This document shows positions 1 to 64,000 of a stretch of 64,000 nt of DNA, one piece after another. The number at the start of each line of letters is the position of its first letter. Position 1 is the stretch's first letter. The position numbers and the translations under genes are program-made. The stretch comes from a virus. The notes beneath the pieces were generated by a model. That model was not told the origin of the DNA, did not search any database, and saw only the letters and a program-made list of their open reading frames with translations. The stretch is from positions 1 through 64,000 of the IMG/VR virus record IMGVR_UViG_3300042939_000736; one strand, written 5' to 3'.

Positions 1-614
1 CAGAACTTTTCATTGATTTTTTAGGGATTGATGTTTTAATAACTGACATTATAATGATCGGTTCATTGGTTAATTATAATTGGTCTAAATATTCAGATGT
101 TGATCTTCACATTGTTGTAAATTATGGCCAGTTCCCTGACAATACAAAAGAACTCTACGTAGAATTTTTTGATTTAAAAAAGGTAGTTTTTAATGATAGA
201 CACGATATAAAAATATTTGGTTATGATGTCGAATGTTTTGTACAAGATGAAGTAGAAACAACTTTTAGTAGTGGTATATATTCATTATACTATGATATGT
301 GGGTTAATGAACCAAAAAAAATAAGTACTAAAAATGTAGATTTAGATTTAGTAAAAGAAAAATCGGAACAATGGATGCGAGTAATTGATGGTGTTGTTGA
401 TAATTTAAAAGATGAAACACCTGATACTATAAAATCATTAGTAAAAAAATACAAACAAAAACTAAAAAAATTTAGGAATTGTGGGTTAGAAAAAGGTGGA
501 GAATTATCTGTAGAAAATTTAGTGTTTAAACTTTTAAGAAGAAATGGATATATTAGTAAACTTTACGATATACCAACCGAAGTTGTTGATAAAAAATTAT
601 CCATGAATCAATAA
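1..614 (+). CDS. Nucleotidyltransferase-like protein, 5'-truncated by the window edge
   Basis: The reading frame is open from the first bases of the window, so the gene starts outside it; the ATG at 54 is internal. The visible N-terminal part carries GSLVNYNWSKYSDVDLH, which fits the GS-x(n)-SDxDL signature of the MNT/polymerase-beta nucleotidyltransferase fold, in which the two Asp residues bind metal. A third acidic residue is expected about 40-60 residues later (VECFV region around base 230). The C-terminal half is Lys/Glu-rich and helical. Members of this fold transfer nucleotides to proteins, RNA or small molecules; the substrate cannot be read from sequence. It ends before a promoter-like box, so it probably closes an upstream transcription unit. 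Confidence 0.55.
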   Translation, partial: ELFIDFLGIDVLITDIIMIGSLVNYNWSKYSDVDLHIVVNYGQFPDNTKELYVEFFDLKKVVFNDRHDIKIFGYDVECFVQDEVETTFSSGIYSLYYDMWVNEPKKISTKNVDLDLVKEKSEQWMRVIDGVVDNLKDETPDTIKSLVKKYKQKLKKFRNCGLEKGGELSVENLVFKLLRRNGYISKLYDIPTEVVDKKLSMNQ

Positions 615-649
615 ATATTATTAAAACAAAACAATATCAAATATCGATA

Positions 650-657
650 TATTTATT
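650..657 (+). promoter_or_regulatory. TATTTAT(A/T) promoter-like box before the gene at 691
   Basis: TATTTATT followed by an A-rich stretch lies 33 bases before the ATG at 691, in the only intergenic gap between the first two genes. The same box recurs before many transcription units in this window. Its function is inferred from position and recurrence. Confidence 0.4.
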
Positions 658-690
658 TAATAAAAATAATTTAATCAAAAAAAGTATACT

Positions 691-2007
691 ATGGGAGGAC
701 TAAAACCTATTGGAAGCGAAAAATTAGGTGGTATGGATAAAATCCGCAGAATTATGGAAATTGCTAACTACAATCATCAACTACCTAATAATAATGTTGA
801 ATTGAAATCTACTGAATATAGACTAGGTTTAGCTGATGGTAATTCTTATGAAATTGTAAAAGAAAGACAAGGATATATCATTAAAAGAAATATTACTGAA
901 TCATATTCTGATTATATGGAACCTATGAAAAATAGAAGATATTATAGGTCATATTCTGAAGCTCTTAAGAAATTAAATTTGATGGCCAAGGAATTTAATG
1001 CTATTTATGAAAATGAAGAAGGTACGAACTTATTTAGTGAACAAAAAAAGTTCAAATTAAAAGTTCCAAAACCTAAGTCAGATGTTGCTCCTGAAGCAGC
1101 ACCAACATTACCTGAACCAGCGCCGGCAGAACCTGCTCCAGCAACACCCGCAACACCATCGGAACCGACAACTCCAAGTGCAGAAAGTCCTGAAGGTTCA
1201 ACAGATGCGTCAATGGGACCTGAATCAGGTGGCGAATTAGATGATTTATTAGGTTCCACAGGTGATGAAGAGCCAACAGGTGATGAAGAACCAACAGGTG
1301 ATGAAGAACCAACAGGTGATGAAAAAGAATCTGGTGTATCTTTCAAATTAATTCAAAAACTTACAGGTAAACTATCACAAAAGATAAGAAAATATCTCAA
1401 TAATGAAGAAATGGATTCTGATGATGTAAAATATGTTTTGAATTCAATTTTGTCCGCTTTAGATTTGTCTGTTTTAAATGATGAAGATGTTGAAGAAATA
1501 ATTGATAGATTAGAAGGTGACGATGAAGAAGAAGGTGATGAAGATATGGGTGATGAAGATATGGGTGATGAAGGTGACGAGTCAACTGAACCTCCTGTTG
1601 AAAGTCCTGAACCACCTACAGGCGAAGAAGGTGAAGTGACAGAATATGGATATAGAAACAGAAATAGGATTAAAGTAGGACCTTTGGGTGTAAGAACAGA
1701 AAATATGTTTTCAGAATCCAAAGTGGATAGAATAATTGGAAATTATTTCAATGTTAGCGAAGAAGAAGAAAAAGAGTTAAAAATAAAAAAATCAATAAAC
1801 GAAGAACTTATTAGAGAAAATGTTATGGTAAACGAAATGGAAATCAAAAGACTTTCATCAAGTATAGAACAACAAAGATCGGCTTTGAGGTTTTTGGAAA
1901 AAAACCCAAACGCAACTTTAATAGGGTCAACTAACAAGAAAAATTTACTTTTCAAAGTAGGGTTAAAAGAACATAAGATTTCGGTTCACGGTAAAAGAAT
2001 TTTATGA
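691..2007 (+). CDS. Acidic, Pro/Glu-rich protein of unknown function
   Basis: I do not recognise this 438-residue protein. Residues 1-115 look foldable. Residues 125-215 are a disordered Pro/Ala/Thr/Glu linker ending in tandem GDEEPT units (18-base DNA repeat near 1260-1323). Residues 270-310 are almost pure Asp/Glu/Gly. The C-terminal 60 residues look folded again, with a basic end. It starts a run of four overlapping genes; its stop overlaps the next start as ATGA. Acidic linkers and position next to head genes suggest a virion or scaffold-associated protein, but this is only inference. Confidence 0.75.
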   Translation: MGGLKPIGSEKLGGMDKIRRIMEIANYNHQLPNNNVELKSTEYRLGLADGNSYEIVKERQGYIIKRNITESYSDYMEPMKNRRYYRSYSEALKKLNLMAKEFNAIYENEEGTNLFSEQKKFKLKVPKPKSDVAPEAAPTLPEPAPAEPAPATPATPSEPTTPSAESPEGSTDASMGPESGGELDDLLGSTGDEEPTGDEEPTGDEEPTGDEKESGVSFKLIQKLTGKLSQKIRKYLNNEEMDSDDVKYVLNSILSALDLSVLNDEDVEEIIDRLEGDDEEEGDEDMGDEDMGDEGDESTEPPVESPEPPTGEEGEVTEYGYRNRNRIKVGPLGVRTENMFSESKVDRIIGNYFNVSEEEEKELKIKKSINEELIRENVMVNEMEIKRLSSSIEQQRSALRFLEKNPNATLIGSTNKKNLLFKVGLKEHKISVHGKRIL

Positions 2008-2411
2008 ATTATTTAATTTACATAAATGGAATGGGGCCAAACTACAAAGGTGACAACATTTATGAATTTATTTTTTCTGACACCATAGAAGTATGGGGTG
2101 AAAATTGGGAATCAAAACCTGCAAATGGTTATCCTTCTCCCCCTGATTTTGAATATGTTAAAAAAGTTGGTACTCTCACCAATGGAGAAATTATATTAGA
2201 ATTGGTTCAAGATTCTGATGTTTTTTCAATGATAGACACGATGGACGGAGTTATATCGTTAGGTTGGGAAAAAGAAACTGAAGAAATTGATTTTTCTTTA
2301 ATAAAAAGATTAGTTTTCAAATTTGGGGAAACTGAACAAGAAGTAAAAGATAAACTATATGAACGTGACATCGTTCTTGAATTTGATAAAAAAGTAGTCT
2401 ATGAGAACTAA
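2004..2411 (+). CDS. Hypothetical protein, 135 aa
   Basis: Unrecognised. It starts in an ATGA overlap with the preceding gene, which supports translational coupling and the chosen start. The sequence is acidic and rich in aromatic residues (GENWES, GYPSPPDFEY, SLGWEKE), with predicted mixed alpha/beta character and no membrane segment. Its end overlaps the next gene by 11 bases. Confidence 0.75.
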   Translation: MNYLIYINGMGPNYKGDNIYEFIFSDTIEVWGENWESKPANGYPSPPDFEYVKKVGTLTNGEIILELVQDSDVFSMIDTMDGVISLGWEKETEEIDFSLIKRLVFKFGETEQEVKDKLYERDIVLEFDKKVVYEN

Positions 2412-3444
2412 AAATCACATTTTAACGTTACTTGAAAGTGGGTTATCATTTAGTACTATCAGTACTATGAACGATAAACAAATCAAAGTTTTATCTGAAA
2501 AATTTTCCAAAAAAAATGAAACCAAAGAAGCTCAAGACATACAAACTAAAATTAGAAGATTTAGTGCTTCCGAAGTTTCCAACGCAAAAACTAAAGGTGA
2601 ATCATTACCTGGAGGTAGAGCATTCAAATTGAATGCCGATGGAAGTGTAGATGTTACATTAGAAGGTGAAATGACCGAAGACGAAACAATAAATGTTGTA
2701 AACGATCCGGATGCTTCTGCAGATGGTATGGGAATGTTTGAATCAGAAATATCTGAAAAGTTTGAATCCAAAGCTCAACAAGGTTTGTTTTGGTCTAAAT
2801 GTAATAACAGTAAAGGTAAAACAAAAGAAAAATGGTGTAAGATGGCTAAAGAATTTTCCGATAGTACATCAAAGAAACAATACAAAAATATGCCAGAAAA
2901 AAAACATCCTGAAAAAACAGTAAAAAGGACAAATGAAAATTTTGAAAAATATTTGGAAGATAAAATTGTTAATATGTTGGACGAATATGTAAACCCAACA
3001 ATTACTAAAGGTCAGATGTTAAAAACTATTTCTGAAAAATCAAATAAGGTCAATTCAATAATTTTGAAAAATCCTAAAAAAATGACTATGTTTTCAGATG
3101 AATCAGGAATTGAAATGAAAAGACCAATAGGAAAAATTTCTTCTTTGGGTGAAGACACAAAGGAAAAAGAAAGAACAAAGGAAAGGGAAAAGACTAAAAC
3201 TCCTACAAGAAGAAAGGGTAATCCATTTAAGGATCCTAATCCTGATGTTGAAGAAAAACCAAAAGCACATACAAAAGAAAAAGAAAGAACTAAGGAAAAA
3301 GATAGAACTAAGGAAAAAGATAGAAGAAAAGGTAACCCTTTGAAAGACCCCAATCCTGATGTTGAAGAAAAACCAAAAGCAAAAATGGAAAAACAACAAA
3401 GTGATTTCATAGAAAAAATAATGGACGTATTAAATTTTAACTAA
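2401..3444 (+). CDS. Lys/Glu-rich repeat protein of unknown function
   Basis: 347 residues. Residues 118-165 hold the motif SKAQQGLFWSKCNNSKGKTK followed by KWCKMAKEFS. Short Cys/Lys patches beginning SKAQQ are common in small phage proteins but have no assigned role that I know. The C-terminal third contains two copies of a unit built as RRKGNP(F/L)KDPNPDVEEKPKA, at 3211-3270 and 3322-3381, separated by a highly charged TKEKERTKEKDR-type segment. Its N-terminus contains LLE, a possible gp21-type (I/L)xE cleavage site. It is coupled to its neighbours by overlaps of 11 bases upstream and 1 base downstream. Confidence 0.75.
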   Translation: MRTKNHILTLLESGLSFSTISTMNDKQIKVLSEKFSKKNETKEAQDIQTKIRRFSASEVSNAKTKGESLPGGRAFKLNADGSVDVTLEGEMTEDETINVVNDPDASADGMGMFESEISEKFESKAQQGLFWSKCNNSKGKTKEKWCKMAKEFSDSTSKKQYKNMPEKKHPEKTVKRTNENFEKYLEDKIVNMLDEYVNPTITKGQMLKTISEKSNKVNSIILKNPKKMTMFSDESGIEMKRPIGKISSLGEDTKEKERTKEREKTKTPTRRKGNPFKDPNPDVEEKPKAHTKEKERTKEKDRTKEKDRRKGNPLKDPNPDVEEKPKAKMEKQQSDFIEKIMDVLNFN

Positions 3445-4790
3445 TGGGACATAAAGAACTTGAAAAATTAATTAGAAGGATTGTTAAAGAAGCACCTGTT
3501 GATTACGGAGATTATCCAGAAAGAATGGATCCAAGAATACAACAAAAGATAGAAGATCCCGAAAATATTTATGCTAAAAATAGGGCGTTTAGAGGTGGCG
3601 TTTCAGATGTTGAAAAACTAACGGGAACAAGATTTAAAGAAATTGTAGATTATGTCAAAAGATATTTTTCTACAGATAGAAATTTAACACAACCGGCAGT
3701 AATGCAGGCCATACAAATGGAACAAATGATGGCAGTAAGAGATGTCATGTCAATTGAACCTCGACATAGGGAAAAACTCAGAGATTTGGCAATGGAAATA
3801 TCCGCAAAAGAAGCGGGGTGGATGCCTTACAATTTAACGATGGAACAAGCTTTAAGAGATGGTATAATATCCAAAAGAAAATCTCAAACAGGTGGGACAC
3901 TTTACGAGTTTCAACTTATCAACATGATAACTTTTTTAGGTGAAAAACGAATAGACCCATCAATTTTTCAAATGAAAGCTAAAGAAAATGAAAAACTACC
4001 TATACCAGCAAATTTTTCTTTTGACATCGATGAATTAACGCCTGAAGAACAAAAACAATTAGAAATAGAAAAAAGAAACGTAATTAACGCTTACGTAATG
4101 GGTAAGGCTAAAAGAGGACAATACAGTTATCAAGCTTTTAAAGAAAGATTAGATGAAATTGATCCATCACTTTATCCACTCTATAATAAAATAATGGGGG
4201 CTAATGATCTAATGTATTTTACAAACCAACAGTTAATTGAAATGTTGGGGGGTAATGCCGCTGGTTCGGCAAAAAAAGGGCAACCTGAACCTGATGATGA
4301 CGATGATGATGATGAATCTGATAGTGGACCTGAAAAAGATACTTGGGAAGCAAATGGATTGATATTTCCAATTTTAATTCACGAATTGGACAAAGCCTTC
4401 AGTATGGTAACTGCCAGGTCACAATGGAAGGGTATGGACCCTGAAATGGCAAGACAAGTCATATCACAAACTGATACCATGGAAAACGAACCGATGAATT
4501 TTAGAGTTGGTGCTGAGTTGGCAAGAAAGATCAGAACTATGTTACCTGATGAATTAGTTTTAGATCCTGAAGGTCGTGAATATATGCCTTTCTTTGAAAA
4601 AAACTTATATGAAGTTCCGGCCGAAAGATTCTTAAAAGACATAATTGCAAACGTTATATCTGACAATAAACAAGATAATGACAGGGCTAGAAAAGAATTT
4701 AAAGAAATTTTTCAAAAGGCTAAAAGGGAGTATGATAGGTTCAAAGATGATGAAGATGATGATGAAGACGATGACGATTATGCTTACTAA
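3444..4790 (+). CDS. Hypothetical protein with acidic linkers, 448 aa
   Basis: Unrecognised. It starts within TAATG, one base overlapping the previous stop. The N-terminus HKELEKLIRRIVKE is a short amphipathic helix resembling segments at the ends of several other proteins here. The middle is mostly helical (residues 40-270), interrupted by a poly-Asp run (about residue 285), and the protein ends in another Asp-rich tail (DDEDDDEDDDDYAY). It is the last gene before a strong terminator and lies immediately upstream of the terminase, so a head or neck role is plausible but unproven. Confidence 0.75.
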   Translation: MGHKELEKLIRRIVKEAPVDYGDYPERMDPRIQQKIEDPENIYAKNRAFRGGVSDVEKLTGTRFKEIVDYVKRYFSTDRNLTQPAVMQAIQMEQMMAVRDVMSIEPRHREKLRDLAMEISAKEAGWMPYNLTMEQALRDGIISKRKSQTGGTLYEFQLINMITFLGEKRIDPSIFQMKAKENEKLPIPANFSFDIDELTPEEQKQLEIEKRNVINAYVMGKAKRGQYSYQAFKERLDEIDPSLYPLYNKIMGANDLMYFTNQQLIEMLGGNAAGSAKKGQPEPDDDDDDDESDSGPEKDTWEANGLIFPILIHELDKAFSMVTARSQWKGMDPEMARQVISQTDTMENEPMNFRVGAELARKIRTMLPDELVLDPEGREYMPFFEKNLYEVPAERFLKDIIANVISDNKQDNDRARKEFKEIFQKAKREYDRFKDDEDDDEDDDDYAY

Positions 4791-4796
4791 AGATAT

Positions 4797-4824
4797 AACC
4801 TACCAAATCGGTAGGTTTTTTTTT
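4797..4824 (+). terminator. Rho-independent terminator
   Basis: An 8-base stem (AACCTACC / GGTAGGTT) with loop AAATC is followed directly by a T run. It starts 7 bases after the stop of the gene ending at 4790 and isolates the terminase unit. Confidence 0.85.
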
Positions 4825-4842
4825 AAATAAAAATTTGTTAGC

Positions 4843-4854
4843 TATTTATAAATA
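4843..4854 (+). promoter_or_regulatory. Late-promoter-like box TATTTATAAATA before the terminase gene
   Basis: The sequence contains an exact TATAAATA (4847-4854), the T4 late promoter -10 consensus recognised by gp55-type sigma, overlapping TATTTATA (4843-4850). It lies only 8 bases before the ATG at 4863, between a terminator and the gene. The very short spacing would give a nearly leaderless mRNA if T4 geometry applies. Confidence 0.65.
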
Positions 4855-4862
4855 AAAACATT

Positions 4863-6635
4863 ATGAGTCTAACAAAAGAACAAGTCATGTTAGAATATGT
4901 TAGGTGTATGAAAGATACTGAATATGCACTCAAAACATATTTACAAACATACGATAATACTGTTTCTAAGTACGTACCCTTACAACTTTTTCCCGATCAA
5001 GTATCATTATTAAAAGACTATGAAGATTATGAAGAAAATATAGCCCTGAAATATAGACAGGCTGGGGTATCAACAGTTACTGCCGCTTGGGTGTCAAAAC
5101 GACTAGTTTTTGCAAAAAAAAATCAACCCGAAAAAATATTGATCATTGCGAACAAATTAGACACCTCAATGGAAATGGCAAACAAAATAAGGGCATTTGT
5201 TGATCAGTGGCCATCTTGGGTAGGGGCCGGATTTTCGGTAGACAAAAACTCTCAAAAACATTACAAACTTATTAATGGTAGTGAAGTAAAGGCTGTTGCG
5301 ACTTCTAAAGATGCTTTGAGGGGTTTTACACCAACAATACTTGTGTTTGATGAGGCGGCATTTATTGAAGCCGATAGTGACTTTTGGGCTGCTTGTATGG
5401 CTTCATTATCAACAGGTGGTAAAGTTATAGTAGTTTCGACCCCTAACGGATACGACCCAATTTATTATGATGTTTATAACCAAGCAGTTAAAGGAATCAA
5501 CAACTTTAAAATTTCTGAAATGTATTGGTGGAGAGATCCGAGATACGCCAAAGATTTATATCTTGTACCTACAGATGACTTAGTTCATTATCTATTGAAT
5601 AAAGATCAACAGGATGAATCTAAACATATATCCTTTGCCCATGTAGATCCTTATGAAAGAAACTACGATGAAATATCCAATTATTTCAAAGATGGGTACA
5701 AACCATGTTCAACTTGGTATGAACGTATGGTGAAAAAATTAAAGTATGACAAAAGAAAAATTAACCAAGAGTTAAATTGTGAATTTTTGGGATCAGGTGA
5801 CAACGTTTTTGACAATAAACAATTAGAAGATATAAAAAATAACACCTTATGTGATCCTTCAGGAAAAATGATGGGGAATTCACTTTGGGTTTGGAAAGAT
5901 CCTATTTTGGGACATAGATACATAATGGGTGTTGACGTATCAAGAGGTGATAGTGAAGACTTCAGTTCGATACAAATCATAGATTTTGATTCAAGGGAAC
6001 AGGTCTTTGAATACGTAGGAAAAATACCTCCCGATGCTTTGGCAGAAATAGCCTACAAATGGGGTATTATGTATAATGCATTTATTGTTGTCGATATAAC
6101 AGGAGGTATGGGAATAACAACTGTTAGAAAACTTCAAGAATTAGGGTATAAAAGTTTGTATGTTGATGGTGTAGACACAACAAGTATATGGTCAAACACA
6201 ACCAAAATGGCAGATAAAATTCCAGGAATTAATTTCAATAATAAACGAGTACAAATTATTGCGGCTTTCGAAGAAGCGGTAAGACATAAGTTTAAAATAA
6301 AAAGTGTTCGTCTATACAACGAAATGAACACTTTTGTTTATATAAATGGTCGACCTGATCATCAAAAGGGACAACATGACGACCTTATTATGGGAATATC
6401 TATGGCAATTTATGTCGGTGAATCTTCGTTCACAAAATTAGAAAAAGTCGCACAACAAGCTAAAGTTATGTTGGAATCTTGGACTGTAGCTTCAAATGAC
6501 GCAGTATCTAAGGAAGTATACTTCAATCCAGTATTACCAAATTTAAATGTTAAAAGAGATCACTTTGGTAGGGAAATAAATTCAGCAACAAGAGAAGACT
6601 ATGAAAAGTATGGTTGGTTATTTGGGGGTAGGTAA
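4863..6635 (+). CDS. terL: Large terminase subunit (gp17-like DNA-packaging ATPase/nuclease)
   Basis: The 590-residue protein has the two-domain layout of T4-type large terminases. In the ATPase, a Walker A-like YRQAGVST lies near residue 64 and Walker B ILVFDEAAF near residue 159, with a coupling-type STPNG around residue 196. The C-terminal RNase H-fold nuclease starts with GVDVSRGDSED near residue 355, and a later acidic site is GQHDDLIMG near residue 504. It pumps genomic DNA into the prohead and cuts concatemers at headful. It is followed by a 57-residue gene and then portal, the same functional neighbourhood as in T4-like phages. No separate small terminase subunit is recognisable in this window. 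Confidence 0.95.
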   Translation: MSLTKEQVMLEYVRCMKDTEYALKTYLQTYDNTVSKYVPLQLFPDQVSLLKDYEDYEENIALKYRQAGVSTVTAAWVSKRLVFAKKNQPEKILIIANKLDTSMEMANKIRAFVDQWPSWVGAGFSVDKNSQKHYKLINGSEVKAVATSKDALRGFTPTILVFDEAAFIEADSDFWAACMASLSTGGKVIVVSTPNGYDPIYYDVYNQAVKGINNFKISEMYWWRDPRYAKDLYLVPTDDLVHYLLNKDQQDESKHISFAHVDPYERNYDEISNYFKDGYKPCSTWYERMVKKLKYDKRKINQELNCEFLGSGDNVFDNKQLEDIKNNTLCDPSGKMMGNSLWVWKDPILGHRYIMGVDVSRGDSEDFSSIQIIDFDSREQVFEYVGKIPPDALAEIAYKWGIMYNAFIVVDITGGMGITTVRKLQELGYKSLYVDGVDTTSIWSNTTKMADKIPGINFNNKRVQIIAAFEEAVRHKFKIKSVRLYNEMNTFVYINGRPDHQKGQHDDLIMGISMAIYVGESSFTKLEKVAQQAKVMLESWTVASNDAVSKEVYFNPVLPNLNVKRDHFGREINSATREDYEKYGWLFGGR

Positions 6636-6643
6636 TATTTATA
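6636..6643 (+). promoter_or_regulatory. TATTTATA box before the small gene at 6647
   Basis: TATTTATA begins directly after the terminase stop codon and ends only 3 bases before the ATG at 6647. It matches the recurrent promoter-like box. The extreme closeness would force a leaderless transcript or means the box acts otherwise. Confidence 0.4.
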
Positions 6644-6646
6644 AAC

Positions 6647-6820
6647 ATGGGTAGTATAAGAAGAAAAAAAAGTGGTAAAATATTTGCCGGGTCAAACTTA
6701 GTTATAACCGGTGAAGGAATTTATAGTGTTAAAATTATAGAACCCACTTTTAGAAAAAAAAGTCAATACGACATTGATTCTAACACTACAACAACAACCA
6801 CCACAAAAAGTGGTGGATAG
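6647..6820 (+). CDS. Small protein with poly-Thr tail, 57 aa
   Basis: This short gene fills the gap between terminase and portal. ATG at 6647 opens 57 codons ending TAG at 6818-6820. The product starts MGSIRRKKSGKIFAG, has a short beta-rich middle (SNLVITGEGIYSVKIIEP), and ends with seven consecutive Thr followed by KSGG. A similar poly-Thr end is present on the protein encoded at 63043-63510. Codon use matches the neighbours. A small virion or portal-associated protein is possible; there is no recognised family. Confidence 0.6.
   Translation: MGSIRRKKSGKIFAGSNLVITGEGIYSVKIIEPTFRKKSQYDIDSNTTTTTTTKSGG
6798..6816 (+). other. Perfect 7-bp hairpin at the end of the small poly-Thr gene
   Basis: CCACCAC and GTGGTGG pair around an AAAAA loop, ending 4 bases before the gene's last base. 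There is no T run after it, so it is not a typical terminator; it could stabilise an mRNA end or limit read-through into portal. Confidence 0.4.
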
Positions 6821-6877
6821 TTATATTATAACTAACAATAAACTTTATATTAAAAAAATATAAGTTAAATTTTGAAT

Positions 6878-8698
6878 ATGGAACAAAAAGAAAAAAATTT
6901 AACAGTCTGGCAAAGATTGTCCAAAACGTTTGGACCTAATTCAACGTTAGGTATGGACGACCCTGTTTATAAGTTTGATAAAAAAGAAATATTAAAAACT
7001 ACAGATAAGTCACAATTTGAAAGAGATAAATTAGAAATACAACAAACTTTATTTCTTAATGACAATTGGAAAAAAATCGAAAACAATTTATATAGTCAAG
7101 CGGTTTATTATGAACCAAATAGAATTTCAGCTTTCTACGATTATGAATCTATGGAATATACTCCTGAAATATCAACAGCTTTGGACATATATGCCGAAGA
7201 ATCTACAACATCTAATCAAGACGGATATATTCTTCAAGTTTATTCAGAATCAAAAAGAATCAAAAGTATATTAGTCGATTTATTTAATAACAACTTAGAC
7301 ATAAATACAAACCTACAGATGTGGGTCAGAAACATGTGTAAGTATGGTGATAACTTTGTTTATTTAAAACTAGACCCTGAAAAGGGTGTTGTAAGTTGCA
7401 TGCAACTTCCAAACATTGAAATTGAAAGACTTGAACGTGGTATGGAAACAAGGTCAACAAACACCACACCATCTATGAAAGAAAAAAATCTAAGGTTTGT
7501 TTGGAAAAATAAAGACATGGAATTCAACACATGGGAAATAGCACATTTTAGATTATTGGGTGATGATAGAAAATTACCTTATGGTACTTCTATGTTAGAA
7601 AAGGCCAGGCGTATTTGGAAACAATTAGTTTTGGCTGAAGATGCGATGTTAATTTATAGAACATCAAGAGCACCTGAAAGACGTGTATTTAAAGTTTATG
7701 TTGGTAATATGGATGATAAGGATGTTGAAGCCTACGTACAAAGGGTTGCAAATAAATTCAAAAGAGATCAGATTGTTGATTCTAAAACAGGTAATGTAGA
7801 CTTAAGATTTAATCAGATGGCGGTTGATCAAGATTATTTTATTCCTGTTAGGGACGCTCAACAAACAATGCCTATTGAAACATTGGCAGGAGCCGCTAAC
7901 TTGTCTGAAATTGCCGATATTGAATACATCCAAAAAAAGTTACTTACTGCTTTGAGAATTCCAAAAGCTTATTTAGGGTTCGAAGAACCTGTTGGTGATG
8001 GTAAAAATCTTTCATTATTAGATATTAGATTTGCAAGAACAATTCATAAAATACAAAAAAGTGTTATCGCAGAATTAAATAAAATTGCTATAATACACTT
8101 ATTCCTGTTAGGGTTTGAAGATGAATTACAAAACTTTACATTAGGGTTGACTAATCCATCTAAACAAGCCGATCTTTTAATGGTTGAAGTTTGGAAAGAA
8201 AAAGTTTTATTATACAAAGACATGGTTACTGAAATTCCTAACTCATTACAACCGACATCAGCAACATGGGCTAAAAAACATATTTTTGGTTTTTCTGATG
8301 AAGAAATTAAACTTGAATTACAACAAATTAGATTAGAAAGAGCCGTTGCAGCAGAATTAGCAAATACTGCAACAATAATAACCCATACAGGATTCTTTGA
8401 TACGGTAGATAAACTTTATAAAACACAAACAGGATCCACCCAAACTGCAGGAGCCGCACCTGGAGCTGAAGGTGGGGCAGGAGCGCCACCACCTCCACCA
8501 GGAGGAGGAGCACCTCCTTCACCACCAGCAGGAGGTCCGTCTTCAGGACCACCAATTCCTGAATCATTTAAAAAAGATAATTTAAATTTATTACTTGAAA
8601 GTGACGATTTACTTGGGGATGAATTTTTAGATCTGTCTAAGGCATCAAATTCTTTGGGTGACATAGAACATGAATTAGATAAATTACTAAATAGTTAA
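6878..8698 (+). CDS. Portal protein (gp20-like)
   Basis: A 606-residue protein with T4 gp20-type portal features: conserved blocks YEPNRISAFYDYESMEYTPE, ALDIYAEES, KYGDNFVYLKLDPEKGV and a wing/stem region around GYILQVYSES. The dodecameric portal forms the DNA entry vertex and nucleates prohead assembly. I chose ATG at 6878; an in-frame TTG two codons upstream is less likely. The C-terminus (about residues 530-560) carries a Pro/Gly/Ala-rich flexible linker with runs of proline, followed by an acidic helix. T4 gp20 is about 524 residues, so this one is longer, mostly through that tail. Confidence 0.93.
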   Translation: MEQKEKNLTVWQRLSKTFGPNSTLGMDDPVYKFDKKEILKTTDKSQFERDKLEIQQTLFLNDNWKKIENNLYSQAVYYEPNRISAFYDYESMEYTPEISTALDIYAEESTTSNQDGYILQVYSESKRIKSILVDLFNNNLDINTNLQMWVRNMCKYGDNFVYLKLDPEKGVVSCMQLPNIEIERLERGMETRSTNTTPSMKEKNLRFVWKNKDMEFNTWEIAHFRLLGDDRKLPYGTSMLEKARRIWKQLVLAEDAMLIYRTSRAPERRVFKVYVGNMDDKDVEAYVQRVANKFKRDQIVDSKTGNVDLRFNQMAVDQDYFIPVRDAQQTMPIETLAGAANLSEIADIEYIQKKLLTALRIPKAYLGFEEPVGDGKNLSLLDIRFARTIHKIQKSVIAELNKIAIIHLFLLGFEDELQNFTLGLTNPSKQADLLMVEVWKEKVLLYKDMVTEIPNSLQPTSATWAKKHIFGFSDEEIKLELQQIRLERAVAAELANTATIITHTGFFDTVDKLYKTQTGSTQTAGAAPGAEGGAGAPPPPPGGGAPPSPPAGGPSSGPPIPESFKKDNLNLLLESDDLLGDEFLDLSKASNSLGDIEHELDKLLNS

Positions 8699-8710
8699 TA
8701 TTTATAAATA
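8699..8710 (+). promoter_or_regulatory. Late-promoter-like box TATTTATAAATA before the gene at 8720
   Basis: An identical 12-base box to the one before the terminase, including exact TATAAATA at 8703-8710, directly after the portal stop and 9 bases before the ATG at 8720. Two identical copies at equivalent positions support a real element. Confidence 0.65.
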
Positions 8711-8719
8711 AAAAAAATT

Positions 8720-9442
8720 ATGAAATTTGGTGTATTAAAATCTAAAATAGAAAAGTGTTTAATTGAATCTTACAATAAAAATACTTTTAAAGATAATATT
8801 TTTATTTTCAATGAATTAGTAAGAAAAAATAAAAATATCAGTAAGTTATATTACTTATATGATGAATTATCATCAAAAAAAGGATTGTCAGAATCTTTGG
8901 CTAACGATTTTGTAAACGAATCCATAAATTTATACGAAAATACAATAAACAAAATCAATAAAAAACATATTGACGAAATTAATATTTGGGTCAACAATGT
9001 AGAAACAAAAAACGAATATTCTATAATTGATGACTTATTTTCTAACAATGTGGTAACATTAGAAAATAAAATTAAAAGTAGAAAACAAATTGTAGAATCA
9101 CTAAAATCTGTAGAAGTAATTTCTGAAAGTGGTAAGATAGTTCATATACCCTTGGATGATATGATAGAAGTGGCAAATAAAACAGTGAATGAATATATTT
9201 CTAAAATTAACGAATCTGAAAAAAAAGAAATTTTGAGTATAATCAACGAAGACGAAAACAAACTAAAAATAAAATTTGATTTCATCAAAGAAAATACTAT
9301 CAAAAGATTAGAAAATATTTTAGAAACTGAATCAGATGAAGAAACCAAAAAAACTATTCAAGAAACAATTCAAAAAGTAACTAAAGAAAAATTTGATAAA
9401 ATTAGTTTTGTAAAACTTAAAAGTTTAAATGAAAGTCTTTAA
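8720..9442 (+). CDS. Helical Lys/Glu-rich protein between portal and protease, 240 aa
   Basis: Unrecognised by sequence. The protein is almost entirely predicted helix with coiled-coil character, rich in Lys, Glu, Asn and Ile, and lacks Pro and Cys almost completely. Its N-terminus MKFGVLKSKIEKCLIES includes LIE, a possible gp21-type (I/L)xE cleavage site. In T4 the portal-protease interval holds the prohead core proteins gp67 and gp68, so a core or internal head protein is a reasonable inference from position. Its last 4 bases overlap the end of the convergent bS21 gene. Confidence 0.7.
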   Translation: MKFGVLKSKIEKCLIESYNKNTFKDNIFIFNELVRKNKNISKLYYLYDELSSKKGLSESLANDFVNESINLYENTINKINKKHIDEINIWVNNVETKNEYSIIDDLFSNNVVTLENKIKSRKQIVESLKSVEVISESGKIVHIPLDDMIEVANKTVNEYISKINESEKKEILSIINEDENKLKIKFDFIKENTIKRLENILETESDEETKKTIQETIQKVTKEKFDKISFVKLKSLNESL

Positions 9443-9624
9443 TCGTTTTTAAATTTTTTTTGAATATACCTTGCTTTATTTAAAATCTGTCTTTTTAAGA
9501 CAGATTTTTTTGTGAATTCTTTTCTGTTATTTAATTGACTATTTTGTCTGGTTTTAATTACCTTACTTTTAAGTTCTTTGATTGATCTTTCTATATCCCC
9601 TTTTTTTACTTTTACTATTAGCAT
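9439..9624 (-). CDS. rpsU: Ribosomal protein bS21
   Basis: The 61-residue product fits bS21 along its length: N-terminal beta start MLIVKVKKGDIERSIKELKS, then a basic helix with the RKEFTKKSV segment that corresponds to the R(R/Q)xxxxKPS(V) block of bS21, then a second basic helix KRQILNKARYIQKKFK. Length and the MLIV(K/P)VK start match Bacteroidetes forms better than the proteobacterial form. bS21 sits near the anti-Shine-Dalgarno end of 16S rRNA in the small subunit; phage copies are known and thought to redirect initiation. It is a single gene on the opposite strand inside the head block, with its own late-type box upstream. Confidence 0.82.
   Translation of the reverse strand: MLIVKVKKGDIERSIKELKSKVIKTRQNSQLNNRKEFTKKSVLKRQILNKARYIQKKFKND
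9482..9511 (+). terminator. Plus-strand terminator embedded antisense in the bS21 gene
   Basis: A perfect 12-base stem (AAAATCTGTCTT / AAGACAGATTTT) with a TTT loop is followed by more T residues on the plus strand. It lies 40 bases after the stop of the 8720-9442 gene but entirely inside the minus-strand bS21 coding sequence, over codons for the KKSVLKRQILNK region. It should end plus-strand transcription from portal and its neighbour. Confidence 0.75.
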
Positions 9625-9640
9625 ATGTGTTTAATAATTT

Positions 9641-9648
9641 TATTTATA
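9641..9648 (-). promoter_or_regulatory. TATAAATA late-type promoter box for bS21
   Basis: Read on the minus strand this is an exact TATAAATA, 16 bases before the bS21 ATG. It is the T4 late consensus and suggests bS21 is made late, with the virion proteins. Confidence 0.55.
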
Positions 9649-9713
9649 TTGATATATATTACAAATTTAAGTAAACTTATCCAAAATAAACTATTTTACT
9701 ATGGAAAAAAAAT

Positions 9714-10181
9714 ATGAAAAAAGGAAAAACTTCCAAAATCAATGGATTTAAATCTGCCAAAATTTCCTATGGAACTGTAGATTCCAAAGAATTCAAATCC
9801 CTTTATCTAAACCTACAAACTTGGGTAGAACCAAAAAAAGAAAGTGAAAGTTGGAACAGAGTAGTACTGAATATGAATAGATCTATAAAACATTCGATTT
9901 ACCAAAATATAGATAAAAAAATTTTTGACGAAAAATTTATTGTTGATATGGACTTAAGAACTAGTGGACTACAGTTGAAAAAAAAATCATTTATGAATTT
10001 AGAAATAAACTTATATCTTGTTGAAGAAATTGATTTCAAGTCATTAAAATTAAAAAAATCTTTAAAAAATTTAATAAAAAACATTTACGACGAAGTACTA
10101 TTCAAAAATGAATATTTTAAGTTTTATCTCACTAAAACTGGAAATTCAAAGTTAGTTAAGGTAAAAACCGAAAAAGTTTAA
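9714..10181 (+). CDS. Hypothetical basic protein upstream of the prohead protease, 155 aa
   Basis: Unrecognised. A Lys-rich N-terminus (MKKGKTSKINGFKSAK) precedes a mixed alpha/beta domain with alternating hydrophobic strands (RVVLNMNRSI, FIVDMDLRTS, MNLEINLYLV) and a C-terminal helix. An out-of-frame ATG at 9701 opens only a short reading frame, so 9714 is preferred. It sits 21 bases before the protease gene, so a head-assembly role is likely by position only. Confidence 0.7.
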   Translation: MKKGKTSKINGFKSAKISYGTVDSKEFKSLYLNLQTWVEPKKESESWNRVVLNMNRSIKHSIYQNIDKKIFDEKFIVDMDLRTSGLQLKKKSFMNLEINLYLVEEIDFKSLKLKKSLKNLIKNIYDEVLFKNEYFKFYLTKTGNSKLVKVKTEKV

Positions 10182-10189
10182 TATTTATT
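10182..10189 (+). promoter_or_regulatory. TATTTATT box before the prohead protease
   Basis: TATTTATT followed by ATAAAAC lies directly at the stop of the preceding gene, 13 bases before the ATG at 10203. A near-identical arrangement (TATTTATTATAAAA) precedes the minus-strand gene starting at 19126. Confidence 0.45.
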
Positions 10190-10202
10190 ATAAAACTTTG
10201 AA

Positions 10203-10919
10203 ATGAAAATATTAGGACCTAATGAAATTGGAAAAGGTATTCTTATTGAATACGATGCGGGTTATGTAAATCCCAGATCATCAAACAACCAATATATAAT
10301 GGAATCTAAAAACTTTTTAGACTATTCTAAACCCTTTGAGTTTTACGCTGTATTACAAAAATATAACACACCAAATAGGAACGGTAGAATTTATCCTGAA
10401 AAGGTTTTAAAAAGAGAAGCTGAAAATTACAAAAAAATGATTGAGAAAGGTACTTCACTTTCTGAACTTAATCACCCTGAATCGTCACTGATAGATTTAG
10501 ACAGAGTTTCCCACATAATAACTGAAATATGGTGGGATGGACCAACTTTACTTGGTAAGTTAAAATTATTAACAAGTCCTGGTTTTCATGAACGTGGCGT
10601 AGTATCGACAAAGGGCGATTTAGCGGCTAATTATCTTCGTCAAGGTGTTACTTTGGGTATATCATCTCGTGGTGTTGGATCTTTAAAAAAAGTTGGTGAA
10701 CAAAACGAAGTCCAAGATGACTTTGAATTAATTTGTTTTGACTTAGTTTCATCACCTTCTACACCGGGAGCTTATTTATTTTTAGATAAAAATGATAGAC
10801 AAAAATTTGATGAAAATTTAGAAGAAGATAAAAGGATGGCTTTGGAAAGAAATGTTGGGGAAAGTGGTAACAAATCTCTTGACTTAATGAAAAGGTTGTC
10901 CGATTATTTAGGAAAATAA
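10203..10919 (+). CDS. Prohead core protease (gp21-like, serine protease)
   Basis: A 238-residue protein with T4 gp21/S78-type motifs: NTPNRNGRIYPEKVL near residue 58, catalytic His in LNHPES near residue 88 and catalytic Ser in LGISSRGVG near residue 151, followed by FDLVSSPSTPGAY, the usual end of the catalytic core. This enzyme is activated in the prohead and cleaves scaffold, internal proteins and the major capsid protein at (I/L)xE sites. It sits between portal and scaffold/capsid genes as in T4. Confidence 0.93.
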   Translation: MKILGPNEIGKGILIEYDAGYVNPRSSNNQYIMESKNFLDYSKPFEFYAVLQKYNTPNRNGRIYPEKVLKREAENYKKMIEKGTSLSELNHPESSLIDLDRVSHIITEIWWDGPTLLGKLKLLTSPGFHERGVVSTKGDLAANYLRQGVTLGISSRGVGSLKKVGEQNEVQDDFELICFDLVSSPSTPGAYLFLDKNDRQKFDENLEEDKRMALERNVGESGNKSLDLMKRLSDYLGK

Positions 10920-10925
10920 TTAAAA

Positions 10926-11144
10926 ATGGAACAAGGAGAAAAATATTTTGTAGCAAGAATCACCACAGACATGCTTGATGAAAACAGTGGTAAAGTAAAA
11001 AAAATGAAAGAAGAAAAATTGGTACGAGCTTATTCACCAACCGATGTTGAAGCTAAAGTTACGAAAATTTACGAAAATTACACAATGGACTGGAGAATTA
11101 CCGCAATTGTTGAAAGTAAAATTGACGAAGTGATCGAAGGTTAA
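10926..11144 (+). CDS. Small protein resembling the DUF4494 family, 72 aa
   Basis: The layout is a single small alpha/beta unit: KYFVARITTDMLDENSGKVK, then KEEKLVRAYSPTDVEAKVTK, then a strand. This resembles DUF4494, a small family frequent in Bacteroidetes and their phages, of unknown function; the assignment is from memory of the pattern and tentative. It starts 6 bases after the protease stop and is followed by a strong terminator, so it ends the protease transcription unit. Confidence 0.6.
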   Translation: MEQGEKYFVARITTDMLDENSGKVKKMKEEKLVRAYSPTDVEAKVTKIYENYTMDWRITAIVESKIDEVIEG

Positions 11145-11165
11145 AAATAAAAATCAAGAATTTTT

Positions 11166-11198
11166 AAAAAAGGGAATATGAATAATATTCCCTTTTTT
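11166..11198 (+). terminator. Rho-independent terminator
   Basis: A stem of 14 pairs (AAAAAAGGGAATAT / ATATTCCCTTTTTT) with loop GAATA and a T tract, 21 bases after the stop at 11144. Confidence 0.88.
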
Positions 11199-11241
11199 TA
11201 TTACTATAACTAAAAAAAATGAATTTTTTATAAGTTACTAA

Positions 11242-11249
11242 TATTTATT
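11242..11249 (+). promoter_or_regulatory. TATTTATT box before the scaffold-like gene
   Basis: It lies 18 bases before the ATG at 11268, in the gap after the terminator. A second AT-rich TATAAATG overlaps the start codon itself. Confidence 0.4.
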
Positions 11250-11267
11250 TGTTAAACAAACTTATAA

Positions 11268-13025
11268 ATGAGTAAAAAAACAGTTGTAGAAGAAGCGGTA
11301 ATTCAAATGAAAAATTTGGAAGAAGCTCTTAAAGAAAATGCAAAAGGAATACTTGCCTCAACAATGAGACAAGAAATCAATTCTTTGGTAAAAGAATCTC
11401 TGACAGAACAGGATGAGGTTGGAACAAGCGATGAAGAAGAGGTGGATGTAAAAACACCTGAAGGAGAAGAAGACGTTGATGATGAAACTTTCAGCGTAGA
11501 TGATGAAGATGATTTGGCTGATGACGATGACTTCGCGGATGACGACGATGATTTGGCTGATGACGATGACTTCGCAGATGACGATGATGATTTAATGGCT
11601 AACTTAGGTACTGATGACGATGAAGAAGAAGTTACAGTAGACATGAGAGGTGCTAGCGATGATGAAGTTGCCACTGTATTTGCAAAAATGGATAAAAATG
11701 ATAAAGTTTCAATTGAAAAAGTCGGTGACTTCTATGAATTAAGAGACACTGAAAATGATACTGAATATATCATTAAATTAAATGAATCAGACGAATTTTA
11801 TGAAAACGCTTTTGATAGTCAAGATAGATTTATGAAAAGACATATGGCTGGTGATGATTCTTGGCAAGATGAAGACCTACATAGTTATAGAAATTATGAC
11901 TCTGAAGGTGATCTTGGTGATATCATGGCAGACGATGGTTATGGTAGAAAAAGACACAGACATCATGATGAAGATGAAATGGACCATTCAACAATTTATG
12001 AATTGGAGCTTGAAGAAGAAGGCGATTATGGTTTAGGTGAAGAAATGTATGAAGATTCAATGACCTATGAGGGTATGGGTGGAATGCATTCTGACGAACT
12101 TGATGAAGAAATGTATGAAGATTCAATGACCTATGAGGGTATGGGTGGAATGCATTCTGACGAACTTGATGAAGAAATGTATGAAGACATGACTTACGAT
12201 GAGCTTGATGAAATGTACACAGATGAACTTGATGAAGAAATGTATGAAGACATGACTTATGAAGATCTTGACGAAGATATGTACGGTGAATCATGGTCAA
12301 GCATGGCTAATGAAACAGACAAGTTTAAAGTTCACGAATCTAAACAAAAAACAGGAAGTGCGTCGAAATTCAAATATAGTAAAAAACCTAACCAAGAAGG
12401 TGGGTTTAACACAAAAATGAAAGAAGGATCAAAACGTTTTGGAAAGTCAGGTAAAGCATCTTTCGATTACGATAATGAAGATCCTAATTCAGAAATTGTT
12501 ATGAAGATCGTAAACAAAATTAAAGGTGGTAAAAAATCCGAAACTAAAGAAGCTTCAAGAACTTTAGGTGTTGGAAGAGCCTTTGGTAAAAAAGGATTAG
12601 ATAAAAAAATAACTGCACCAAGACACTTGAAAGAAGAAGTTGAAATTTTAAGAGAAAAGAATGAAGAATACAAAAAGGCTTTAGACTTATTTAGAACTAA
12701 ACTTAATGAAGTCGCGGTTTTCAATTCTAATTTAGCATACGCTACTAGATTGTTTACGGAACACTCAACAACAAAACAAGAAAAAATAAATATTTTGAGA
12801 AGATTTGATAACGTTGAATCTTTGAAAGAATCCAAAAATCTTTATCAGACTCTAAAAAGTGAATTGTCTAATAATAATTTGACGGATAATAGTATTAATG
12901 AATCAATCAATAGAACTGTTATGAAGGCACCTTCTACGGGTTCTGCGGTAAATTTGATTGAATCAAAAACTTACGAAAATCCACAATTTATGAGAATGAA
13001 AGACTTAATGGGTAAAATAAAATAA
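11268..13025 (+). CDS. Acidic scaffold-like prohead core protein
   Basis: The position immediately before the major capsid gene and extreme acidity suggest the counterpart of T4 gp22, the prohead scaffold. The 585-residue protein starts with a helical segment, followed by Asp-rich repeats LADDDDFADDDDD (residues 80-110), a small folded part near 115-175, and tandem 22-residue units of the form EEMYEDSMTYEGMGGMHSDE. The DNA units are 66 bases at 12039 and 12105, decaying after 12171. The last 150 residues are a Lys/Glu coiled coil (HLKEEVEILREKNEEYKKAL). Scaffolds are degraded by the gp21 protease and rarely conserved in sequence, so the call rests on position and composition. Confidence 0.7.
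   Translation: MSKKTVVEEAVIQMKNLEEALKENAKGILASTMRQEINSLVKESLTEQDEVGTSDEEEVDVKTPEGEEDVDDETFSVDDEDDLADDDDFADDDDDLADDDDFADDDDDLMANLGTDDDEEEVTVDMRGASDDEVATVFAKMDKNDKVSIEKVGDFYELRDTENDTEYIIKLNESDEFYENAFDSQDRFMKRHMAGDDSWQDEDLHSYRNYDSEGDLGDIMADDGYGRKRHRHHDEDEMDHSTIYELELEEEGDYGLGEEMYEDSMTYEGMGGMHSDELDEEMYEDSMTYEGMGGMHSDELDEEMYEDMTYDELDEMYTDELDEEMYEDMTYEDLDEDMYGESWSSMANETDKFKVHESKQKTGSASKFKYSKKPNQEGGFNTKMKEGSKRFGKSGKASFDYDNEDPNSEIVMKIVNKIKGGKKSETKEASRTLGVGRAFGKKGLDKKITAPRHLKEEVEILREKNEEYKKALDLFRTKLNEVAVFNSNLAYATRLFTEHSTTKQEKINILRRFDNVESLKESKNLYQTLKSELSNNNLTDNSINESINRTVMKAPSTGSAVNLIESKTYENPQFMRMKDLMGKIK
12039..12233 (+). repeat. Tandem 66-bp coding repeats in the scaffold-like gene
   Basis: Two nearly identical 66-base units (12039-12104 and 12105-12170) are followed by a diverged 63-base unit (12171-12233). 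All keep the reading frame and encode Met/Glu/Asp/Tyr-rich segments. Confidence 0.85.
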
Positions 13026-13044
13026 ACTTTTTAACAAAACCGTA

Positions 13045-13052
13045 TATTTATA
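13045..13052 (+). promoter_or_regulatory. TATTTATA box before the major capsid gene
   Basis: TATTTATA lies 40 bases before the MCP ATG at 13093, followed by a second AT-rich CATAAATA-type element (13059-13066). This is the longest leader of the head genes, fitting a highly expressed gene with its own promoter. Confidence 0.5.
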
Positions 13053-13092
13053 ATATACATAAATAAAAAAATAAAGCTAAAAACAAATAAAA

Positions 13093-14982
13093 ATGGGAGC
13101 ATTATTAGAATCAGGTCTTGTTGGTAACATCGGGTTAAAACACCTAAAAGTTATCAAAGAAGATACAATTAACAAATGGGACAGATTAGGGTTCCTTGAA
13201 GGTCTTAAAGGCCACCTAAAAGAAAACGTAGCACAGTTATATGAAAACCAAGCTTCTTTCTTGATTAACGAAGCAACTTCAGAAACTTCTAACGGAGCTT
13301 TTGAAACAGTTGTATTCCCTATCGTAAGAAGAGTTTTTTCTAAATTGTTAGCAAACGATATCGTATCAGTACAAGCAATGAACTTACCTATTGGTAAATT
13401 GTTCTACTTCGTACCTCGTATCCAAGGATACAATCCTAACGCGGCAAATCCTGATGGGACACACTATTCACCAATAGGATCACCTCAAGCAATTGCAGAT
13501 GGTTACAACTCACTTGGTCAAGGTTACCCTAACGCTAATTTACCTGCTGGTCAGACTAACGCACCATATACAAAAAATCTTTATGATTTATTTTATGAAG
13601 GTAATGAGGCAGGTTTAGATCCTCCAGGATTGTTTGACTATTCTAAAGGTCAATGGACTGCAGTTACTCAACCGGCTATCGCTATGGTATGGTCAGGTTC
13701 TGATTTAACTCCAGCGACAAATCAATTTGACGGTGAAGTTACAAGAAAAATTATCGTTAAACTTTGTGGATTTAATAACGGAGGTGTTGGTAAATTAATC
13801 GGACCTGATGGTAATGAGATAGATACAGAAACTTTCTTATCTGATCTTAAAATTGTTGCTGACTTAAACGTATTAACAGGATCTACAGGATGTCCTAATT
13901 TAGATGAGATTGGAAACACAAACTTGTCAGCACCATTATTGTTTAGAGTTGTAACTCAAATTTATGGTAAAGGAATTGTACAACCAACATCTAATACTCA
14001 AGGAACAACTTTCCCTACAACAGGAAATGGTGGGTCTTACAACAATATCTGTTCACAGGATGGTTGTATCTATTTAGAAGTTGATCTTTCTTGTCCAGCA
14101 TGTGCTGATTGTGGAGCTACTACATTAGATGGTTACACAGGAACTACAATTGGTGAAATAACAGAAAATAATGATACATTAGGACAATCTCCATTCCAAG
14201 CAATTTATAGAAGATATAAAAACTTAGAATTCGAAGATCAAATTGGTGAGGTTTCTTTTGATCTTGAGTCAGTGACTGTTTCTGTAACAGAAAGAAAATT
14301 AAGAGCACAATGGTCACCTGAATTAGCTCAGGACGTTGCAGCATTCCATAACATCGATGCAGAAGCTGAATTGACAGCGTTGTTGTCAGAACAAGTAGCT
14401 GCTGAAATCGATCGTGAAATTTTACGTGACTTGAGAAAAGGAGCGGCATGGAATTTACGTTGGGACTACAACGGATGGAGAAGACTTCAATTGACTACAT
14501 CTTATACACAAAAAGATTGGAACCAAACTTTGATCACAGCGATCAATCAATTGTCAGCACAAATCCACAAATCTACTTTGAGAGGTGGTGCTAACTGGAT
14601 CGTTGTTTCTTCTGAAGTTTCTGCAATCTTTGATGATCTTGAATACTTCCACGTATCAAATGCTTCACCAGAGCAAGATCAATACAACATGGGTATCGAA
14701 AGAGTAGGTACGTTGTCAGGACGTTACCAAGTTTACCGTGATCCTTACTTCCCGCCTAACCAAGTGTTAATCGGTCACAAAGGAACATCATTGTTAGACA
14801 CAGGTTACATTTACGCACCGTATGTACCTCTACAATTGACACCTACAATGTATAACCCATTCAACTTCACACCTATCAAAGGTATTATGACAAGATACGC
14901 TAAGAAAATGGTTAACAACCGTTTCTACGGACGTATCACAGTTGATGGTGTTAGAACGTTTGACTTAAGAGAATTGAGATAA
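13093..14982 (+). CDS. Major capsid protein (gp23-like)
   Basis: A 629-residue protein with gp23-type blocks: FPIVRRVFSKLLANDIVSVQ, FYFVPRIQGYN, the central EVSFDLESVTVSVTERKLRA, and AEAELTALLSEQVAAEIDRE with DLRKGAAWN after it, then WIVVSSEVSAIFDDL and the C-terminal MTRYAKKMVNNRFYGRITVD. It forms the hexamers of the T4-type head after gp21 cleavage of its N-terminal targeting segment. T4 gp23 is 521 residues; the extra length here lies around residues 150-360 and includes a Cys-rich loop (CSQDGCIYLEVDLSCPACAD), probably a surface insertion domain. Codon use is the most optimised in the window (many ATC, AAC, CGT codons), consistent with very high expression. Confidence 0.95.
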   Translation: MGALLESGLVGNIGLKHLKVIKEDTINKWDRLGFLEGLKGHLKENVAQLYENQASFLINEATSETSNGAFETVVFPIVRRVFSKLLANDIVSVQAMNLPIGKLFYFVPRIQGYNPNAANPDGTHYSPIGSPQAIADGYNSLGQGYPNANLPAGQTNAPYTKNLYDLFYEGNEAGLDPPGLFDYSKGQWTAVTQPAIAMVWSGSDLTPATNQFDGEVTRKIIVKLCGFNNGGVGKLIGPDGNEIDTETFLSDLKIVADLNVLTGSTGCPNLDEIGNTNLSAPLLFRVVTQIYGKGIVQPTSNTQGTTFPTTGNGGSYNNICSQDGCIYLEVDLSCPACADCGATTLDGYTGTTIGEITENNDTLGQSPFQAIYRRYKNLEFEDQIGEVSFDLESVTVSVTERKLRAQWSPELAQDVAAFHNIDAEAELTALLSEQVAAEIDREILRDLRKGAAWNLRWDYNGWRRLQLTTSYTQKDWNQTLITAINQLSAQIHKSTLRGGANWIVVSSEVSAIFDDLEYFHVSNASPEQDQYNMGIERVGTLSGRYQVYRDPYFPPNQVLIGHKGTSLLDTGYIYAPYVPLQLTPTMYNPFNFTPIKGIMTRYAKKMVNNRFYGRITVDGVRTFDLRELR

Positions 14983-15001
14983 TCAATTAACGGTTAATAA
15001 G

Positions 15002-15033
15002 AAAAAGGTCAGAGAAATCTGACCTTTTTTTTT
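15002..15033 (+). terminator. Strong terminator after the major capsid gene
   Basis: AAAAAGGTCAGA and TCTGACCTTTTT pair around a GAAA tetraloop, followed by further T residues, 20 bases after the capsid stop. Confidence 0.92.
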
Positions 15034-15077
15034 GTTAAACAATTACCGTAGAATGTTAAGTCATATTATAAAATAAA

Positions 15078-15299
15078 TTATTCTTTTACATCATTCACTA
15101 ACATTCTTATAGACTTAGAAATTATTTCAGTTTCACCAATAGAAAAAGCGCCCCTTTGGTGTGCACACTTAACGGCTTCAACTAAATAATAAATTGAATG
15201 TTCTTTGTCCATAGTTGATAATATTACTTCTAAATGTTCTTCAGATAGTAAATTGATACTGCCGAAAAGATTACCAAAAATTTCATTTTTTTCTTCCAT
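15078..15299 (-). CDS. Hypothetical protein, 73 aa
   Basis: Unrecognised small, helical protein (LLSEEHLEVILSTMDKEHSI, then YYLVEAVKCAHQRGAFSIGE). It is on the minus strand, convergent with the capsid gene and divergent from the gene at 15328, with which it shares a 28-base promoter region. Coding is supported by a box-containing leader and by clean helical periodicity. Confidence 0.65.
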   Translation of the reverse strand: MEEKNEIFGNLFGSINLLSEEHLEVILSTMDKEHSIYYLVEAVKCAHQRGAFSIGETEIISKSIRMLVNDVKE

Positions 15300-15314
15300 A
15301 ATAATTATTTGTGA

Positions 15315-15322
15315 TATTTATA
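15315..15322. promoter_or_regulatory. Divergent promoter-like box (TATTTATA / TATAAATA)
   Basis: The 28-base gap between two divergent genes contains one box that reads TATTTATA on the plus strand (5 bases before ATG 15328) and TATAAATA on the minus strand (15 bases before the ATG ending at 15299). Confidence 0.5.
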
Positions 15323-15327
15323 AGATA

Positions 15328-16281
15328 ATGAATATTCAAGATATTGTAAACAAAATAATACTAGAAGCAACTACTGAACTCGGGAGTAGGGGATCCTATG
15401 TACCCCCTTTACAACCTGGGTTCAGATTTTTTAAAAAAGAACAATTAGGACCTTTTACAATATCAACTTCTAATTATGATGATGCGATGTTGGCTTATGA
15501 TAGTTATGATGGTGTTATGGATACACCAAAAAAAGAAATAAAAAAACGAGAAAAAATTGCTAAAAAATCTACAAACAAAATAAAAAAAAACCCTTATCTA
15601 ACATTCAGTGATGATGATGGAGGTATATTAAATCAAACACCTGGTGGTAGAAAAAAAATTGTTCCGATACAAAGACAAAAAAAAATTAATGAAGCAAATA
15701 CTTCAATAACCGCAGGTCCTTACAATGCCCCGTTAGAAATAGGGTTTTACGATTGGGAAGATCATCATATTGGTCCTTTTACTGAATTTGTGGAAACAAA
15801 TAATAACAAACTACAGATAAAAAAGAAAATGCGTAATAATATAAAAAGGACTGTTGGTGTTTGGGAAAAAGATCATCGAGGATCTTATGATAGAAATATA
15901 GACGAACCACATCATTTAAAAGAAGATTTGGCGGTTTGGTTTGGTACTAAAAAAAAACCAAAAGGTTCAAAACAACCAAAAGGTCCATGGGTTAACATTT
16001 GTCGTAAAGTTGATGGTAAACATCCGCCTTGCGGGCGACACGACACATCCAAAGGGGCGTACCCTAAATGTCGTGCCGCTGGTGTTGCGGGTAAAATGTC
16101 CGATTCTGCTAAAAGATCCGCTTGTCAACAAAAAAGATCTGCCGAAAAAAAAGATACGCAAACAGGAAAAGGACAAAAACCGATTATGACATCATATAAA
16201 CCAAGAAAATCCACAAATGAAGTAAGAATTACAGAATCACATTTAGTCTTGCTTATCAAAAATATTTTGAAAGAACTTTAG
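15328..16281 (+). CDS. Virion-type protein with Cys-rich DUF5872-like domain
   Basis: The start is ATG 15328 (MNIQDIVNKIILEATTE); the frame stays open upstream to 15205 but that stretch overlaps the divergent gene and its promoter box. The N-terminal ILE followed by Ala resembles a gp21-type cleavage site. Two related segments (FRFFKKEQLGPFT near residue 32 and EIGFYDWEDHHIGPFTEF near 140) suggest an internal duplication. Residues 195-290 hold a Cys-rich module, WVNICRKVDGKHPPCGRHD with later YPKC and ACQQKR, resembling DUF5872-type phage domains. The C-terminus ITESHLVLLIKNILKE nearly copies the N-terminus of the protein encoded at 16784-17272. Confidence 0.7.
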   Translation: MNIQDIVNKIILEATTELGSRGSYVPPLQPGFRFFKKEQLGPFTISTSNYDDAMLAYDSYDGVMDTPKKEIKKREKIAKKSTNKIKKNPYLTFSDDDGGILNQTPGGRKKIVPIQRQKKINEANTSITAGPYNAPLEIGFYDWEDHHIGPFTEFVETNNNKLQIKKKMRNNIKRTVGVWEKDHRGSYDRNIDEPHHLKEDLAVWFGTKKKPKGSKQPKGPWVNICRKVDGKHPPCGRHDTSKGAYPKCRAAGVAGKMSDSAKRSACQQKRSAEKKDTQTGKGQKPIMTSYKPRKSTNEVRITESHLVLLIKNILKEL

Positions 16282-16282
16282 A

Positions 16283-16717
16283 TTATTGTTCGCTAATTTT
16301 CATTTCATCTACTATTGCATTGTAAACTTTATCTAAAGTATTCTTGATATTTTTTTTGACTGTTCTTTCTGTATCCGTTCGTCTTTTTTCCGTTTCTGTA
16401 TCATAAAGATATGTTATTCTTTCATAATCCCTTGTGGATAATTTTACATCATAATGAAAAACATGATTTGTAATTTCCACCCTACCATAGTCTATTATAA
16501 TAAAAAGATTCAATGAATCATTAATTATGAATCTTTTGTTTGACATTGGGGCAATCATAAAATCGGAATCTTTATGCGAAATAAGTTTTACACATATCTT
16601 GAAGGCAGTTTTTTCATGTAGCTCAACTTCTTCATAAGTCTTTAGGGCGGAAGATCTACCTACTTTACTTAGTCTTACTTTGAATCTTTTGTAGATTCTC
16701 CTTAAAATTTTTTTCAT
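16283..16717 (-). CDS. Hypothetical basic protein, 144 aa
   Basis: Unrecognised. It has a strongly basic N-terminal helix (MKKILRRIYKRFKVRLSK), an alpha/beta middle (FIINDSLNLFIIIDYGRVEI) and a charged C-terminal helix. It is convergent with the gene ending at 16281, with one base between them. No signal peptide or membrane span is evident. Confidence 0.65.
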   Translation of the reverse strand: MKKILRRIYKRFKVRLSKVGRSSALKTYEEVELHEKTAFKICVKLISHKDSDFMIAPMSNKRFIINDSLNLFIIIDYGRVEITNHVFHYDVKLSTRDYERITYLYDTETEKRRTDTERTVKKNIKNTLDKVYNAIVDEMKISEQ

Positions 16718-16783
16718 TTTGTTGTATTTTATAATACTACAAATATATATAAAAAAAACTTAAATAAAAAAAAATAAATTATT

Positions 16784-17272
16784 TTAACAATAAACTCCTG
16801 AACATCTTTTTTTACCGTCTAAACCAGGTTGTTTACCTTTACAAACTTGAACTGCGTATCCATTCGCGTATGCCGAAGGGTAAACATCAAACTTGGATTT
16901 TGCCGCCGCTTTTCCTCTAGCACAAAGTTTAGTTCCTGTTTTTTTACGGCCCTCAGACATGACCATATCTTCATCATCAATATTCATTGACATTTGCATT
17001 CCATGTTTTTTTGTTTCATTCATCAAAAAATCAAAAACTTGATCCATATTGTTCTTTGCTTCTGCAATATGATCTTGTGCCCAATCGTGACCATGTTCTA
17101 AAATTTCTTCGATCATTTGTTGATCAAGATCTAATAAAAGATCACATTGTCTTCTCATTTGTTGTAAATTAGAAAAAAACATATATCGTGAGCTTTCTTT
17201 ATGGGATTCATTTACCACTTTTCTAATTAACGAAGTAAGTTGTGATTCTGTTATTTTTATTTCTCTATTCAT
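16784..17272 (-). CDS. Phage structural-type protein with conserved Cys-containing C-terminal domain
   Basis: The C-terminal 50 residues, beginning KLCARGKAAAKSKFDVYPSA and continuing AYANGYAVQVCKGKQPG, match a small domain that I know from many T4-like and marine phage structural proteins; its function is not established. The N-terminus (IKITESQLTSLIRKVVNE) is the amphipathic motif also found at the end of the 15328 product. The middle is helical and rich in His, Met and Gln. The gene begins 5 bases downstream of the 17278-17658 gene, in the same minus-strand unit. Confidence 0.65.
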   Translation of the reverse strand: MNREIKITESQLTSLIRKVVNESHKESSRYMFFSNLQQMRRQCDLLLDLDQQMIEEILEHGHDWAQDHIAEAKNNMDQVFDFLMNETKKHGMQMSMNIDDEDMVMSEGRKKTGTKLCARGKAAAKSKFDVYPSAYANGYAVQVCKGKQPGLDGKKRCSGVYC

Positions 17273-17277
17273 AATAA

Positions 17278-17658
17278 TTAGTTGTTTAAACCATTCTGAC
17301 CACCCAAAGTGATCGCGTTCATCTGATATACAGTAGTACCTTGATTATTTGTCCATGCCGGATGTGGTGTCACAACACTAACAACAGTGTTTCCGCTTGG
17401 TGTACAAACTTCTAAACAGATATTTTGTTCTGTGTTCGCACTTAATGAACAACTACAATCTAAAAAAGGTCCAACTAATGAAAAAATTCCATCGACTTCG
17501 GGATTGTTTGTTATTGAATCTATTGTGAAACATCCTTCAGATGTTGAACCAGTAAATCCTAAATAATATGTATTTCCGGTTGTGTAGGCAGTAAAGCCAT
17601 TATCGTTAACCACTAAAGGTGAATCACCATTACAAGGTATTATTAAAATATTTGCCAT
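17278..17658 (-). CDS. Small Thr/Cys-containing virion-type protein, 126 aa
   Basis: No recognised family. The protein is almost all beta-strand, rich in Thr, Asn and Gly, with five cysteines in two groups (GPFLDCSCSL; NICLEVCTPSG) plus others. That composition resembles the adhesin-like proteins encoded at 38885-52508 and 58566-59036. It lies between a large beta-rich structural protein and the 162-residue protein in one unit with short gaps, so a tail or baseplate accessory role is likely. Confidence 0.65.
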   Translation of the reverse strand: MANILIIPCNGDSPLVVNDNGFTAYTTGNTYYLGFTGSTSEGCFTIDSITNNPEVDGIFSLVGPFLDCSCSLSANTEQNICLEVCTPSGNTVVSVVTPHPAWTNNQGTTVYQMNAITLGGQNGLNN

Positions 17659-17662
17659 TTTT

Positions 17663-19126
17663 TTATTTTTTATTAATTATTTGAAATTTTATCTGTTTCT
17701 TATAAGTATTTATTTCACCTGATGAAATCACTTTCAGATCAATAAAATATTCATTAGGTATTTTATCTCTAGTGTCAAAAATAAAATAATACTCATTTGG
17801 GGTTCTGTTTATTTTTGTCCAATCTTGTACTTGAACTTCTGTTGTACCTTCTTTTACATAAACCCTATAAAAAGCATCTACATTCGGAAGTTGTTTATTT
17901 GTTGTATATGCTTGTTTTATTATTACACCAACTTTTCTTACGTCAGTATTTAAAATCATTTCATCTTGTTTTATACCATAATAATCAAATCCATAAACTG
18001 ATGGTGTATTTGTTGAAGTTCCAATCTGAATAGACTTTTGTATTGGGTAAACTGTAAAATCATTATAAATGTTTGGTAAATTGAATCCATTCATTACAAT
18101 ATTGGACCAAACATCGTTAAAAATACAAGGTGTTTTATATCCTATCAGTGGAGGAATTTGTATTTCATAAACACCTTTAGTTTTTCGACAAGATTGTAAA
18201 TTTATAAGACCTGGTATAGGATCACCAGCAGAATCTTCAATTGTCACAAATGGGTTTAAATCTAAGTTTTTGAAGTCCCCATCTTCATAGATATACAAAT
18301 AAAGTTTATTAGGTTTACCTAAAGTAAAATTATTTCTATCATCTTCAATTAAATCATCATATGATGTTTCTAAAAAAGGTTCGTAAAATGTTTGGGTATG
18401 TCTTGAAAAAAACCCAACCGAATAAGTTCCAGTTGTTCCGGTCAAGTTTTCTACTTGAGGTAGAAAAGCAATACCCCACCCAACAGGATTGACGAAATTA
18501 CCTTGTAAGATATAATTAATTTCATTTGTCATATCAAATTCGATATTTTCATCACCAAATTCGAAGTGTTGTGTTGCGACAATAGTAAGCGCCGAAAACG
18601 GAGTGGATCCACTATTCAAATTACTATAAATCCCTGGTTGTTGCCAAAAATCTATTGTGGTTGTTTGATACCAATTTGATGGCCTGTCAGAATAGTTTTT
18701 ATCATTTGGAACTGAAGACATAAGATCTGCATAATCATACCCAACACCTTCATCCCATCTTTGTGGTTGACTAGGATCTAAATCTACATACGGTATTCTG
18801 AACAAAATTAAGTCAAATGAAGTTGCTCTCAATCTACCCTGTGAAGTTTTTTCATTAAGAAAGTCCTTATTGAAAAAACTTGTATTTGTCATACGTAATG
18901 TATGTTTGATATTGTTACCATTACATAAAGGATTAATTGTCCCGTCATTATATTTTTCTTTTAATAATGTTAAATCTAAATCAAAAATAAATCTACTAAA
19001 CCCGTTTGGGTTTATTAAATTACCATTACCATAGAATAACTCAATTACAGGATTTCTACCTGTATTAGTTAAACTATTCGAAATGATTGTATTATTCCTA
19101 CTAAAATATGAATTGTTAATTGACAT
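17663..19126 (-). CDS. Large beta-rich structural protein, probably tail/baseplate
   Basis: The 487-residue protein has no recognised domain but shows the composition of a virion protein: Asn/Thr/Tyr-rich strands, DLDPSQPQRWDEGVGYDYAD, FEFGDENIEFDMTNEINYIL, and a C-terminal Ig-like-looking segment (VRKVGVIIKQAY, EYFIDLKVISSGE). Immediately upstream is the gp5-like baseplate gene; downstream is the small Cys/Thr protein. This suggests a baseplate wedge or short fibre component. A TATTTATT box sits just before its start, so it may be a separate late transcript. Confidence 0.65.
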   Translation of the reverse strand: MSINNSYFSRNNTIISNSLTNTGRNPVIELFYGNGNLINPNGFSRFIFDLDLTLLKEKYNDGTINPLCNGNNIKHTLRMTNTSFFNKDFLNEKTSQGRLRATSFDLILFRIPYVDLDPSQPQRWDEGVGYDYADLMSSVPNDKNYSDRPSNWYQTTTIDFWQQPGIYSNLNSGSTPFSALTIVATQHFEFGDENIEFDMTNEINYILQGNFVNPVGWGIAFLPQVENLTGTTGTYSVGFFSRHTQTFYEPFLETSYDDLIEDDRNNFTLGKPNKLYLYIYEDGDFKNLDLNPFVTIEDSAGDPIPGLINLQSCRKTKGVYEIQIPPLIGYKTPCIFNDVWSNIVMNGFNLPNIYNDFTVYPIQKSIQIGTSTNTPSVYGFDYYGIKQDEMILNTDVRKVGVIIKQAYTTNKQLPNVDAFYRVYVKEGTTEVQVQDWTKINRTPNEYYFIFDTRDKIPNEYFIDLKVISSGEINTYKKQIKFQIINKK

Positions 19127-19138
19127 TTATCTTTTTAT

Positions 19139-19146
19139 AATAAATA
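19139..19146 (-). promoter_or_regulatory. TATTTATT box (minus strand) before the gene starting at 19126
   Basis: On the minus strand the sequence is TATTTATTATAAAAAG followed by ATAA and the ATG, only 12 bases from box to start and directly at the stop of the upstream gene. Confidence 0.45.
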
Positions 19147-20673
19147 TCAATTAATTCTAATATTTTGATTTAATATTGTATTTGGTGCGTCTAATAGTTG
19201 TTGGAGAATTTCTGACGTTCTAGTTCCATCTCTACCAACAGTTGATGGTGAAAGCCCGTGGAATGGATGAACGTGTGAGATCAAGAACTTTACAATTAAA
19301 TTTAATAGCTTCATAAGTTCATCACCTCTGACCATTGGATCAGTCTTTGGTACTATTTCTTTAGTGTATTTATCTTCTTTTATACCATATAATGTAGAAC
19401 TTAGATCTATTTTTCCTTTTGATGGTATTTGAGTACCGTGGGATAATAAAAATATTTTTTCAGCACCCATCGTTGAATATGTTATAGGTGCCGTCGAGTA
19501 CAAAATTGGTATATAAGTGCTTGTATTAATTTTAACAGGACTTGATGTTTTATTGTAATCCCAAACTAAATTATAACCTGTTTTTGTGTCATTTGTATTA
19601 AGTTTAACTTTGTTACTTATTTTAGTAACATTATCTATTTCAATAGGAGTTGAGCCAGTTAAGTTTATTAATTTATCATAGGTGTTTAACGTAGGTCTGA
19701 AATAAAAAGGAAATTGATCATAAACGTTATGAATAGTGTAACCACTTATATTTATTGTGCCTTCATTAACTCCCTTTATGAAATCATTTATTAACGTATA
19801 AGTTTCTTTTAATGTTTTACCAATAAATTGAATGTAATATTCAGGAGCCCCAACTATTTGTGACACGTTAGATGCAACACTAAAGTCTTTTGATTCCAAT
19901 GAAACATTTGCGTTTGTTACATTATATGGGACATTATACAGATAAATAGTTCCAGTAAAGGCGTCCATAGTGTTATCCGGATTTATTATATCCCAATCAA
20001 CAACCTTTCTTATTGGTTTACTATCTATAAAAATTGTTTGTTCTTCTCTTTCTTCACCATTTTCAGATTTAGTTGGGTAATTACTTAAGTGAAGAAACGC
20101 TCGTTTTTCATTCTCTATTGGAAATTTGTTAACATCAAATACGCTATTAGTTTTTCCGGCACGTAAAAGAACTTCTTCTTTTTTAACAATAATATCTGCG
20201 GTTCCTCGACCAAGGAGTGAATTATCACCGGGTTCAGGAAAAATACCAAAACTTTTTATATTTCTATATTCCCCCTGTTGATTTTTTAATGATAAGGATT
20301 GTTTAATTTTTGAACCTGCCGCGGTAAACTTTTTCGCTGATTCAAAATACTCAAAGTTTGTAGTTTGTGGTGATGAAAAAGGTCCTTGTATATAATATTG
20401 ATTAAGATTGTCAAAAGTTTTGTCTTGATATATTATGTTTACAAGTTCATTTTTTTCAGGGATTTGATTGATGTAAAAAGGGAGTAGTGGATTAAACACA
20501 AAAGGATCTCTTTGCGTCCAAGCGTCAGTTTCTTCATTCCAATTAGGTATTGAACTTACAACCCCTAAATAATCTTTAACTTCTGGTCTGACTCTTAGTC
20601 GACCTAACACCATTGGGTCTTTGTTATCTAAAACAACACCAGGAAATATTATTTGATTTTCGTTACCCCCCAT
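19147..20673 (-). CDS. Baseplate hub/spike protein with gp5-type OB-fold
   Basis: The N-terminus IIFPGVVLDNKDPMVLGRLR fits the OB-fold of T4 gp5-like hub proteins (V-x(5)-DP...GR(V/L)(R/K)V), followed by YIQGPFSSPQ. The C-terminal part has the pattern IFLLSHGTQIPSKGKIDL, DPMVRGDELMKLLNLIV and HVHPFHGLSP, a block typical of gp5-like baseplate proteins of T4-like marine phages. The protein would cap the tail tube and pierce the outer membrane. No lysozyme domain is visible between the two parts, unlike T4 gp5. It overlaps the upstream 69-residue gene by 11 bases. Confidence 0.75.
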   Translation of the reverse strand: MGGNENQIIFPGVVLDNKDPMVLGRLRVRPEVKDYLGVVSSIPNWNEETDAWTQRDPFVFNPLLPFYINQIPEKNELVNIIYQDKTFDNLNQYYIQGPFSSPQTTNFEYFESAKKFTAAGSKIKQSLSLKNQQGEYRNIKSFGIFPEPGDNSLLGRGTADIIVKKEEVLLRAGKTNSVFDVNKFPIENEKRAFLHLSNYPTKSENGEEREEQTIFIDSKPIRKVVDWDIINPDNTMDAFTGTIYLYNVPYNVTNANVSLESKDFSVASNVSQIVGAPEYYIQFIGKTLKETYTLINDFIKGVNEGTINISGYTIHNVYDQFPFYFRPTLNTYDKLINLTGSTPIEIDNVTKISNKVKLNTNDTKTGYNLVWDYNKTSSPVKINTSTYIPILYSTAPITYSTMGAEKIFLLSHGTQIPSKGKIDLSSTLYGIKEDKYTKEIVPKTDPMVRGDELMKLLNLIVKFLISHVHPFHGLSPSTVGRDGTRTSEILQQLLDAPNTILNQNIRIN

Positions 20674-20872
20674 TTCTCTTGTTATGTTCTTTTAATAATG
20701 TATTATAGGTGGTTTCAATTTTATCTAAATAATTTGATAACATAAGTAACTTTTCTTTAGTTACATTAAATTCATTATTCATAAAATCCAAAGCCTTAGT
20801 CAAATCTTTGTTTGACTTATTTTTATAATCTTTAACAATTTCTTCAATTTTTTTTGCTTCTTCCAAATTCAT
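20663..20872 (-). CDS. Short coiled-coil protein, 69 aa
   Basis: Entirely heptad-like helix (MNLEEAKKIEEIVKDYKNK; LLMLSNYLDKIETTYNTLLK). It is wedged between two structural genes: one base after the 633-residue gene and overlapping the gp5-like gene by 11 bases. A tail or baseplate assembly factor is likely by position. Confidence 0.65.
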   Translation of the reverse strand: MNLEEAKKIEEIVKDYKNKSNKDLTKALDFMNNEFNVTKEKLLMLSNYLDKIETTYNTLLKEHNKRNGG

Positions 20873-20873
20873 C

Positions 20874-22775
20874 TTATAATTTTTTTCCGCTTATGTTCAT
20901 CGGCATAACCACACCACCAGGTAACCATGTCCCATAACCTGACAATCCTTCTACTTTACTATTTTCATCTTCTTCTTTTTTGTTGGCCTTGAGTTGTGAA
21001 AACAAAGCCGCTAATCCTAAATTTGGTGTACCATCAGGCATTGGTCCTGTAGGCAATCCAATTTTTTGATATTCTTCGATAGAATTAACAAATGCTCTTG
21101 ATGCTGAATACCCGCTTAGTAATTTTGTTGCGACTAGTAATGGTTTAGGAATCGTATCCCCAAAACCACTTATGGCGATTTTAAGTAGTTGTAATATTTC
21201 ATCAACAACCCCTTTACATTCTCTCCAATCTTTTATTAATCTGGCAACTGTAAGAATAATTTCTATTAGTCTTAAAATAATTCTAAGTCTTGTTTGTGAC
21301 GTTTCTTTAGTAACATCTAAGATTATTGCCTGTATTAAATTTTGTATATCTTTTTTAATAATTGTAAAAAGTTCTTGGATAAATATTGCCCCTATTTGAG
21401 ACATTATTTCCATAACAAGTCTAAAAAACTTTTTTACAAAATCCATTAATGATTTAACCAAGTCACCGATAGATGATCCTAAAGATTTCAACATGATCAT
21501 TATTGGTAGTAGTACTTTGGGTGAAAACAATGCGTATAATATTGCTTTGGGTATACTTTTCAATAAACTCAAATCAAAACTAATTTTAATGCCAAAACCA
21601 TTATCATTTGATCCATTAACAACGGCTGAACTTGCATTTTCTATTGCAGTATCAATAGTTTGACCTGAAATAAAAATAAGGTCGATTATTGATTGTGTAA
21701 TCAATTCTGAATTCACAGGCACTTCTACGTTATCACAGTCCTCAAAAACAATTACACCTTGATAAATATTATTTATCCTTTCTTCTATTTGGAATAGATC
21801 AACACTTGTAAATTCAAAAAATGATTCGTCTACTTCATCTAATTCAGATGTCTTCGATGTTCCAGCAACATTTATTTCTTTGTTTGAATCAAAACATAAA
21901 CCTAAAATTCTTTGTAGAATAATTTCAAACTTTGAAAAATCACCAATTTTTAAATTTCCTGTACCAGACTGTATTGATAGAAATCCCGTGAGAATTTCGA
22001 ATAACATCGCAATCACGTTATTGAAATCCAAAATATCTAAACTTGCATAATAATCTTTCAGGGCTTCTGATATTTTATTAATACCCGTGAACCTTGGTTG
22101 TAAAGTTACTTTAAAAAATTGACCAGGATTGTTGTTACCATCTTGTAATACATATTCAATATCGAAAAGATCTTGTCCAGATGCTCCTTTATAGTATTGA
22201 CCGTATTCGTTGAAATATGACGTACCCAAAGATTGAATTCTATGGTACAGTTCCTTGTTCATTGCAAAGGGCACTGTACCAATATTTATTCCTTGTTTTT
22301 CATATAAAATGGCAAACTTTTCATCTGCAGGATCTTTTTTCAATAAAGACAACAAATCAATAGATCTTACTGGAATATATATTGGTTGGTTAGGATTATA
22401 TTCTTGGTCCAAACTACAACCGATAGTATTGATAGCTTCTTTGATTAAAATTTCTGTAATCTTTGGTTTACAGTTTGCCAAAGCTCTAACAAAAACTTTT
22501 TTAAGATATTCAATTGTGTTTGCACCTTTTCTATTAGTCAAACTTGCAATTTCAACTAATTCATCAAGTTGGGTTTTTTGTTTTTTTTGGGATCTTTTTT
22601 TTTCTTTTTTTGCTTCAGACTTTGATCTTCTATTTTGTTTTGAATTAACTTCTTCGTTGTCACCTTTTTTTTTTGACAATTCTGCAACATCTTGTCTTAC
22701 CTGATTGTAGGTTTTCGCAGCATTAATTTTACTTTTTACTTCACCGTAGCTAAAATTTAAATCTTGTGAAGGCAT
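20874..22775 (-). CDS. Large baseplate/tail structural protein with hydrophobic helical C-terminal half
   Basis: 633 residues with three parts: a basic Lys-rich N-terminal stretch (residues 35-70), a mixed middle domain (IYIPVRSIDLLSLLKKDPAD near 130; YNEYGQYYKGASGQD-like region near 195), and a long hydrophobic helical region, residues 405-560 (ILYALFSPKVLLPIMIMLKS, then helices rich in Ile and Leu). It ends in a Gly-rich tail GYGTWLPGGVVMPMNISG. The hydrophobic stretch could be a coiled tail component or a membrane-active segment. It sits in the baseplate gene block. The family is not recognised. Confidence 0.65.
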   Translation of the reverse strand: MPSQDLNFSYGEVKSKINAAKTYNQVRQDVAELSKKKGDNEEVNSKQNRRSKSEAKKEKKRSQKKQKTQLDELVEIASLTNRKGANTIEYLKKVFVRALANCKPKITEILIKEAINTIGCSLDQEYNPNQPIYIPVRSIDLLSLLKKDPADEKFAILYEKQGINIGTVPFAMNKELYHRIQSLGTSYFNEYGQYYKGASGQDLFDIEYVLQDGNNNPGQFFKVTLQPRFTGINKISEALKDYYASLDILDFNNVIAMLFEILTGFLSIQSGTGNLKIGDFSKFEIILQRILGLCFDSNKEINVAGTSKTSELDEVDESFFEFTSVDLFQIEERINNIYQGVIVFEDCDNVEVPVNSELITQSIIDLIFISGQTIDTAIENASSAVVNGSNDNGFGIKISFDLSLLKSIPKAILYALFSPKVLLPIMIMLKSLGSSIGDLVKSLMDFVKKFFRLVMEIMSQIGAIFIQELFTIIKKDIQNLIQAIILDVTKETSQTRLRIILRLIEIILTVARLIKDWRECKGVVDEILQLLKIAISGFGDTIPKPLLVATKLLSGYSASRAFVNSIEEYQKIGLPTGPMPDGTPNLGLAALFSQLKANKKEEDENSKVEGLSGYGTWLPGGVVMPMNISGKKL

Positions 22776-23143
22776 TATTTATTGAGTTTGTAACTTTTAT
22801 CGTCAGTGTCTTTATCAATCAAAGATTGTAGGATATCATCATTCATGTCTAAATCAGACAAAGTAAAATTATCTTGTTTTTCTTGTGACTTCTGCCATAT
22901 CTGAGCTTGAAGCTTTGATAAGGACAACTTTTTTTCTACACAATCGTTAATGATCTTTTGTTGCTTTTCAATTACAGGACCAATGAGAGTCATGTCTTCA
23001 GGTTCCTTCATCATAGTCAACATTTTATTTTGTATCCTTATGGCGGTACTTCTTTGTTCTACAATTTCATTGTAAATTTCTTGCATCAAAGAAAGTAAGG
23101 AATCTTTGGTTAGGTTAATTTCTTTTTTTGTTGGTCTTGGCAT
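22775..23143 (-). CDS. Hypothetical helical protein, 122 aa
   Basis: Unrecognised, all-alpha and charged, with a Lys-rich start and an Asp-rich end (LSDLDMNDDILQSLIDKDTD). It overlaps the next gene's start by one base, in TAATG fashion, and is preceded by a promoter-like box, so it is the first gene of the baseplate unit. It might be an assembly chaperone. Confidence 0.65.
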   Translation of the reverse strand: MPRPTKKEINLTKDSLLSLMQEIYNEIVEQRSTAIRIQNKMLTMMKEPEDMTLIGPVIEKQQKIINDCVEKKLSLSKLQAQIWQKSQEKQDNFTLSDLDMNDDILQSLIDKDTDDKSYKLNK

Positions 23144-23146
23144 AAC

Positions 23147-23154
23147 TATAAATA
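23147..23154 (-). promoter_or_regulatory. TATTTATA box (minus strand) before the baseplate unit
   Basis: Read on the minus strand, AATATTTATAGTT directly precedes the ATG ending at 23143; the box ends 3 bases from the start codon. It separates the baseplate unit from the sigma-factor unit. Confidence 0.45.
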
Positions 23155-23163
23155 TTTTTATTT

Positions 23164-23913
23164 CTATTTTAACATATCATTAATTATTTCTTGATAAATT
23201 TTCTTGTATCTCTTCAAAGAATTTCTAATTTCTTTTGTAGAAAGATTAGTCATTTCTCGTATTTCAAACAAAACAACATTTTTATTAAACTTGTTGTTGT
23301 TCGAATTATCAACAAATATATTATTATAGTTACGGAATATTTCCATAAGAGCTTGACCTAGCTTCATTTCTTGTTCACTAATTGATTTATCGTCCATAGA
23401 ATCTGTAAGTTTAATAATAAATTTATTTATTATTTCTTCAGTAGATATACTATCATCGTCTATATGATAAATCATATCAGGGGCATTATGTAAATCCGCA
23501 GAAATATCTTCATATGAAACTTTACGATTCATATCTTTTTGATCTTTCAGTATTTGGCCCATTAAATAATTTTTACATATAGTACCAAAATATGAATATG
23601 CCTTTTTTTCTTTTGATGGTTTAAATTTATCAATTTTTGTCATCAAAAAAGAATGAGTGTCAACATGGATTTCATTAAAATCCATATCTTTTCTGTATAA
23701 TTTATATCGTCTTATAATTGACGATATCATTTTATCCAAGGGAAATCTTAAATATTCATTATAAATTTTATTCTTTTCATCCATAGTGTTCGCAGTTAAA
23801 AACATCCTAACTGCGTTTTCTTCTGGTTCATCAAAATAATTATTTAACTTAGGTTTCCTTCCCTTCTTTTTCTTTTCATTCTGGGTTTCGTTTAAATCTA
23901 ATTTTAATTCCAT
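23164..23913 (-). CDS. gp55-like late-transcription sigma factor
   Basis: Residues 55-130 have sigma region 2 character: a basic/aromatic core IISSIIRRYKLYRKDMDF, then THSFLMTKIDKFKPSKEKKA and YSYFGTICKNYLMGQILKDQ, the AYSYF(G/T)xxxKNxL pattern of T4 gp55-type factors. The C-terminus (TNLSTKEIRNSLKRYKK) looks like a helix-turn-helix. T4 gp55 is 185 residues; this one is 249, with a basic N-terminal extension. T4 gp55 directs host RNA polymerase to TATAAATA late promoters, and the window contains many TATAAATA/TATTTATA boxes. The sliding clamp and gp33-like coactivator are not visible here. Confidence 0.82.
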   Translation of the reverse strand: MELKLDLNETQNEKKKKGRKPKLNNYFDEPEENAVRMFLTANTMDEKNKIYNEYLRFPLDKMISSIIRRYKLYRKDMDFNEIHVDTHSFLMTKIDKFKPSKEKKAYSYFGTICKNYLMGQILKDQKDMNRKVSYEDISADLHNAPDMIYHIDDDSISTEEIINKFIIKLTDSMDDKSISEQEMKLGQALMEIFRNYNNIFVDNSNNNKFNKNVVLFEIREMTNLSTKEIRNSLKRYKKIYQEIINDMLK

Positions 23914-24719
23914 TAAACCTCTTGGGGTTCATATTTTATATCTCTTTGTTTAATATAGAAATATTCTTTCTTTGCTGAATCTATCCAAAACTTAACTTCA
24001 TCTTCACTAAGTCTATCATCAGAATTTTTATAATTCCAAAAAATTGAACCTTCTCTCAAATTCATATGTTTATAACCAATTTTTGGAATTGTCATAATCT
24101 TAACTGAATTTTGTGTTAGTCTTAAAAAGAACTCATATCCAAATGTCAATTTGATATTATTTTTAATCATACCATTGTTAATATAATCATCTTTTTTTAT
24201 TATCAGTCCTGATATTTGAAAGTTTTGATAGTTCAAAAGAGTTTCATTTGTTAACAACCCTAAGTCTTGTGATATGTTTGCGGCAAACGTTGCTTCATTT
24301 GTAAAACCAACAAAGACACCTTGTTCATTTACGTCGACAACAATCGGTAAAAATACACCAACATCTTCATATAAATTCATATATTTGGTTGCGTTTTTAA
24401 ACCAAATGCTCGAATACTCGTCATCGAATTCCAACAAAGAAATCCATTTTGAATTTGATGATGTTGCACCATAATTAATTTGGTCCGCAAAATTGGGTTC
24501 TTTATCCCAAACTAACTTAGTTACATTTAGTTCTTCAAAATCATAGTTTTCAATATGTTCTGACAAGAATTTTTCATCACAGTAAACTATGATTAGTTCA
24601 TTTATGTAATCTTTTTGATTTTTTACTGATGTAATACATCTATTGAAGTACTCTTCAAAATTTCTTGCTTTACCTGATTTTATAGGTAATATAACCGATA
24701 TTGTATTATTATTTTCCAT
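23913..24719 (-). CDS. GT2-type (GT-A fold) glycosyltransferase
   Basis: The start TISVILPIKSGKARNFEEYF with a following CITSVKNQ is the typical GT2 opening. SSNSKWISLLEFDDEYSSIW near residues 90-108 supplies the nucleotide-sugar/metal acidic motif, as EFDDE instead of the usual DDD/DXD. The gene overlaps the sigma-factor gene by one base and follows another glycosyltransferase by 3 bases, so it is co-transcribed with regulatory and DNA-metabolism genes. The acceptor is unknown. It is soluble, with no membrane segment, so it should act in the host cytoplasm. Confidence 0.75.
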   Translation of the reverse strand: MENNNTISVILPIKSGKARNFEEYFNRCITSVKNQKDYINELIIVYCDEKFLSEHIENYDFEELNVTKLVWDKEPNFADQINYGATSSNSKWISLLEFDDEYSSIWFKNATKYMNLYEDVGVFLPIVVDVNEQGVFVGFTNEATFAANISQDLGLLTNETLLNYQNFQISGLIIKKDDYINNGMIKNNIKLTFGYEFFLRLTQNSVKIMTIPKIGYKHMNLREGSIFWNYKNSDDRLSEDEVKFWIDSAKKEYFYIKQRDIKYEPQEV

Positions 24720-24722
24720 ATA

Positions 24723-25781
24723 TTAAATTGTTTCTGTTTTAGTTAATTGTGATTCAAAACTTTCTAATCTTGTAGCGAGTACATCATTAAAAAATGTGAT
24801 TACATCATTTTTGAACTTTTCGTCAGATGATAAACTTTCCGATGTTTTATCCATATTTACGTAAAGTTCAGGATTAATATTATCTTCTAACCAATTTTGT
24901 ATAAAATCCGCAACTACATCTGGTAACATGTTTTTGTTATTTATCCAAATTCCATTATCTTCATTCATCCAATTTGGTACTAAGTTTGGTACTAATCCAA
25001 TGACAGGAATTCCCATTTTAATAGATTCCAATGGAAAAGTTCCCCATCCACTATTTTCATCTACCCAAATTGATACAAAACTATCATTCATTGCTTGTGC
25101 AAACTCTGTTTCTGAAAGACCTCTAAGATCTCTAAATGTGATCCATCTATATTGTGGGAACTTAGCATAAAAAGTTTTAATCAAATTTGTTGTGTCTCTG
25201 TGATCTCTTGTGTGAATCGAAACTATTGTTTTTGGTGGTAACTCTTGTTTCTTAAAACAAGAAGAAATTTTGGGTTCGACCACGTCAACTGTAATATTTC
25301 TAACTACATTTTTTATATATTCTTTTTGATTTTCGGAAGTTGTTAAACATTTCAAAAACCCTAATAACGGCCAAGTTTGACCAGGTTGAAGGGTTTCAAA
25401 AATATAATCATAAGATTGACATAGTACAATTTTTCCACAAGGTAACTTAGTGATTTGATCCATTACAAATCCATATATTTCAGGAACAATTATTAAATCT
25501 TCAGGAGAAACATCTAAATTTGTCCCTTCTATTGCCTTATGTGGTAATTCATTCATATATTCTTCACCCAACCAATCAGTAACACCAAAATAATCTGGTT
25601 TTTCATGTAGAATTATAGGATTGAATCCTTCATGTTTTAAGTCCATAGCCATTTGATAGATGTATCTAACTGATGCCTTGGCATTACCTTTGGTGTCTTG
25701 TACCAAAAAATAAATTCTTGATTTTTTGTCTTTCATGTTCTGAATAGACTTTTCTAACTTAGATATTTGTTCTGTATTCAT
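24723..25781 (-). CDS. GT-B-type glycosyltransferase
   Basis: 352 residues with two Rossmann-like halves. The N-terminal half includes RIYFLVQDTKGNAKASVRYI and a PDYFGVTDWLG segment. The C-terminal half has the acceptor/donor-binding stretch SIWVDENSGWGTFPLESIKM followed by GIPVIGLVP, the Glu and Gly-Ile-Pro-Val features of GT1/GT4-type enzymes. The donor sugar and acceptor cannot be read. It is part of the minus-strand run with very short gaps on both sides. Confidence 0.72.
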   Translation of the reverse strand: MNTEQISKLEKSIQNMKDKKSRIYFLVQDTKGNAKASVRYIYQMAMDLKHEGFNPIILHEKPDYFGVTDWLGEEYMNELPHKAIEGTNLDVSPEDLIIVPEIYGFVMDQITKLPCGKIVLCQSYDYIFETLQPGQTWPLLGFLKCLTTSENQKEYIKNVVRNITVDVVEPKISSCFKKQELPPKTIVSIHTRDHRDTTNLIKTFYAKFPQYRWITFRDLRGLSETEFAQAMNDSFVSIWVDENSGWGTFPLESIKMGIPVIGLVPNLVPNWMNEDNGIWINNKNMLPDVVADFIQNWLEDNINPELYVNMDKTSESLSSDEKFKNDVITFFNDVLATRLESFESQLTKTETI

Positions 25782-25785
25782 ATTT

Positions 25786-26040
25786 TTATAATTTGTTTAT
25801 TATTTTTTTCATCAAAAGTGTATTGAATGCTATTTTGAAAGGAATTGATAATTCGTGACTTTTAAGTCCTAAATTTTCATCAACTTCATTAGACTCAGTA
25901 AGTACCGTTTCTAGCATAGATTTTATAGTTTCGTACTTTACCAAATGTATTTGTGGTTCCCCACTTGTACTTGTCATGTTTACGTGGTCTTCTAAAGCGT
26001 CAAGATCAACGTAGTAATTTTCATTGAGTATTTTGAACAT
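25786..26040 (-). CDS. Hypothetical protein, 84 aa
   Basis: Unrecognised. Starts MFKILNENYYVDLDALEDHV; acidic with a helical C-terminus. Position 4 bases after one gene and one-base overlap with another in an operon supports coding. No motif suggests a function. Confidence 0.65.
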   Translation of the reverse strand: MFKILNENYYVDLDALEDHVNMTSTSGEPQIHLVKYETIKSMLETVLTESNEVDENLGLKSHELSIPFKIAFNTLLMKKIINKL

Positions 26041-26717
26041 TATGTATTTATTTTATTTATTACATCTTCAAATTCAGAAAGTGATCTTATAGTGAAGTTG
26101 CAATCTATATGTTTATTATATTCAGTTTCAAACTTAACTAAAGTTTTATCTTCATACTTAGTCAATAATAATGCAGGGTTTGATGTAAGTAAAACATCTA
26201 TTTCATCAAACATTTTATTTTTTGTGACTTCACTATAAAACAAAACCTTTTCGATAAGACAACCAAATTTTGATAAGAAAAAAAGTGATGATGGTTTTGA
26301 TTTACCAATTTCATCAGAAACAATAATCAAATCGTGATTTTCTCTAATTTTATAATATAAATCATTTAAAATATTGAAGGTGTTAATTTCTGTTGATGGC
26401 GCATGTCCAAAAAGTTCCATAGTGTAGTCTTCATACATAAAAGAATAAAGTTCATCTTTTGATCTGAAAGCAAAATGATTCATTAAATTTAATGATGTTA
26501 CTTCATTTTTTATTTCATAATTAAAAAATGTTTTATCTTCGATGATTGACAATTCTGTAGATCCAGAATTTTCAGGATCAAATTCCAAATCAAAAGATTG
26601 TAGTGTTTCATCATGATCAACATCTACTAAATGTTTTTCATAAAGTTGTTTGAACTTACCTATTGTGTCCCTTAGAACACCATTAATTTCAATCCCTATT
26701 CTCTTTGTCATATTCAT
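26040..26717 (-). CDS. HAD-fold phosphatase-like protein with altered catalytic motif
   Basis: The fold is suggested by motif I position IGIEINGVLRDT, motif II DLIIVSDEIGKSKPSSLFFL and motif III EIDVLLTSNPALL, the order of HAD/5'-nucleotidase (NT5C-like) proteins. The usual DxDGV of motif I is changed to ExNGV, removing the nucleophilic and acid/base Asp residues, so classical phosphatase chemistry is unlikely. It may bind a nucleotide or phosphosugar or have a regulatory role. The gene overlaps PhoH at its start. An alternative start two codons later is possible. Confidence 0.6.
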   Translation of the reverse strand: MNMTKRIGIEINGVLRDTIGKFKQLYEKHLVDVDHDETLQSFDLEFDPENSGSTELSIIEDKTFFNYEIKNEVTSLNLMNHFAFRSKDELYSFMYEDYTMELFGHAPSTEINTFNILNDLYYKIRENHDLIIVSDEIGKSKPSSLFFLSKFGCLIEKVLFYSEVTKNKMFDEIDVLLTSNPALLLTKYEDKTLVKFETEYNKHIDCNFTIRSLSEFEDVINKINT

Positions 26718-27426
26718 TTAGTATTTTACCAATTAATGGGTTTCTAACATTTTTAGCATTTCTAAAATCATATACACCAATATCATCCACATTTTGAAAT
26801 CTTTGAAGTGCGTCATAAAGTCCTGATTGTTTTTTATCTTTGTATCTATCTGTTTGTTCTAAGTCACCTGATATAAAAAATTTACTATTGAAACCAATTC
26901 TAGTTAACAATAATTTCATTTGATTTGGTGTTGAATTTTGAGCTTCCTCAAAAATTAATATAGAATTGTCAATATTCATACCTCTCATGTATGCCAAGGC
27001 AAATACTTCGATAATTTCAGATTCTTTAAGTTTTTCTCTTGCTTCTTTACCAATTATTTTATTTAAAAGATAGTATGATGGAAAAATATACGGATCTAGT
27101 TTTTCTTCTAAATTACCTGGTAATGAACCAAGTTTTTCTTCAGCTTCGACGGCAGGTCTCACAATAATTATTTTTTCGTAGGCGTTGTTTGGGTCCATAA
27201 GAAGATCGACAGCCGCCTTCATAGATATATAACTTTTACCTACGCCCGCCGGTCCTGAACAAATTGTGATTTGATTTTCTTTTAGTATGTTATAATATTC
27301 TTCCTGATTTGGTGATAAAAATTTATTTTTTTGTTTTTTCTTAATAACTGTATTAATAAATTCTTTTTTTGAAAATGATTTGATTTCTGTTTCCTCGTTT
27401 TGATTTACCTTTTTTCTATTCGTCAT
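26689..27426 (-). CDS. phoH: PhoH-like P-loop ATPase
   Basis: The core is textbook PhoH: FLSPNQEEYYNILKENQITI followed by Walker A GPAGVGKS near residue 60, then IIIVRPAVEAEEKLGSLPGN with LEEKLDPYIFP, and Walker B ILIFEEAQNSTPNQMK (Glu-Glu instead of the usual Asp-Glu), then FISGDLEQTD. PhoH proteins are ATPases with predicted RNA-related roles and are common auxiliary genes of marine phages; the exact phage function is not established. Overlaps with genes on both sides indicate strict co-transcription. Confidence 0.92.
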   Translation of the reverse strand: MTNRKKVNQNEETEIKSFSKKEFINTVIKKKQKNKFLSPNQEEYYNILKENQITICSGPAGVGKSYISMKAAVDLLMDPNNAYEKIIIVRPAVEAEEKLGSLPGNLEEKLDPYIFPSYYLLNKIIGKEAREKLKESEIIEVFALAYMRGMNIDNSILIFEEAQNSTPNQMKLLLTRIGFNSKFFISGDLEQTDRYKDKKQSGLYDALQRFQNVDDIGVYDFRNAKNVRNPLIGKILNEYDKENRD

Positions 27427-28010
27427 TTCAACGTAGTTGATAGTTTATTGTAGTAGCTTATTGGTTGATTCCAAATGGCGCATTTCATACCGTAATAATT
27501 ATATACAGATTCCCAAAAAAGAAAATCCTTAGAATTTACACCTTCTTTGTGTTCAGATGGCCACTTACAACTTTCTAAACATTTGAAGTTACAAAGAACA
27601 TTACCCGTGTCAATTCTACCAAAGGCTGGTTTACTTGATATCAATCTCAAATTATTGTCAAATGATAATTGTTGTCCAACTAACATACCTCTAAAATTAT
27701 GTTCTATACACTCTAAATATTTAAAATACATATTTTCATGAAAAATAGTGTCGTCATCTAAAAAACAAAAATACCCATTTTTTATATTTTGAAAAACCGC
27801 ATTTCTTTTTTTATATATTTCACTATCTTCACAATCTACACTATAAACTTTTACATTATTACTTTTTAAAAATTCTAAATCGGGTAATGGTCTTTTTTTT
27901 GTGTGTGATATGTGCCAAATAATATCTTCATTGGCCAAAATAGAGTTATATATGTTTGTTAAGTTTTCATATCTAAATAAAGGAGTTATAATGTGTAAGT
28001 TATTTTTCAT
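27423..28010 (-). CDS. GT2-like (GT-A) glycosyltransferase
   Basis: I chose the ATG at 28010 (MKNNLHIITPLFRYENLTNI), which matches a GT2 start; the frame extends 14 codons further upstream but inside the previous gene. GYFCFLDDDTIFHENMYFKY gives a clear DDD metal/nucleotide-sugar motif, and GYF-LDDD spacing fits GT-A enzymes. At 195 residues it is short for the family, covering little beyond the catalytic core. It is in the overlapping cassette with the acyltransferase and BKACE genes. Confidence 0.75.
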   Translation of the reverse strand: MKNNLHIITPLFRYENLTNIYNSILANEDIIWHISHTKKRPLPDLEFLKSNNVKVYSVDCEDSEIYKKRNAVFQNIKNGYFCFLDDDTIFHENMYFKYLECIEHNFRGMLVGQQLSFDNNLRLISSKPAFGRIDTGNVLCNFKCLESCKWPSEHKEGVNSKDFLFWESVYNYYGMKCAIWNQPISYYNKLSTTLK

Positions 28011-28638
28011 TTTTTCTAACAATTTTACATGGGTTACCATAAGCAACAACATCGTCAGGAATATCTTTAGTTACTAAAGATCCGGCACCTATTATTACGT
28101 TTTTACCTATTTTTACGTTATCAATTATATTTGATCCCATACCTACTGTTGTTTTTTCACCAATTTCTACAAATCCAGCTATATTTACGCCAGGATTTAT
28201 AGTAACAAAATTATTTATTATTGTGTGATGACCAATAGAAGAATTTCTATTAATTGAAACAAAATCACCGATGGTTGTGTGTCCGGCAACTGAAACAGAT
28301 GAGTTTATTAAACATCCAAAACCTAATGTTGATGTTTTGGATATTTGCGCTGACTTATGAATTATTTTTATAAATTTATTTTTATCAAGATTAAATAAAT
28401 TGAAAACTGAAAATTTATTTTCTGATTTGTTGACACCTAAAAAGAAATAATCTGAATCCTGAAAATTTTCCGTGAAATCGATCAAAAAATTTTCATTTTC
28501 AATTGGGTGGACTATTGGTAATTTTAGATTATTATATATTTCAATTTTTGGGAAAATTTCATTTGATTCCAAATTGTCTGTGATCATTGTAATCACAGGG
28601 TCACTTTTACCTATAACTATTAATTTTTTTATTTCCAA
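28000..28638 (-). CDS. NeuD/PglD-like sugar acyltransferase (left-handed beta-helix)
   Basis: The N-terminal LIVIGKSDPVITMITDNL is a Rossmann-like PglD/NeuD domain. The C-terminal half is a hexapeptide left-handed beta-helix: GDFVSINRNSSIGHHTIINN followed by repeats such as IGEKTTVGMGSNI and IGKNVIIGAGSLVTKDI, ending VAYGNPCKIV, the standard NeuD/PglD end. His in IGHH is at the catalytic position. Family members transfer acetyl or other acyl groups from CoA to amino or hydroxyl groups of UDP-sugars or sialic acids. The most likely start is a TTG at 28638, inside the end of the BKACE gene; no upstream ATG exists in frame. Confidence 0.82.
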   Translation of the reverse strand: MEIKKLIVIGKSDPVITMITDNLESNEIFPKIEIYNNLKLPIVHPIENENFLIDFTENFQDSDYFFLGVNKSENKFSVFNLFNLDKNKFIKIIHKSAQISKTSTLGFGCLINSSVSVAGHTTIGDFVSINRNSSIGHHTIINNFVTINPGVNIAGFVEIGEKTTVGMGSNIIDNVKIGKNVIIGAGSLVTKDIPDDVVAYGNPCKIVRKNEK

Positions 28639-29437
28639 AACCCAAGTTTTTAAATTCGATCGGGGACATGATGTCCATTCCCATATTTTCTATAATACTA
28701 TGTGTTCTTTTTAATAAATCAATATTTTTTGCTTTTTGTTTGTCTTTAAGATATAAATTATCTTCTAACCCAACTCTCAGACCATCGGCATAAATTAAAC
28801 CTAAAATATTTGAGTTAAGTTGGTGTTTACCTATACCACCGAAACAAACTTTGGAATTTTCTGGTAAATTATTCACTATTGACGATACCGTTGATATGTC
28901 TAGCTGAGCATTAAAGATATTGCTAAAAATAACATTTATGTAATTTGGTCCTGTTAATATTTTTTTTCCCATAAGATATTTGGTATAATTTAACATGCCG
29001 GAATCAAAGCATTCAATTTCTGGTACTACACCAAAATCATTCATTTTTTCAATTAGTTTCAAAATCATTTCAGGTTCGTTGACTGAAGATCCTTGAGGAA
29101 AATTCAATGATGACATTGTTAGTGATCCCATGTCGGGCATTAATTCCAATACTTCAGATCTTTTTTCAAACTCGGGATATAATCTGCCGGTTAACGAAAC
29201 ACAAATTGTTAAATCAGAACAATTTTTTCTAATTCCATCAATTATCTGTCCATAAATTTCTGACTTATATGTGTTAGAAAAATTTTTAGGATCTCTAGCA
29301 TGAATGTGCACCATAGTTATACCCAAGTCATATGCTTCGTGAACCTCTTCTATAATTTCATTTGGGTGTAAAGGAGCTAAAGAATTTTCTCTTGTTGTCT
29401 GTGTTCCTGTAGGCGTAAAATTTATTATTTTTTTCAT
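28607..29437 (-). CDS. BKACE-family (DUF849) beta-keto acid cleavage enzyme-like protein
   Basis: The pattern is that of BKACE/Kce enzymes: IINFTPTGTQTTRENSLAPL with HPNEIIEEV, then MVHIHARDPKNF (metal-binding HxH), SLTGRLYPEFEKRSEVLELM, MGSLTMSSLNFPQGSSVNEP, and GVVPEIECFDSGML (metal Glu), ending with GLRVGLEDNLYL. The family condenses a beta-keto acid with acetyl-CoA (or another acyl-CoA) to give acetoacetate and a new CoA ester. At 276 residues it is full length and the metal ligands are kept. I know of no established phage role. It overlaps both neighbours (acyltransferase and DegT-like gene), suggesting a dedicated cassette making an acyl donor. Confidence 0.82.
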   Translation of the reverse strand: MKKIINFTPTGTQTTRENSLAPLHPNEIIEEVHEAYDLGITMVHIHARDPKNFSNTYKSEIYGQIIDGIRKNCSDLTICVSLTGRLYPEFEKRSEVLELMPDMGSLTMSSLNFPQGSSVNEPEMILKLIEKMNDFGVVPEIECFDSGMLNYTKYLMGKKILTGPNYINVIFSNIFNAQLDISTVSSIVNNLPENSKVCFGGIGKHQLNSNILGLIYADGLRVGLEDNLYLKDKQKAKNIDLLKRTHSIIENMGMDIMSPIEFKNLGFGNKKINSYR

Positions 29438-30075
29438 TCTATTATTTTACAATTTTTAAAAACAGAAAATTCTGTAAGATCTCTGTAACCATTATTTTCT
29501 CCTAAATCTGAAACGTGTAGTGGATAATTTTGCATGAGGGATAATCCGTGTGATGCTTGTTGGGGAGTCATATACATATTCCATCCCAACATATCGATAT
29601 CATCTTCATGATATAATTTTTCACTCCTACCTTCATATCTTGCCTTTTTAAACCATTTAACCGCATCTAAATTGTCCGTAAGTATCATCCCACCCTTACT
29701 TATTTTTAGATGTTTTTTAATGTGAAATGATAAACACATAAAGGAACCTGATATATACATGTTTGAAGTGAATCTTTTTGCAGAATCGTAAATTGGGTAT
29801 GGCTTAAGTTGATAGATTCCTTTCCAATTGTTTGTTTCATTTCTTTTATCAAAAATGACTTCACCGCCGGCATGTATGATTGATTGGGGTACGGAAAGAT
29901 AAGTTTTTGATGGAATGGTTACTTGGTTAACTTTTAAATACTTACACACTAAAAACAATGCATTTGTACAATTGTCTACGGAAACCGCATACGGCGCACC
30001 GGTATAATCAGCAACTTCATCTTCGAAAAGTTGTACCACTTTGAATGGGTTATTTTTAGGTCTTCTGTATTCCAT
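29434..30075 (-). CDS. Short DegT/DnrJ/EryC1-type aminotransferase-like protein
   Basis: The sequence follows DegT sugar aminotransferases: FEDEVADYTGAPYAVSVDNC then TNALFLVCKYL, VTIPSKTYLSVPQSIIHAGG, an ISGSFMCLSFHIKKHLKISK block carrying the PLP Lys (SFHxxK) and GGMILTDN, then YEGRSEKLYHEDDIDMLGWN with MYMTPQQASHGL. DegT enzymes add an amino group to keto-sugar nucleotides. At 213 residues it lacks most of the usual C-terminal domain (family about 370 residues). It may be a compact active form, as other phage versions, or non-enzymatic. ATGA overlap with the BKACE gene. Confidence 0.78.
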   Translation of the reverse strand: MEYRRPKNNPFKVVQLFEDEVADYTGAPYAVSVDNCTNALFLVCKYLKVNQVTIPSKTYLSVPQSIIHAGGEVIFDKRNETNNWKGIYQLKPYPIYDSAKRFTSNMYISGSFMCLSFHIKKHLKISKGGMILTDNLDAVKWFKKARYEGRSEKLYHEDDIDMLGWNMYMTPQQASHGLSLMQNYPLHVSDLGENNGYRDLTEFSVFKNCKIIE

Positions 30076-30469
30076 ATTCTAAATAAAATAAATTATTATC
30101 ATTACTAACAACATTGAACCCTGTTTTAATAAACAGGTTCAAACTAGCTGTATTTGTTTTTAAAATTTTTGCCTTTGCGTCTGGAAAAATTTTAACAACC
30201 TCACTGAGCATAAATTTACCAACACCAAGTTTTTTAAAACTATTGTCGACACATATTCTTATGTCATTTTCTACCACACCGATGTAACCGCAAGGTATTT
30301 CATCCTTAAGACAAACATAGTAACAATCACCATATTTATCCATATATAATTTCTGATCATTTTCACTTATATTAACTTTATCCAAAAAACCTTTTTGATT
30401 TGTTGGGTCATTCCTTAAAATTCTTATAAAGTTGTAGTATTTTTCTTCGTTTTTTCTTAGTTCTAACAT
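30056..30469 (-). CDS. GNAT-family N-acetyltransferase
   Basis: A 137-residue GNAT fold: N-terminal helices, strand YYVCLKDEIPCGYIGVVEND, CoA pyrophosphate loop SFKKLGVGKFMLSEVV (Q/R-x-x-G-x-G/A pattern) and C-terminal AKILKTNTASLNLFIKTGFN. GNAT enzymes of this layout often acylate aminosugars (WecD, PseH, FdtC type). The overlap with the DegT-like gene supports an aminosugar-acylation step. Confidence 0.82.
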   Translation of the reverse strand: MLELRKNEEKYYNFIRILRNDPTNQKGFLDKVNISENDQKLYMDKYGDCYYVCLKDEIPCGYIGVVENDIRICVDNSFKKLGVGKFMLSEVVKIFPDAKAKILKTNTASLNLFIKTGFNVVSNDNNLFYLEYGIQKT

Positions 30470-30473
30470 ATAT

Positions 30474-31256
30474 CTATTTGGCCCAAAATTTTAAATTTAA
30501 CCATTCATTACCTGTAAATATTTTTTTTGTCTTGTCAGAAATGTCAGTCATAATTTTCCCAATATTATTTTTTTCTATTTCTATTTTGTTAATGATATCA
30601 TTTATATTTTTGTAACTAACAAAATTAGGCAGACCTTCATGACCGATTCCTATGGTTTTACGACCCATATGACCTAACTCAAACATAGTTGTACAACCAC
30701 CTTTTTCGTTTGTTTTTAAATAAACAAAACTTTTTTCATAGAAATTTTCTTTCAAAAAATCTATAGTTTTATATTTTGAATAAATTACATTTTCTTCACC
30801 AAAATGTTTTATGATAGGTTTAATTATTGTGTCCCAATTAAAATAATCAGGTTTGTTTCCATGTATTCCATAGTACACATATATTTTTTCACCAAGAGGT
30901 GTTGGTTTAAACATAGAATAATCTTTGAAAGGAATATATATTTGTTTGTGTTTTAAATTATGTTTTGTTAAAATGTTCGAAAAATATCCTGGGTAGGCGT
31001 AAGTAAAAGTTCTACCATCATTTATTAATTTAGCAACCAAATTCAGGTGACTAGACACCATATCTGCACCACCCCAAATTACAATTCTATAAGATTTATG
31101 ATTTACAAATTTTTTTATATCTTCACCATTGTAAAGCCCAACAAAAACACAAGGTAAATTTTCATCATAAGAATTTTTTAAATTCCATTTTTTTCTAAAA
31201 CCATCGCCAAAATATTTTTCTAAAACTGACGAAACGTGTACTTGATTAAAATCCAT
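30474..31256 (-). CDS. GT-B-like glycosyltransferase, 260 aa
   Basis: The C-terminal half has SFVYLKTNEKGGCTTMFELG followed by HMGRKTIGIGHEGLPN, reminiscent of the donor-binding part of GT1/GT4 enzymes with Glu and a conserved Gly. The N-terminal half holds YRIVIWGGADMVSSHLN and an IYVYYGIHGNKPDYFNWDTI segment. It lacks part of the N-terminal Rossmann domain for a full GT-B enzyme. Assignment is by general pattern and operon context. Confidence 0.6.
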   Translation of the reverse strand: MDFNQVHVSSVLEKYFGDGFRKKWNLKNSYDENLPCVFVGLYNGEDIKKFVNHKSYRIVIWGGADMVSSHLNLVAKLINDGRTFTYAYPGYFSNILTKHNLKHKQIYIPFKDYSMFKPTPLGEKIYVYYGIHGNKPDYFNWDTIIKPIIKHFGEENVIYSKYKTIDFLKENFYEKSFVYLKTNEKGGCTTMFELGHMGRKTIGIGHEGLPNFVSYKNINDIINKIEIEKNNIGKIMTDISDKTKKIFTGNEWLNLKFWAK

Positions 31257-31272
31257 ATATAATAATTAATGG

Positions 31273-31917
31273 TTATATATCTTTTTTCAAACCAAAACCT
31301 GCCGATGGTACAAATATAATTGGTTCTGCGCTAAAAATATTTTTTGGTATTTGTTTATATAATCTATCAATGACTCTAAAATCACTACATTTCCAACTAT
31401 CCCATGTTGCAATATTAATATATTTAGAATGAAATGTAAAACAGGAACCACCTATACCTCCTATTCTTGGTGGTCTCGACGGAGATACATCTAAAGGCAA
31501 AAATGATCCGTTTGAATAAATCATTCTCCAAATTATCAAAGTATCTTCATCATTATTATTAATTAACTTAACAACATTTTCTAAAGAAAATGAATCCACA
31601 AATCTATCATCGTCATCAAGGTATATGACCCAACCATCTTTAATGTATTTATGAACTTCATTGAAATAAAGGTTATGTGGTGAATACGGCCCTGTATTTG
31701 GGTTTGGATTTTTGTCATTACTAATTAAATTTTCTTTGTTCAAAAATAAAAAAGACTTAATTCCCGAATTAATTACATAATCCATACTTTCAACATCGTC
31801 AGTACATACTATGTGGTTTATGTTTTTGTATGTTTGTTGACGAATAGAACTCAAGGTTTTTTGAAAATTGTTGGGCCTGTTTGATGTTCTTGTAATTATA
31901 TTTATTAATGGTTCCAT
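31273..31917 (-). CDS. GT2-type glycosyltransferase, 214 aa
   Basis: A typical GT-A start, PLINIITRTSNRPNNFQKTL with SSIRQQTYKNINHIVCTDD, and the metal motif GWVIYLDDDDRFVDSFSLEN near residue 95. The C-terminal portion includes GGIGGSCFTFHSKYINIATW. The acceptor is unknown. It is separated by 3 bases from the downstream-transcribed two-domain... neighbour encoded at 31921-33432, so both should be made together. Confidence 0.8.
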   Translation of the reverse strand: MEPLINIITRTSNRPNNFQKTLSSIRQQTYKNINHIVCTDDVESMDYVINSGIKSFLFLNKENLISNDKNPNPNTGPYSPHNLYFNEVHKYIKDGWVIYLDDDDRFVDSFSLENVVKLINNNDEDTLIIWRMIYSNGSFLPLDVSPSRPPRIGGIGGSCFTFHSKYINIATWDSWKCSDFRVIDRLYKQIPKNIFSAEPIIFVPSAGFGLKKDI

Positions 31918-31920
31918 AAA

Positions 31921-33432
31921 CTATATAACTTTAATATGATTTTTTAATTTGCTTATATTTGTTTGTATAAATGGTAACAAATTTTGTAAATAATCGTACT
32001 TGTACTTTTCATTTTTTTCTTTTTCATCATTTCTTGTTTGAGATTCATAATGATACCCAACACAAGAAGAATCGGTATAATTTTTTAATCCTGACAATAA
32101 ACATTTTATATTTAGTTCTACATCTTCAAGACAGGAAATATAGTTTTCATTAAAGAGTCCTAATTTGATAAATGTTGATTTTCTTATCATCATAAATCCG
32201 CCAGTGTTGCCGAATGTTTCGTTCAACCCAATTTTATAATTAAAATAATTCCTAAAATTTAAGTGACCAACGTCAATAGATTGTGTATTACTCCTGAAAA
32301 CTACCGCAACACCATCATGTTGAATAGTATTATCCCTGAAGTGTAACCTGATCCCAACAGTACCTGCGTTATTTTTTTTAGAAAAAACTTCTAACATACC
32401 ACTAACTGCATCGTTTAACAATTTTATATCGTTGTTACAAAAAAGTAAAAATTCATATTTTTCACTTATGTGATTTTTTACTACATCATTATTGATTTTA
32501 GAAAAATTATAATAGTCATATTCTATTAGTGTAACGTTACCAAGAGAAAGTATATTTTTTTTTATAAAATTTTTTTCATTATCTGATGATCCTGTATCTG
32601 CAATAAAAACATCGAAAACACTATTATCACATTTTTCATATAAAGATTTTACACAATCAAACAACAGTTCAGTTTTACCTTTGGTTGGTATTATAACCGC
32701 GACTTTTTTTAGTTTTTTATTTTTTTTAAAGTTTAATTCATTAATAAAAACATTTTGGGGTTTTATATCCAAAGGCAAAACTTTTTTCCATTTATTTAAG
32801 AATTTTTCTTTGCTTTCCCAAAATTCTTGGTTTGGTTGACCTACCGATTCGTGCGTTATTTCAAACGATGATGTTACCCCGATTTTAACCCCATCAACAT
32901 AATTGGGAACAGAAAAACCATGATCATAAAAGTGAAATTTACCAAATGATTCGTCAAACTTATGTTTAATTTTATTTTTATCAAATGAAATAAATAAACC
33001 ATCTATTGTGACTACAGGTATTAATTGAGGTAATTTTGGTGAATATTTACTCAAAAACTTTTTTTGACCAGGTGGAAAATGATACACTTGTCCTACCATT
33101 GTTTGATGTAGTTTTTCCCAATACACACCTGATTCGGGAAAATAACAAGAACCTGCTTTACCTATTATACCAAATTCTGGATTTTTAAAAAAATCATCTA
33201 AAAGTTTTTTTCCCCAATTTTTTTCTAATTTTATATCATTGTGACAACAAACTACAATATCGTATTTAGATTCGGTAATACCACTATTGTAAACTTGTGA
33301 CAAAGAAAATTTATTATGGTTAATATATTCCAATATTTGAATATCTTCAACACCACAAGTGTTTTTTAAGTGATTTTTAAATTTATTGTTATATTCCACA
33401 TCTTTATGTGTGGAGTAAATTACTGTGATCAT
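31921..33432 (-). CDS. Two-domain GT2 glycosyltransferase
   Basis: Domain 1 (about 1-230) has MITVIYSTHKDVEYNNKFKN, KYDIVVCCHNDIKLEKNWGK and ends near GVTSSFEITHESVG, a layout seen in GT-A proteins of marine phages. Domain 2 (about 240-503) restarts as VAVIIPTKGKTELLFDCVKS with IADTGSSDNEKNF, YEFLLFCNNDIKLLNDAVSG and FGNTGGFMMIRKSTFIKLGL, a rhamnosyl/galactofuranosyl-transferase-like GT2 pattern. The two catalytic domains carry H/NND motifs rather than DDD. Such tandem enzymes often add alternating sugars. No transmembrane segments, so soluble. Confidence 0.82.
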   Translation of the reverse strand: MITVIYSTHKDVEYNNKFKNHLKNTCGVEDIQILEYINHNKFSLSQVYNSGITESKYDIVVCCHNDIKLEKNWGKKLLDDFFKNPEFGIIGKAGSCYFPESGVYWEKLHQTMVGQVYHFPPGQKKFLSKYSPKLPQLIPVVTIDGLFISFDKNKIKHKFDESFGKFHFYDHGFSVPNYVDGVKIGVTSSFEITHESVGQPNQEFWESKEKFLNKWKKVLPLDIKPQNVFINELNFKKNKKLKKVAVIIPTKGKTELLFDCVKSLYEKCDNSVFDVFIADTGSSDNEKNFIKKNILSLGNVTLIEYDYYNFSKINNDVVKNHISEKYEFLLFCNNDIKLLNDAVSGMLEVFSKKNNAGTVGIRLHFRDNTIQHDGVAVVFRSNTQSIDVGHLNFRNYFNYKIGLNETFGNTGGFMMIRKSTFIKLGLFNENYISCLEDVELNIKCLLSGLKNYTDSSCVGYHYESQTRNDEKEKNEKYKYDYLQNLLPFIQTNISKLKNHIKVI

Positions 33433-33438
33433 TTTATA

Positions 33439-34044
33439 TCAGATTAATCCTGTGCTACCAAACCCGTTATTTTTCCTATCTTTGTTTTCAACATCAGAAA
33501 CTTTTACAATATCAATCCACTTACCACAAACAACTGGACATAACACGGCTTGTGCCACCTTCATCCCTTTTGTAATCCTGAATTCTTCGTTATTGGTGTT
33601 AAATAAAATAACTTTGATTTCACCTGTATACCCTTGATCAACAGTTCCTGGTGAATTAAGTACAAACAAACCTTGATTGATTGCTAATCCACTTTTAGAT
33701 CTTATTTGAATTTCATGATTTTCGGGAACGTCAATAATAATACCTGTGGATATCAAAGATCTTCCCAAAGGTGGTATTGTATATTCATCTACGGAATACA
33801 AATCAAACCCTGAATCTGTATTATATGCAAACTTAGGTAACACCGCACTTTCATGTGATAGTTTGATTTTCATTTGGACTTTCGGAATGTCGTCAGTAAA
33901 TACTTTTTCCAATTCATTAAGATCTATACCATATTCATTCATAAGATTGTTTAATTCAACATCTTCATTAATTTCATTATCACCAAAAAGTCTTTCTAAA
34001 TCTTTTGTTTGTGATAGTATTTTATTCAAATCTCCTTTATTCAT
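33439..34044 (-). CDS. dut: dUTPase
   Basis: All five motifs of trimeric dUTPases are present: AYNTDSGFDLYS (I), IRSKSGLA (II), NSPGTVDQGYTGEIKVILFN (III, with catalytic Asp and uracil-binding Tyr), KGMKVAQAVLCPV (IV) and RKNNGFGSTG (V). It hydrolyses dUTP to dUMP, protecting phage DNA from uracil. An acidic N-terminal extension of about 60 residues is unusual; its role is unknown. It overlaps the exonuclease gene by one base. Confidence 0.95.
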   Translation of the reverse strand: MNKGDLNKILSQTKDLERLFGDNEINEDVELNNLMNEYGIDLNELEKVFTDDIPKVQMKIKLSHESAVLPKFAYNTDSGFDLYSVDEYTIPPLGRSLISTGIIIDVPENHEIQIRSKSGLAINQGLFVLNSPGTVDQGYTGEIKVILFNTNNEEFRITKGMKVAQAVLCPVVCGKWIDIVKVSDVENKDRKNNGFGSTGLI

Positions 34045-34775
34045 TATTTTAAAATTTTTAATTTCATTATTGCTTCGACTAATACATCAACATCTTTTTC
34101 ACAATAATCTGATATTTCTTTTAGTTTTTGTTCTTCCCAATAAGCGTTGTGTACTTTATCACCCGTAACTTCACCATCTTTAGGTGTTGGTATGTCTAAA
34201 CAAGAACACAACAAATCTAATGATCCTATTGAACTGTAAGCCCCGTACTGCCAAATTTCTTTAGTATCAATAGCCTTAATTTCCCAAGGTTTAGTATCAT
34301 ATGAAGGTAAGATTTTAGATGGCATTATACCATTTATAATCATTCTTTTTGCTAACATCGGTATGTCAAAGTTTTTAAGATTGTGCCCACAAAGATAAAA
34401 ATCTAACTTATGACAACGATCTAAAAGATTTCTAACTTCTAACAAAAGTTTTTGTTCGTCGTCACCAGAAAAGGTTTGTTTTTTTGTTTCACCATTTTCT
34501 AAAACAAACGCCATAGAAACACAAACTACTTTAGCAAACTCAGGAACTAAAGCGGCTCTTTTTTTGAATACAAAATTCATTTTTTCTTCACGTTCTTTTT
34601 TTGTCTTTGGGACTTCGATGTGATCTTCGGGAAATCTTTTTTGAAACCAATCGTAGTATTTAACAAATTGATCCGCAATCTTTGGACTAAATTTTTGACA
34701 AGAATCAAAGTCTGGACACCCACCGACAGTTTCTATATCTAAAAATAATATTTTTGTAATTGGTATATTAATCAT
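34044..34775 (-). CDS. 3'-5' exonuclease of the DnaQ/PolB-exo superfamily
   Basis: DEDD-type motifs are visible: ExoI ILFLDIETVGG (Asp, Glu), ExoII YLCGHNLKNFDIPMLAKRM (Asp) and ExoIII ISDYCEKDVDVLVEAIMKL (Tyr and Asp). The layout matches the stand-alone exonuclease related to the family B DNA polymerase proofreading domain. KDGEVTGDKVH in front of ExoIII is typical of that group. It probably trims 3' ends during phage replication or recombination. It is paired with dUTPase by a one-base overlap. Confidence 0.88.
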   Translation of the reverse strand: MINIPITKILFLDIETVGGCPDFDSCQKFSPKIADQFVKYYDWFQKRFPEDHIEVPKTKKEREEKMNFVFKKRAALVPEFAKVVCVSMAFVLENGETKKQTFSGDDEQKLLLEVRNLLDRCHKLDFYLCGHNLKNFDIPMLAKRMIINGIMPSKILPSYDTKPWEIKAIDTKEIWQYGAYSSIGSLDLLCSCLDIPTPKDGEVTGDKVHNAYWEEQKLKEISDYCEKDVDVLVEAIMKLKILK

Positions 34776-34782
34776 ATGTAAT

Positions 34783-35997
34783 TTATTTAATTAAAGATTT
34801 GTAAAATTCTGATCTTGTTTTTGTTACGTTATTTAAATCATATTTATCCTTGACTGTTTCATATAATCTTTCACCTAAGTCTATAATCATATTTGGGTTA
34901 TCCACTAATTTTTTTATGTATTTTGCCCAATCACTGTGATTCTTATGTTCATCAACCAATAAAGCATTTCCATCAACAAATTCACCTTTGTTTAATGCAT
35001 GTTTTAAGTCAATTGTGTAGGGACCAACATTTGAAGCTATTATCGCTTTTTTATAAAAACCCGCCTCAATAACTTTCAATTGGGATTTCATTCTATTGAA
35101 GACGTGATTTTTTATTGGAGCTAAAGAAATGTCAAACTTAGAATAGTTTTTTGCATAAGATGTGACAGGTCTAGTCCATACTCTTACGTAGTTTTCTTTT
35201 TCCAAACCAAAAAATTCTTGATCATCAAACTTGTTCAAAAATTCTTTGTACTTAGGTGACACAATTTTATAATTGTTAGTGAAAATTTCTTCATATCTTA
35301 CCCAAACTGTTTCTTCTGGTTTTATTGGTCTTTGTACTTTTTCGCCAGTTTGTTTATTAATTTCTGTTACGACACCTCTTGTATCAAAACCACAAAGATG
35401 ATATTGAATTTTTTCTTGTATTGGTGATAATTTACTTACCATACCATCAAGTAGTTTAATATCGTGTAAATGTGATGATCCCCCTAACCACCCTACTCGA
35501 ACTTTATCTGAAGGTAAAGTTTTTTCATTATATTGTGGATCTTGTGGATCAATTGCGTTTGGAAGTACTATTACGTTTTTATTAAACTTTTTAATTTCAT
35601 TTGCAAATATTTCAGTAGTTGTTGTAACAAAAGAACACGCCTTTAAGTTTTTAAGAATTCTTTCATTTATTTTGTTTGTAACAATTAAATGATAAATAGG
35701 ATGTTCTTTTGTTGGTAACCAATAATCATCTATGTCACCAATAACAACAACACCTTGTTGTTTCAAAGTGTTAATTAACTCAACAGACTTTTCATAATCT
35801 TGCCCAATACATCTATGAAAATGTACAATTTGATATTTTTTAAAATAGTTTAAATCATTCACATTTGGTTGATAATCAATATCAACATGAAATTCATCGG
35901 GATACATGTTTTGTAATTTAACATGCGGATCTACCGATCTATACTTACCCACACCTGACTGATCCGAAGGTAACACTAATACATTAATTTTTTCCAT
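34783..35997 (-). CDS. GT4-like GT-B glycosyltransferase
   Basis: The 404-residue protein has a GT-B layout: N-terminal NVLVLPSDQSGVGKYRSVDP and QIVHFHRCIGQDYEKSVELI with VVIGDIDDYWLP, a linker near KNVIVLPNAIDPQDPQY, and a C-terminal half DKVRVGWLGGSSHLHDIKLL followed by FDISLAPIKNHVFNRMKSQL and KVIEAGFYKKAIIASNVGPY. The E-x7-E motif of GT4 is represented in the KVIEAGFYKKA region. This gene is probably first in the long minus-strand unit, whose upstream neighbour is closed by a terminator. Confidence 0.8.
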   Translation of the reverse strand: MEKINVLVLPSDQSGVGKYRSVDPHVKLQNMYPDEFHVDIDYQPNVNDLNYFKKYQIVHFHRCIGQDYEKSVELINTLKQQGVVVIGDIDDYWLPTKEHPIYHLIVTNKINERILKNLKACSFVTTTTEIFANEIKKFNKNVIVLPNAIDPQDPQYNEKTLPSDKVRVGWLGGSSHLHDIKLLDGMVSKLSPIQEKIQYHLCGFDTRGVVTEINKQTGEKVQRPIKPEETVWVRYEEIFTNNYKIVSPKYKEFLNKFDDQEFFGLEKENYVRVWTRPVTSYAKNYSKFDISLAPIKNHVFNRMKSQLKVIEAGFYKKAIIASNVGPYTIDLKHALNKGEFVDGNALLVDEHKNHSDWAKYIKKLVDNPNMIIDLGERLYETVKDKYDLNNVTKTRSEFYKSLIK

Positions 35998-36035
35998 AAT
36001 AAAAATATACCCAAAGTATGTGGAAATATCAACTC

Positions 36036-36072
36036 AAAAAATAAAAAACCCCAACCTAAAAAGATCGGGGTT
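36036..36072 (-). terminator. Minus-strand rho-independent terminator
   Basis: On the minus strand AACCCC pairs with GGGGTT across a 14-base loop, followed by TTTTTTATTTTTT. It ends the unit made up of the genes at 36093-38831. Confidence 0.82.
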
Positions 36073-36092
36073 AATTTATAAAGAATATGATT

Positions 36093-36695
36093 TTACTTGG
36101 CTATTTTTTTTACTTTTAAAAGTTTCCCTTCAAATATATGTTGACCAACTCTAAACTTAAAAATGTCATTAGTTTTTGATTCAGATTCTGTTAAAAGTCC
36201 ATTTTCTCTTAAAACATCTTGAACAGTTTCTCTAACAATATTTCTAATTGTGTTTTCGTTTAAACTTTTATTTTGTATATTACTTTCTAAAAGTTGTGTT
36301 TGCATTCTTTGTGGACTTGTAGGATCCCCTTTTGCATTTACATTCATAAGTCTTGATGCTTTTTCCACAAGGTCATCAGATAGTACTGAACTATTCATTG
36401 GGTTAGATGGTTGTTGGATAGGATGCTCAATCATTAATTTTTTTATTTCATCGGGAAGTCTAGAATTTAAAATTTTATCTTCAGTATTTTCGTATTGTAC
36501 CTGTTGTTTCCTTACAGCTTCTTCTGACAAATATTCTTGTGGAATATTATAACTTGCATTCATTGGTTGATAAGATTCTACATCTACGGTATTCGCCGAA
36601 GATTCTTTTACAGTGTTACGACCTATATCATCGTGTCTTTGCATTATTTTTTTTGATATTGCCAGTTTTTGTAATAGTGCTTGTTCTGTGTTCAT
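36093..36695 (-). CDS. Hypothetical protein with amphipathic C-terminal helix, 200 aa
   Basis: Unrecognised. The N-terminal half is hydrophilic and Gln/Asn-rich, probably extended. A C-terminal helix, SLNENTIRNIVRETVQDVLR, resembles the recurrent xxEx2LxxLIxxVxxE segments of other proteins in the window, followed by a small strand domain FKFRVGQHIFEGKLLKVKKI. Last gene before the terminator. Confidence 0.65.
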   Translation of the reverse strand: MNTEQALLQKLAISKKIMQRHDDIGRNTVKESSANTVDVESYQPMNASYNIPQEYLSEEAVRKQQVQYENTEDKILNSRLPDEIKKLMIEHPIQQPSNPMNSSVLSDDLVEKASRLMNVNAKGDPTSPQRMQTQLLESNIQNKSLNENTIRNIVRETVQDVLRENGLLTESESKTNDIFKFRVGQHIFEGKLLKVKKIAK

Positions 36696-36706
36696 AATAT
36701 TTTTTT

Positions 36707-37090
36707 TTAATCAAAAATTGCGTTAATTATAACTCTTGACATACTTTTATCACCATTTGGGTTGTAGTTTGGTCTTGGTTCGTTAAATTTTTCCATTGTT
36801 GGTTTAAGTGCTATTATTTTATCAACTCTAAACAAACGCCAACTTGGAAGTGGTTTTTTTCCCTTATAAGATCTATGAGAAGCACCTTCCATGTCCCAAG
36901 CCCTTAAAACGGGATTATTTGCCTTACTATAACCAAAACAAACCGGCTCTATAATTCTTAAACCTTTACCGCCTGGTTCATCACCATCGTAATAAACTAT
37001 CACTCGACGTTTTTTTTTAATTGCATCGACGATAGTTGATATTGATGCTACCTCAACGATAATATCTTTAAAAGAATTGTAAAGTTTCAT
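36707..37090 (-). CDS. Small WYL-like domain protein, 127 aa
   Basis: The product consists essentially of one WYL-type barrel: DAIKKKRRVIVYYDGDEPGG, then LRIIEPVCFGYSKANNPVLR, AWDMEGASHRS and PSWRLFRVDKIIALK. WYL domains bind nucleic acids or nucleotides and regulate defence and transcription genes. There is no DNA-binding domain fused to it. The N-terminus MKLYNSFKDIIVEVAS contains IVE followed by Val, resembling the T4 internal protein targeting end (MKTYQEFIAE), so it could be packaged in the head; this part is inference. Confidence 0.68.
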   Translation of the reverse strand: MKLYNSFKDIIVEVASISTIVDAIKKKRRVIVYYDGDEPGGKGLRIIEPVCFGYSKANNPVLRAWDMEGASHRSYKGKKPLPSWRLFRVDKIIALKPTMEKFNEPRPNYNPNGDKSMSRVIINAIFD

Positions 37091-37380
37091 TATTGTAAAG
37101 ATGCGTAAGGATATGGGTTATCTGCTTTATATTTATTAATCACAATTTCCGACTTCCTTTCCAATACGTCAGTTTTGGTACCACCGTTTGCGGTATCTAA
37201 AAAGACACCAGTACCTCTACCTTTTTCGTCACCATCACTTAGAGCATCTTTATTAGTTGACGAATATTGGTTTTCGGTTTTATAATCATTTTTTGGGATC
37301 AATTTTTTTCTTTCTTGATCTGCGTATTTTGTCAACAAATTATTAGGTTGACTATAATCCATAGGTTCTAATGTTGGCAT
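37090..37380 (-). CDS. Hypothetical protein, 96 aa
   Basis: Unrecognised, hydrophilic and probably disordered (Asn, Asp, Lys, Tyr-rich), with a Gly-containing centre GDEKGRGTGVFLDTANGGTK. One-base overlap with the WYL gene and a one-base gap to the next gene support expression. Confidence 0.65.
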   Translation of the reverse strand: MPTLEPMDYSQPNNLLTKYADQERKKLIPKNDYKTENQYSSTNKDALSDGDEKGRGTGVFLDTANGGTKTDVLERKSEIVINKYKADNPYPYASLQ

Positions 37381-37381
37381 T

Positions 37382-37843
37382 TTAAAGTGTTTTTTTAATT
37401 AAATCGTTTATCCTTATTAGGTTTTCTTTTATTTTTAAATTATCAGTTTCATCACCAGGATCAAACTCACTCGCTAAAGGTCCTAAGTCTTTTAAAAAGT
37501 TTTTATCAACCGGTTCTTCAGGCATATATTCATTTTCTATTTTTTTTGTGAAGTCATCACCATCTCTTAAATTTTTTATTGTGTTCGTAACCCAATTTCT
37601 CATTGTGTCACCTCCATTTAAAACATAAGGGGCGTCTTCTTTGTTACCATTATAATATCTAAACCAATTGTCAATTCTTTCGAGTTGTTGAAATGTTGCT
37701 TGTTTAGAAGATCTTAAATCTTCATTTCTTTTGTGACCTTCTATCGAAGAATCTGAATTAGGCACTCTTTCGAAACAAATAGTCAAATGATCCAAAATTT
37801 CTTTTGGTATATAAATAATTTTATTATATAAATTTTTATTCAC
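37382..37843 (-). CDS. Hypothetical protein, 153 aa
   Basis: Unrecognised, mostly alpha-helical. Recognisable features are KQATFQQLERIDNWFRYYNG with APYVLNGGDTMRNWVTNTIK, a compact Trp/Tyr-containing motif that I cannot assign. It overlaps the LETM1-like gene by 8 bases. It may be a virion or assembly protein; there is no direct evidence. Confidence 0.65.
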   Translation of the reverse strand: MNKNLYNKIIYIPKEILDHLTICFERVPNSDSSIEGHKRNEDLRSSKQATFQQLERIDNWFRYYNGNKEDAPYVLNGGDTMRNWVTNTIKNLRDGDDFTKKIENEYMPEEPVDKNFLKDLGPLASEFDPGDETDNLKIKENLIRINDLIKKTL

Positions 37844-38831
37844 CTTTTTTTAGAATTTGTACTAATTTGTTTATATTAATAGATTCTTTTTCAGCAATTT
37901 TTTTAATTGATTGTAAATTCCTTTTTATAATTTTAAAAACAATATTTTCTGAATTAGTATCTTCTTTTTCTTTTTTTACAATATCATCATTATTTGTTTT
38001 TTTATTCAATAGAATTTCATCAATTATAGTATCAATTTTTTCTTTTTCTAATTCAGATAATCTCCTTTTTGTAAAACAGTTTTTACATTTACCTTGTCTT
38101 TTTTCTTGTTTTAACTGTCTATCTAACTTTTTATCAAACCCCAATCTCTTCAATCTTATATCCCGATCTATTGGGTCTTCTACATCCAATTTATTTTTTA
38201 ATATTTTATTTGCCTGATTGTAAGTTTTTGCATTTTTAGTTTCTTGAAAACCAAAAGATTCCGATTGATCCACTTCATCGATAGTTGGTTTGTCTTCTTC
38301 AGACTCACCGTAATAAACCCTAATAAATGGAAATTGACTTACCCTTGACATTCTTGCGGTTTGGTCCATAGTTTTTCTTGGATGATGACTCAATTTAAGT
38401 AACGGTACATTCGATCCTATAGGGGACCCATCATCTGTTACTAATTCATCTATTTCAGTTTTGGATTGTTTTTCGGTTTCTTTTTTATATTTTTCAGGAA
38501 TTTTACTATTCAATTTAATTCCGAGTTTTTCACTTAATTTCAAAATAAATGGAGTTGCGATACTTGAACCTGGAACTAATTGGAATACAATCAAAGGAAT
38601 TAATTTTAAAATATCAGAAGACTGATCTTTGATAAATTTTTTTTCATCATCCTTCAAATCAAAATCTTTTTTCTTTAGATAGTCCTTAGTTGCGGATATT
38701 AATATTTTCACAAGTAATCTTGTTTCTTTCATTTCACTGATTGCGGAATCTTTGTATTTTTTGAGCGTACTAATAACTGAACCCGTGTTTTTTGGTTTGT
38801 CTTCATTTAGTAAATTATTTGAATATGACAT
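37836..38831 (-). CDS. Protein with LETM1-like domain
   Basis: Residues 35-115 read MKETRLLVKILISATKDYLK, then DDEKKFIKDQSSDILKLIPL and IVFQLVPGSSIATPFILKLS with KLGIKLNSKIPEK. This fits the LETM1-like helical domain (conserved E-R-LLxxI..., DILxLIP, PG(S/T)...LP). In mitochondria LETM1 is an inner-membrane ion exchanger and ribosome-binding factor; bacterial and phage copies are of unknown use. The hydrophobic stretch LIPLIVFQLVPG could insert in membranes. The remaining two thirds are charged and contain only a single CxxC pair (CKNC). First gene of its unit with a box upstream. Confidence 0.6.
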   Translation of the reverse strand: MSYSNNLLNEDKPKNTGSVISTLKKYKDSAISEMKETRLLVKILISATKDYLKKKDFDLKDDEKKFIKDQSSDILKLIPLIVFQLVPGSSIATPFILKLSEKLGIKLNSKIPEKYKKETEKQSKTEIDELVTDDGSPIGSNVPLLKLSHHPRKTMDQTARMSRVSQFPFIRVYYGESEEDKPTIDEVDQSESFGFQETKNAKTYNQANKILKNKLDVEDPIDRDIRLKRLGFDKKLDRQLKQEKRQGKCKNCFTKRRLSELEKEKIDTIIDEILLNKKTNNDDIVKKEKEDTNSENIVFKIIKRNLQSIKKIAEKESININKLVQILKKGE

Positions 38832-38844
38832 AAACAGTTTTTTA

Positions 38845-38852
38845 TATAAATA
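38845..38852 (-). promoter_or_regulatory. TATTTATA box (minus strand) before the LETM1-like gene
   Basis: On the minus strand TATTTATATAAAAAA lies 13 bases before the ATG ending at 38831. A second box on the other strand serves the divergent gene. Confidence 0.5.
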
Positions 38853-38865
38853 CTTTGATCTGTTG

Positions 38866-38873
38866 TATTTATT
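38866..38873 (+). promoter_or_regulatory. TATTTATT box before the adhesin/fibre genes
   Basis: TATTTATTAAATAAAAA lies 11 bases before the ATG at 38885. The 53-base divergent gap therefore holds one box for each direction. Confidence 0.5.
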
Positions 38874-38884
38874 AAATAAAAAGA

Positions 38885-41761
38885 ATGGCAGAGCAAAATA
38901 TTAATCAATATGTGTTTCAAAAGTACAAAATCAATACTGTTTATGATTCTATGGACATGTCATTGGCTTCAGATGAAAGAAACTATAATGAAGAAGTAAT
39001 ATTTTCACCATACCTAATTGCTGAAACTTATGGTAATAAATTACCAATAAACATAGATATCAATAACCCTTTAACATCTCAATGGCTCACATTAACTTAT
39101 AAAAATTTTAATCCTAACAACGTTTTTGTTTCACAAAACTATTACAATCCAGAAAATAAAGATTTAGGGTGTTTTTCATCAAGCACATTGTGTGATGTGG
39201 GTCTTACAGGTATTGATAATGGTCTTGTTAATAAAATGACAGGTGAAACCTTAAATTATACGGAAGGCTTATATGACGACTATTTAAAATTTAATAGGTT
39301 GTATTTCGATAGAAGAATGAAAATGTTTCAAGTAACAGGATACACAGAATCATATAATCGATTTTCAGGCATACCAAAAAATACACTCTATGAGATTGTA
39401 AGCAAAGAAAACATACAATATGGTAAATATCACGAATTGTATGGTGGATTTTATCAAGGATTTTATAAGTTATTTGGATTTGATTATGAAGTTTTACCCG
39501 AAAGAATGTCTAAAGGTTGGTCGGTTGAAATGTTATTGAAACCTAGATTTGTTAATGAATATAACCCACTACCCTCAGAAACAACTTTAAATCAAATTTA
39601 CCCACAAAATAAAAACACATTTTTTTATTTTGGTACAAGGGCTGAAAACAAGTTTTATCACCACGCGGATGGACACCCAAGTTGTTTGACTGGTTATACA
39701 AGAGTTACAGAAAAACTTAGTGGTTGTCCATCGACATGTTCTTGTTGTGATAAAACAATAACAAACAGTCGATGTATATATGTTTATCCACCAAGGTCTT
39801 TGAATGATAAGCACGACCCACATATAAATTACGGTTGTGACAAATGTAAAGGTGACAGAAAAATATCCGTAAGTTGTGGTTGTGGTTGTGAAGAAAAACC
39901 GTGTCAAATATGTGGTTGGGAATGTCAAACACACAAATGTGAAACAGTAATTTTACCAACACCAACTCCGACACCAACCCCAACACCTACTCCTGTATGT
40001 GAAATACCAACACCAATATGTACACCAAGTTGTACAAAATGTGATAGTTGTGATGAATGTACAACATGTGAAACAACGGGTTTTACATCTATTGAGTACA
40101 CTTGTGAAACAGATCCACTTTTTGATGTTATGTCAAATAACATAGCTTTCAAATTGTGTGGCGATGTAAAAAACCCACAGATAGGGGTAAAAGTTTTAAG
40201 ATTTACGGGTGGTTGTGAAACAACAGGAACATGTGTTACAGGTCAAACTTATATGACTGGTTATACAATAGAAGAATTTTGTACGCCACCTATATACCCA
40301 TATTGTGAAATTGTAAATCCTGATTTTCTTAATTATGAGCATTGGTTTTTAGTAAATGTAGTATGGGAAAGATATTCTTGGTATGACTTTTGCGATCTCA
40401 AATTTTTTGGTGGTTTAGGGGATATTACAAAATTTGAATATTTGGAATCTTTGGCTAATAATGCGGTTGAACTTATTCGTCCGCCATTGACTCATAATGA
40501 TAAAAATGGTGACACTATAGAATTAGTTAATTTGAACAAGACTTGGTTGGATGATAAAAAATATAGACTTGGTAGACTAAAAATTTATGTTAACGGAAAA
40601 AAAATATATACAAAAGAAAACTTTGAAGAAGTAATACCAAGAGGATTATTTACGGACAAAGAAAAACAAATAGGAGTTCCATTCAACATTTCATGGGGTG
40701 GTGGTACTCAGGGATTACATGAAAACTTAACGTTTTCATCTTGTTCGGCACTTACTTCAAATTATATTCAGGATCCGGAGTGTCTTCCTAATAATATTTT
40801 GAGTGGTACATCATTATCATCTTTAACCACTAACATTCTATTGGAACAAAACTTTGGTGGGACATTTGAAGGTGCCATATCACAATTTAGAATGTATATT
40901 GAACCATTGACTTCAGATGAAGTAAAACACAATTTTAATTTACTAAAGTATAAATTTAATCTTTTTGATCCGAATTGCCCTGATTGTGATACAACAAAAT
41001 GTTTACCTAATGACTTAACTTATAACATAAATGACAACATACTTACCACTACAACAACTTTTATTCCTAACCCAACGACAATACCTTTTAAGCTAGGTAG
41101 GTATTACAAAATGGATGGTCGTGACTTGAACTTTTTAATTAAAAATAATTTATCAAAAATAACATCTTTGATTGGGATTAAAACAAATCAAAATTTAAAT
41201 AGCAAATATTGGGACGACAATGGTTGGTGGGGGAATCAAGGGAACACACCTCAATGTGTTGGTTACTCTTGGGCTCATTGGTTAGAAGATGGACCTGTAA
41301 GTCAGTCAGGAATACCACCAATTATAAAACCAAATGATATTTATATTAACGCACAAAAATTGGATCAATGGGTTGGTGAAAACTATGATGGTACATCAGT
41401 TAGGGGTGGGGTAAAATATTTAAAAAAAATTGGTAAAGTACAATCTTATTTTTGGGCGTTTGACCTAAACACTTTGATTGACACAGTTTTTAAATATGGA
41501 CCTGTTGTCGTAGGTACTAATTGGTATTCTAACATGTTTTACCCAACTAAAACTGGTATGATTAAAGTTGGTGGTAAACTAGTTGGTGGTCATGCTTACG
41601 TTGTTAATGGTGTTGATAAAAAAAATAAAACTTTTAGGATAAAAAATAGTTGGGGTAAGTCTTGGGGTAAAAATGGTAGTGCAACAATATCATTTGCCGA
41701 TATGTCAAGACTAATAAAAGAAAACGGAGAAATTTGTTTGGCTATAGAAATAGGTAGTTAA
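38885..41761 (+). CDS. Tail/adhesin-type protein with papain-like cysteine protease domain
   Basis: 958 residues. The N-terminal half looks like a virion beta protein with ConA/LamG-like strands (GWSVEMLLKPRFVNEYNPLP near 210; RLGRLKIYVNGKKIYTKENF near 560). Residues 250-420 are Cys-rich (more than 25 Cys in CxxC-type spacing) with a TPTPTPTP linker near 359-368. The C-terminus is a C1A papain-like domain: oxyanion Gln785, Cys791 in GNTPQCVGYSW, His903 in GGHAYVV and Asn921 in IKNSWGKSWG. All four catalytic residues have papain spacing, so it should be active. It may process fibres or degrade host surface proteins. No signal peptide is needed if virion-borne. Confidence 0.85.
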   Translation: MAEQNINQYVFQKYKINTVYDSMDMSLASDERNYNEEVIFSPYLIAETYGNKLPINIDINNPLTSQWLTLTYKNFNPNNVFVSQNYYNPENKDLGCFSSSTLCDVGLTGIDNGLVNKMTGETLNYTEGLYDDYLKFNRLYFDRRMKMFQVTGYTESYNRFSGIPKNTLYEIVSKENIQYGKYHELYGGFYQGFYKLFGFDYEVLPERMSKGWSVEMLLKPRFVNEYNPLPSETTLNQIYPQNKNTFFYFGTRAENKFYHHADGHPSCLTGYTRVTEKLSGCPSTCSCCDKTITNSRCIYVYPPRSLNDKHDPHINYGCDKCKGDRKISVSCGCGCEEKPCQICGWECQTHKCETVILPTPTPTPTPTPTPVCEIPTPICTPSCTKCDSCDECTTCETTGFTSIEYTCETDPLFDVMSNNIAFKLCGDVKNPQIGVKVLRFTGGCETTGTCVTGQTYMTGYTIEEFCTPPIYPYCEIVNPDFLNYEHWFLVNVVWERYSWYDFCDLKFFGGLGDITKFEYLESLANNAVELIRPPLTHNDKNGDTIELVNLNKTWLDDKKYRLGRLKIYVNGKKIYTKENFEEVIPRGLFTDKEKQIGVPFNISWGGGTQGLHENLTFSSCSALTSNYIQDPECLPNNILSGTSLSSLTTNILLEQNFGGTFEGAISQFRMYIEPLTSDEVKHNFNLLKYKFNLFDPNCPDCDTTKCLPNDLTYNINDNILTTTTTFIPNPTTIPFKLGRYYKMDGRDLNFLIKNNLSKITSLIGIKTNQNLNSKYWDDNGWWGNQGNTPQCVGYSWAHWLEDGPVSQSGIPPIIKPNDIYINAQKLDQWVGENYDGTSVRGGVKYLKKIGKVQSYFWAFDLNTLIDTVFKYGPVVVGTNWYSNMFYPTKTGMIKVGGKLVGGHAYVVNGVDKKNKTFRIKNSWGKSWGKNGSATISFADMSRLIKENGEICLAIEIGS

Positions 41762-41762
41762 T

Positions 41763-42551
41763 ATGAGTTTGAGTATTACAATACAAAGTATTAATTTCAG
41801 TGGTGAAAACGCAAGTGTCTTGTTCCAACCTGACAACTTTAATGGTACAATAAATTTAGGTAACGTAGTTTTACCTTTTGAGTTTTATCCAAACCTTTTA
41901 GTACCACCAAGAGAAATTTATGGAACATATACAATTTTAACACAAAATGGTACTTGTCCTAACATTTTGAATGTTCCAAGACCAACTCAGACACCGACAC
42001 CTACAATAACACCAACAAGAACGCCTACGCCTACACCGACGGCAACGCCTACTCCTACACCAACAAACGATCCATGTCCTACTAAAACACCAACACCTAC
42101 ACCAACTAAGAGCCCTAATCCTACCGTTACACCAACTAAAACACCTACACCAACACCAACATCTAGTCCTTGTAAAACTCCAACTCCTACACCGACACCG
42201 ACTAAAACACCGATGCCGGCACTTCCAGGAATTTATTATGGTAAATTTACAGGTACTACTATCACAAGCGGAGACATAGGTTCGTTAACGTTTGTACAAA
42301 CAAATAATCCTACAAATACATATGTAAGTTTCGGTCTTGGTACTGCTTATGGATACATTTTAATACCGACCACATTATCTCAACCTTCAGAGTTTAGAGA
42401 TAGTAATAGTGGTTGTACAGGTAATAATATTCCAATGAATAATATAGGTACCGTGATAATTATAGATATAAATGGTTTTGCAATAAATTACAACATATAT
42501 AGAACATTCTTCAGCTTCTTTGGAAATGCCGACTGTTGGATGTGTTCTTAA
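41763..42551 (+). CDS. Thr-Pro-rich linker protein, 262 aa
   Basis: Residues 1-75 form a beta-rich head domain, starting with SLSITIQSINFSGENASVLF. Residues 76-158 are an almost pure Thr-Pro mucin-like stalk (TPTPTITPTRTPTPTPTATP and similar) with two cysteines. Residues 159-262 are a second beta domain with GIYYGKFTGTTITSGDIGSL and a terminal Cys. The start is one base after the preceding stop. A stalk joining two globular domains suggests a tail fibre or adhesin; Thr-Pro stalks are typical O-glycosylation substrates elsewhere. Confidence 0.75.
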   Translation: MSLSITIQSINFSGENASVLFQPDNFNGTINLGNVVLPFEFYPNLLVPPREIYGTYTILTQNGTCPNILNVPRPTQTPTPTITPTRTPTPTPTATPTPTPTNDPCPTKTPTPTPTKSPNPTVTPTKTPTPTPTSSPCKTPTPTPTPTKTPMPALPGIYYGKFTGTTITSGDIGSLTFVQTNNPTNTYVSFGLGTAYGYILIPTTLSQPSEFRDSNSGCTGNNIPMNNIGTVIIIDINGFAINYNIYRTFFSFFGNADCWMCS

Positions 42552-42566
42552 AATTTTTTATAAAAA

Positions 42567-45500
42567 ATGATGAGTTTTAAACTTTCTGGTGGCGTTGAAG
42601 TTCTTGGGTTTATATCTCCAACAGAACCCTCTGATGAATATCCAGTTATAGATCCTTTATATGGGATTGATGGATTTAGAAACGTAAACAATTTGTCAGA
42701 TCTTGACACTATTCCTTTTTTAAGAAGAAGGGCAGGTATGGTCGCGGGTGTAAGTGGGGGAACTCAATACTATAAATTAAATCTTCCTCCTTGGAATTTT
42801 ACTATATCAGATTGGAGCCCATTTTCAATTACAGGTGGAACCGGTACTTCTGGCACATCGGGATCAAGCGGGTCAAGTGGAACATCTGGAGCTCAAGGAA
42901 CAAGTGGATCTGCCGGTACTAATGGAACTTCGGGTTCTGACGGATCTAGTGGCACCAACGGAACATCAGGAACTGATGGAACTAGTGGTTCTAACGGTAC
43001 CGATGGAACTAGTGGTACAAACGGAACAAACGGAACAAACGGTACAAGTGGAATATCGGGCGTAAACGGTACAAGTGGTACATCAGGAACTAATGGAACT
43101 AGTGGAACAAATGGTACATCAGGAACTAATGGAACTAGTGGAACAAATGGTACATCAGGAACTAATGGAACAGATGGGACTTCAGGTAGTAACGGAACAA
43201 ATGGTACATCAGGAACTAATGGAACAAATGGAACATCAGGAACTAACGGTACTGATGGAACTTCAGGTACTAATGGAACTTCAGGTACTAATGGAACTTC
43301 AGGTACTAATGGAACAGATGGTACTAGCGGAACAAACGGAACAGATGGTACAAGCGGTACGAATGGAACTGACGGCACTAGCGGTACTAATGGTACTAAT
43401 GGAACTTCAGGTACTAATGGAACTTCAGGTACTAATGGAACAGATGGTACTAGCGGAACAAACGGAACAGATGGTACAAGCGGTACGAATGGAACTTCAG
43501 GAACAAATGGTACAGATGGAACTTCAGGAACAAATGGTACAGATGGAACTTCAGGAACAAACGGAACTTCAGGAACAAATGGTACATCAGGAACAAATGG
43601 TACTAGCGGCACAAACGGAAGTTCAGGAACAAACGGAACAAACGGAAGTTCAGGAACAAACGGAACTTCAGGAACAAATGGAACAAACGGAAGCTCAGGA
43701 ACAAATGGTACTAATGGGTCAAGTGGAACAAACGGTACAAGCGGCACAGGTGGAACTTCGGGGACAAATGGGACTAGCGGGACTAACGGTACAGACGGGA
43801 CTAGCGGTTTATCGGGTGTAAACGGAACATCAGGTACTAATGGTACAGACGGTTCGAGCGGAACTAATGGGACTGATGGGTCAAGTGGAACTAATGGGAC
43901 TAGTGGAACATCAGGTACTAACGGAACTTCAGGAACGAATGGAACTTCAGGAAGTAATGGTACTGATGGTACAAGTGGTACTGATGGTACTGATGGATCT
44001 TCAGGAACAAATGGTACAAGCGGTACGAATGGAACAGATGGGACAAGCGGAACTAATGGTACGGACGGGTCAAGTGGAACTAATGGTACGGACGGTACTA
44101 ATGGAACAGATGGAACCTCAGGAACTAATGGTACTGATGGAACAAGTGGTACTGATGGTACTGATGGATCTTCAGGAACAGATGGGACAAGCGGAACTAA
44201 TGGTACTGACGGCACTTCAGGTACAAACGGAACAGATGGGACAAGTGGAACTAATGGTACGGACGGTACATCAGGTACAAACGGTACAGATGGAACTTCA
44301 GGTACTGACGGAACTAGCGGTACGAATGGAACGGATGGTACAAGCGGAACAGATGGTACAAGCGGTACGAATGGTACTGACGGAACTAGCGGAACAAATG
44401 GTACGGACGGAACTAGCGGAACAAATGGTACGGACGGCACTTCAGGGACTAACGGTACTGATGGCACAAATGGAACAGATGGATCTTCAGGTACAAATGG
44501 TACTGACGGAACAAGTGGTACTAATGGAACTGATGGATCTTCAGGAACAGATGGTACTAGTGGTTTATCTGGTGTAAATGGTACATCAGGAACTAACGGG
44601 ACATCAGGTACAAACGGTACTGATGGAACTTCAGGAACTAATGGTACTAGCGGCACAAATGGGACTGATGGTACTTCAGGAACTAATGGTACGGACGGTA
44701 CAAGTGGAACAGATGGAACTTCAGGAACGGATGGGTCAAGTGGTACAGATGGAACAAGTGGGTCTTCAGGAACAAATGGAACGGACGGAACTTCAGGAAC
44801 AAATGGAACTAACGGAACAGATGGTACTAGCGGAACAAATGGAACAGATGGTACTAGCGGAACAAATGGTACAGATGGTACTAGCGGAACTAACGGAAGT
44901 GACGGAACTTCAGGAACTAATGGTACTAACGGCTCAAGTGGAACTGATGGTACAAATGGTTCTTCAGGTACAAATGGAACGGATGGTTCTAGCGGTACAG
45001 ATGGTTCAAGTGGTACTAATGGTACTGACGGTAGTAGCGGAACTGATGGAACTTCAGGTACCGATGGTACGAATGGATCAAGCGGAACAGATGGAACTAG
45101 TGGAACAGACGGAACAAATGGTTCAAGTGGTACTAATGGGACTTCAGGTACAGATGGGACTAATGGGACAGACGGAACCTCAGGAACTGACGGAACAAAT
45201 GGTTCAAGCGGAACAGACGGGACTAGCGGTACTAATGGTACTAATGGTAGTTCAGGTACAGATGGTACTAGCGGAACAAACGGTACTGATGGGACTTCAG
45301 GTACAGATGGTACTAATGGAACTTCAGGTACAGATGGTACTAGCGGTACTGACGGAACTAACGGGACAGATGGAACTAGCGGAACTAACGGAACAGATGG
45401 TACTAGCGGGACAGATGGAACTTCAGGTACGAATGGTACAGATGGAACTAGTGGAACAGATGGTACAAACGGAACTAGTGGAACAGATGGAACAAACGGA

Positions 45501-48500
45501 ACTAGTGGAACAGATGGAACAAGTGGAACTAATGGTACTAATGGAACCTCAGGAACTAATGGTACGGATGGTACAAGCGGGACTAATGGGACTAACGGAA
45601 CGGATGGAACTAGCGGTACCAATGGTACAAATGGTAGTTCAGGCACTAACGGAACTTCAGGAACAAATGGAACAGATGGTACTAGTGGAACTAATGGTAC
45701 GGATGGAACTAGCGGTACTAACGGAACAAATGGTTCGAGTGGAACAAATGGTACAGATGGTACTAGCGGGACAGATGGTACTAGCGGAACTGATGGAACA
45801 AATGGTTCTTCAGGTACTAATGGTACTAACGGATCAAGCGGAACTGATGGAACAAGTGGAACTAATGGTACAGATGGAACTTCAGGTACAAATGGTACAG
45901 ACGGGTCTTCAGGAACAAACGGAACTAATGGTACTAGTGGAACTAATGGTACAGACGGAACTAGCGGAACAGATGGTACTTCAGGGACTAATGGTACTGA
46001 TGGGTCAAGTGGAACTAACGGAACTTCGGGTACAAATGGAACAGATGGAACTTCAGGAACAAATGGAACAAGTGGGACAGATGGTACTAATGGTACTGAC
46101 GGTAGTAGCGGAACTAATGGAACTGACGGAACATCAGGCACCAACGGTACAGATGGTTCAAGTGGTACTGATGGGACAAGTGGTTTGTCTGGTGTAAATG
46201 GAACATCAGGGACAAATGGAACTAACGGTACTAATGGGACTTCGGGAACTAACGGTACAGATGGTTCAAGTGGTACTAATGGTACGGACGGTACTAGCGG
46301 AACTAATGGAACAGATGGAACGAGCGGAACTGATGGTACAAATGGAACGAGCGGAACTAATGGTACAAATGGAACGGATGGTACTAGCGGCACAAATGGA
46401 ACAGACGGAACGAGCGGAACTGATGGTACAAATGGATCAAGTGGTACAAACGGAACAGATGGTTCAAGTGGTACTAATGGTACGGACGGAACTTCAGGTA
46501 CAAATGGGACTGATGGTACAAGTGGTACTAACGGAACAAATGGTACGGATGGTACTAGTGGAACTGATGGTACTTCAGGAACTAACGGAACAAACGGTTC
46601 AAGTGGTACAGATGGTACTAGCGGTTCAAATGGAACTAACGGTACTAATGGTACAAGTGGAACAAATGGTACCAACGGAACTAGCGGAACAAATGGTACC
46701 AATGGTTCTTCAGGTACTAATGGAACTAATGGTACTTCAGGAACTAACGGTACAAATGGGACTTCAGGCACTAACGGAACAAACGGATCATCAGGCACAA
46801 ACGGTACTAATGGAACTTCAGGAACTGACGGTACGTCGGGAACTAATGGTTCAAGTGGTACCAACGGTACTAGCGGAACTAATGGGACATCAGGTACGAA
46901 TGGTACGAATGGTACTAGCGGAACTAATGGAACGTCAGGTACCAACGGAACATCAGGAACTAATGGTACGAATGGCACTAGCGGTACGAACGGAACTAAT
47001 GGAACTTCAGGAACCAATGGTACGAATGGAACTAACGGTACAAATGGGACTTCGGGAACTAATGGTACAAATGGAACTTCAGGGACTAACGGTACCAATG
47101 GGACTTCAGGAACAAATGGAACCAACGGTACAAGCGGAACTGATGGAACTTCGGGTACAAATGGTACAAACGGTACTTCAGGTACTAATGGAACATCGGG
47201 AACAAACGGAACTTCCGGTACGAATGGAACAAATGGCTCAAGCGGCACTAATGGAACATCAGGTACAAACGGAACGGACGGAACTTCAGGAACAAATGGA
47301 ACTAGCGGAACCAATGGAACTTCGGGCACTAATGGAACAAATGGATCAAGTGGTACGAATGGAACTTCAGGAACGAATGGTACCAATGGAACATCAGGTA
47401 CTAATGGGACTTCTGGTACAAACGGAACAAATGGTTCAAGTGGGACTAACGGTACATCAGGTACGAATGGAACTTCTGGCACTAATGGTACGAATGGGTC
47501 TAGCGGAACAAATGGAACTTCAGGTACAAACGGAACGAATGGTACAAACGGAACATCAGGTACGAACGGAACTAGTGGAACAAACGGGACTAATGGTACT
47601 AGCGGAACAAATGGTACAAACGGAACATCAGGAACCAATGGAACCAATGGTACAAACGGAACTTCAGGTACAAATGGAACCAATGGAACATCGGGCACTA
47701 ACGGTACTTCAGGTACTAACGGTACGAATGGAACATCAGGTACTAACGGAACTAATGGTACTTCAGGTACGAATGGCACAAGCGGAACCAATGGTACAAA
47801 CGGAACAAATGGAACTTCGGGCACAAATGGATCAAGTGGTACGAATGGAACTTCAGGAACTAATGGTACTAACGGTACAAGTGGAACCAATGGTACAAAC
47901 GGAACATCAGGTACGAATGGAACTTCAGGTACCAACGGAACAAATGGAACATCAGGAACGAATGGTACTTCGGGAACTAACGGGACAAATGGTACGTCGG
48001 GCACAAATGGTACCGATGGGACTTCAGGTACAAATGGAACCAATGGTACTAGCGGGACTAATGGAACAAACGGGACTAGCGGGACCAATGGAACAAACGG
48101 GACTTCAGGTACGAACGGAACCAATGGATCAAGTGGGACAAACGGAACATCAGGTACTAACGGTACCAACGGAACATCAGGAACTAACGGGACAAATGGA
48201 ACGTCAGGTACTAATGGGACATCTGGCACTAATGGTACTTCAGGAACCAACGGGACTAGTGGTACGAACGGAACAAATGGTTCAAGTGGAACTAATGGAA
48301 CATCAGGCACCAACGGGACTTCAGGTACTAATGGTACTAACGGAACTTCGGGAACTAATGGGACTAGCGGTACTAACGGAACTAATGGAACTTCAGGTAC
48401 AAATGGAACTTCGGGTACTAATGGGACAAGTGGTACAAATGGAACTAATGGTACATCAGGAACCAATGGCACTTCGGGAACTAACGGTACATCAGGTACG

Positions 48501-51500
48501 AATGGAACAAATGGTAGTAGCGGAACAAACGGAACATCAGGAACTAACGGTACTAATGGGTCTTCGGGAACAAATGGTACGAGTGGAACTAATGGTACTA
48601 GCGGAACTAATGGTACAAATGGTACGAGTGGAACTAATGGAACATCAGGGACTAATGGAACCAACGGAACCAATGGATCAAGTGGGACAAACGGAACATC
48701 AGGTACTAACGGTACCAACGGAACATCAGGAACTAACGGGACAAATGGAACGTCAGGTACTAATGGAACTAGCGGCACAAATGGAACTAGCGGCACAAAT
48801 GGAACAAACGGTTCAAGTGGTACTAACGGGACAAATGGAACCTCAGGTACTAACGGCACAAACGGCACATCAGGAACCAACGGTACTAGCGGCACAAATG
48901 GAACAAACGGAACTAGTGGAACAAACGGAACTTCAGGTACTAATGGTACAAATGGAACTAGCGGTACTAACGGAACTTCAGGTACTAATGGAACATCAGG
49001 TACTAACGGAACAAACGGAACTTCAGGTACGAATGGAACTTCGGGTACTAATGGAACAAATGGTTCAAGTGGAACTAACGGTACTAGCGGAACGAATGGA
49101 ACTAGTGGTACTAACGGTACAAATGGTACTAGTGGAACAAATGGGACATCAGGAACTAATGGTACGAACGGCACATCAGGTACCAATGGTACAAATGGAA
49201 CATCAGGTACAAACGGAACTAGCGGTACGAATGGAACCAATGGAACTAATGGTACAAATGGGACTTCAGGAACTAACGGTACTAATGGTACGTCGGGTAC
49301 AAATGGAACAAATGGAACTTCAGGTACCAACGGAACCAATGGATCAAGTGGTACAAACGGAACGTCAGGCACAAATGGTACGAACGGTACAAATGGAACT
49401 TCAGGAACCAATGGAACTTCGGGCACAAACGGAACTAGTGGAACAAACGGAACTTCAGGTACAAATGGAACGAATGGAACCTCAGGAACAAATGGTACTA
49501 ACGGCACATCAGGAACAAACGGTACATCAGGTACAAATGGAACTAATGGCACATCAGGGACAAATGGTACTAACGGAACTAGTGGAACAAACGGCACAAA
49601 TGGTTCAAGTGGAACCAACGGTACTAATGGAACCTCAGGAACTAATGGTACGTCAGGAACTAATGGTACAAACGGATCAAGTGGAACAAACGGTACATCA
49701 GGAACTAACGGAACAAATGGTACATCGGGTACTAACGGCACAAACGGAACGTCAGGAACAAATGGTACTTCAGGCACTAACGGAACCAATGGAACAAACG
49801 GAACTTCAGGTACGAATGGAACAAACGGTACTAGCGGAACTAATGGTACTTCAGGTACTAATGGAACTTCGGGAACGAACGGAACAAATGGTACTAGCGG
49901 AACAAATGGTACTTCAGGTACAAATGGAACTAGTGGGACTAACGGTACTAATGGGACTTCAGGAACAAACGGAACTAATGGTACATCAGGTACGAATGGA
50001 ACTAGCGGAACAAACGGAACTTCAGGAACAAATGGAACCAATGGAACATCAGGGACTAATGGTACAAACGGCACTTCAGGTACTAATGGAACAAATGGAA
50101 CCTCAGGGACTAATGGTACAAACGGCACTTCAGGTACTAATGGAACATCAGGAACAAATGGTACAAATGGAACTTCGGGGACAAACGGTACTTCAGGAAC
50201 TAATGGTACAAACGGTACTTCGGGCACGAATGGAACCAGCGGAACAAATGGTACATCAGGAACTAACGGGACTAGCGGAACTAATGGAACATCAGGTACA
50301 AATGGTACAAACGGATCTTCAGGGACTAACGGAACGAATGGAACCTCAGGAACTAACGGAACGAATGGAACCTCAGGAACTAACGGAACAAATGGTACAT
50401 CGGGTACGAATGGAACTAATGGTACATCGGGTACGAATGGAACAAATGGAACATCAGGTACTAACGGTACTTCAGGAACAAACGGTACTAACGGAACTTC
50501 AGGTACAAACGGTACAAATGGGACTTCAGGTACAAACGGAACTAGCGGAACAAATGGAACAAATGGAACCTCAGGGACTAATGGAACTAGTGGTGTTAGT
50601 GGTTTAAATGGTACAAACGGAACTTCAGGAACCAATGGGACTAATGGAACATCGGGTACTAGAGGTACTTCAGGTACTAATGGGACAAATGGTTCTTCAG
50701 GAACTAGTGGAGGTGGAGGTGGAGGCGCAATTTCTATTTATGACGAAGGAATTTTAGTTCAATCAAGTGCCACAAGTTTAAATTTTGTCGGTGTGTGTAC
50801 TACAGCATCATCAGGCACAAGCGGATCAGTCACAGTAAATATTGGTTGTGGATGTGAATACGAATATATTAATATAGCGTCAAACTCAGGTTATTTAGAA
50901 TTAGACAAACCAACCGATTTTACTAAAATATGGATTGGTAATAAATTGGGTGGTTGGAATTGTTGTCCTTGGGATTATTTTGAACCAGGGGTTAATGGTA
51001 ATTTGTCAAGAACAAGATATCCTTATTATGGTGTGCCATTACCAACATCTTTATATCCAGGAGATGTTGTTAGAATTTGTGGTTCAATAACACAAATAAA
51101 TCAGGGTGGTAATCCATGTTTAACTTATGATGATATAAGAGTTGGAGTGTCTTATATCAGTTGTTCTGATTCTAGTGCAATTATATTTGCAAATACATTG
51201 ATACCGGCTACTGATCTTATTTTAAATGGTAATGGTACGGCTTGTTTTAATTTAGAAGTTGGTATAGACGTTACCCTACCGGCTTGTGATACTATGTTAA
51301 CAGTTAATATTTCAACAACACAAGAAAGTGAATGTGATAGAACTTTACACTTCAGTTATACGCTTAACGCCGATAGATATTGTCCAACTTTTGATCCAAC
51401 CCCAAATCTTGTAGCACAAAATTGTTGTGATCCTTTGATCAAAGAAGTAATTCCAAAAGGTACATTACAAGTCGGTGATTTTTATGCCGATAGTGAAGGA

Positions 51501-52508
51501 AACTGTTGGGAAATTTTACAAAAAACGGGTGATGCTCCTGACTATACAAGAATAGTTTCCGCGACTTATAATTCATGTTCGGCTTGTATAACAGCAAATC
51601 CATGTCCTCAAAATATAGTGTTTGAATCTTGTTGTGAACAGGCCCCTGAAACATTTACAGGTTCATTACCTGGTATTAATGTAGGTGATGTGTTTGTTGA
51701 TACTTATGGATTCTGTTGGAGCGCAACATCATTGACTGTATCACCAGTTTCTGGTATCGTATATGTTGACACTAATTATGGAAACGTAGATTGTTTGAAT
51801 TGTTTAACAGGTAACCCATGTCCTAATGTTTTTGAATTACAACCTTGTTGTAAGTTTTTGGGAGGTCCTTTCTTTGTAACTGCAGCATCTTTAGGATACA
51901 CACCAGTTGTAGGTGAAGTATTTGTTGATACATGGGGTAATTGTTGGACAGTTTCGAAAGATCAAGCGACAGGTCAAAATGTGACCGCTCCGTGGATTGT
52001 TCATGATACAAGTTACACAAGTTGTGAGTTGTGTTTAGCTTCCAACCCATGTCAAGATGACACAATAATTTATGCCACAGTAAGAAATTGTTGTTCAGGT
52101 GACGTTGAAGTTGTTGCGGTACCTATGGTTTATTTAACTGGTTTAGAAACCACGATATCTTTCAGTCAACCAGGAACACCTAATGTTTATGAGTGTTGGG
52201 AAGTTTTAGGTTGGGAATTAGTTGACACGCCAACGATAACTTTCTATGCGTTAGGTGGGTTCTACATCGATTGTGTAAGATGTCTAATCGCGAATCCTTG
52301 TCCTGACTTTTACGAAGCAATAGATTGTTGTGGAACTTTACCTAACGAAGTTGTTTTAAGCAATGGACCGACAGGAAGTGTTTTTGTTGATACTTTAGGA
52401 CGTTGTTGGACTGTAGGTTTAGCAGTTGCCGGTCCTGCGACAATAACATCGAGTGGTAACTATTTAGATTGTACAGAATGTATAAACGTTAATCCATGTT
52501 CAGCATAA
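42567..52508 (+). CDS. Giant collagen-like fibre protein (about 877 Gly-Thr-Xaa triplets)
   Basis: 3313 residues, by far the largest gene. Residues 1-89 are a globular attachment head, with GFRNVNNLSDLDTIPFLRRR. Residues 90-2720 are unbroken Gly-X-Y triplets in which X is almost always Thr or Ser and Y is Ser, Asn or Asp, without Pro or charged Lys/Arg except one GTR near the end. A Gly-rich hinge (GTSGGGGGGAIS) leads to a C-terminal head of about 590 residues with five repeated Cys-rich modules ending (C)xxxNPCP and containing GD(V/F)(F/Y)xDxxGxCW. Collagen-like stalks on phage fibres are known, but this length and the lack of Pro are unusual. The terminator follows directly. Product: probable long tail fibre or whisker. 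Confidence 0.88.
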   Translation: MMSFKLSGGVEVLGFISPTEPSDEYPVIDPLYGIDGFRNVNNLSDLDTIPFLRRRAGMVAGVSGGTQYYKLNLPPWNFTISDWSPFSITGGTGTSGTSGSSGSSGTSGAQGTSGSAGTNGTSGSDGSSGTNGTSGTDGTSGSNGTDGTSGTNGTNGTNGTSGISGVNGTSGTSGTNGTSGTNGTSGTNGTSGTNGTSGTNGTDGTSGSNGTNGTSGTNGTNGTSGTNGTDGTSGTNGTSGTNGTSGTNGTDGTSGTNGTDGTSGTNGTDGTSGTNGTNGTSGTNGTSGTNGTDGTSGTNGTDGTSGTNGTSGTNGTDGTSGTNGTDGTSGTNGTSGTNGTSGTNGTSGTNGSSGTNGTNGSSGTNGTSGTNGTNGSSGTNGTNGSSGTNGTSGTGGTSGTNGTSGTNGTDGTSGLSGVNGTSGTNGTDGSSGTNGTDGSSGTNGTSGTSGTNGTSGTNGTSGSNGTDGTSGTDGTDGSSGTNGTSGTNGTDGTSGTNGTDGSSGTNGTDGTNGTDGTSGTNGTDGTSGTDGTDGSSGTDGTSGTNGTDGTSGTNGTDGTSGTNGTDGTSGTNGTDGTSGTDGTSGTNGTDGTSGTDGTSGTNGTDGTSGTNGTDGTSGTNGTDGTSGTNGTDGTNGTDGSSGTNGTDGTSGTNGTDGSSGTDGTSGLSGVNGTSGTNGTSGTNGTDGTSGTNGTSGTNGTDGTSGTNGTDGTSGTDGTSGTDGSSGTDGTSGSSGTNGTDGTSGTNGTNGTDGTSGTNGTDGTSGTNGTDGTSGTNGSDGTSGTNGTNGSSGTDGTNGSSGTNGTDGSSGTDGSSGTNGTDGSSGTDGTSGTDGTNGSSGTDGTSGTDGTNGSSGTNGTSGTDGTNGTDGTSGTDGTNGSSGTDGTSGTNGTNGSSGTDGTSGTNGTDGTSGTDGTNGTSGTDGTSGTDGTNGTDGTSGTNGTDGTSGTDGTSGTNGTDGTSGTDGTNGTSGTDGTNGTSGTDGTSGTNGTNGTSGTNGTDGTSGTNGTNGTDGTSGTNGTNGSSGTNGTSGTNGTDGTSGTNGTDGTSGTNGTNGSSGTNGTDGTSGTDGTSGTDGTNGSSGTNGTNGSSGTDGTSGTNGTDGTSGTNGTDGSSGTNGTNGTSGTNGTDGTSGTDGTSGTNGTDGSSGTNGTSGTNGTDGTSGTNGTSGTDGTNGTDGSSGTNGTDGTSGTNGTDGSSGTDGTSGLSGVNGTSGTNGTNGTNGTSGTNGTDGSSGTNGTDGTSGTNGTDGTSGTDGTNGTSGTNGTNGTDGTSGTNGTDGTSGTDGTNGSSGTNGTDGSSGTNGTDGTSGTNGTDGTSGTNGTNGTDGTSGTDGTSGTNGTNGSSGTDGTSGSNGTNGTNGTSGTNGTNGTSGTNGTNGSSGTNGTNGTSGTNGTNGTSGTNGTNGSSGTNGTNGTSGTDGTSGTNGSSGTNGTSGTNGTSGTNGTNGTSGTNGTSGTNGTSGTNGTNGTSGTNGTNGTSGTNGTNGTNGTNGTSGTNGTNGTSGTNGTNGTSGTNGTNGTSGTDGTSGTNGTNGTSGTNGTSGTNGTSGTNGTNGSSGTNGTSGTNGTDGTSGTNGTSGTNGTSGTNGTNGSSGTNGTSGTNGTNGTSGTNGTSGTNGTNGSSGTNGTSGTNGTSGTNGTNGSSGTNGTSGTNGTNGTNGTSGTNGTSGTNGTNGTSGTNGTNGTSGTNGTNGTNGTSGTNGTNGTSGTNGTSGTNGTNGTSGTNGTNGTSGTNGTSGTNGTNGTNGTSGTNGSSGTNGTSGTNGTNGTSGTNGTNGTSGTNGTSGTNGTNGTSGTNGTSGTNGTNGTSGTNGTDGTSGTNGTNGTSGTNGTNGTSGTNGTNGTSGTNGTNGSSGTNGTSGTNGTNGTSGTNGTNGTSGTNGTSGTNGTSGTNGTSGTNGTNGSSGTNGTSGTNGTSGTNGTNGTSGTNGTSGTNGTNGTSGTNGTSGTNGTSGTNGTNGTSGTNGTSGTNGTSGTNGTNGSSGTNGTSGTNGTNGSSGTNGTSGTNGTSGTNGTNGTSGTNGTSGTNGTNGTNGSSGTNGTSGTNGTNGTSGTNGTNGTSGTNGTSGTNGTSGTNGTNGSSGTNGTNGTSGTNGTNGTSGTNGTSGTNGTNGTSGTNGTSGTNGTNGTSGTNGTSGTNGTSGTNGTNGTSGTNGTSGTNGTNGSSGTNGTSGTNGTSGTNGTNGTSGTNGTSGTNGTNGTSGTNGTNGTSGTNGTSGTNGTNGTNGTNGTSGTNGTNGTSGTNGTNGTSGTNGTNGSSGTNGTSGTNGTNGTNGTSGTNGTSGTNGTSGTNGTSGTNGTNGTSGTNGTNGTSGTNGTSGTNGTNGTSGTNGTNGTSGTNGTNGSSGTNGTNGTSGTNGTSGTNGTNGSSGTNGTSGTNGTNGTSGTNGTNGTSGTNGTSGTNGTNGTNGTSGTNGTNGTSGTNGTSGTNGTSGTNGTNGTSGTNGTSGTNGTSGTNGTNGTSGTNGTNGTSGTNGTSGTNGTSGTNGTNGTSGTNGTNGTSGTNGTNGTSGTNGTNGTSGTNGTSGTNGTNGTSGTNGTSGTNGTNGTSGTNGTSGTNGTSGTNGTSGTNGTSGTNGTNGSSGTNGTNGTSGTNGTNGTSGTNGTNGTSGTNGTNGTSGTNGTNGTSGTNGTSGTNGTNGTSGTNGTNGTSGTNGTSGTNGTNGTSGTNGTSGVSGLNGTNGTSGTNGTNGTSGTRGTSGTNGTNGSSGTSGGGGGGAISIYDEGILVQSSATSLNFVGVCTTASSGTSGSVTVNIGCGCEYEYINIASNSGYLELDKPTDFTKIWIGNKLGGWNCCPWDYFEPGVNGNLSRTRYPYYGVPLPTSLYPGDVVRICGSITQINQGGNPCLTYDDIRVGVSYISCSDSSAIIFANTLIPATDLILNGNGTACFNLEVGIDVTLPACDTMLTVNISTTQESECDRTLHFSYTLNADRYCPTFDPTPNLVAQNCCDPLIKEVIPKGTLQVGDFYADSEGNCWEILQKTGDAPDYTRIVSATYNSCSACITANPCPQNIVFESCCEQAPETFTGSLPGINVGDVFVDTYGFCWSATSLTVSPVSGIVYVDTNYGNVDCLNCLTGNPCPNVFELQPCCKFLGGPFFVTAASLGYTPVVGEVFVDTWGNCWTVSKDQATGQNVTAPWIVHDTSYTSCELCLASNPCQDDTIIYATVRNCCSGDVEVVAVPMVYLTGLETTISFSQPGTPNVYECWEVLGWELVDTPTITFYALGGFYIDCVRCLIANPCPDFYEAIDCCGTLPNEVVLSNGPTGSVFVDTLGRCWTVGLAVAGPATITSSGNYLDCTECINVNPCSA
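42834..50730 (+). repeat. Gly-Thr-Xaa coding repeat region
   Basis: About 7.9 kb of 9-base-periodic coding sequence. Amino acid sequence is nearly invariant but third codon positions are scrambled, so most stretches are not exact DNA repeats. Exact longer copies do occur: 105 bases at 43266-43370 and 43392-43496 (offset 126), and 104 bases at 48114-48217 and 48663-48766 (offset 549). Hydrophobic landmark units G(L/I)SGVNG occur at 43050, 43806, 44562 and 46182, with GVSGLNG at 50592. Confidence 0.95.
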
Positions 52509-52510
52509 AA

Positions 52511-52535
52511 AAACCCCACTTTAAAGGTGGGGTTT
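52511..52535. terminator. Bidirectional terminator between fibre and glycosyltransferase genes
   Basis: AAACCCCAC pairs with GTGGGGTTT around a 7-base loop, flanked by A runs on the left and T-rich sequence on the right, in the 32-base gap between two convergent genes. Confidence 0.88.
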
Positions 52536-52540
52536 AAGTT

Positions 52541-55459
52541 TTATTTTCTATTATCAAAATAAAATATTACTTCACAATACCACTCTAAAAAATGATCATT
52601 AAATAAATCCCATTTAATATCAACACCATCAACAGAATAAACTTCATAATTATCAAAGTTAGAAAGAACATTATCCCTAAACCATTTAAATTTACATTTA
52701 TTAAAATGTTCGTCATCTCTTAAATGAAATTCGGTTACAATCTTAGGAATTGTTTTTAAAAATTCTACGTTGCTTGGTTGAAAAACATCGTATTCCCCAC
52801 CTTCACAATCACATTTTAAAAAATCAATTTTGTTAATATTTTCATTTTCTAAAAATTCTTTAAAACTAAATGTAGGAACACTTTCAGTTATTCCATCCCA
52901 ACTGATTTCAATTTTCTTTTTATCAGTAATTGCTCCCTGTATAATTTTTACATTATCTTCACCAACATTTTTATGAAGAACTTCAATCTGATATGATAAT
53001 GGTTCAACTACATAACATTGTTTTGGATTTTTAGGTAATATTTTATATGTAAATGGACCTAAAGATGCGCCCAAATCTACAACAATATCTCCTTCTTCAA
53101 CTTCAAAGAATCTTTCATATGTATTATTTTCAAATATTTCTTTAGTTGCTTGATTAACATACCAATCACTTTTTTTACCCCAATCGAATGAAGTTTCTTC
53201 ATTTTTTTCAATCATTAATTCTTTATTTATTATTTTGTTTATTTCCAAAATGACCATTTCTGAAGTAATTTCTTTCGTACACTCAAACATCCTATCTGTG
53301 TTTTTATGTAATGGACACCAATTCCAATCACCAGCATCCAATCTTTCCGAATTGAAACATCCGTGACAAACATTTTCATTTATGACTCTGTATGTATTTA
53401 AAGTTGTTTCCGCCCATCTTTCACTAAAACCCGATATTAAAACAATAGGTAATTCACAAGCCCAAGCCAACCAACTAAGACCTGAACCGAGACCAATAAA
53501 AAATTCACATGTTGATAAATCATCAACTACTTCTTGTAGATTTCCCCCTTTAAATAATTTTACACCTTCAGGATAGTTGTTATTCATGTATCCGTTACCT
53601 TCCTTTGAATATATGACACATTCATAACCAAGGGATAAAAGGTAGTTCACAACTTCTTGCCATCCATTTGTGTTGTTCCAATATTTTGCCTGAGCAGTTG
53701 AATGAAAACCAATACCAACTTTTTTTTCTTTTTTTATTTTAGGTAATTTTAATTTTGGTCTTATTTCATTGTATTGTAAACCTAATATATCTGAAGCCGT
53801 TTTTTGTAATGGTTGTTTTTTTACATCGACTTTGTGGATATTTGAATTGATAGTCCCATCTTCATTGTAAAACCAACCTAATCTATATTGTGCGTATATG
53901 TTTTGAACAATAACACCCGGTTCGACAAATTCAATTTCTGTATATTGTTCTTTGAACAAATAGTTCATGAAGGTAGAAACGATTAGTTTACATTTGTGTT
54001 TGATTCTAAATTCTTCACAATATGGTAACCATGCTAAGGTATCCCCTAAAGATTTTGAACCGAATGATATGTAGACTCTTTTATTTTCCAAGTTAAGTAA
54101 ATTACTATAAATTAGTTGTCCATTTTCTTTTACTTCGGTTTTCCAAGGTACATAATATTCCGTATTGAGTCTTACCCAATGGTTGATTGGTAATTCGTTT
54201 GAATAAATTAAATTATTTTCATCATATATTTTTATATCAAGTTTGTTTTCAGTACTACCCAATATTTCCAAAAAAGGATTAACAACAAAATGTTGATTAA
54301 ACGTGTAATCATTTTTGTGTTTTTGGTTTTGTACTTTGTCATTTTCTAAAACTCTTTTATAAAATGAATATAATTGTTCCCCAAAATCTTGTTGGGTTTC
54401 TATTTCATATGAAGATTCTTTTTCAATTAAACTTAATAATTGTTCTGATATTTTTTTATAATCATCATTTTCAATACTTGTGATGTATCTGTCGAACATC
54501 CCCATGTACTGAGGTAGGTTTCTGGTCAATATTTTCATTCCGTAGTTGATTGCTTCTCTTACAACCAAAGGATTACATTCCCATGTTGAATTGAACATCA
54601 AAACATCACATGACTCCATGAATTTATCAACGTCATTTCTTTCACCCCATACCGTAACATTTGAAGGTAAGTTTTCCATTATTGGTTTCCAATAAGATTC
54701 AAAATTGGGGGCTTGGTTTCCTATGAAGTGAAAATGTAAATCGGGATTAGTATGTTCCAATAATTTTGCAACTTCGATACCTTCTTTTTGATTTTTTCCT
54801 TCGGTCCAAAGACCAACATTAAGAATGTGTGTTTTCATTGGGTCCAACCCAAGATTTTCTCTTTCTGTTATTTTTTTCAAAAGAGGTATTTTATGATGTT
54901 CATAATAGATTTGTAATTCTTCTAAAATAGGTTTGACTTTGTTTTCATATGGGTACAAATGAAGTTCTTTAAGTGATCTTTCAGATTCAAAAGTGGTAAA
55001 ATGAAAAGGACTAACGAATGAATATGCGTCAGGATGAAATTTTTTATTATTTGGGTTAAACCAAACATTGTGACACGTTTCAACAATATTCCAAGATCGT
55101 TGATTATCATAAAGTTCGTTCAAAATGTCCAATGTAATTTTATTAAAACTTTCAAAGGCTTCGGGTATTTCTTCTGAATGAATGATATCTATTTTTAAAT
55201 CCTTAATTATTTTTAAAAGTTCTTTTTTTCTACTTGATTCTGTTGTTGATCCCAAAGTAAAAAAATGACCTACATCTAATAAATCAATGATTTTGTTTCT
55301 TTGTACGATATATGTGTCACTAAATTGAGAATATTCTACTAAAAAAATATCAAGTTTATCTTTGTATTTCAGAAGTGATTCAATTCTTTTTAGGACAAAC
55401 TGTGGCATACCACCAGTTGATAAATGTGGCGTTAGATATAGTATTTTAATTTTTTGCAT
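52541..55459 (-). CDS. Three-domain fusion: GT4 glycosyltransferase, Aah/TibC-like O-heptosyltransferase, FkbM methyltransferase
   Basis: 972 residues. Domain 1 (about 1-380) is a GT4-like GT-B enzyme: KILYLTPHLSTGGMPQFVLK and ILNVGLWTEGKNQKEGIEVA with STWECNPLVVREAINYGM. Domain 2 (about 410-760) matches autotransporter O-heptosyltransferases of the Aah/TibC type: VYISFGSKSLGDTLAWLPYC, HSTAQAKYWNNTNGWQEVV, GYECVIYSKEGNGYM, FFIGLGSGLSWLAWACELPI, and a four-Cys iron-finger pattern CHGCFN-x-NWCP-x-FECTKEIT near 695-730. Domain 3 (about 780-972) is FkbM: IVVDLGASLGPFTYKI and IDFLKCDCEGGEYDVF. Aah/TibC enzymes put heptose on Ser/Thr of repetitive surface proteins. It is convergent with, and 32 bases from, the giant Gly-Thr-Xaa gene. 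Confidence 0.87.
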   Translation of the reverse strand: MQKIKILYLTPHLSTGGMPQFVLKRIESLLKYKDKLDIFLVEYSQFSDTYIVQRNKIIDLLDVGHFFTLGSTTESSRKKELLKIIKDLKIDIIHSEEIPEAFESFNKITLDILNELYDNQRSWNIVETCHNVWFNPNNKKFHPDAYSFVSPFHFTTFESERSLKELHLYPYENKVKPILEELQIYYEHHKIPLLKKITERENLGLDPMKTHILNVGLWTEGKNQKEGIEVAKLLEHTNPDLHFHFIGNQAPNFESYWKPIMENLPSNVTVWGERNDVDKFMESCDVLMFNSTWECNPLVVREAINYGMKILTRNLPQYMGMFDRYITSIENDDYKKISEQLLSLIEKESSYEIETQQDFGEQLYSFYKRVLENDKVQNQKHKNDYTFNQHFVVNPFLEILGSTENKLDIKIYDENNLIYSNELPINHWVRLNTEYYVPWKTEVKENGQLIYSNLLNLENKRVYISFGSKSLGDTLAWLPYCEEFRIKHKCKLIVSTFMNYLFKEQYTEIEFVEPGVIVQNIYAQYRLGWFYNEDGTINSNIHKVDVKKQPLQKTASDILGLQYNEIRPKLKLPKIKKEKKVGIGFHSTAQAKYWNNTNGWQEVVNYLLSLGYECVIYSKEGNGYMNNNYPEGVKLFKGGNLQEVVDDLSTCEFFIGLGSGLSWLAWACELPIVLISGFSERWAETTLNTYRVINENVCHGCFNSERLDAGDWNWCPLHKNTDRMFECTKEITSEMVILEINKIINKELMIEKNEETSFDWGKKSDWYVNQATKEIFENNTYERFFEVEEGDIVVDLGASLGPFTYKILPKNPKQCYVVEPLSYQIEVLHKNVGEDNVKIIQGAITDKKKIEISWDGITESVPTFSFKEFLENENINKIDFLKCDCEGGEYDVFQPSNVEFLKTIPKIVTEFHLRDDEHFNKCKFKWFRDNVLSNFDNYEVYSVDGVDIKWDLFNDHFLEWYCEVIFYFDNRK

Positions 55460-55494
55460 AAATAAAAAATAAGTTTAGACTTAATAAATTAAAG

Positions 55495-55502
55495 TATTTA
55501 TT
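55495..55502 (+). promoter_or_regulatory. TATTTATT box before the first LamG gene
   Basis: TATTTATTTAATAAAC lies 13 bases before the ATG at 55516, in the 56-base divergent gap. Confidence 0.45.
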
Positions 55503-55515
55503 TAATAAACAATAA

Positions 55516-56517
55516 ATGCCAAACTCAGTTAAATATTCAACAACAGGGGATACTCGATCAATAAAAAAAGGAAATTTGTATTTTGGTGTTGGTGACGTTC
55601 CAAAAGGACCAAGTACCAACACATCTTATTTTAATGGTATTACACCTGTTACTGGTGGTTATACTGTATATAGGTACGAGCCAACACAAAGTAGTAAACT
55701 TGCTTTTTATACTAATCAAACAGGAACTGATCTTGTAAATTATACAAATAATTTTTTAGGACAAAACTTTTCAACATCAACACAATGTGTGAATTGGTTC
55801 AACACACAAACGAATTATGTTTGTGTAAATAAAGACTATGACCCAATAATTACTTCAGGACTGACTCTATGTTTAGACGCGTCTTTCACCCCATCATATT
55901 CTACTTCTGGAAATTCTTGGTATGATTTATCATATAATTCATTTACAACAACTTTAGTTAATGGACCAACATTTGATTCGGGAAATGGCGGATCAATACA
56001 GTTTGATGGAACCGACGATCAATGTGTAGTTACGTCAAATGGGTTTGGTACGTTCAATAATCAGAAATATACAATCGAGGCTTGGGTTAATTTTGCAAGT
56101 AATAGTGGGGATATTCCAATTTTTAGTTATGATTATTCAAGTTTTAACAACCCATATTATTCTGCTCACCTTAGAAACACGGGTACGGGACAAATATTTT
56201 TAGGTTGGAACATGTCGGGATTTTATTACAATATACAAACTACATCGACTGTGATTTTTCCCAATACTTGGTATTATGTTGTTGGTATTGTTGAAAGTGG
56301 AAGACAACAAATTTATGTTAATAGTAACTTGTGGGCTAGTGGGACTATATCAGGAACAATAACATTTTATAACACTCCTGTTTATGTTGGGTATTTTCCA
56401 AATGCACCTTTAGTCATGAATGGAAAAATTGCCGTGGTTAGAGTTTATAATAGAGCATTTTCTTCTTCAGAAGTAAGTCAAAATTGGAATGCACAAAAAA
56501 CAAGATTCGGATATTAA
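55516..56517 (+). CDS. LamG/ConA-like virion protein, 333 aa
   Basis: Residues 1-110 are an N-terminal domain (TRSIKKGNLYFGVGDVPKGP). Residues 115-330 form a LamG-like jelly-roll: GLTLCLDASFTPSYSTSGNS, IQFDGTDDQCVV, YTIEAWVNF, TWYYVVGIVESGRQQIYVN and GKIAVVRVYNRAFSSSEVSQ, the standard Laminin_G_3 end. These domains often bind glycans and occur on phage fibres and metazoan-like adhesins. It has a box-type promoter and a paralogue immediately downstream with the same C-terminal signature W-N-x-x-K-x-RFG. Confidence 0.8.
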   Translation: MPNSVKYSTTGDTRSIKKGNLYFGVGDVPKGPSTNTSYFNGITPVTGGYTVYRYEPTQSSKLAFYTNQTGTDLVNYTNNFLGQNFSTSTQCVNWFNTQTNYVCVNKDYDPIITSGLTLCLDASFTPSYSTSGNSWYDLSYNSFTTTLVNGPTFDSGNGGSIQFDGTDDQCVVTSNGFGTFNNQKYTIEAWVNFASNSGDIPIFSYDYSSFNNPYYSAHLRNTGTGQIFLGWNMSGFYYNIQTTSTVIFPNTWYYVVGIVESGRQQIYVNSNLWASGTISGTITFYNTPVYVGYFPNAPLVMNGKIAVVRVYNRAFSSSEVSQNWNAQKTRFGY

Positions 56518-56539
56518 GGAATTAAATTTTGAAACATAA

Positions 56540-56547
56540 TATTTATT
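56540..56547 (+). promoter_or_regulatory. TATTTATT box before the second LamG gene
   Basis: TATTTATTTAAAAAAA lies 11 bases before the ATG at 56559. It also decides against a start at the upstream in-frame TTG (56529), which would place the box inside the gene. Confidence 0.5.
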
Positions 56548-56558
56548 TAAAAAAAGTT

Positions 56559-57551
56559 ATGTCAACATCTAGACCTTTTTCATATAATACTGGCTCAACA
56601 ATAAATGGTACAATACAAGTTGGAAGTTTGGCGGTAGGATTCCCAACCGTAGGATTTGATTCTACTGGTTTAGAATGGTGGAATGGTCCTGATGAAGATT
56701 TAGGTTATGTTATTGCACAACCCGTACCAAATGATAGTCAACCAACACCTGTGCTTGGACAAACCGCTTCTGTTGGTTTTTTTAGAACCAACGGTTTTGA
56801 TGATAATGAATTTTTAGACATAACAAATATTTTGTTAGGAACAAATTATATAGATCCATTTTTAGCATCCTCTGCACTTACAGTAAATGGATTTTGGAAT
56901 TCTTATCCTAATCCAGTTTTATATTTAGACGCTGGTGACCCTGCTAGTTATTCAGGAAGTGGTTCCGTTTGGATTGATACAATAGGAGGTAAAACTTTCA
57001 ACTTAGTTAATGGACCATCTTACGGTCCTGGTTTTGGTGGAATTCTTAACTTCAACGCGTCAAGTGGTCAATACGCCCAATGTAACACGAGTTTACCAAA
57101 TTTGAGTAATTGGACGGTTTCTGTTTGGAATTATTATGATGGTACAAACGTCGGAGGAGCACCTTGTATTGTTACTGAAATTTATCCGGGTACTACAAGC
57201 AACATAAATTATTCAATTGGTGTGAATAATAGTGGATTTAACGCCGGGTTTTTCAATGGGGCTTGGAGAGAAAGTGGAACCTATTCATTAAGTCCAAATA
57301 ATTGGTATTTTATTGTTGGCACATATGATGGTAACACATTGAAACTATATATTAATAATACTTTAGTTGGTACAGGAAATTACACTGGTACTCCTATATC
57401 ATCTCAAGGAGGAATAAGGTTGATGAGAAGATGGGATCTTCCCGATTATTGGGGCGGACTGTTAGGTACTGTTGGTATATATGACTTTGCACTCAATTCA
57501 GGACAAATATCTGCAATATGGAATACAACTAAATCAAGGTTTGGTTTGTAA
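56559..57551 (+). CDS. LamG/ConA-like virion protein, paralogue
   Basis: Start taken as ATG 56559 (MSTSRPFSYNTGSTINGTIQ) because of the promoter box just upstream. Residues 125-330 form the same jelly-roll as the preceding gene: NPVLYLDAGDPASYSGSGSV, LNFNASSGQYAQCNTSLPNL, WTVSVWNYYDGTN, NWYFIVGTYDGNTLKLYINN and GLLGTVGIYDFALNSGQISA, ending KSRFGL. The N-terminal domain differs from the first copy. Tandem paralogues with different N-terminal ends suggest two fibre tips with different attachment sites or receptors. Confidence 0.78.
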   Translation: MSTSRPFSYNTGSTINGTIQVGSLAVGFPTVGFDSTGLEWWNGPDEDLGYVIAQPVPNDSQPTPVLGQTASVGFFRTNGFDDNEFLDITNILLGTNYIDPFLASSALTVNGFWNSYPNPVLYLDAGDPASYSGSGSVWIDTIGGKTFNLVNGPSYGPGFGGILNFNASSGQYAQCNTSLPNLSNWTVSVWNYYDGTNVGGAPCIVTEIYPGTTSNINYSIGVNNSGFNAGFFNGAWRESGTYSLSPNNWYFIVGTYDGNTLKLYINNTLVGTGNYTGTPISSQGGIRLMRRWDLPDYWGGLLGTVGIYDFALNSGQISAIWNTTKSRFGL

Positions 57552-57555
57552 AATC

Positions 57556-57583
57556 AAATATAAAATTTCTACATTTTATATTT
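57556..57583 (+). terminator. AT-only hairpin after the second LamG gene
   Basis: A perfect 11-base inverted repeat (AAATATAAAAT / ATTTTATATTT) with a TTCTAC loop, 4 bases after the stop, followed by TCTTT. It lacks GC pairs, so termination strength is uncertain. Confidence 0.4.
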
Positions 57584-57604
57584 CTTTAAGTTATATTTTA
57601 ATTA

Positions 57605-58537
57605 ATGAAAGAAATTTGTATTGATGTTACAGGTTGTCGTGCTTTGGGCGACACTTTATGTGCAACACCTGTGGTTAAAAAAATAAGTAATACTTATAAT
57701 AAAAAAGTTTCGGTAGTTTCTCACCACCCAAAATTATTTACTAACTTATCATACGTTGAAAACAGTTTTGAATACAACCCAAAATTGTTTGATGATTTGA
57801 AAAAAGATTACGATATCTTTCCAACTTTTGATGTGTCATACAAAGACAATGGAATTTGTAACAAGCACAACTCTATGGATATAAGACAACTACACGCAAT
57901 AAACTTAGGATTTATGTTGACTAAAGAAGAATCTTCTTTGGATTATGTACCAGATGCTTGTATCTTACCCATTTTACCAAAAAAATACGTTTTAATCCAC
58001 CCCGTTCAAAATTGGAATTCAAGGACATGGCCGGCCAAAAATTGGCAAATATTAACAAAACTTTTAAATGAAAAAGGAATTTACGTTGTATCTGTTGGAA
58101 AAGATTCTTCTGAATTAGGTGGGTCTAATGTAGATAAACCCGTTTTCAATTTTGAAATAGAACTTGGATTAAATCTTATGAACAAAACAACTTTGGATGA
58201 AACATGGTATCTGTTAAATGGTTGTTCTTGTTTTGTAACTATGGACTCTGGACTATTACATTTAGCCGGTACAACAGATTGTGAAATACTACAACTTGGT
58301 AGCTCAATAGATCCTGAATTCAGAGCACCATATAGACATGGTTCACAAGAATATAAGTATCATTATGTTAGAGGGGGTTGTGGTTTACATTGTGCTTCTG
58401 ATATGAAGTATGGCGTTAGAGAATGGGGATCGATACAAGGAATACCATCTTTAGTTAATTGTTTAGAAAGAAAAAAAACTTTTGAGTGTCATCCTTCTGT
58501 TTTACAGATTTATCAAAAAATCTTAGAAATAATATAA
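57605..58537 (+). CDS. GT9-family heptosyltransferase-like protein
   Basis: GT9 features: CIDVTGCRALGDTLCATPVV (N-terminal GD(x)L loop), YVLIHPVQNWNSRTWPAKNW followed by QILTKLLNEKGIYVVSVGKD (HP...sr.wp..W...L pattern) and SCFVTMDSGLLHLAGTTDCE (DSG.(m/l)H.A donor site). A Cys-containing C-terminal segment (GGCGLHCASDMKYG; FECHPSVLQIYQKI) again looks like the metal-finger end of Aah/TibC enzymes. GT9 proteins use ADP-heptose; the substrate here is inferred. It lies after the LamG genes on the plus strand. Confidence 0.82.
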   Translation: MKEICIDVTGCRALGDTLCATPVVKKISNTYNKKVSVVSHHPKLFTNLSYVENSFEYNPKLFDDLKKDYDIFPTFDVSYKDNGICNKHNSMDIRQLHAINLGFMLTKEESSLDYVPDACILPILPKKYVLIHPVQNWNSRTWPAKNWQILTKLLNEKGIYVVSVGKDSSELGGSNVDKPVFNFEIELGLNLMNKTTLDETWYLLNGCSCFVTMDSGLLHLAGTTDCEILQLGSSIDPEFRAPYRHGSQEYKYHYVRGGCGLHCASDMKYGVREWGSIQGIPSLVNCLERKKTFECHPSVLQIYQKILEII

Positions 58538-58542
58538 GTTTG

Positions 58543-58550
58543 TATTTATT
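58543..58550 (+). promoter_or_regulatory. TATTTATT box before the gene at 58566
   Basis: TATTTATTAAAAAAAACC lies 15 bases before the GTG start at 58566, directly after the preceding stop. Confidence 0.4.
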
Positions 58551-58565
58551 AAAAAAAACCAAACA

Positions 58566-59036
58566 GTGTCACAACAAATAACAATTACAGGAATAACAGG
58601 CACCCCACCATATGATATATATGTTTGTGATATAACAAACACAATCTGTGTTTTTGTAACCGGATTAACTAGTTGTCCACCAACGTATAGTTTTTACGTC
58701 CCATCACCCTTAAATAATTCATCGTCTATTATTTTAAAGATAATTGATTCTGATGCTTGTGAAACCTTTCAACTTTTCAATTGTTTTACACCAACACCTA
58801 CTCCAACACCTACCCCCACACCAAGTCCTTTACCCACTTCTTGTAACTGTATTTCAGTAAGGTCAAACACAATGGATGGTGGAACATTTGATTTTATAGA
58901 TTGTTTTGGAAATCTTAACACATTTGTCCCAGTACCTTTTGGTAGTACGTTGTATTTTTGTGGTTCGAACCCGTCCAATTTTAACAACGTAAATCTTACT
59001 GTTGGTTTACCATGTGTGCTTAATGTTTGTCCATAA
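58566..59036 (+). CDS. Small Cys/Thr-Pro-rich virion-type protein
   Basis: The start is GTG (MSQQITITGITGTPPYDIYV). Residues 1-75 are a beta domain of the kind that opens many small tail-associated proteins here. A FTPTPTPTPTPTPSPLPTSC linker leads to a second Cys-containing beta domain. The plan (beta domain, Thr-Pro stalk, beta domain) matches the larger protein encoded at 41763-42551. A fibre or decoration protein is likely. Confidence 0.7.
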   Translation: MSQQITITGITGTPPYDIYVCDITNTICVFVTGLTSCPPTYSFYVPSPLNNSSSIILKIIDSDACETFQLFNCFTPTPTPTPTPTPSPLPTSCNCISVRSNTMDGGTFDFIDCFGNLNTFVPVPFGSTLYFCGSNPSNFNNVNLTVGLPCVLNVCP

Positions 59037-59039
59037 AAT

Positions 59040-59047
59040 TATTTATT
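59040..59047 (+). promoter_or_regulatory. TATTTATT box before the GT60-like gene
   Basis: It starts at position 4 after the preceding stop and lies 37 bases before the ATG at 59085, in an otherwise AT-rich 48-base gap. Confidence 0.35.
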
Positions 59048-59084
59048 TTGAATTTAAAAACCGTATTTTTATTCAAAAAACTAA

Positions 59085-60332
59085 ATGAAAATTTTTATAC
59101 AAATTGCATCCTACAGAGATCCACAGTTATTACCCACAATTAAAAACTGTATTGAAAATTCAAAACACCCCGAAAATTTAATTTTTTCAATTGCAAGACA
59201 ATATCACATAGAAGATGGGTTTGATGATTTATCTGAATTTGAAAACGACAATAGATTCAAAGTGATCAACATACCCTACACAGAATCCAAAGGGGTTTGT
59301 TGGGCAAGAAACATGACACAACAACAATACAATAATGAAGAATATACCCTTCAAATTGACTCACACATGAGATTTGAAAAAAATTGGGATGAAACATTAA
59401 TAGGTATGATTAAAGACTTACAGAAAAAAGGATTTAAAAAACCTTTACTAACAAGTTATGTTTCTTCATTCGATCCTGAAAACGATCCAACAGGAAGGGT
59501 AAATGAACCTTGGAGAATGGCTTTCGATAGATTCACACCCGAAGGTTGTGTTTTTTTCTTACCTGAAGTAATTCCTAATTGGAAAGAACTTGATGGTCCT
59601 GTACCATCAAGATTTTATTCCGCACATTTTTGTTTTACCTTGGGTCAATTTTCTAAAGAAGTTCAGCACGATCCTGAATATTATTTTCATGGAGAAGAAA
59701 TATCAATCGCCGTAAGAGCATTTACTCATGGATATGATTTGTTTCACCCACACCGTGTGGTCATTTGGCATGAATACACAAGAAAGGGTAGAACAAAACA
59801 ATGGGATGATGATAAAGAATGGTTTTTGAAAAATGACTTTTCACACTCTAAAAACAGAAAACTATTAGGTGTTGACGGTGAAGAACTTGGGAATTTGTCA
59901 GACTCTTATGGATTTGGAAAACAAAGAACATTAAGAGATTATGAAAAATATTCAGGAATATTGTTTTCAAAAAGGGCGGTTCAAAAATATACTTTAGACA
60001 AAAATTACCCACCAAACCCAAACAATTTTTCTTCTGAAGAAGAATGGGAAAAAAGTTTCTCAATGATTTTCAAACACTGTATTGATGTATCATTTAATGA
60101 CGTACCTGAAAATGATTATGAGTTTTGGGTTGTTGCCTTTCATAATGAAAAAGATGAAACATTATTTAGACATGATGCTGATGTAAAAGAAATAATTCAA
60201 ATGAAAAAAGATCCTGATGGTTATTGTAAAGTATGGAGAGAATTTGATACAACTGAAAAACCCAAGTATTGGGTTGTTTGGCCCTATTCTAAATCCAAGG
60301 GATGGTGTAACAGATTAACAGGTAATTTATAA
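59085..60332 (+). CDS. GT60-like (Skp1-type) GlcNAc transferase
   Basis: The sequence follows the GlcNAc-transferase family (PF11397; Skp1 Hyp-GlcNAc transferase, GT60): KIFIQIASYRDPQLLPTIKN, IFSIARQY, KGVCWARNMTQQQYNNEEYT followed by LQIDSHMRFEKNWDETLI (metal motif DSH), PLLTSYVSSFDPENDP, and the later YFHGEEISIAVRAFTHGYD and HPHRVVIWHEYTR. Family members act on protein hydroxyls rather than lipid or DNA; the donor is usually UDP-GlcNAc. The C-terminal 120 residues (FWVVAFHNEKDETLFRHDAD) are an extra domain. Located in the glycosylation cluster with the next two genes overlapping. Confidence 0.82.
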   Translation: MKIFIQIASYRDPQLLPTIKNCIENSKHPENLIFSIARQYHIEDGFDDLSEFENDNRFKVINIPYTESKGVCWARNMTQQQYNNEEYTLQIDSHMRFEKNWDETLIGMIKDLQKKGFKKPLLTSYVSSFDPENDPTGRVNEPWRMAFDRFTPEGCVFFLPEVIPNWKELDGPVPSRFYSAHFCFTLGQFSKEVQHDPEYYFHGEEISIAVRAFTHGYDLFHPHRVVIWHEYTRKGRTKQWDDDKEWFLKNDFSHSKNRKLLGVDGEELGNLSDSYGFGKQRTLRDYEKYSGILFSKRAVQKYTLDKNYPPNPNNFSSEEEWEKSFSMIFKHCIDVSFNDVPENDYEFWVVAFHNEKDETLFRHDADVKEIIQMKKDPDGYCKVWREFDTTEKPKYWVVWPYSKSKGWCNRLTGNL

Positions 60333-61336
60333 TGATGGAACTTAACATTAGGCACGAATTTAGGGATCTCAGACTTGGTAACAATGAATTTTACGTTACA
60401 AGTTTTTTTAAAAAATTTTATGAAAGTTTAAAAACAAAATATCCTGAAATAAATTTTAGTATAAAAAATGAAACTTCTTTTGGGAAGTATGGTCAGGGGG
60501 GAATTTATAGCTGCATGAATTTTTCTATAGTGAACCCTATCAACAAAAAGTATGTCTTGATTTCTTTTTTTGATAATTGGAAATATCATTTCATGTCTCA
60601 TTTAGGTTGGGAGGCTAATAAAATGGTTCAATTTTTTTATCCCGGCGGATTCAATTTTTATGATTATTTTACCTTTAAGGACACTTCAAAAAATAATTCT
60701 GACTTACAGTTTCCAAAAAACATGGACGATATTTTTACCCCTTTTTATTATGGACCTTACTTTGATTGTTGTTATGAAGAAATTAATAACATATACAAAC
60801 AAAATTTAAACAAGGAAAAAATCAATAAATTGTATTTCAGGGGTTGGATGTGGGATTTCAGAAAAGAAATGGTAAGTAAAATAAATCAAGAAGACATATT
60901 AATAATTGATAAAAATAAAAATAATCAGACTTTAAATTACTTAGAATTTTTAGAAGATAGTTCCAAATATTCTGCGGTATTGAGTTTACCAGGTGGTAAT
61001 GAAATGTGTAATAGAGATATAGAATGTTTTGGAATTGGAGTACCTGTAATAAGACCAGCAGTAAACGTAAAATACAAAGATCCTCTGATACCTAACTATC
61101 ATTATATTAGTTGTTATGATTTTTGTGATTATTCAATTGACGGAAATCCAAAATATATTTCCAACGAAGATTTTCAAAAAAATTTAATAAAAAAATGGAA
61201 CTCAGTAAAAAATAATAAAGAATATTTAGATTTCGTTTCAAAAAATGCAAGATCTTGGTTTGAAAAAAATTGTAGGGTGGATAAAAATATAACGTGCGTT
61301 TTGGAACAATTAAACTTAGAAAAACTTTTTGAATAA
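60332..61336 (+). CDS. GT90/exostosin-like glycosyltransferase
   Basis: KLYFRGWMWDFRKEMVSKIN (an FRG...R motif) and KYSAVLSLPGGNEMCNRDIE followed by CFGIGVPVIRPAV fit the C-terminal donor-binding half of GT90 (CAP10/POGLUT-like) or exostosin-like enzymes, which have a YxxxLxx(D/P)GxxxxxR arrangement and an E/IP step. GT90 includes protein O-glucosyl/xylosyltransferases. The N-terminal half is not recognised. One-base overlaps on both sides show co-translation with the GT60-like and HtrL-like genes. Confidence 0.6.
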   Translation: MMELNIRHEFRDLRLGNNEFYVTSFFKKFYESLKTKYPEINFSIKNETSFGKYGQGGIYSCMNFSIVNPINKKYVLISFFDNWKYHFMSHLGWEANKMVQFFYPGGFNFYDYFTFKDTSKNNSDLQFPKNMDDIFTPFYYGPYFDCCYEEINNIYKQNLNKEKINKLYFRGWMWDFRKEMVSKINQEDILIIDKNKNNQTLNYLEFLEDSSKYSAVLSLPGGNEMCNRDIECFGIGVPVIRPAVNVKYKDPLIPNYHYISCYDFCDYSIDGNPKYISNEDFQKNLIKKWNSVKNNKEYLDFVSKNARSWFEKNCRVDKNITCVLEQLNLEKLFE

Positions 61337-63015
61337 TGATAACTTTAGTAACTGGATTGTGGGATATAGGTAGAGGTGACCTTAAAGAAGGGTGGTCAAG
61401 AAATTTTGATTTCTATTTAGAAAGATTTAGAGATATTTTAAAAATAGATTGTAATCTTATTATTTTTGGTGATGAAGAATTACATAAGTTTGTATTATCA
61501 GAAAATAGGGACAAAACAAAAACAAAATTTATCACAAGAAACTTAGATTGGTTTAGAAACAACGAATATTTTGAAAAAATTCAAAACATAAGAAAAGACC
61601 CGAAATGGTTTAATCAAGTTGGGTGGTTAAAAGATTCGACCCAATCAACTTTAGAAATGTACAATCCTTTGGTCATGTCCAAAATGTTTTTATTACATGA
61701 CGCGATGTTACTTGATCCATTCAATTCTGAAAAGTTATATTGGATTGATGCGGGAATTACAAATACTGTAAATTTAGGTTATTTTACAAATGACGATGTT
61801 TTATCAAAAATTGACAAATTATTAAACAACTTTACTTTCTTAGCATTTCCTTATGAAACAGATACAGAAATACACGGATTTTCAATAAAAGGAATGACGG
61901 ATTACATAGGAAAAAAACCAGATATGGTATGTAGGGGAGGATTTTTTGGTGGCCCAAAGCATTTAATTTCTGAAATGAATGTTAATTACTATCAAACATT
62001 AATTAGTACTCTTTCTGATGGATACATGGGAACAGAAGAAAGTATCTTTACTATTTTAACCTATAACTTACCTACCATAATAGATTTTTGTAAAATTGAT
62101 TCTAATGGTTTAGTTTATAAATTTTTTGAAGACATAAAAAATAATCAAGTTGTTATAGAAAACACTTCGGTTACGAAGTTTGAAAAAAAACCAATATCAT
62201 ATTCTGGAGGCGTCGGATTATATGTTATAACATTTAATTCACCAAAACAATTTGAAGTTTTGATTGAATCTATGTTAGAATACGATCCTTCGTTTTTAAG
62301 TAAAACTAAAAAGTTTTTATTGGATAATTCTACAGATTTAACTACAAGTAAAGAATACAAAAATTTGTGTAGTTTATATGATTTTGAACATATCAAAAAA
62401 AATAATATAGGCATAACTGGTGGCAGACAATTTATCGCCGAACATTTTAACCAACAGGATGACTTGGATACTTATTATTTTTTTGAAGATGATATGGCTT
62501 TTTACAAAAAAGATTCCGGTGTTTGTAAAAATGGTTTTTCAAGATACATTAAACACATTTTTGATATTACTCAAGAAATAATAAAAAAAGAAAATTTTGA
62601 TTTTTTAAAACTTAATTTTACCGAATTTTTTGGAAGTCATGATAAGCAGTGGGCTTGGTACAATGTACCTCAAACATTTAGGGAAAAACATTGGCCAAAA
62701 AACAAAAGTCTACCAAAACAAGGTTTGGACCCAAATTCACCTAATTTAGAGTTCAAACATATAAAATCACATAGAGGTTTAGCATATGCATCAGGAGAAA
62801 TTTATTTATCAAATTGGCCAATACTTATGACTAAAAATGGTAATTATAATTGTTATCTGAAAACAAAATTTAAAAATCCTTATGAACAAACATTGATGAG
62901 CCATTGTTATCAAGAAACAATCAAAGGAAATATTTTTGGATCTGTTTTACTATTGACACCAACAGAACATAATAGATTTGACTTTTATGATTCTAAATTA
63001 AGAAAAGAATGTTGA
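61336..63015 (+). CDS. HtrL/YibB-like domain fused to a GT-A glycosyltransferase domain
   Basis: Residues 1-260 resemble HtrL/YibB-family proteins: ITLVTGLWDIGRGDLKEGWS, LIIFGDEELHKFV, and NPLVMSKMFLLHDAMLLDPF followed by KLYWIDAGITNTVN and RGGFFGGPKHLI. These are GT-A-fold proteins with a WIDAG metal site. Residues 285-559 form a second GT-A domain: GLYVITFNSPKQFEVLIESM, FLLDNSTDLTTSKEYKN, IGITGGRQFIAEHFNQQDDL, YYFFEDDMAFYKKDSG (EDD). Phage and pathogen relatives sit in polysaccharide and protein-glycosylation loci. It ends the gene trio that starts at 59085. Confidence 0.75.
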   Translation: MITLVTGLWDIGRGDLKEGWSRNFDFYLERFRDILKIDCNLIIFGDEELHKFVLSENRDKTKTKFITRNLDWFRNNEYFEKIQNIRKDPKWFNQVGWLKDSTQSTLEMYNPLVMSKMFLLHDAMLLDPFNSEKLYWIDAGITNTVNLGYFTNDDVLSKIDKLLNNFTFLAFPYETDTEIHGFSIKGMTDYIGKKPDMVCRGGFFGGPKHLISEMNVNYYQTLISTLSDGYMGTEESIFTILTYNLPTIIDFCKIDSNGLVYKFFEDIKNNQVVIENTSVTKFEKKPISYSGGVGLYVITFNSPKQFEVLIESMLEYDPSFLSKTKKFLLDNSTDLTTSKEYKNLCSLYDFEHIKKNNIGITGGRQFIAEHFNQQDDLDTYYFFEDDMAFYKKDSGVCKNGFSRYIKHIFDITQEIIKKENFDFLKLNFTEFFGSHDKQWAWYNVPQTFREKHWPKNKSLPKQGLDPNSPNLEFKHIKSHRGLAYASGEIYLSNWPILMTKNGNYNCYLKTKFKNPYEQTLMSHCYQETIKGNIFGSVLLLTPTEHNRFDFYDSKLRKEC

Positions 63016-63021
63016 TTGATA

Positions 63022-63029
63022 TATTTATA
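63022..63029 (+). promoter_or_regulatory. TATTTATA box before the gene at 63043
   Basis: TATTTATAATAAAAAC lies 13 bases before the ATG at 63043, just after the preceding stop. Confidence 0.5.
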
Positions 63030-63042
63030 ATAAAAACAATTA

Positions 63043-63510
63043 ATGGAATTTTTTATTAAAAAGAATGCCACTCTCCCTTTGTTGAAAATGCAGGTTGTTA
63101 AGGATGGTAGGAGTGATTTTAACAAGATGATGGATCTAATTGAAAGCTCTGCTGTGTTTTTTTCTATGGTTGACATAGAAACAGGTATACCTAAAATTGT
63201 TACAAGACCGGCAGGATTTGTGTCCAAAAAATTGTTAGACCCAAACGCCGACCCTGAATATTATATATATTATCAATTTACAAACAAAGACACAAAAAAA
63301 GTCGGAAGATACGAAGGTCAATTTCTTTTTAGAAATGATGACGGTGTATTAATTTTACCAATTAGAGAAAAGTTATTTATAAATGTACAAGAAAGTTTTA
63401 TTGCTGATGACTTACCATATGATTCTTGTTATGTAAGTGAATTCCCTTGTTGTATTTCACCCAACCCATTTCCACCAAACACAACAACAACCACAACTTT
63501 ATTTTTTTAA
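63043..63510 (+). CDS. Virion-type protein with poly-Thr end, 155 aa
   Basis: The sequence (DLIESSAVFFSMVDIETGIP; RPAGFVSKKLLDPNADPEYY; KVGRYEGQFLFRNDDGVLIL) looks like a beta-barrel structural protein and resembles phage tail/baseplate accessory proteins of uncultured marine phages, although I cannot assign a family. It ends in Cys-Cys and a TTTTTTLFF tail, comparable to the poly-Thr end of the 6647 gene. Its own box-type promoter suggests late expression. Confidence 0.65.
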   Translation: MEFFIKKNATLPLLKMQVVKDGRSDFNKMMDLIESSAVFFSMVDIETGIPKIVTRPAGFVSKKLLDPNADPEYYIYYQFTNKDTKKVGRYEGQFLFRNDDGVLILPIREKLFINVQESFIADDLPYDSCYVSEFPCCISPNPFPPNTTTTTTLFF

Positions 63511-63552
63511 ATTTGTTTTATCATAAGTTGATAAAGGTAATTTTTACTTCTA

Positions 63553-63560
63553 TATTTATT
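63553..63560 (+). promoter_or_regulatory. TATTTATT box in the gap before the 3' partial gene
   Basis: It lies 55 bases before the ATG at 63616. The remaining leader contains a small CCGA/TCGG hairpin. Because the polymerase-like gene is expected to be early, the box may not act as a late promoter here. Confidence 0.3.
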
Positions 63561-63615
63561 TACGAAGGTAAATGCCGACCTTATTCGGTAGCTAATACAC
63601 CAAAAGTAAATAATT

Positions 63616-64000
63616 ATGATATCACAAGAAGAAATTGAACAGTTTCTTCAGGGAAATGATCCTGAGGAATTTATCGTATCTGTAGAATACGACTATGTAT
63701 CCGACAAAATTTTTAAAATTAAAGAAGTTCCAGGAAAGGGAAAACAAATCCAACGAGATACTTTAATATCATTTGCTTGGGTGGGGGATTTACGTAATCT
63801 TAACTTTTATTCAAAATCAAAGGCGTTACAAAAAGAAGCCATGACAAAACATGGTATCATTATAGAAAAACTACGAACTGACGGAAACGAACGATTAGAG
63901 AATGGTTTAACATTTCTTGTTAAGTCCATGAAAGGTTATAGAAACCTTATTCAGTTTTTTAGAGAAGGTGGTGTTGATCCTTGGGGTGATAATGTAAAGG
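63616..64000 (+). CDS. Probable family B DNA polymerase, N-terminal part (3' truncated by window)
   Basis: The visible 128 residues (MISQEEIEQFLQGNDPEEFI; IKEVPGKGKQIQRDTLISFA with WVGDLRNLNFY; KHGIIIEKLRTDGNERLENG; MKGYRNLIQFFREGGVDPWG) match, from memory, the N-terminal domain preceding the exonuclease domain in family B DNA polymerases of Bacteroidetes-type T4-like phages. The exonuclease and polymerase motifs would be outside the window, so it cannot be confirmed. The frame is open to the last base. Confidence 0.5.
   Translation, partial: MISQEEIEQFLQGNDPEEFIVSVEYDYVSDKIFKIKEVPGKGKQIQRDTLISFAWVGDLRNLNFYSKSKALQKEAMTKHGIIIEKLRTDGNERLENGLTFLVKSMKGYRNLIQFFREGGVDPWGDNVK

Follow-up and report, generated by a model that had tools for sequence, protein, structure and literature searches.

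The DNA analyzed here (the window) comprises bases 1-64,000 of a 290,710-bp virus record (IMG/VR IMGVR_UViG_3300042939_000736) and encodes a small bS21 gene on the minus strand (9439-9624) within a block of head genes on the plus strand. On one side of this gene lie the genes for a T4-type large terminase (TerL, 4863-6635), a portal protein of the T4 gp20 type (6872-8698; PF07230, E 3e-76) and a protein of 240 aa (8720-9442), the last being convergent with bS21, with overlapping stop codons. On the other side follow a strongly conserved divergent gene of 155 aa (9714-10181, plus strand), a prohead protease (Peptidase_S77, 10203-10919; E 1e-22) and the major head protein (13093-14982). A preliminary description had pointed to the linkage with head genes and to the minus-strand position between portal and protease; both are supported here, yet this arrangement has already been published. 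Chen et al. 2022 (PMC9723584) reported 47 Bacteroidetes phage genomes with a reverse-strand bS21 inside the head-gene block. These phages have genomes of ~300 kb, their bS21 lies among TerL, portal, protease and MCP together with an opposite-strand partner gene termed bS21_CN, and in the phage proteins an aromatic residue at position 54 is kept and the N-terminal helix has diverged. The phage studied here (~300 kb, 31% GC) resembles the phages of that study (clades a-e) in the reverse-strand position of bS21 among the same four genes, in the opposite-strand partner and in the conserved equivalent of Tyr54, and no architectural difference was found. It thus belongs to a known kind of phage whose core has been described, and the divergent 155-aa gene is probably the published bS21_CN. 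Promoters, rpsU and autoregulation are not mentioned by Chen et al. 2022 (PMC9723584). From the kinship to their phages and from the style of the genome we infer a Bacteroidetes-type host, in agreement with the earlier proposal. Among GenBank phages no match to the head region of the window was found, and bS21 was only ~41-51% identical to that of three uncultured GenBank phages; IMG/VR contained many relatives. Elsewhere in the window, positions 42567-52508 (plus strand) form a single open reading frame of 3313 aa, opposite to which another frame of 2580 aa is open (42893-50635); the 3313-aa product is probably repetitive or of unusual composition.

The bS21 gene encodes a protein of 61 aa (MLIVKVKKGDIERSIKELKSKVIKTRQNSQLNNRKEFTKKSVLKRQILNKARYIQKKFKND) whose family assignment was confirmed by a match to Pfam S21 (PF01165) of 28.8 bits (gathering score 27, E 1e-6) and by bS21 of Flavobacterium johnsoniae as the best solved match (7JIL chain z; E 1e-6; alignment over residues 1-56 with ~46% identity). 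It was the only S21 match in the whole record. The span originally given for the gene, 9439-9648, proved correct for the part up to 9624, and the remainder consists of leader sequence with the TATAAATA box. Among relatives dN/dS is ~0.16 with synonymous sites near saturation, which identifies phage bS21 as a maintained gene, and by this measure it is under strong purifying selection. Tyr53, the equivalent of the F. johnsoniae Tyr54 that stacks on the anti-Shine-Dalgarno (anti-SD) sequence, is invariant across 23 aligned relatives, and a rough pattern search placed Tyr, Phe or His at this position in 72 of 76 distinct proteins. The N-terminal helix has diverged, with host residues R21, F23, G27 and T28 replaced by S, V, R and Q in the alignment, and most phage copies are one residue shorter near position 10 than F. 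johnsoniae bS21. The bS21 family has a fold of two helices; an AF2 model of the isolated protein consists of a single long helix (residues 11-59, pTM 0.48), from which the ribosome-bound shape may differ.

In a phylogenetic tree (122 rows, 64 columns) the phage bS21 proteins formed one group (100/99) apart from 81 Bacteroidota bS21 proteins; with just 64 columns the tree is poorly resolved inside. Two sister lineages of the phage have lost the gene. In one of them (L120, L143, L148, L152, L159, L200, L290-L295, L297-L299, L302 and L310, several of which are the same contigs) bS21 is absent or only 7-12 codons remain as a stub, as at L120:4764-4860, and no S21 match was found anywhere in a 296-kb relative of this lineage. 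An intron in L120-type genes (GTGTGAC after codon 8; group II or other) was considered and rejected, as Rfam gave no match and a downstream half of bS21 was not found. In the other lineage (L130, L155, L163) an internal deletion left the 3′ end of bS21 alone. In view of these losses, bS21 is useful but dispensable. Both lineages retain the divergent gene, GTTTATTTT and most of the upstream element that the two genes share, which therefore probably serves more than bS21 alone.

The element in question is 43 bp long (GTTTATTTT-N24-TATnTATCAA, 9649-9691, minus strand) and unique in the genome, where it scored 57 as compared to -17 for the second best site. Its two conserved ends were exactly 33 bp apart in all 36 distinct intergenic sequences, and between them A/T-rich matches occur; the flanking spacer bases vary. 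A scan of IMG/VR detected the element in at least 120 stretches; of those retrieved, almost every one borders on bS21 or the divergent gene, and a few are matches by chance. Read on the strand of bS21, the element includes TAAATTTG (9669-9662), which matches TAnnTTTG and fits the -7 element TAHHTTTG described for Flavobacterium (PMC6847099), making it a candidate host-type (sigma-ABfr) -7 element for bS21, with GTTTA (9687-9691, minus strand) at the place where a -33 box would be expected. Among 62 distinct elements only 47 retain the G of this -7 box, and some more distant relatives carry TATATTTG 6-7 bases before the bS21 ATG. In the phage genome host-type promoter matches number 12 in sense orientation including that of bS21, 4 in antisense and 1.5 in shuffles. 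The roughly dozen TTT[GA]-N15-19-TAnnTTTG matches mostly precede small ORFs (e.g. at 131098, 170483, 208280 and 284401 of the whole record), which are likely early genes. On the opposite strand, the reverse complement of GTTTATTTT, AAAATAAAC (9683-9691), lies 23-31 nt before the ATG of the divergent gene and is a candidate promoter element; it is kept ~20 nt before this ATG even in distant relatives, and AATAAAC occurs before genes 15 times in sense and 4 times in antisense orientation (2.1 when shuffled). The 43-bp element may serve both genes, or it may serve the divergent gene instead of bS21. TTG..TATATATCAA might be viewed as a palindromic operator; the palindrome is imperfect, and the bases beside TTG are variable. 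For the divergent protein a confident alpha/beta model was obtained (pLDDT 88.8), but structure searches with it stayed at noise level (best E 0.011 in Foldseek, Z 7.5 in VIA) and family searches gave nothing convincing.

Closer to bS21 lies a stretch of its predicted 5′ leader (9625-9648, minus strand), which is devoid of a Shine-Dalgarno (SD) sequence. As the preliminary description had stated, it contains TATAAATA (9648-9641, 16 nt 5′ of the ATG), a sequence that was taken there for a late-type promoter. That reading, in which a T4-type late box would drive bS21 as a late gene, did not withstand comparison and appears to us very improbable. TATAAATA occurs 114 times in the whole genome; near start codons it is found 10 times in sense and 28 times in antisense orientation, mostly as the reverse complement of a sense motif TATTTAT(A), and upstream of bS21 it is kept in just 3 of 33 distinct relatives. 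A de novo motif search returned TATATTTAT instead, at a median of 24 nt before the start. TATTTAT itself, the promoter-like motif that dominates in this phage, is the enriched word 8-45 nt before genes with an intergenic leader (66 of 156 in sense, 18 in antisense, 7.7 in shuffles), and is located mostly 10-29 nt upstream of start codons. Gene calls for these genome-wide counts were a simple longest-ORF set, and the promoter classes rest on sequence. Within 45 nt upstream, sense TATTTAT is conserved among distinct relatives before TerL (17/17), the 240-aa gene (29/29), the protease (26/27) and the gene at 11268 (18/18), and it also precedes head-region genes in relatives that share only ~50% identity in the partner protein. 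In contrast, it was found before bS21 in none of 33 distinct relatives, and before the divergent gene in none of 32. Judging from the genes that carry it TATTTAT might be a late promoter, and it occurs in all parts of the genome.

The T4 late promoter (TATAAATA, gp55) has two parallels here, namely a short A/T-only box near head-gene starts and a possible late sigma factor, even if the box of this phage is sense TATTTAT and bS21 lacks it. An ORF of 249 aa (23164-23913, minus strand) weakly matched the profile of gp55, the late sigma factor of T4 (23383-23709, E 2.8e-4), a match that hmmscan did not reproduce, and the sigma reading is tentative for both reasons. In the most distant relative, L314, TATTTAT is present in the bS21 leader, unlike in the other relatives. 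These two observations, as well as the presence of TATAAATA itself, would speak for a late box at bS21, as would the detection of bS21 transcripts together with head-gene transcripts in lake metatranscriptomes, from which late co-expression was reported (Chen et al. 2022, PMC9723584). Given the latter report, bS21 may be expressed late by another route.

Duplex energies with the anti-SD sequence were calculated using the generic Bacteroidetes 16S tail. None of 339 ORF leaders of the phage genome paired at less than -10 kcal/mol, and ~50-60% of leader bases are A, which bears out the earlier characterization of the genome as SD-poor with A-rich leaders. In Flavobacteriia, rpsU is autoregulated via an extended SD that is read by bS21-free ribosomes; such ribosomes of F. 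johnsoniae favour the SD-bearing rpsU and do worse on SD-less mRNAs (PMC9976891). We found an extended SD in all 80 fetched Flavobacteriia rpsU leaders, with a median duplex energy of -19.5 kcal/mol, whereas the 32 distinct phage bS21 leaders had none (median +1.6, minimum -5.1 kcal/mol). The phage gene differs from Flavobacteriia rpsU in this and in its N-terminal helix (F. johnsoniae, 7JIL; PMC9976891), and shares with it the family and the anti-SD-stacking tyrosine. Sampling Bacteroidota more widely gave 27 of 56 rpsU leaders below -13 kcal/mol, based on a rough selection rule and with some starts possibly wrong, and the rpsU leader of L384, the host bS21 that the tree places nearest the phage proteins, also lacks an SD. 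A strong SD is therefore not universal in Bacteroidota rpsU, and the contrast matters only with a host of the SD kind. Should the host be a Flavobacteriia-like one, phage bS21 would stand outside its feedback loop. The new finding, at the level of sequence, is a bS21 gene that lacks both the promoter box of the head genes and the feedback switch with which many Bacteroidetes regulate bS21, i.e. the extended SD.

These features point to a model, to which we assign a probability of about 0.5, in which synthesis of phage bS21 escapes host feedback and the protein, once on 30S subunits, hides the anti-SD and silences host rpsU. Phage bS21 would most likely swap with host bS21 on the 30S subunit, with Tyr53 packing against the 3′ tail of the 16S rRNA. 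Since this residue is kept, phage-loaded ribosomes should keep the anti-SD hidden, and they would stay efficient on the SD-less, A-rich mRNAs of the phage. Escape from host control might be twofold, through the SD-less leader and through a conserved upstream element of its own that has TAnnTTTG, a host-type -7 box, and no TATTTAT. With the anti-SD hidden by phage bS21, translation of host rpsU would be blocked: as the phage protein fills bS21-free ribosomes, host rpsU would be turned off and synthesis of phage bS21 would stay up, amounting to a one-way takeover. Incorporation, anti-SD hiding, rpsU silencing and timing are all predicted steps in this scheme. A fuller version, in which the SD-free bS21 breaks the host loop so that the takeover becomes self-reinforcing, and in which the 43-bp element times bS21 together with the 155-aa partner gene, perhaps ahead of the head genes, is tentative and we lean against it. 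Pelagiphage HTVC008M likewise carries its own bS21, acquired from its Pelagibacter host, and this protein enters E. coli ribosomes, which speaks for the model (Mizuno et al. 2019, PMC6375957). Translation by those ribosomes was nearly abolished (PMC6375957), which counts against our preferred model; HTVC008M differs from the present phage in infecting another host phylum. Further points against the model are the loss of bS21 from two sister lineages, the imperfect conservation of the -7 G, the chance that the 43-bp element serves the divergent gene instead, and those Bacteroidota rpsU leaders that have no strong SD.

Two other functions have to be considered. Chen et al. 2022 suggested that ribosomes carrying the substituted phage bS21 with its diverged N-terminal helix prefer phage late mRNAs. 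The helix of the protein studied here departs from the host sequence at the residues for which Chen et al. noted divergence, and the separate grouping of the phage proteins in the tree agrees with a distinct function. However, the leaders of phage genes lack an SD and are rich in A, just like the published host ones, and because of this resemblance no sequence feature was found that phage bS21 could select; we regard such a preference as rather doubtful. Alternatively, the phage might merely top up bS21 as host synthesis fails, leaving ribosome preference unchanged. Retention of the Tyr54 equivalent, the poor performance of bS21-free ribosomes on SD-less mRNAs and the dispensability of bS21 in two lineages would all fit such a supply function, but the protein seems to be more than a copy, given its consistent N-terminal divergence and its deep split from the host bS21s, and we consider this function unlikely.

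Among the ribosomal proteins encoded by viruses, bS21 of phages is the most common. For this phage, the correction of the promoter reading is of consequence since a sequence-based argument for a late gene would have rested on TATAAATA. In Flavobacteriia rpsU needs an exposed anti-SD and phage bS21 does not, and with this difference the idea of a specialised ribosome becomes testable with reporters.

Follow-up and report, generated by a model that had tools for sequence, protein, structure and literature searches.

A TibC-like glycosyltransferase fusion beside a giant Gly-Thr-X fibre: a probable case of fibre self-glycosylation in a large phage

Introduction

Does a phage that encodes a giant, threonine-rich fibre also encode the enzyme that puts sugar onto it? 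The question is raised by a window of phage DNA (64 kb; 64,000 nucleotides) that is the first part of a 290,710-bp record containing a T4-type gp23-like capsid gene. (Two more contigs, L002 and L003, contain an identical fibre/enzyme block.) The initial annotation read the fibre and the glycosyltransferase (GT) genes near it as a possible self-glycosylation system. The core of that proposal, an enzyme acting on the phage's own fibre, stands, but its GT60-like and GT90 parts do not. Sequence comparison gives good support to a phage-encoded protein O-glycosyltransferase that would decorate the phage's own Gly-Thr-X fibre: conserved catalytic residues, co-occurrence in marker-sampled records, recurrent adjacency, the behaviour of related fibre tips on other stalks and pairs in cellular genomes all speak for it. 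Many other phages share this pairing, and bacteria have it independently, so that self-glycosylation of the fibre by this virus is very probable. Features of the locus are collected in Table 1.

Table 1. Features of the fibre/enzyme locus (positions in the window)
Feature	Position	Strand	Basis
Fibre N-terminal domain, candidate attachment domain	42567..42833, aa 1-89	+	77-79% identity relatives in other phage contigs
Gly-X-Y stalk, proposed O-linked sugar acceptor	42834..50708, aa 90-2714	+	repeat count
Fibre tip (599 aa), beta-rich at first, followed by roughly six Cys-rich repeats	50709..52508	+	homologues on other stalks
Three-domain enzyme (GT4 + TibC-like heptosyltransferase + FkbM methyltransferase), 972 aa	52541..55459	-	profile searches
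FkbM-family methyltransferase domain	52724..53083, aa 793-912 (extent about 755-930)	-	TIGR01444 52.6 bits, cut-off 37.7
TibC/Aah-like O-heptosyltransferase domain	53231..54262, aa 400-743	-	TIGR04414; conserved catalytic + Cys residues
GT4 domain	54374..54871, aa 197-362	-	PF00534 E=8e-16
Two LamG/ConA-like proteins, candidate virion proteins	55516-56517 and 56529-57551	+	PF13385; PHROG virion structural protein
GT9 (heptosyltransferase-family) gene, second cassette member	57605..58537	+	PF01075 1.6e-16
'GT60-like' glycosyltransferase (PF11397), a clade gene not specific to the fibre	59085..60332	+	237 bits, cut-off 21; E 5e-70
Probable GT-B glycosyltransferase, not shown to be GT90	60332..61336	+	Pfam search; AlphaFold model
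HtrL/YibB-type protein with extra C-terminal domain	61336..63015	+	PF09612 (HtrL_YibB) 3.4e-18

The Gly-Thr-X fibre

The fibre ORF (42567-52508, + strand) specifies a protein of 3313 aa, as initially annotated. Its N-terminal domain, whose position in the protein suggests a role in attachment, is followed by a stalk of 875 consecutive GXX triplets with zero breaks, among them 413 GTN, 274 GTS, 110 GTD and 57 GSS. Thr (799) or Ser (64) occupies 99% of X positions, Ser and Thr make up 1200 of the 2625 stalk residues, and the repeat contains 422 N-X-S/T sequons. The repeat keeps its protein pattern although its codons drift. Gly at each third residue is the collagen pattern, and it is unbroken over the whole stalk; the Pro/Hyp-rich X and Y positions of collagen have no counterpart, there being no Pro in the repeat, and the only charged residues are Asp and one Arg. 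Bacteroidota-type O-glycosylation of the stalk was considered and rejected: its motif, D(S/T)(A/I/L/V/M/T), occurs four times in the flanking domains and nowhere in the repeat. The predicted structure of the tip is a weak model (pLDDT 72.5, pTM 0.43), and the folds that it weakly resembles (viral collagen-head, C1q/TNF-type, lambda gpJ) are only suggestive.

The convergent enzyme

The fibre stop is separated by 32 bases from the convergent ORF 52541-55459, as the initial annotation had it; the assignment of the middle domain of this ORF to the Aah/TibC enzymes with a four-Cys finger is likewise borne out. The domain scores 281.4 bits against TIGR04414 (the NCBI curated Aah/TibC family; cut-off 200) and 19.6 bits against the LPS heptosyltransferase I profile, and matches PDB TibC at E~1e-63. 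Failure to align with the catalytic and Cys residues of TibC had been named as grounds for refutation. In the sequence alignment D110, T226, K230 and W305 of TibC (residue roles are taken from PMC4358343) are all kept, as D473, T588, K592 and W663, and the iron-finger residues C339, C342, C358 and C370 correspond to C698, C701, C715 and C727 (4/4 kept). Of the residues that TibC uses for ring assembly, the hydrophobic thumb pair F265/V266 is replaced by Y624/M625, and F368 corresponds to F725, all of similar character; P300, the stereoselectivity residue, is G658. Among 69 distinct phage domains the Asp, the Lys and the four Cys are invariant and the Trp almost invariant; position 226 holds either T or S. 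The alignment begins at TibC residue 49 (the N-terminal beta-barrel of TibC being residues 1-97), and PF21129 was not detected.

The adenine-contacting R286, reported to be highly conserved (PMC4358343), is V644 here, and the domain is therefore assigned to a TibC-like branch rather than called a canonical BAHT (bacterial autotransporter heptosyltransferase). R286 is variable across this whole branch, hldE-linked and cellular relatives included. The substitution was considered as a marker of a different donor and is not diagnostic, because hldE-linked enzymes and half of the cellular relatives also do not have the Arg.

GTs encoded beside a phage fibre might act elsewhere. Those beside pelagimyophage tail-fibre genes were interpreted as host-surface modifiers (PMC7029224), and the enzymes of this locus could similarly alter LPS or capsule, for example blocking rival phages, their adjacency to the fibre being coincidental. 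Several GTs of other families do cluster here, and the GT60-like gene exists without the fibre; the profile scores, on the other hand, place the middle domain with protein O-heptosyltransferases and not with the LPS enzyme. This and the cellular loci described below make modification of the host surface an unlikely explanation.

Association of enzyme and repeat

The preferred reading, that the enzyme acts on the fibre, draws on how the two genes are distributed. Among phage records picked by capsid or terminase gene (marker-sampled), a Gly-Thr/Ser-X fibre is present in 5/5 with the enzyme and in 4/38 without it (p=1.3e-4); among fibre-selected records of at least 40 kb, 22 of 42 have the enzyme. 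The adjoining genes are arranged convergently (25-155 bp apart), enzyme-then-fibre (35-118 bp) or fibre-then-enzyme (309-1331 bp), and these three arrangements sit on separate branches. Homologous tips (36-41% identity) also occur on Gln-rich stalks or stand alone, and the enzyme is found in none of the 14 records concerned. A 735-kb phage genome shows the same pairing. So does an isolate, Microcystis phage Mel-JY01 (PP395634.1), in which a Gly-Ser/Thr-X fibre ORF is accompanied by a GT4/TibC-like enzyme scoring 317 bits.

Strong as it is, the link is not obligate, since enzyme-bearing relatives L042 and L044-L046 (one record of 175 kb) gave no Gly-Thr/Ser-X match and the enzyme was not found in some long-fibre records (e.g. 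L243, L265, L244), many such records being fragments. The initial annotation held that fibre relatives occurring without any transferase would count against it; fibres for which no enzyme was found do exist, mostly on record fragments, and the objection applies in part. No GXX ORF lies beside hldE-linked enzymes within the fetched flanks, and stalk composition hardly differs between enzyme-positive and enzyme-negative records, which were sampled with one DNA pattern.

Fibre and enzyme might also be no more than passengers in a shared hypervariable host-interaction module, not enzyme and substrate. The modular region, with tip, LamG genes and GTs gained and lost independently, and the long fibres without enzyme are compatible with this. 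Passive co-location is nevertheless improbable, given that adjacency recurs in differing arrangements on separate branches, that the enzyme is absent where related tips ride other stalks and that cellular genomes have enzyme/repeat pairs of their own.

A relation of enzyme to repeat substrate is also what the cellular loci of the TibC-like branch suggest. A small GTSG/GSSG-repeat protein is encoded within about ±1.5 kb of the enzyme in 9/10 of them, and in 0/38 GT9-type control loci (p=6e-9); the small repeat genes mostly encode lipoproteins. Methylobacter sp. BlB1 (L437) has one such cellular pair. (Only 2/369 Gammaproteobacteria genomes scored above cut-off, too rare for extra loci.) The enzyme-plus-repeat pairing of free-living bacteria is independent of the phage pairing, and its absence at LPS-type GT9 loci is a second argument against a host-surface role. 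It bears also on DNA as the acceptor. DNA glycosylation is the best-known GT role in T4-like phages (as cited in PMC12619734), and these enzymes could in principle resemble the T4-type DNA glucosyltransferases. In phages and cells alike this branch is partnered with protein repeats, and none of the loci examined has a DNA-related partner next to the enzyme; we regard DNA modification as very improbable.

Neighbouring genes

The GT9 gene, correctly identified at the outset, is part of the enzyme/fibre cassette: most loci of the same type contain it together with the TibC-like gene, and in L055 GT9, GT4 and the TibC-like domain form one fusion. That fusion and the GT4-TibC-FkbM fusion of the present locus point to one pathway. 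The HtrL protein of the initial annotation is confirmed as HtrL/YibB-type by its profile match, but its gene is not retained as a part of the system. For the GT60-like gene, the match to PF11397 is genuine but the link to the fibre is not: the gene occurs in relatives without fibre or enzyme (G001, G002, G012, G016), and is consequently not specific to the system and is rejected as a component. ORF 60332-61336 had been called GT90-like. It has no Pfam match to GT90, and its AlphaFold model (pLDDT 83) resembles assorted GT-B enzymes at TM about 0.4-0.5, none of the matches listed being a GT90; the GT90 identity is not supported, and the product is probably a glycosyltransferase of generic GT-B fold that is not counted among the components. 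The region as a whole is modular, in that fibre tip, LamG genes and GTs vary independently of one another between records.

Donor and proposed mechanism

In ten divergent phage loci, split hldE-like genes for ADP-heptose synthesis come immediately after the enzyme, and in an eleventh they adjoin it; heptose from ADP-heptose is the most likely donor of the TibC-like domain. No hldE homologue was found in the 290,710-bp record, so that here the donor would have to be host-supplied.

In the proposed scheme, a very long Gly-Thr-X stalk is made by the phage together with a dedicated enzyme, whose TibC-like domain would place sugar on Ser/Thr hydroxyls of the repeat. Transfer would probably take place before the chain leaves the host cytoplasm, the compartment that contains nucleotide sugars. 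Extension of the first sugar would probably fall to the GT4 domain of the fusion and to the separately encoded GT9 enzyme; the FkbM domain of the fusion may add a methyl cap. The tip, swappable among phages, would serve recognition, with the decorated stalk as spacer. Stiffness, protease resistance and immune masking, the properties suggested for such a stalk in the initial annotation, are conjectures. We infer glycosylation itself, the heptose donor, linkage, extension, methyl capping, virion location and purpose from the genes; the full scheme is, in our judgement, likely.

The odds are slightly better than even that a general class exists, in which TibC-like heptosyltransferases sugar-coat Gly-(Thr/Ser)-X repeats. 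Its bacterial substrates would be small surface lipoproteins; its phage members would be GT4/GT9/methyltransferase fusions, sometimes with ADP-heptose genes of their own, yielding methyl-capped glycoprotein stalks whose chains each carry hundreds of glycans. Such a class of enzyme-substrate pairs is not described in the literature found.

Relation to known systems

The enzyme shares with the BAHT enzymes TibC and AAH (TIGR04414; PDB 4RAP/4RB4; PMC4358343) the catalytic Asp, the phosphate- and sugar-contacting T/K/W, the four-Cys iron finger and a gene adjoining that of a repetitive Ser/Thr-rich protein. It differs in its fusion to GT4 and FkbM, in having Val for R286 and Gly for P300, and in its partner, a Gly-Thr-X stalk instead of a beta-helix autotransporter. 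If the proposal is correct, Gly-Thr/Ser-X repeats constitute a new substrate class of protein O-heptosyltransferases, distinct from beta-helix adhesins. Its genomic signature is simple (a TIGR04414 gene adjoining a Gly-Thr/Ser-X repeat), and Mel-JY01, an isolate with both parts, makes the idea testable.

Virion glycosylation is described for mycobacteriophages (Che8 gp110, Corndog gp38, Myrna; Freeman et al. 2023, as cited in PMC12363180, PMC12619734 and PMC11652166). According to these citing papers, phage-encoded GTs act there too on the phage's own structural proteins, capsid and tail proteins being decorated; the present case is a TibC-like enzyme with a Gly-Thr-X fibre stalk. It would extend virion glycosylation from mycobacteriophages to large aquatic phages.

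Collagen-like Gly-X-Y stalks are known in structural proteins of other phages, including E. coli prophages (PMC3368898) and pelagimyophages, with triple collagen repeats (PMC7029224); the present stalk differs in its composition, without Pro and nearly without charge other than Asp, and in its adjoining enzyme. In Riftia cuticle collagen, glycosylated Thr has a stabilising effect (Mann et al. 1996, as cited in PMC6953826). The idea shared with that account, as the citing paper gives it, is that glycosylated Thr can replace hydroxyproline in its role in a Gly-X-Y protein; Riftia collagen is an animal protein, and the mechanism would apply to the phage stalk by analogy only. It could account for how a Gly-X-Y stalk of >2,600 residues keeps its shape without proline. 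The Thr of the phage stalk is at X, unlike the modified Thr of Riftia, which is at Y.

Fibre and tip

The window covers positions 1-64,000 of a phage record of 290,710 bp that has T4-type head genes; by capsid protein, the nearest annotated phages are an uncultured huge phage, Microcystis phage Mel-JY01 and Flavobacterium phages. The giant fibre with Thr or Ser in nearly every triplet, proposed in the initial annotation, is confirmed. An 89-residue N-terminal domain leads into 875 consecutive Gly-X-Y triplets (X is Thr in 799 and Ser in 64; Y is Asn, Ser or Asp; proline is absent) and a 599-residue Cys-rich tip. Repeat codons drift along the stalk with the protein pattern unchanged, and the long antisense ORF is a shadow of this repeat. 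The repeat also contains 422 N-X-S/T sequons.

The tip is a module swapped between stalks. Most of its relatives at 36-41% identity are carried on Gln-rich stalks (Thr/Ser at 35-56% of X positions; Gln the commonest Y) and some stand alone; the enzyme was found in 0 of 14 searched records with such relatives (two >100 kb, the rest 10-24 kb). Loci L522-L541 provide these tips from other phages, the stand-alone forms (~570 aa) being in L535-L541.

Features of the fibre-enzyme region
Feature	Coordinates	Strand	Description
Papain-like peptidase	38885-41761		958 aa; C-terminal C1 peptidase domain, internal PTPTPT stretch; just upstream of fibre
Pro-Thr-repeat protein	41763-42551		PTPTPT repeats
Fibre ORF	42567-52508	+	3313 residues
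Fibre repeat	42834-50708	+	Gly-X-Y stalk
Antisense ORF	42893-50635		Shadow of repeat
Fibre tip	50709-52508	+	Cys-rich
Enzyme ORF	52541-55459	-	972 residues; GT4, TibC-like, FkbM; convergent with fibre, 32 bases apart
Pro-Thr-repeat protein	58566-59036		PTPTPT repeats
GT-B-fold protein	60332-61336		GT-B fold model

The three-domain enzyme

The enzyme's position beside the fibre and the Aah/TibC character of its middle domain are both as first described. This domain scores 281 bits against the curated family profile TIGR04414 (cut-off 200) and aligns with the solved TibC structure at E~1e-63. With residue roles taken from PMC4358343, it shares with TibC the catalytic Asp, T226, K230, W305 and all four iron-finger Cys, whereas R286 (an adenine contact in TibC) is Val and P300 is Gly. 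Since R286 and an autotransporter partner are absent, we refer to a TibC-like branch and not to a canonical bacterial autotransporter heptosyltransferase. Across 69 distinct phage domains neither the Asp and Lys nor the four Cys ever change, and the Trp almost never does; position 226 is T or S, and position 286 varies. The latter is also variable in cellular relatives and in domains adjoining hldE-like genes, so that Val at this position is no argument against heptose.

Ten divergent phage loci (L067, L068, L072, L074, L076-L081), several of them closely related to each other, have split hldE-like genes, with heptose kinase and adenylyltransferase domains, directly 3' of the enzyme; in an eleventh, L051, such genes lie beside it. 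These genes match the two rfaE domains better than any other family, at scores below the equivalog cut-offs of both. No hldE homologue was found in the 290,710-bp record, and the donor would thus come from the host.

Association of enzyme and fibre

Seven lines of evidence argue for a link between enzyme and fibre, two of them being the tip relatives and the hldE-like genes described above. When capsid or terminase genes were used to choose the records (one duplicate removed), a Gly-Thr/Ser-X fibre was present in 5/5 with the enzyme vs 4/38 without (Fisher p=1.3e-4); in at least one of these four (G004) the fibre is near a contig end. Among fibre-sampled records of at least 40 kb, 22 of 42 encode the enzyme (one a fragment at a contig end; some records near-duplicates). 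The enzyme tree shows adjacency recurring on separate branches, in unlike arrangements: convergent (gap 25-155 bp), enzyme-then-fibre (35-118 bp) and fibre-then-enzyme (309-1331 bp). Clustering enzymes at 90% identity gave 38 clusters, 37 usable; a scripted count placed a GXX ORF within 2 kb in 12 and within 10 kb in 17. The window's own cluster escaped this count through the short flanks of its stored locus and should be included as well. The seventh line concerns GT9: most loci of the window's type have it alongside the enzyme, and a single protein in L055 (4192-8037) joins GT9, GT4 and TibC-like domains. Another fusion (L023, 8375-12931) is GT8/GT25-like, GT4, TibC-like and FkbM.

A further line, independent of phages, comes from cells: 9/10 loci with a close relative of the TibC-like domain have a small GTSG/GSSG-repeat protein within ~1.5 kb, vs 0/38 GT9-type control loci, which are almost all gammaproteobacterial (p=6e-9). 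Most of these small proteins have a lipobox-like Cys and several an acidic tail. Bacteria with the pair (L437-L447) include Methylobacter, Methylococcaceae, Polaromonas, Acidiferrobacterales and Arenicellales.

The link is not obligate. No Gly-Thr/Ser-X fibre was found in some enzyme-bearing relatives (L042, L044-L046), nor any GXX ORF in the fetched flanks of the hldE-linked group. The expectation that fibre relatives would not occur without these transferases failed in part: long fibres are present in some records where no enzyme was found, though most of these records are fragments. In a set of records sampled by one pattern, stalk composition hardly differed with the presence or absence of the enzyme.

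Other genes of the block

The GT60-like gene (PF11397) drops out as a part of the system, being present in clade members lacking both fibre and enzyme. A GT90 assignment for another gene is unsupported: its product is modelled with a GT-B fold (pLDDT 83) and has generic matches only. A profile match alone identifies the HtrL protein as HtrL_YibB. Pro-Thr-repeat proteins flank the block on either side; those of locus L015 are much longer (589 and 666 aa).

Proposed mechanism and a test phage

Domains, residues and associations are established directly; from them we infer attachment of sugar to the fibre. The TibC-like domain would add a sugar, most likely heptose, to Ser/Thr of the repeat in the host cytoplasm, GT4 and GT9 would probably extend it, FkbM may methylate the glycan end, and the stalk would bear a swappable recognition tip. 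One animal collagen is, according to work cited in PMC6953826, stabilised by glycosylated Thr in place of hydroxyproline; by analogy, this might be a reason for the proline-free stalk.

Virion glycosylation is established for mycobacteriophages, according to work cited in PMC12363180, PMC12619734 and PMC11652166. Pelagimyophage glycosyltransferases near tail fibres have been interpreted as host-surface modifiers (PMC7029224), and large aquatic 'moraphages' have four core glycosyltransferases of unknown target (PMC12619734). A library search, which is no proof of absence from the literature, found no paper combining heptosyltransferase, collagen-like and O-glycosylation.

Mel-JY01 (PP395634.1) is a test system for the pair. 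Its Gly-Ser/Thr-X ORF is open from base 2 to 3049 and may therefore have been truncated at the start of the record; after it come a structural gene and a GT4/TibC-like protein of 1226 residues (317 bits). The deposited annotation places minus-strand hypothetical genes over most of this ORF (region 1-3052 of the record).
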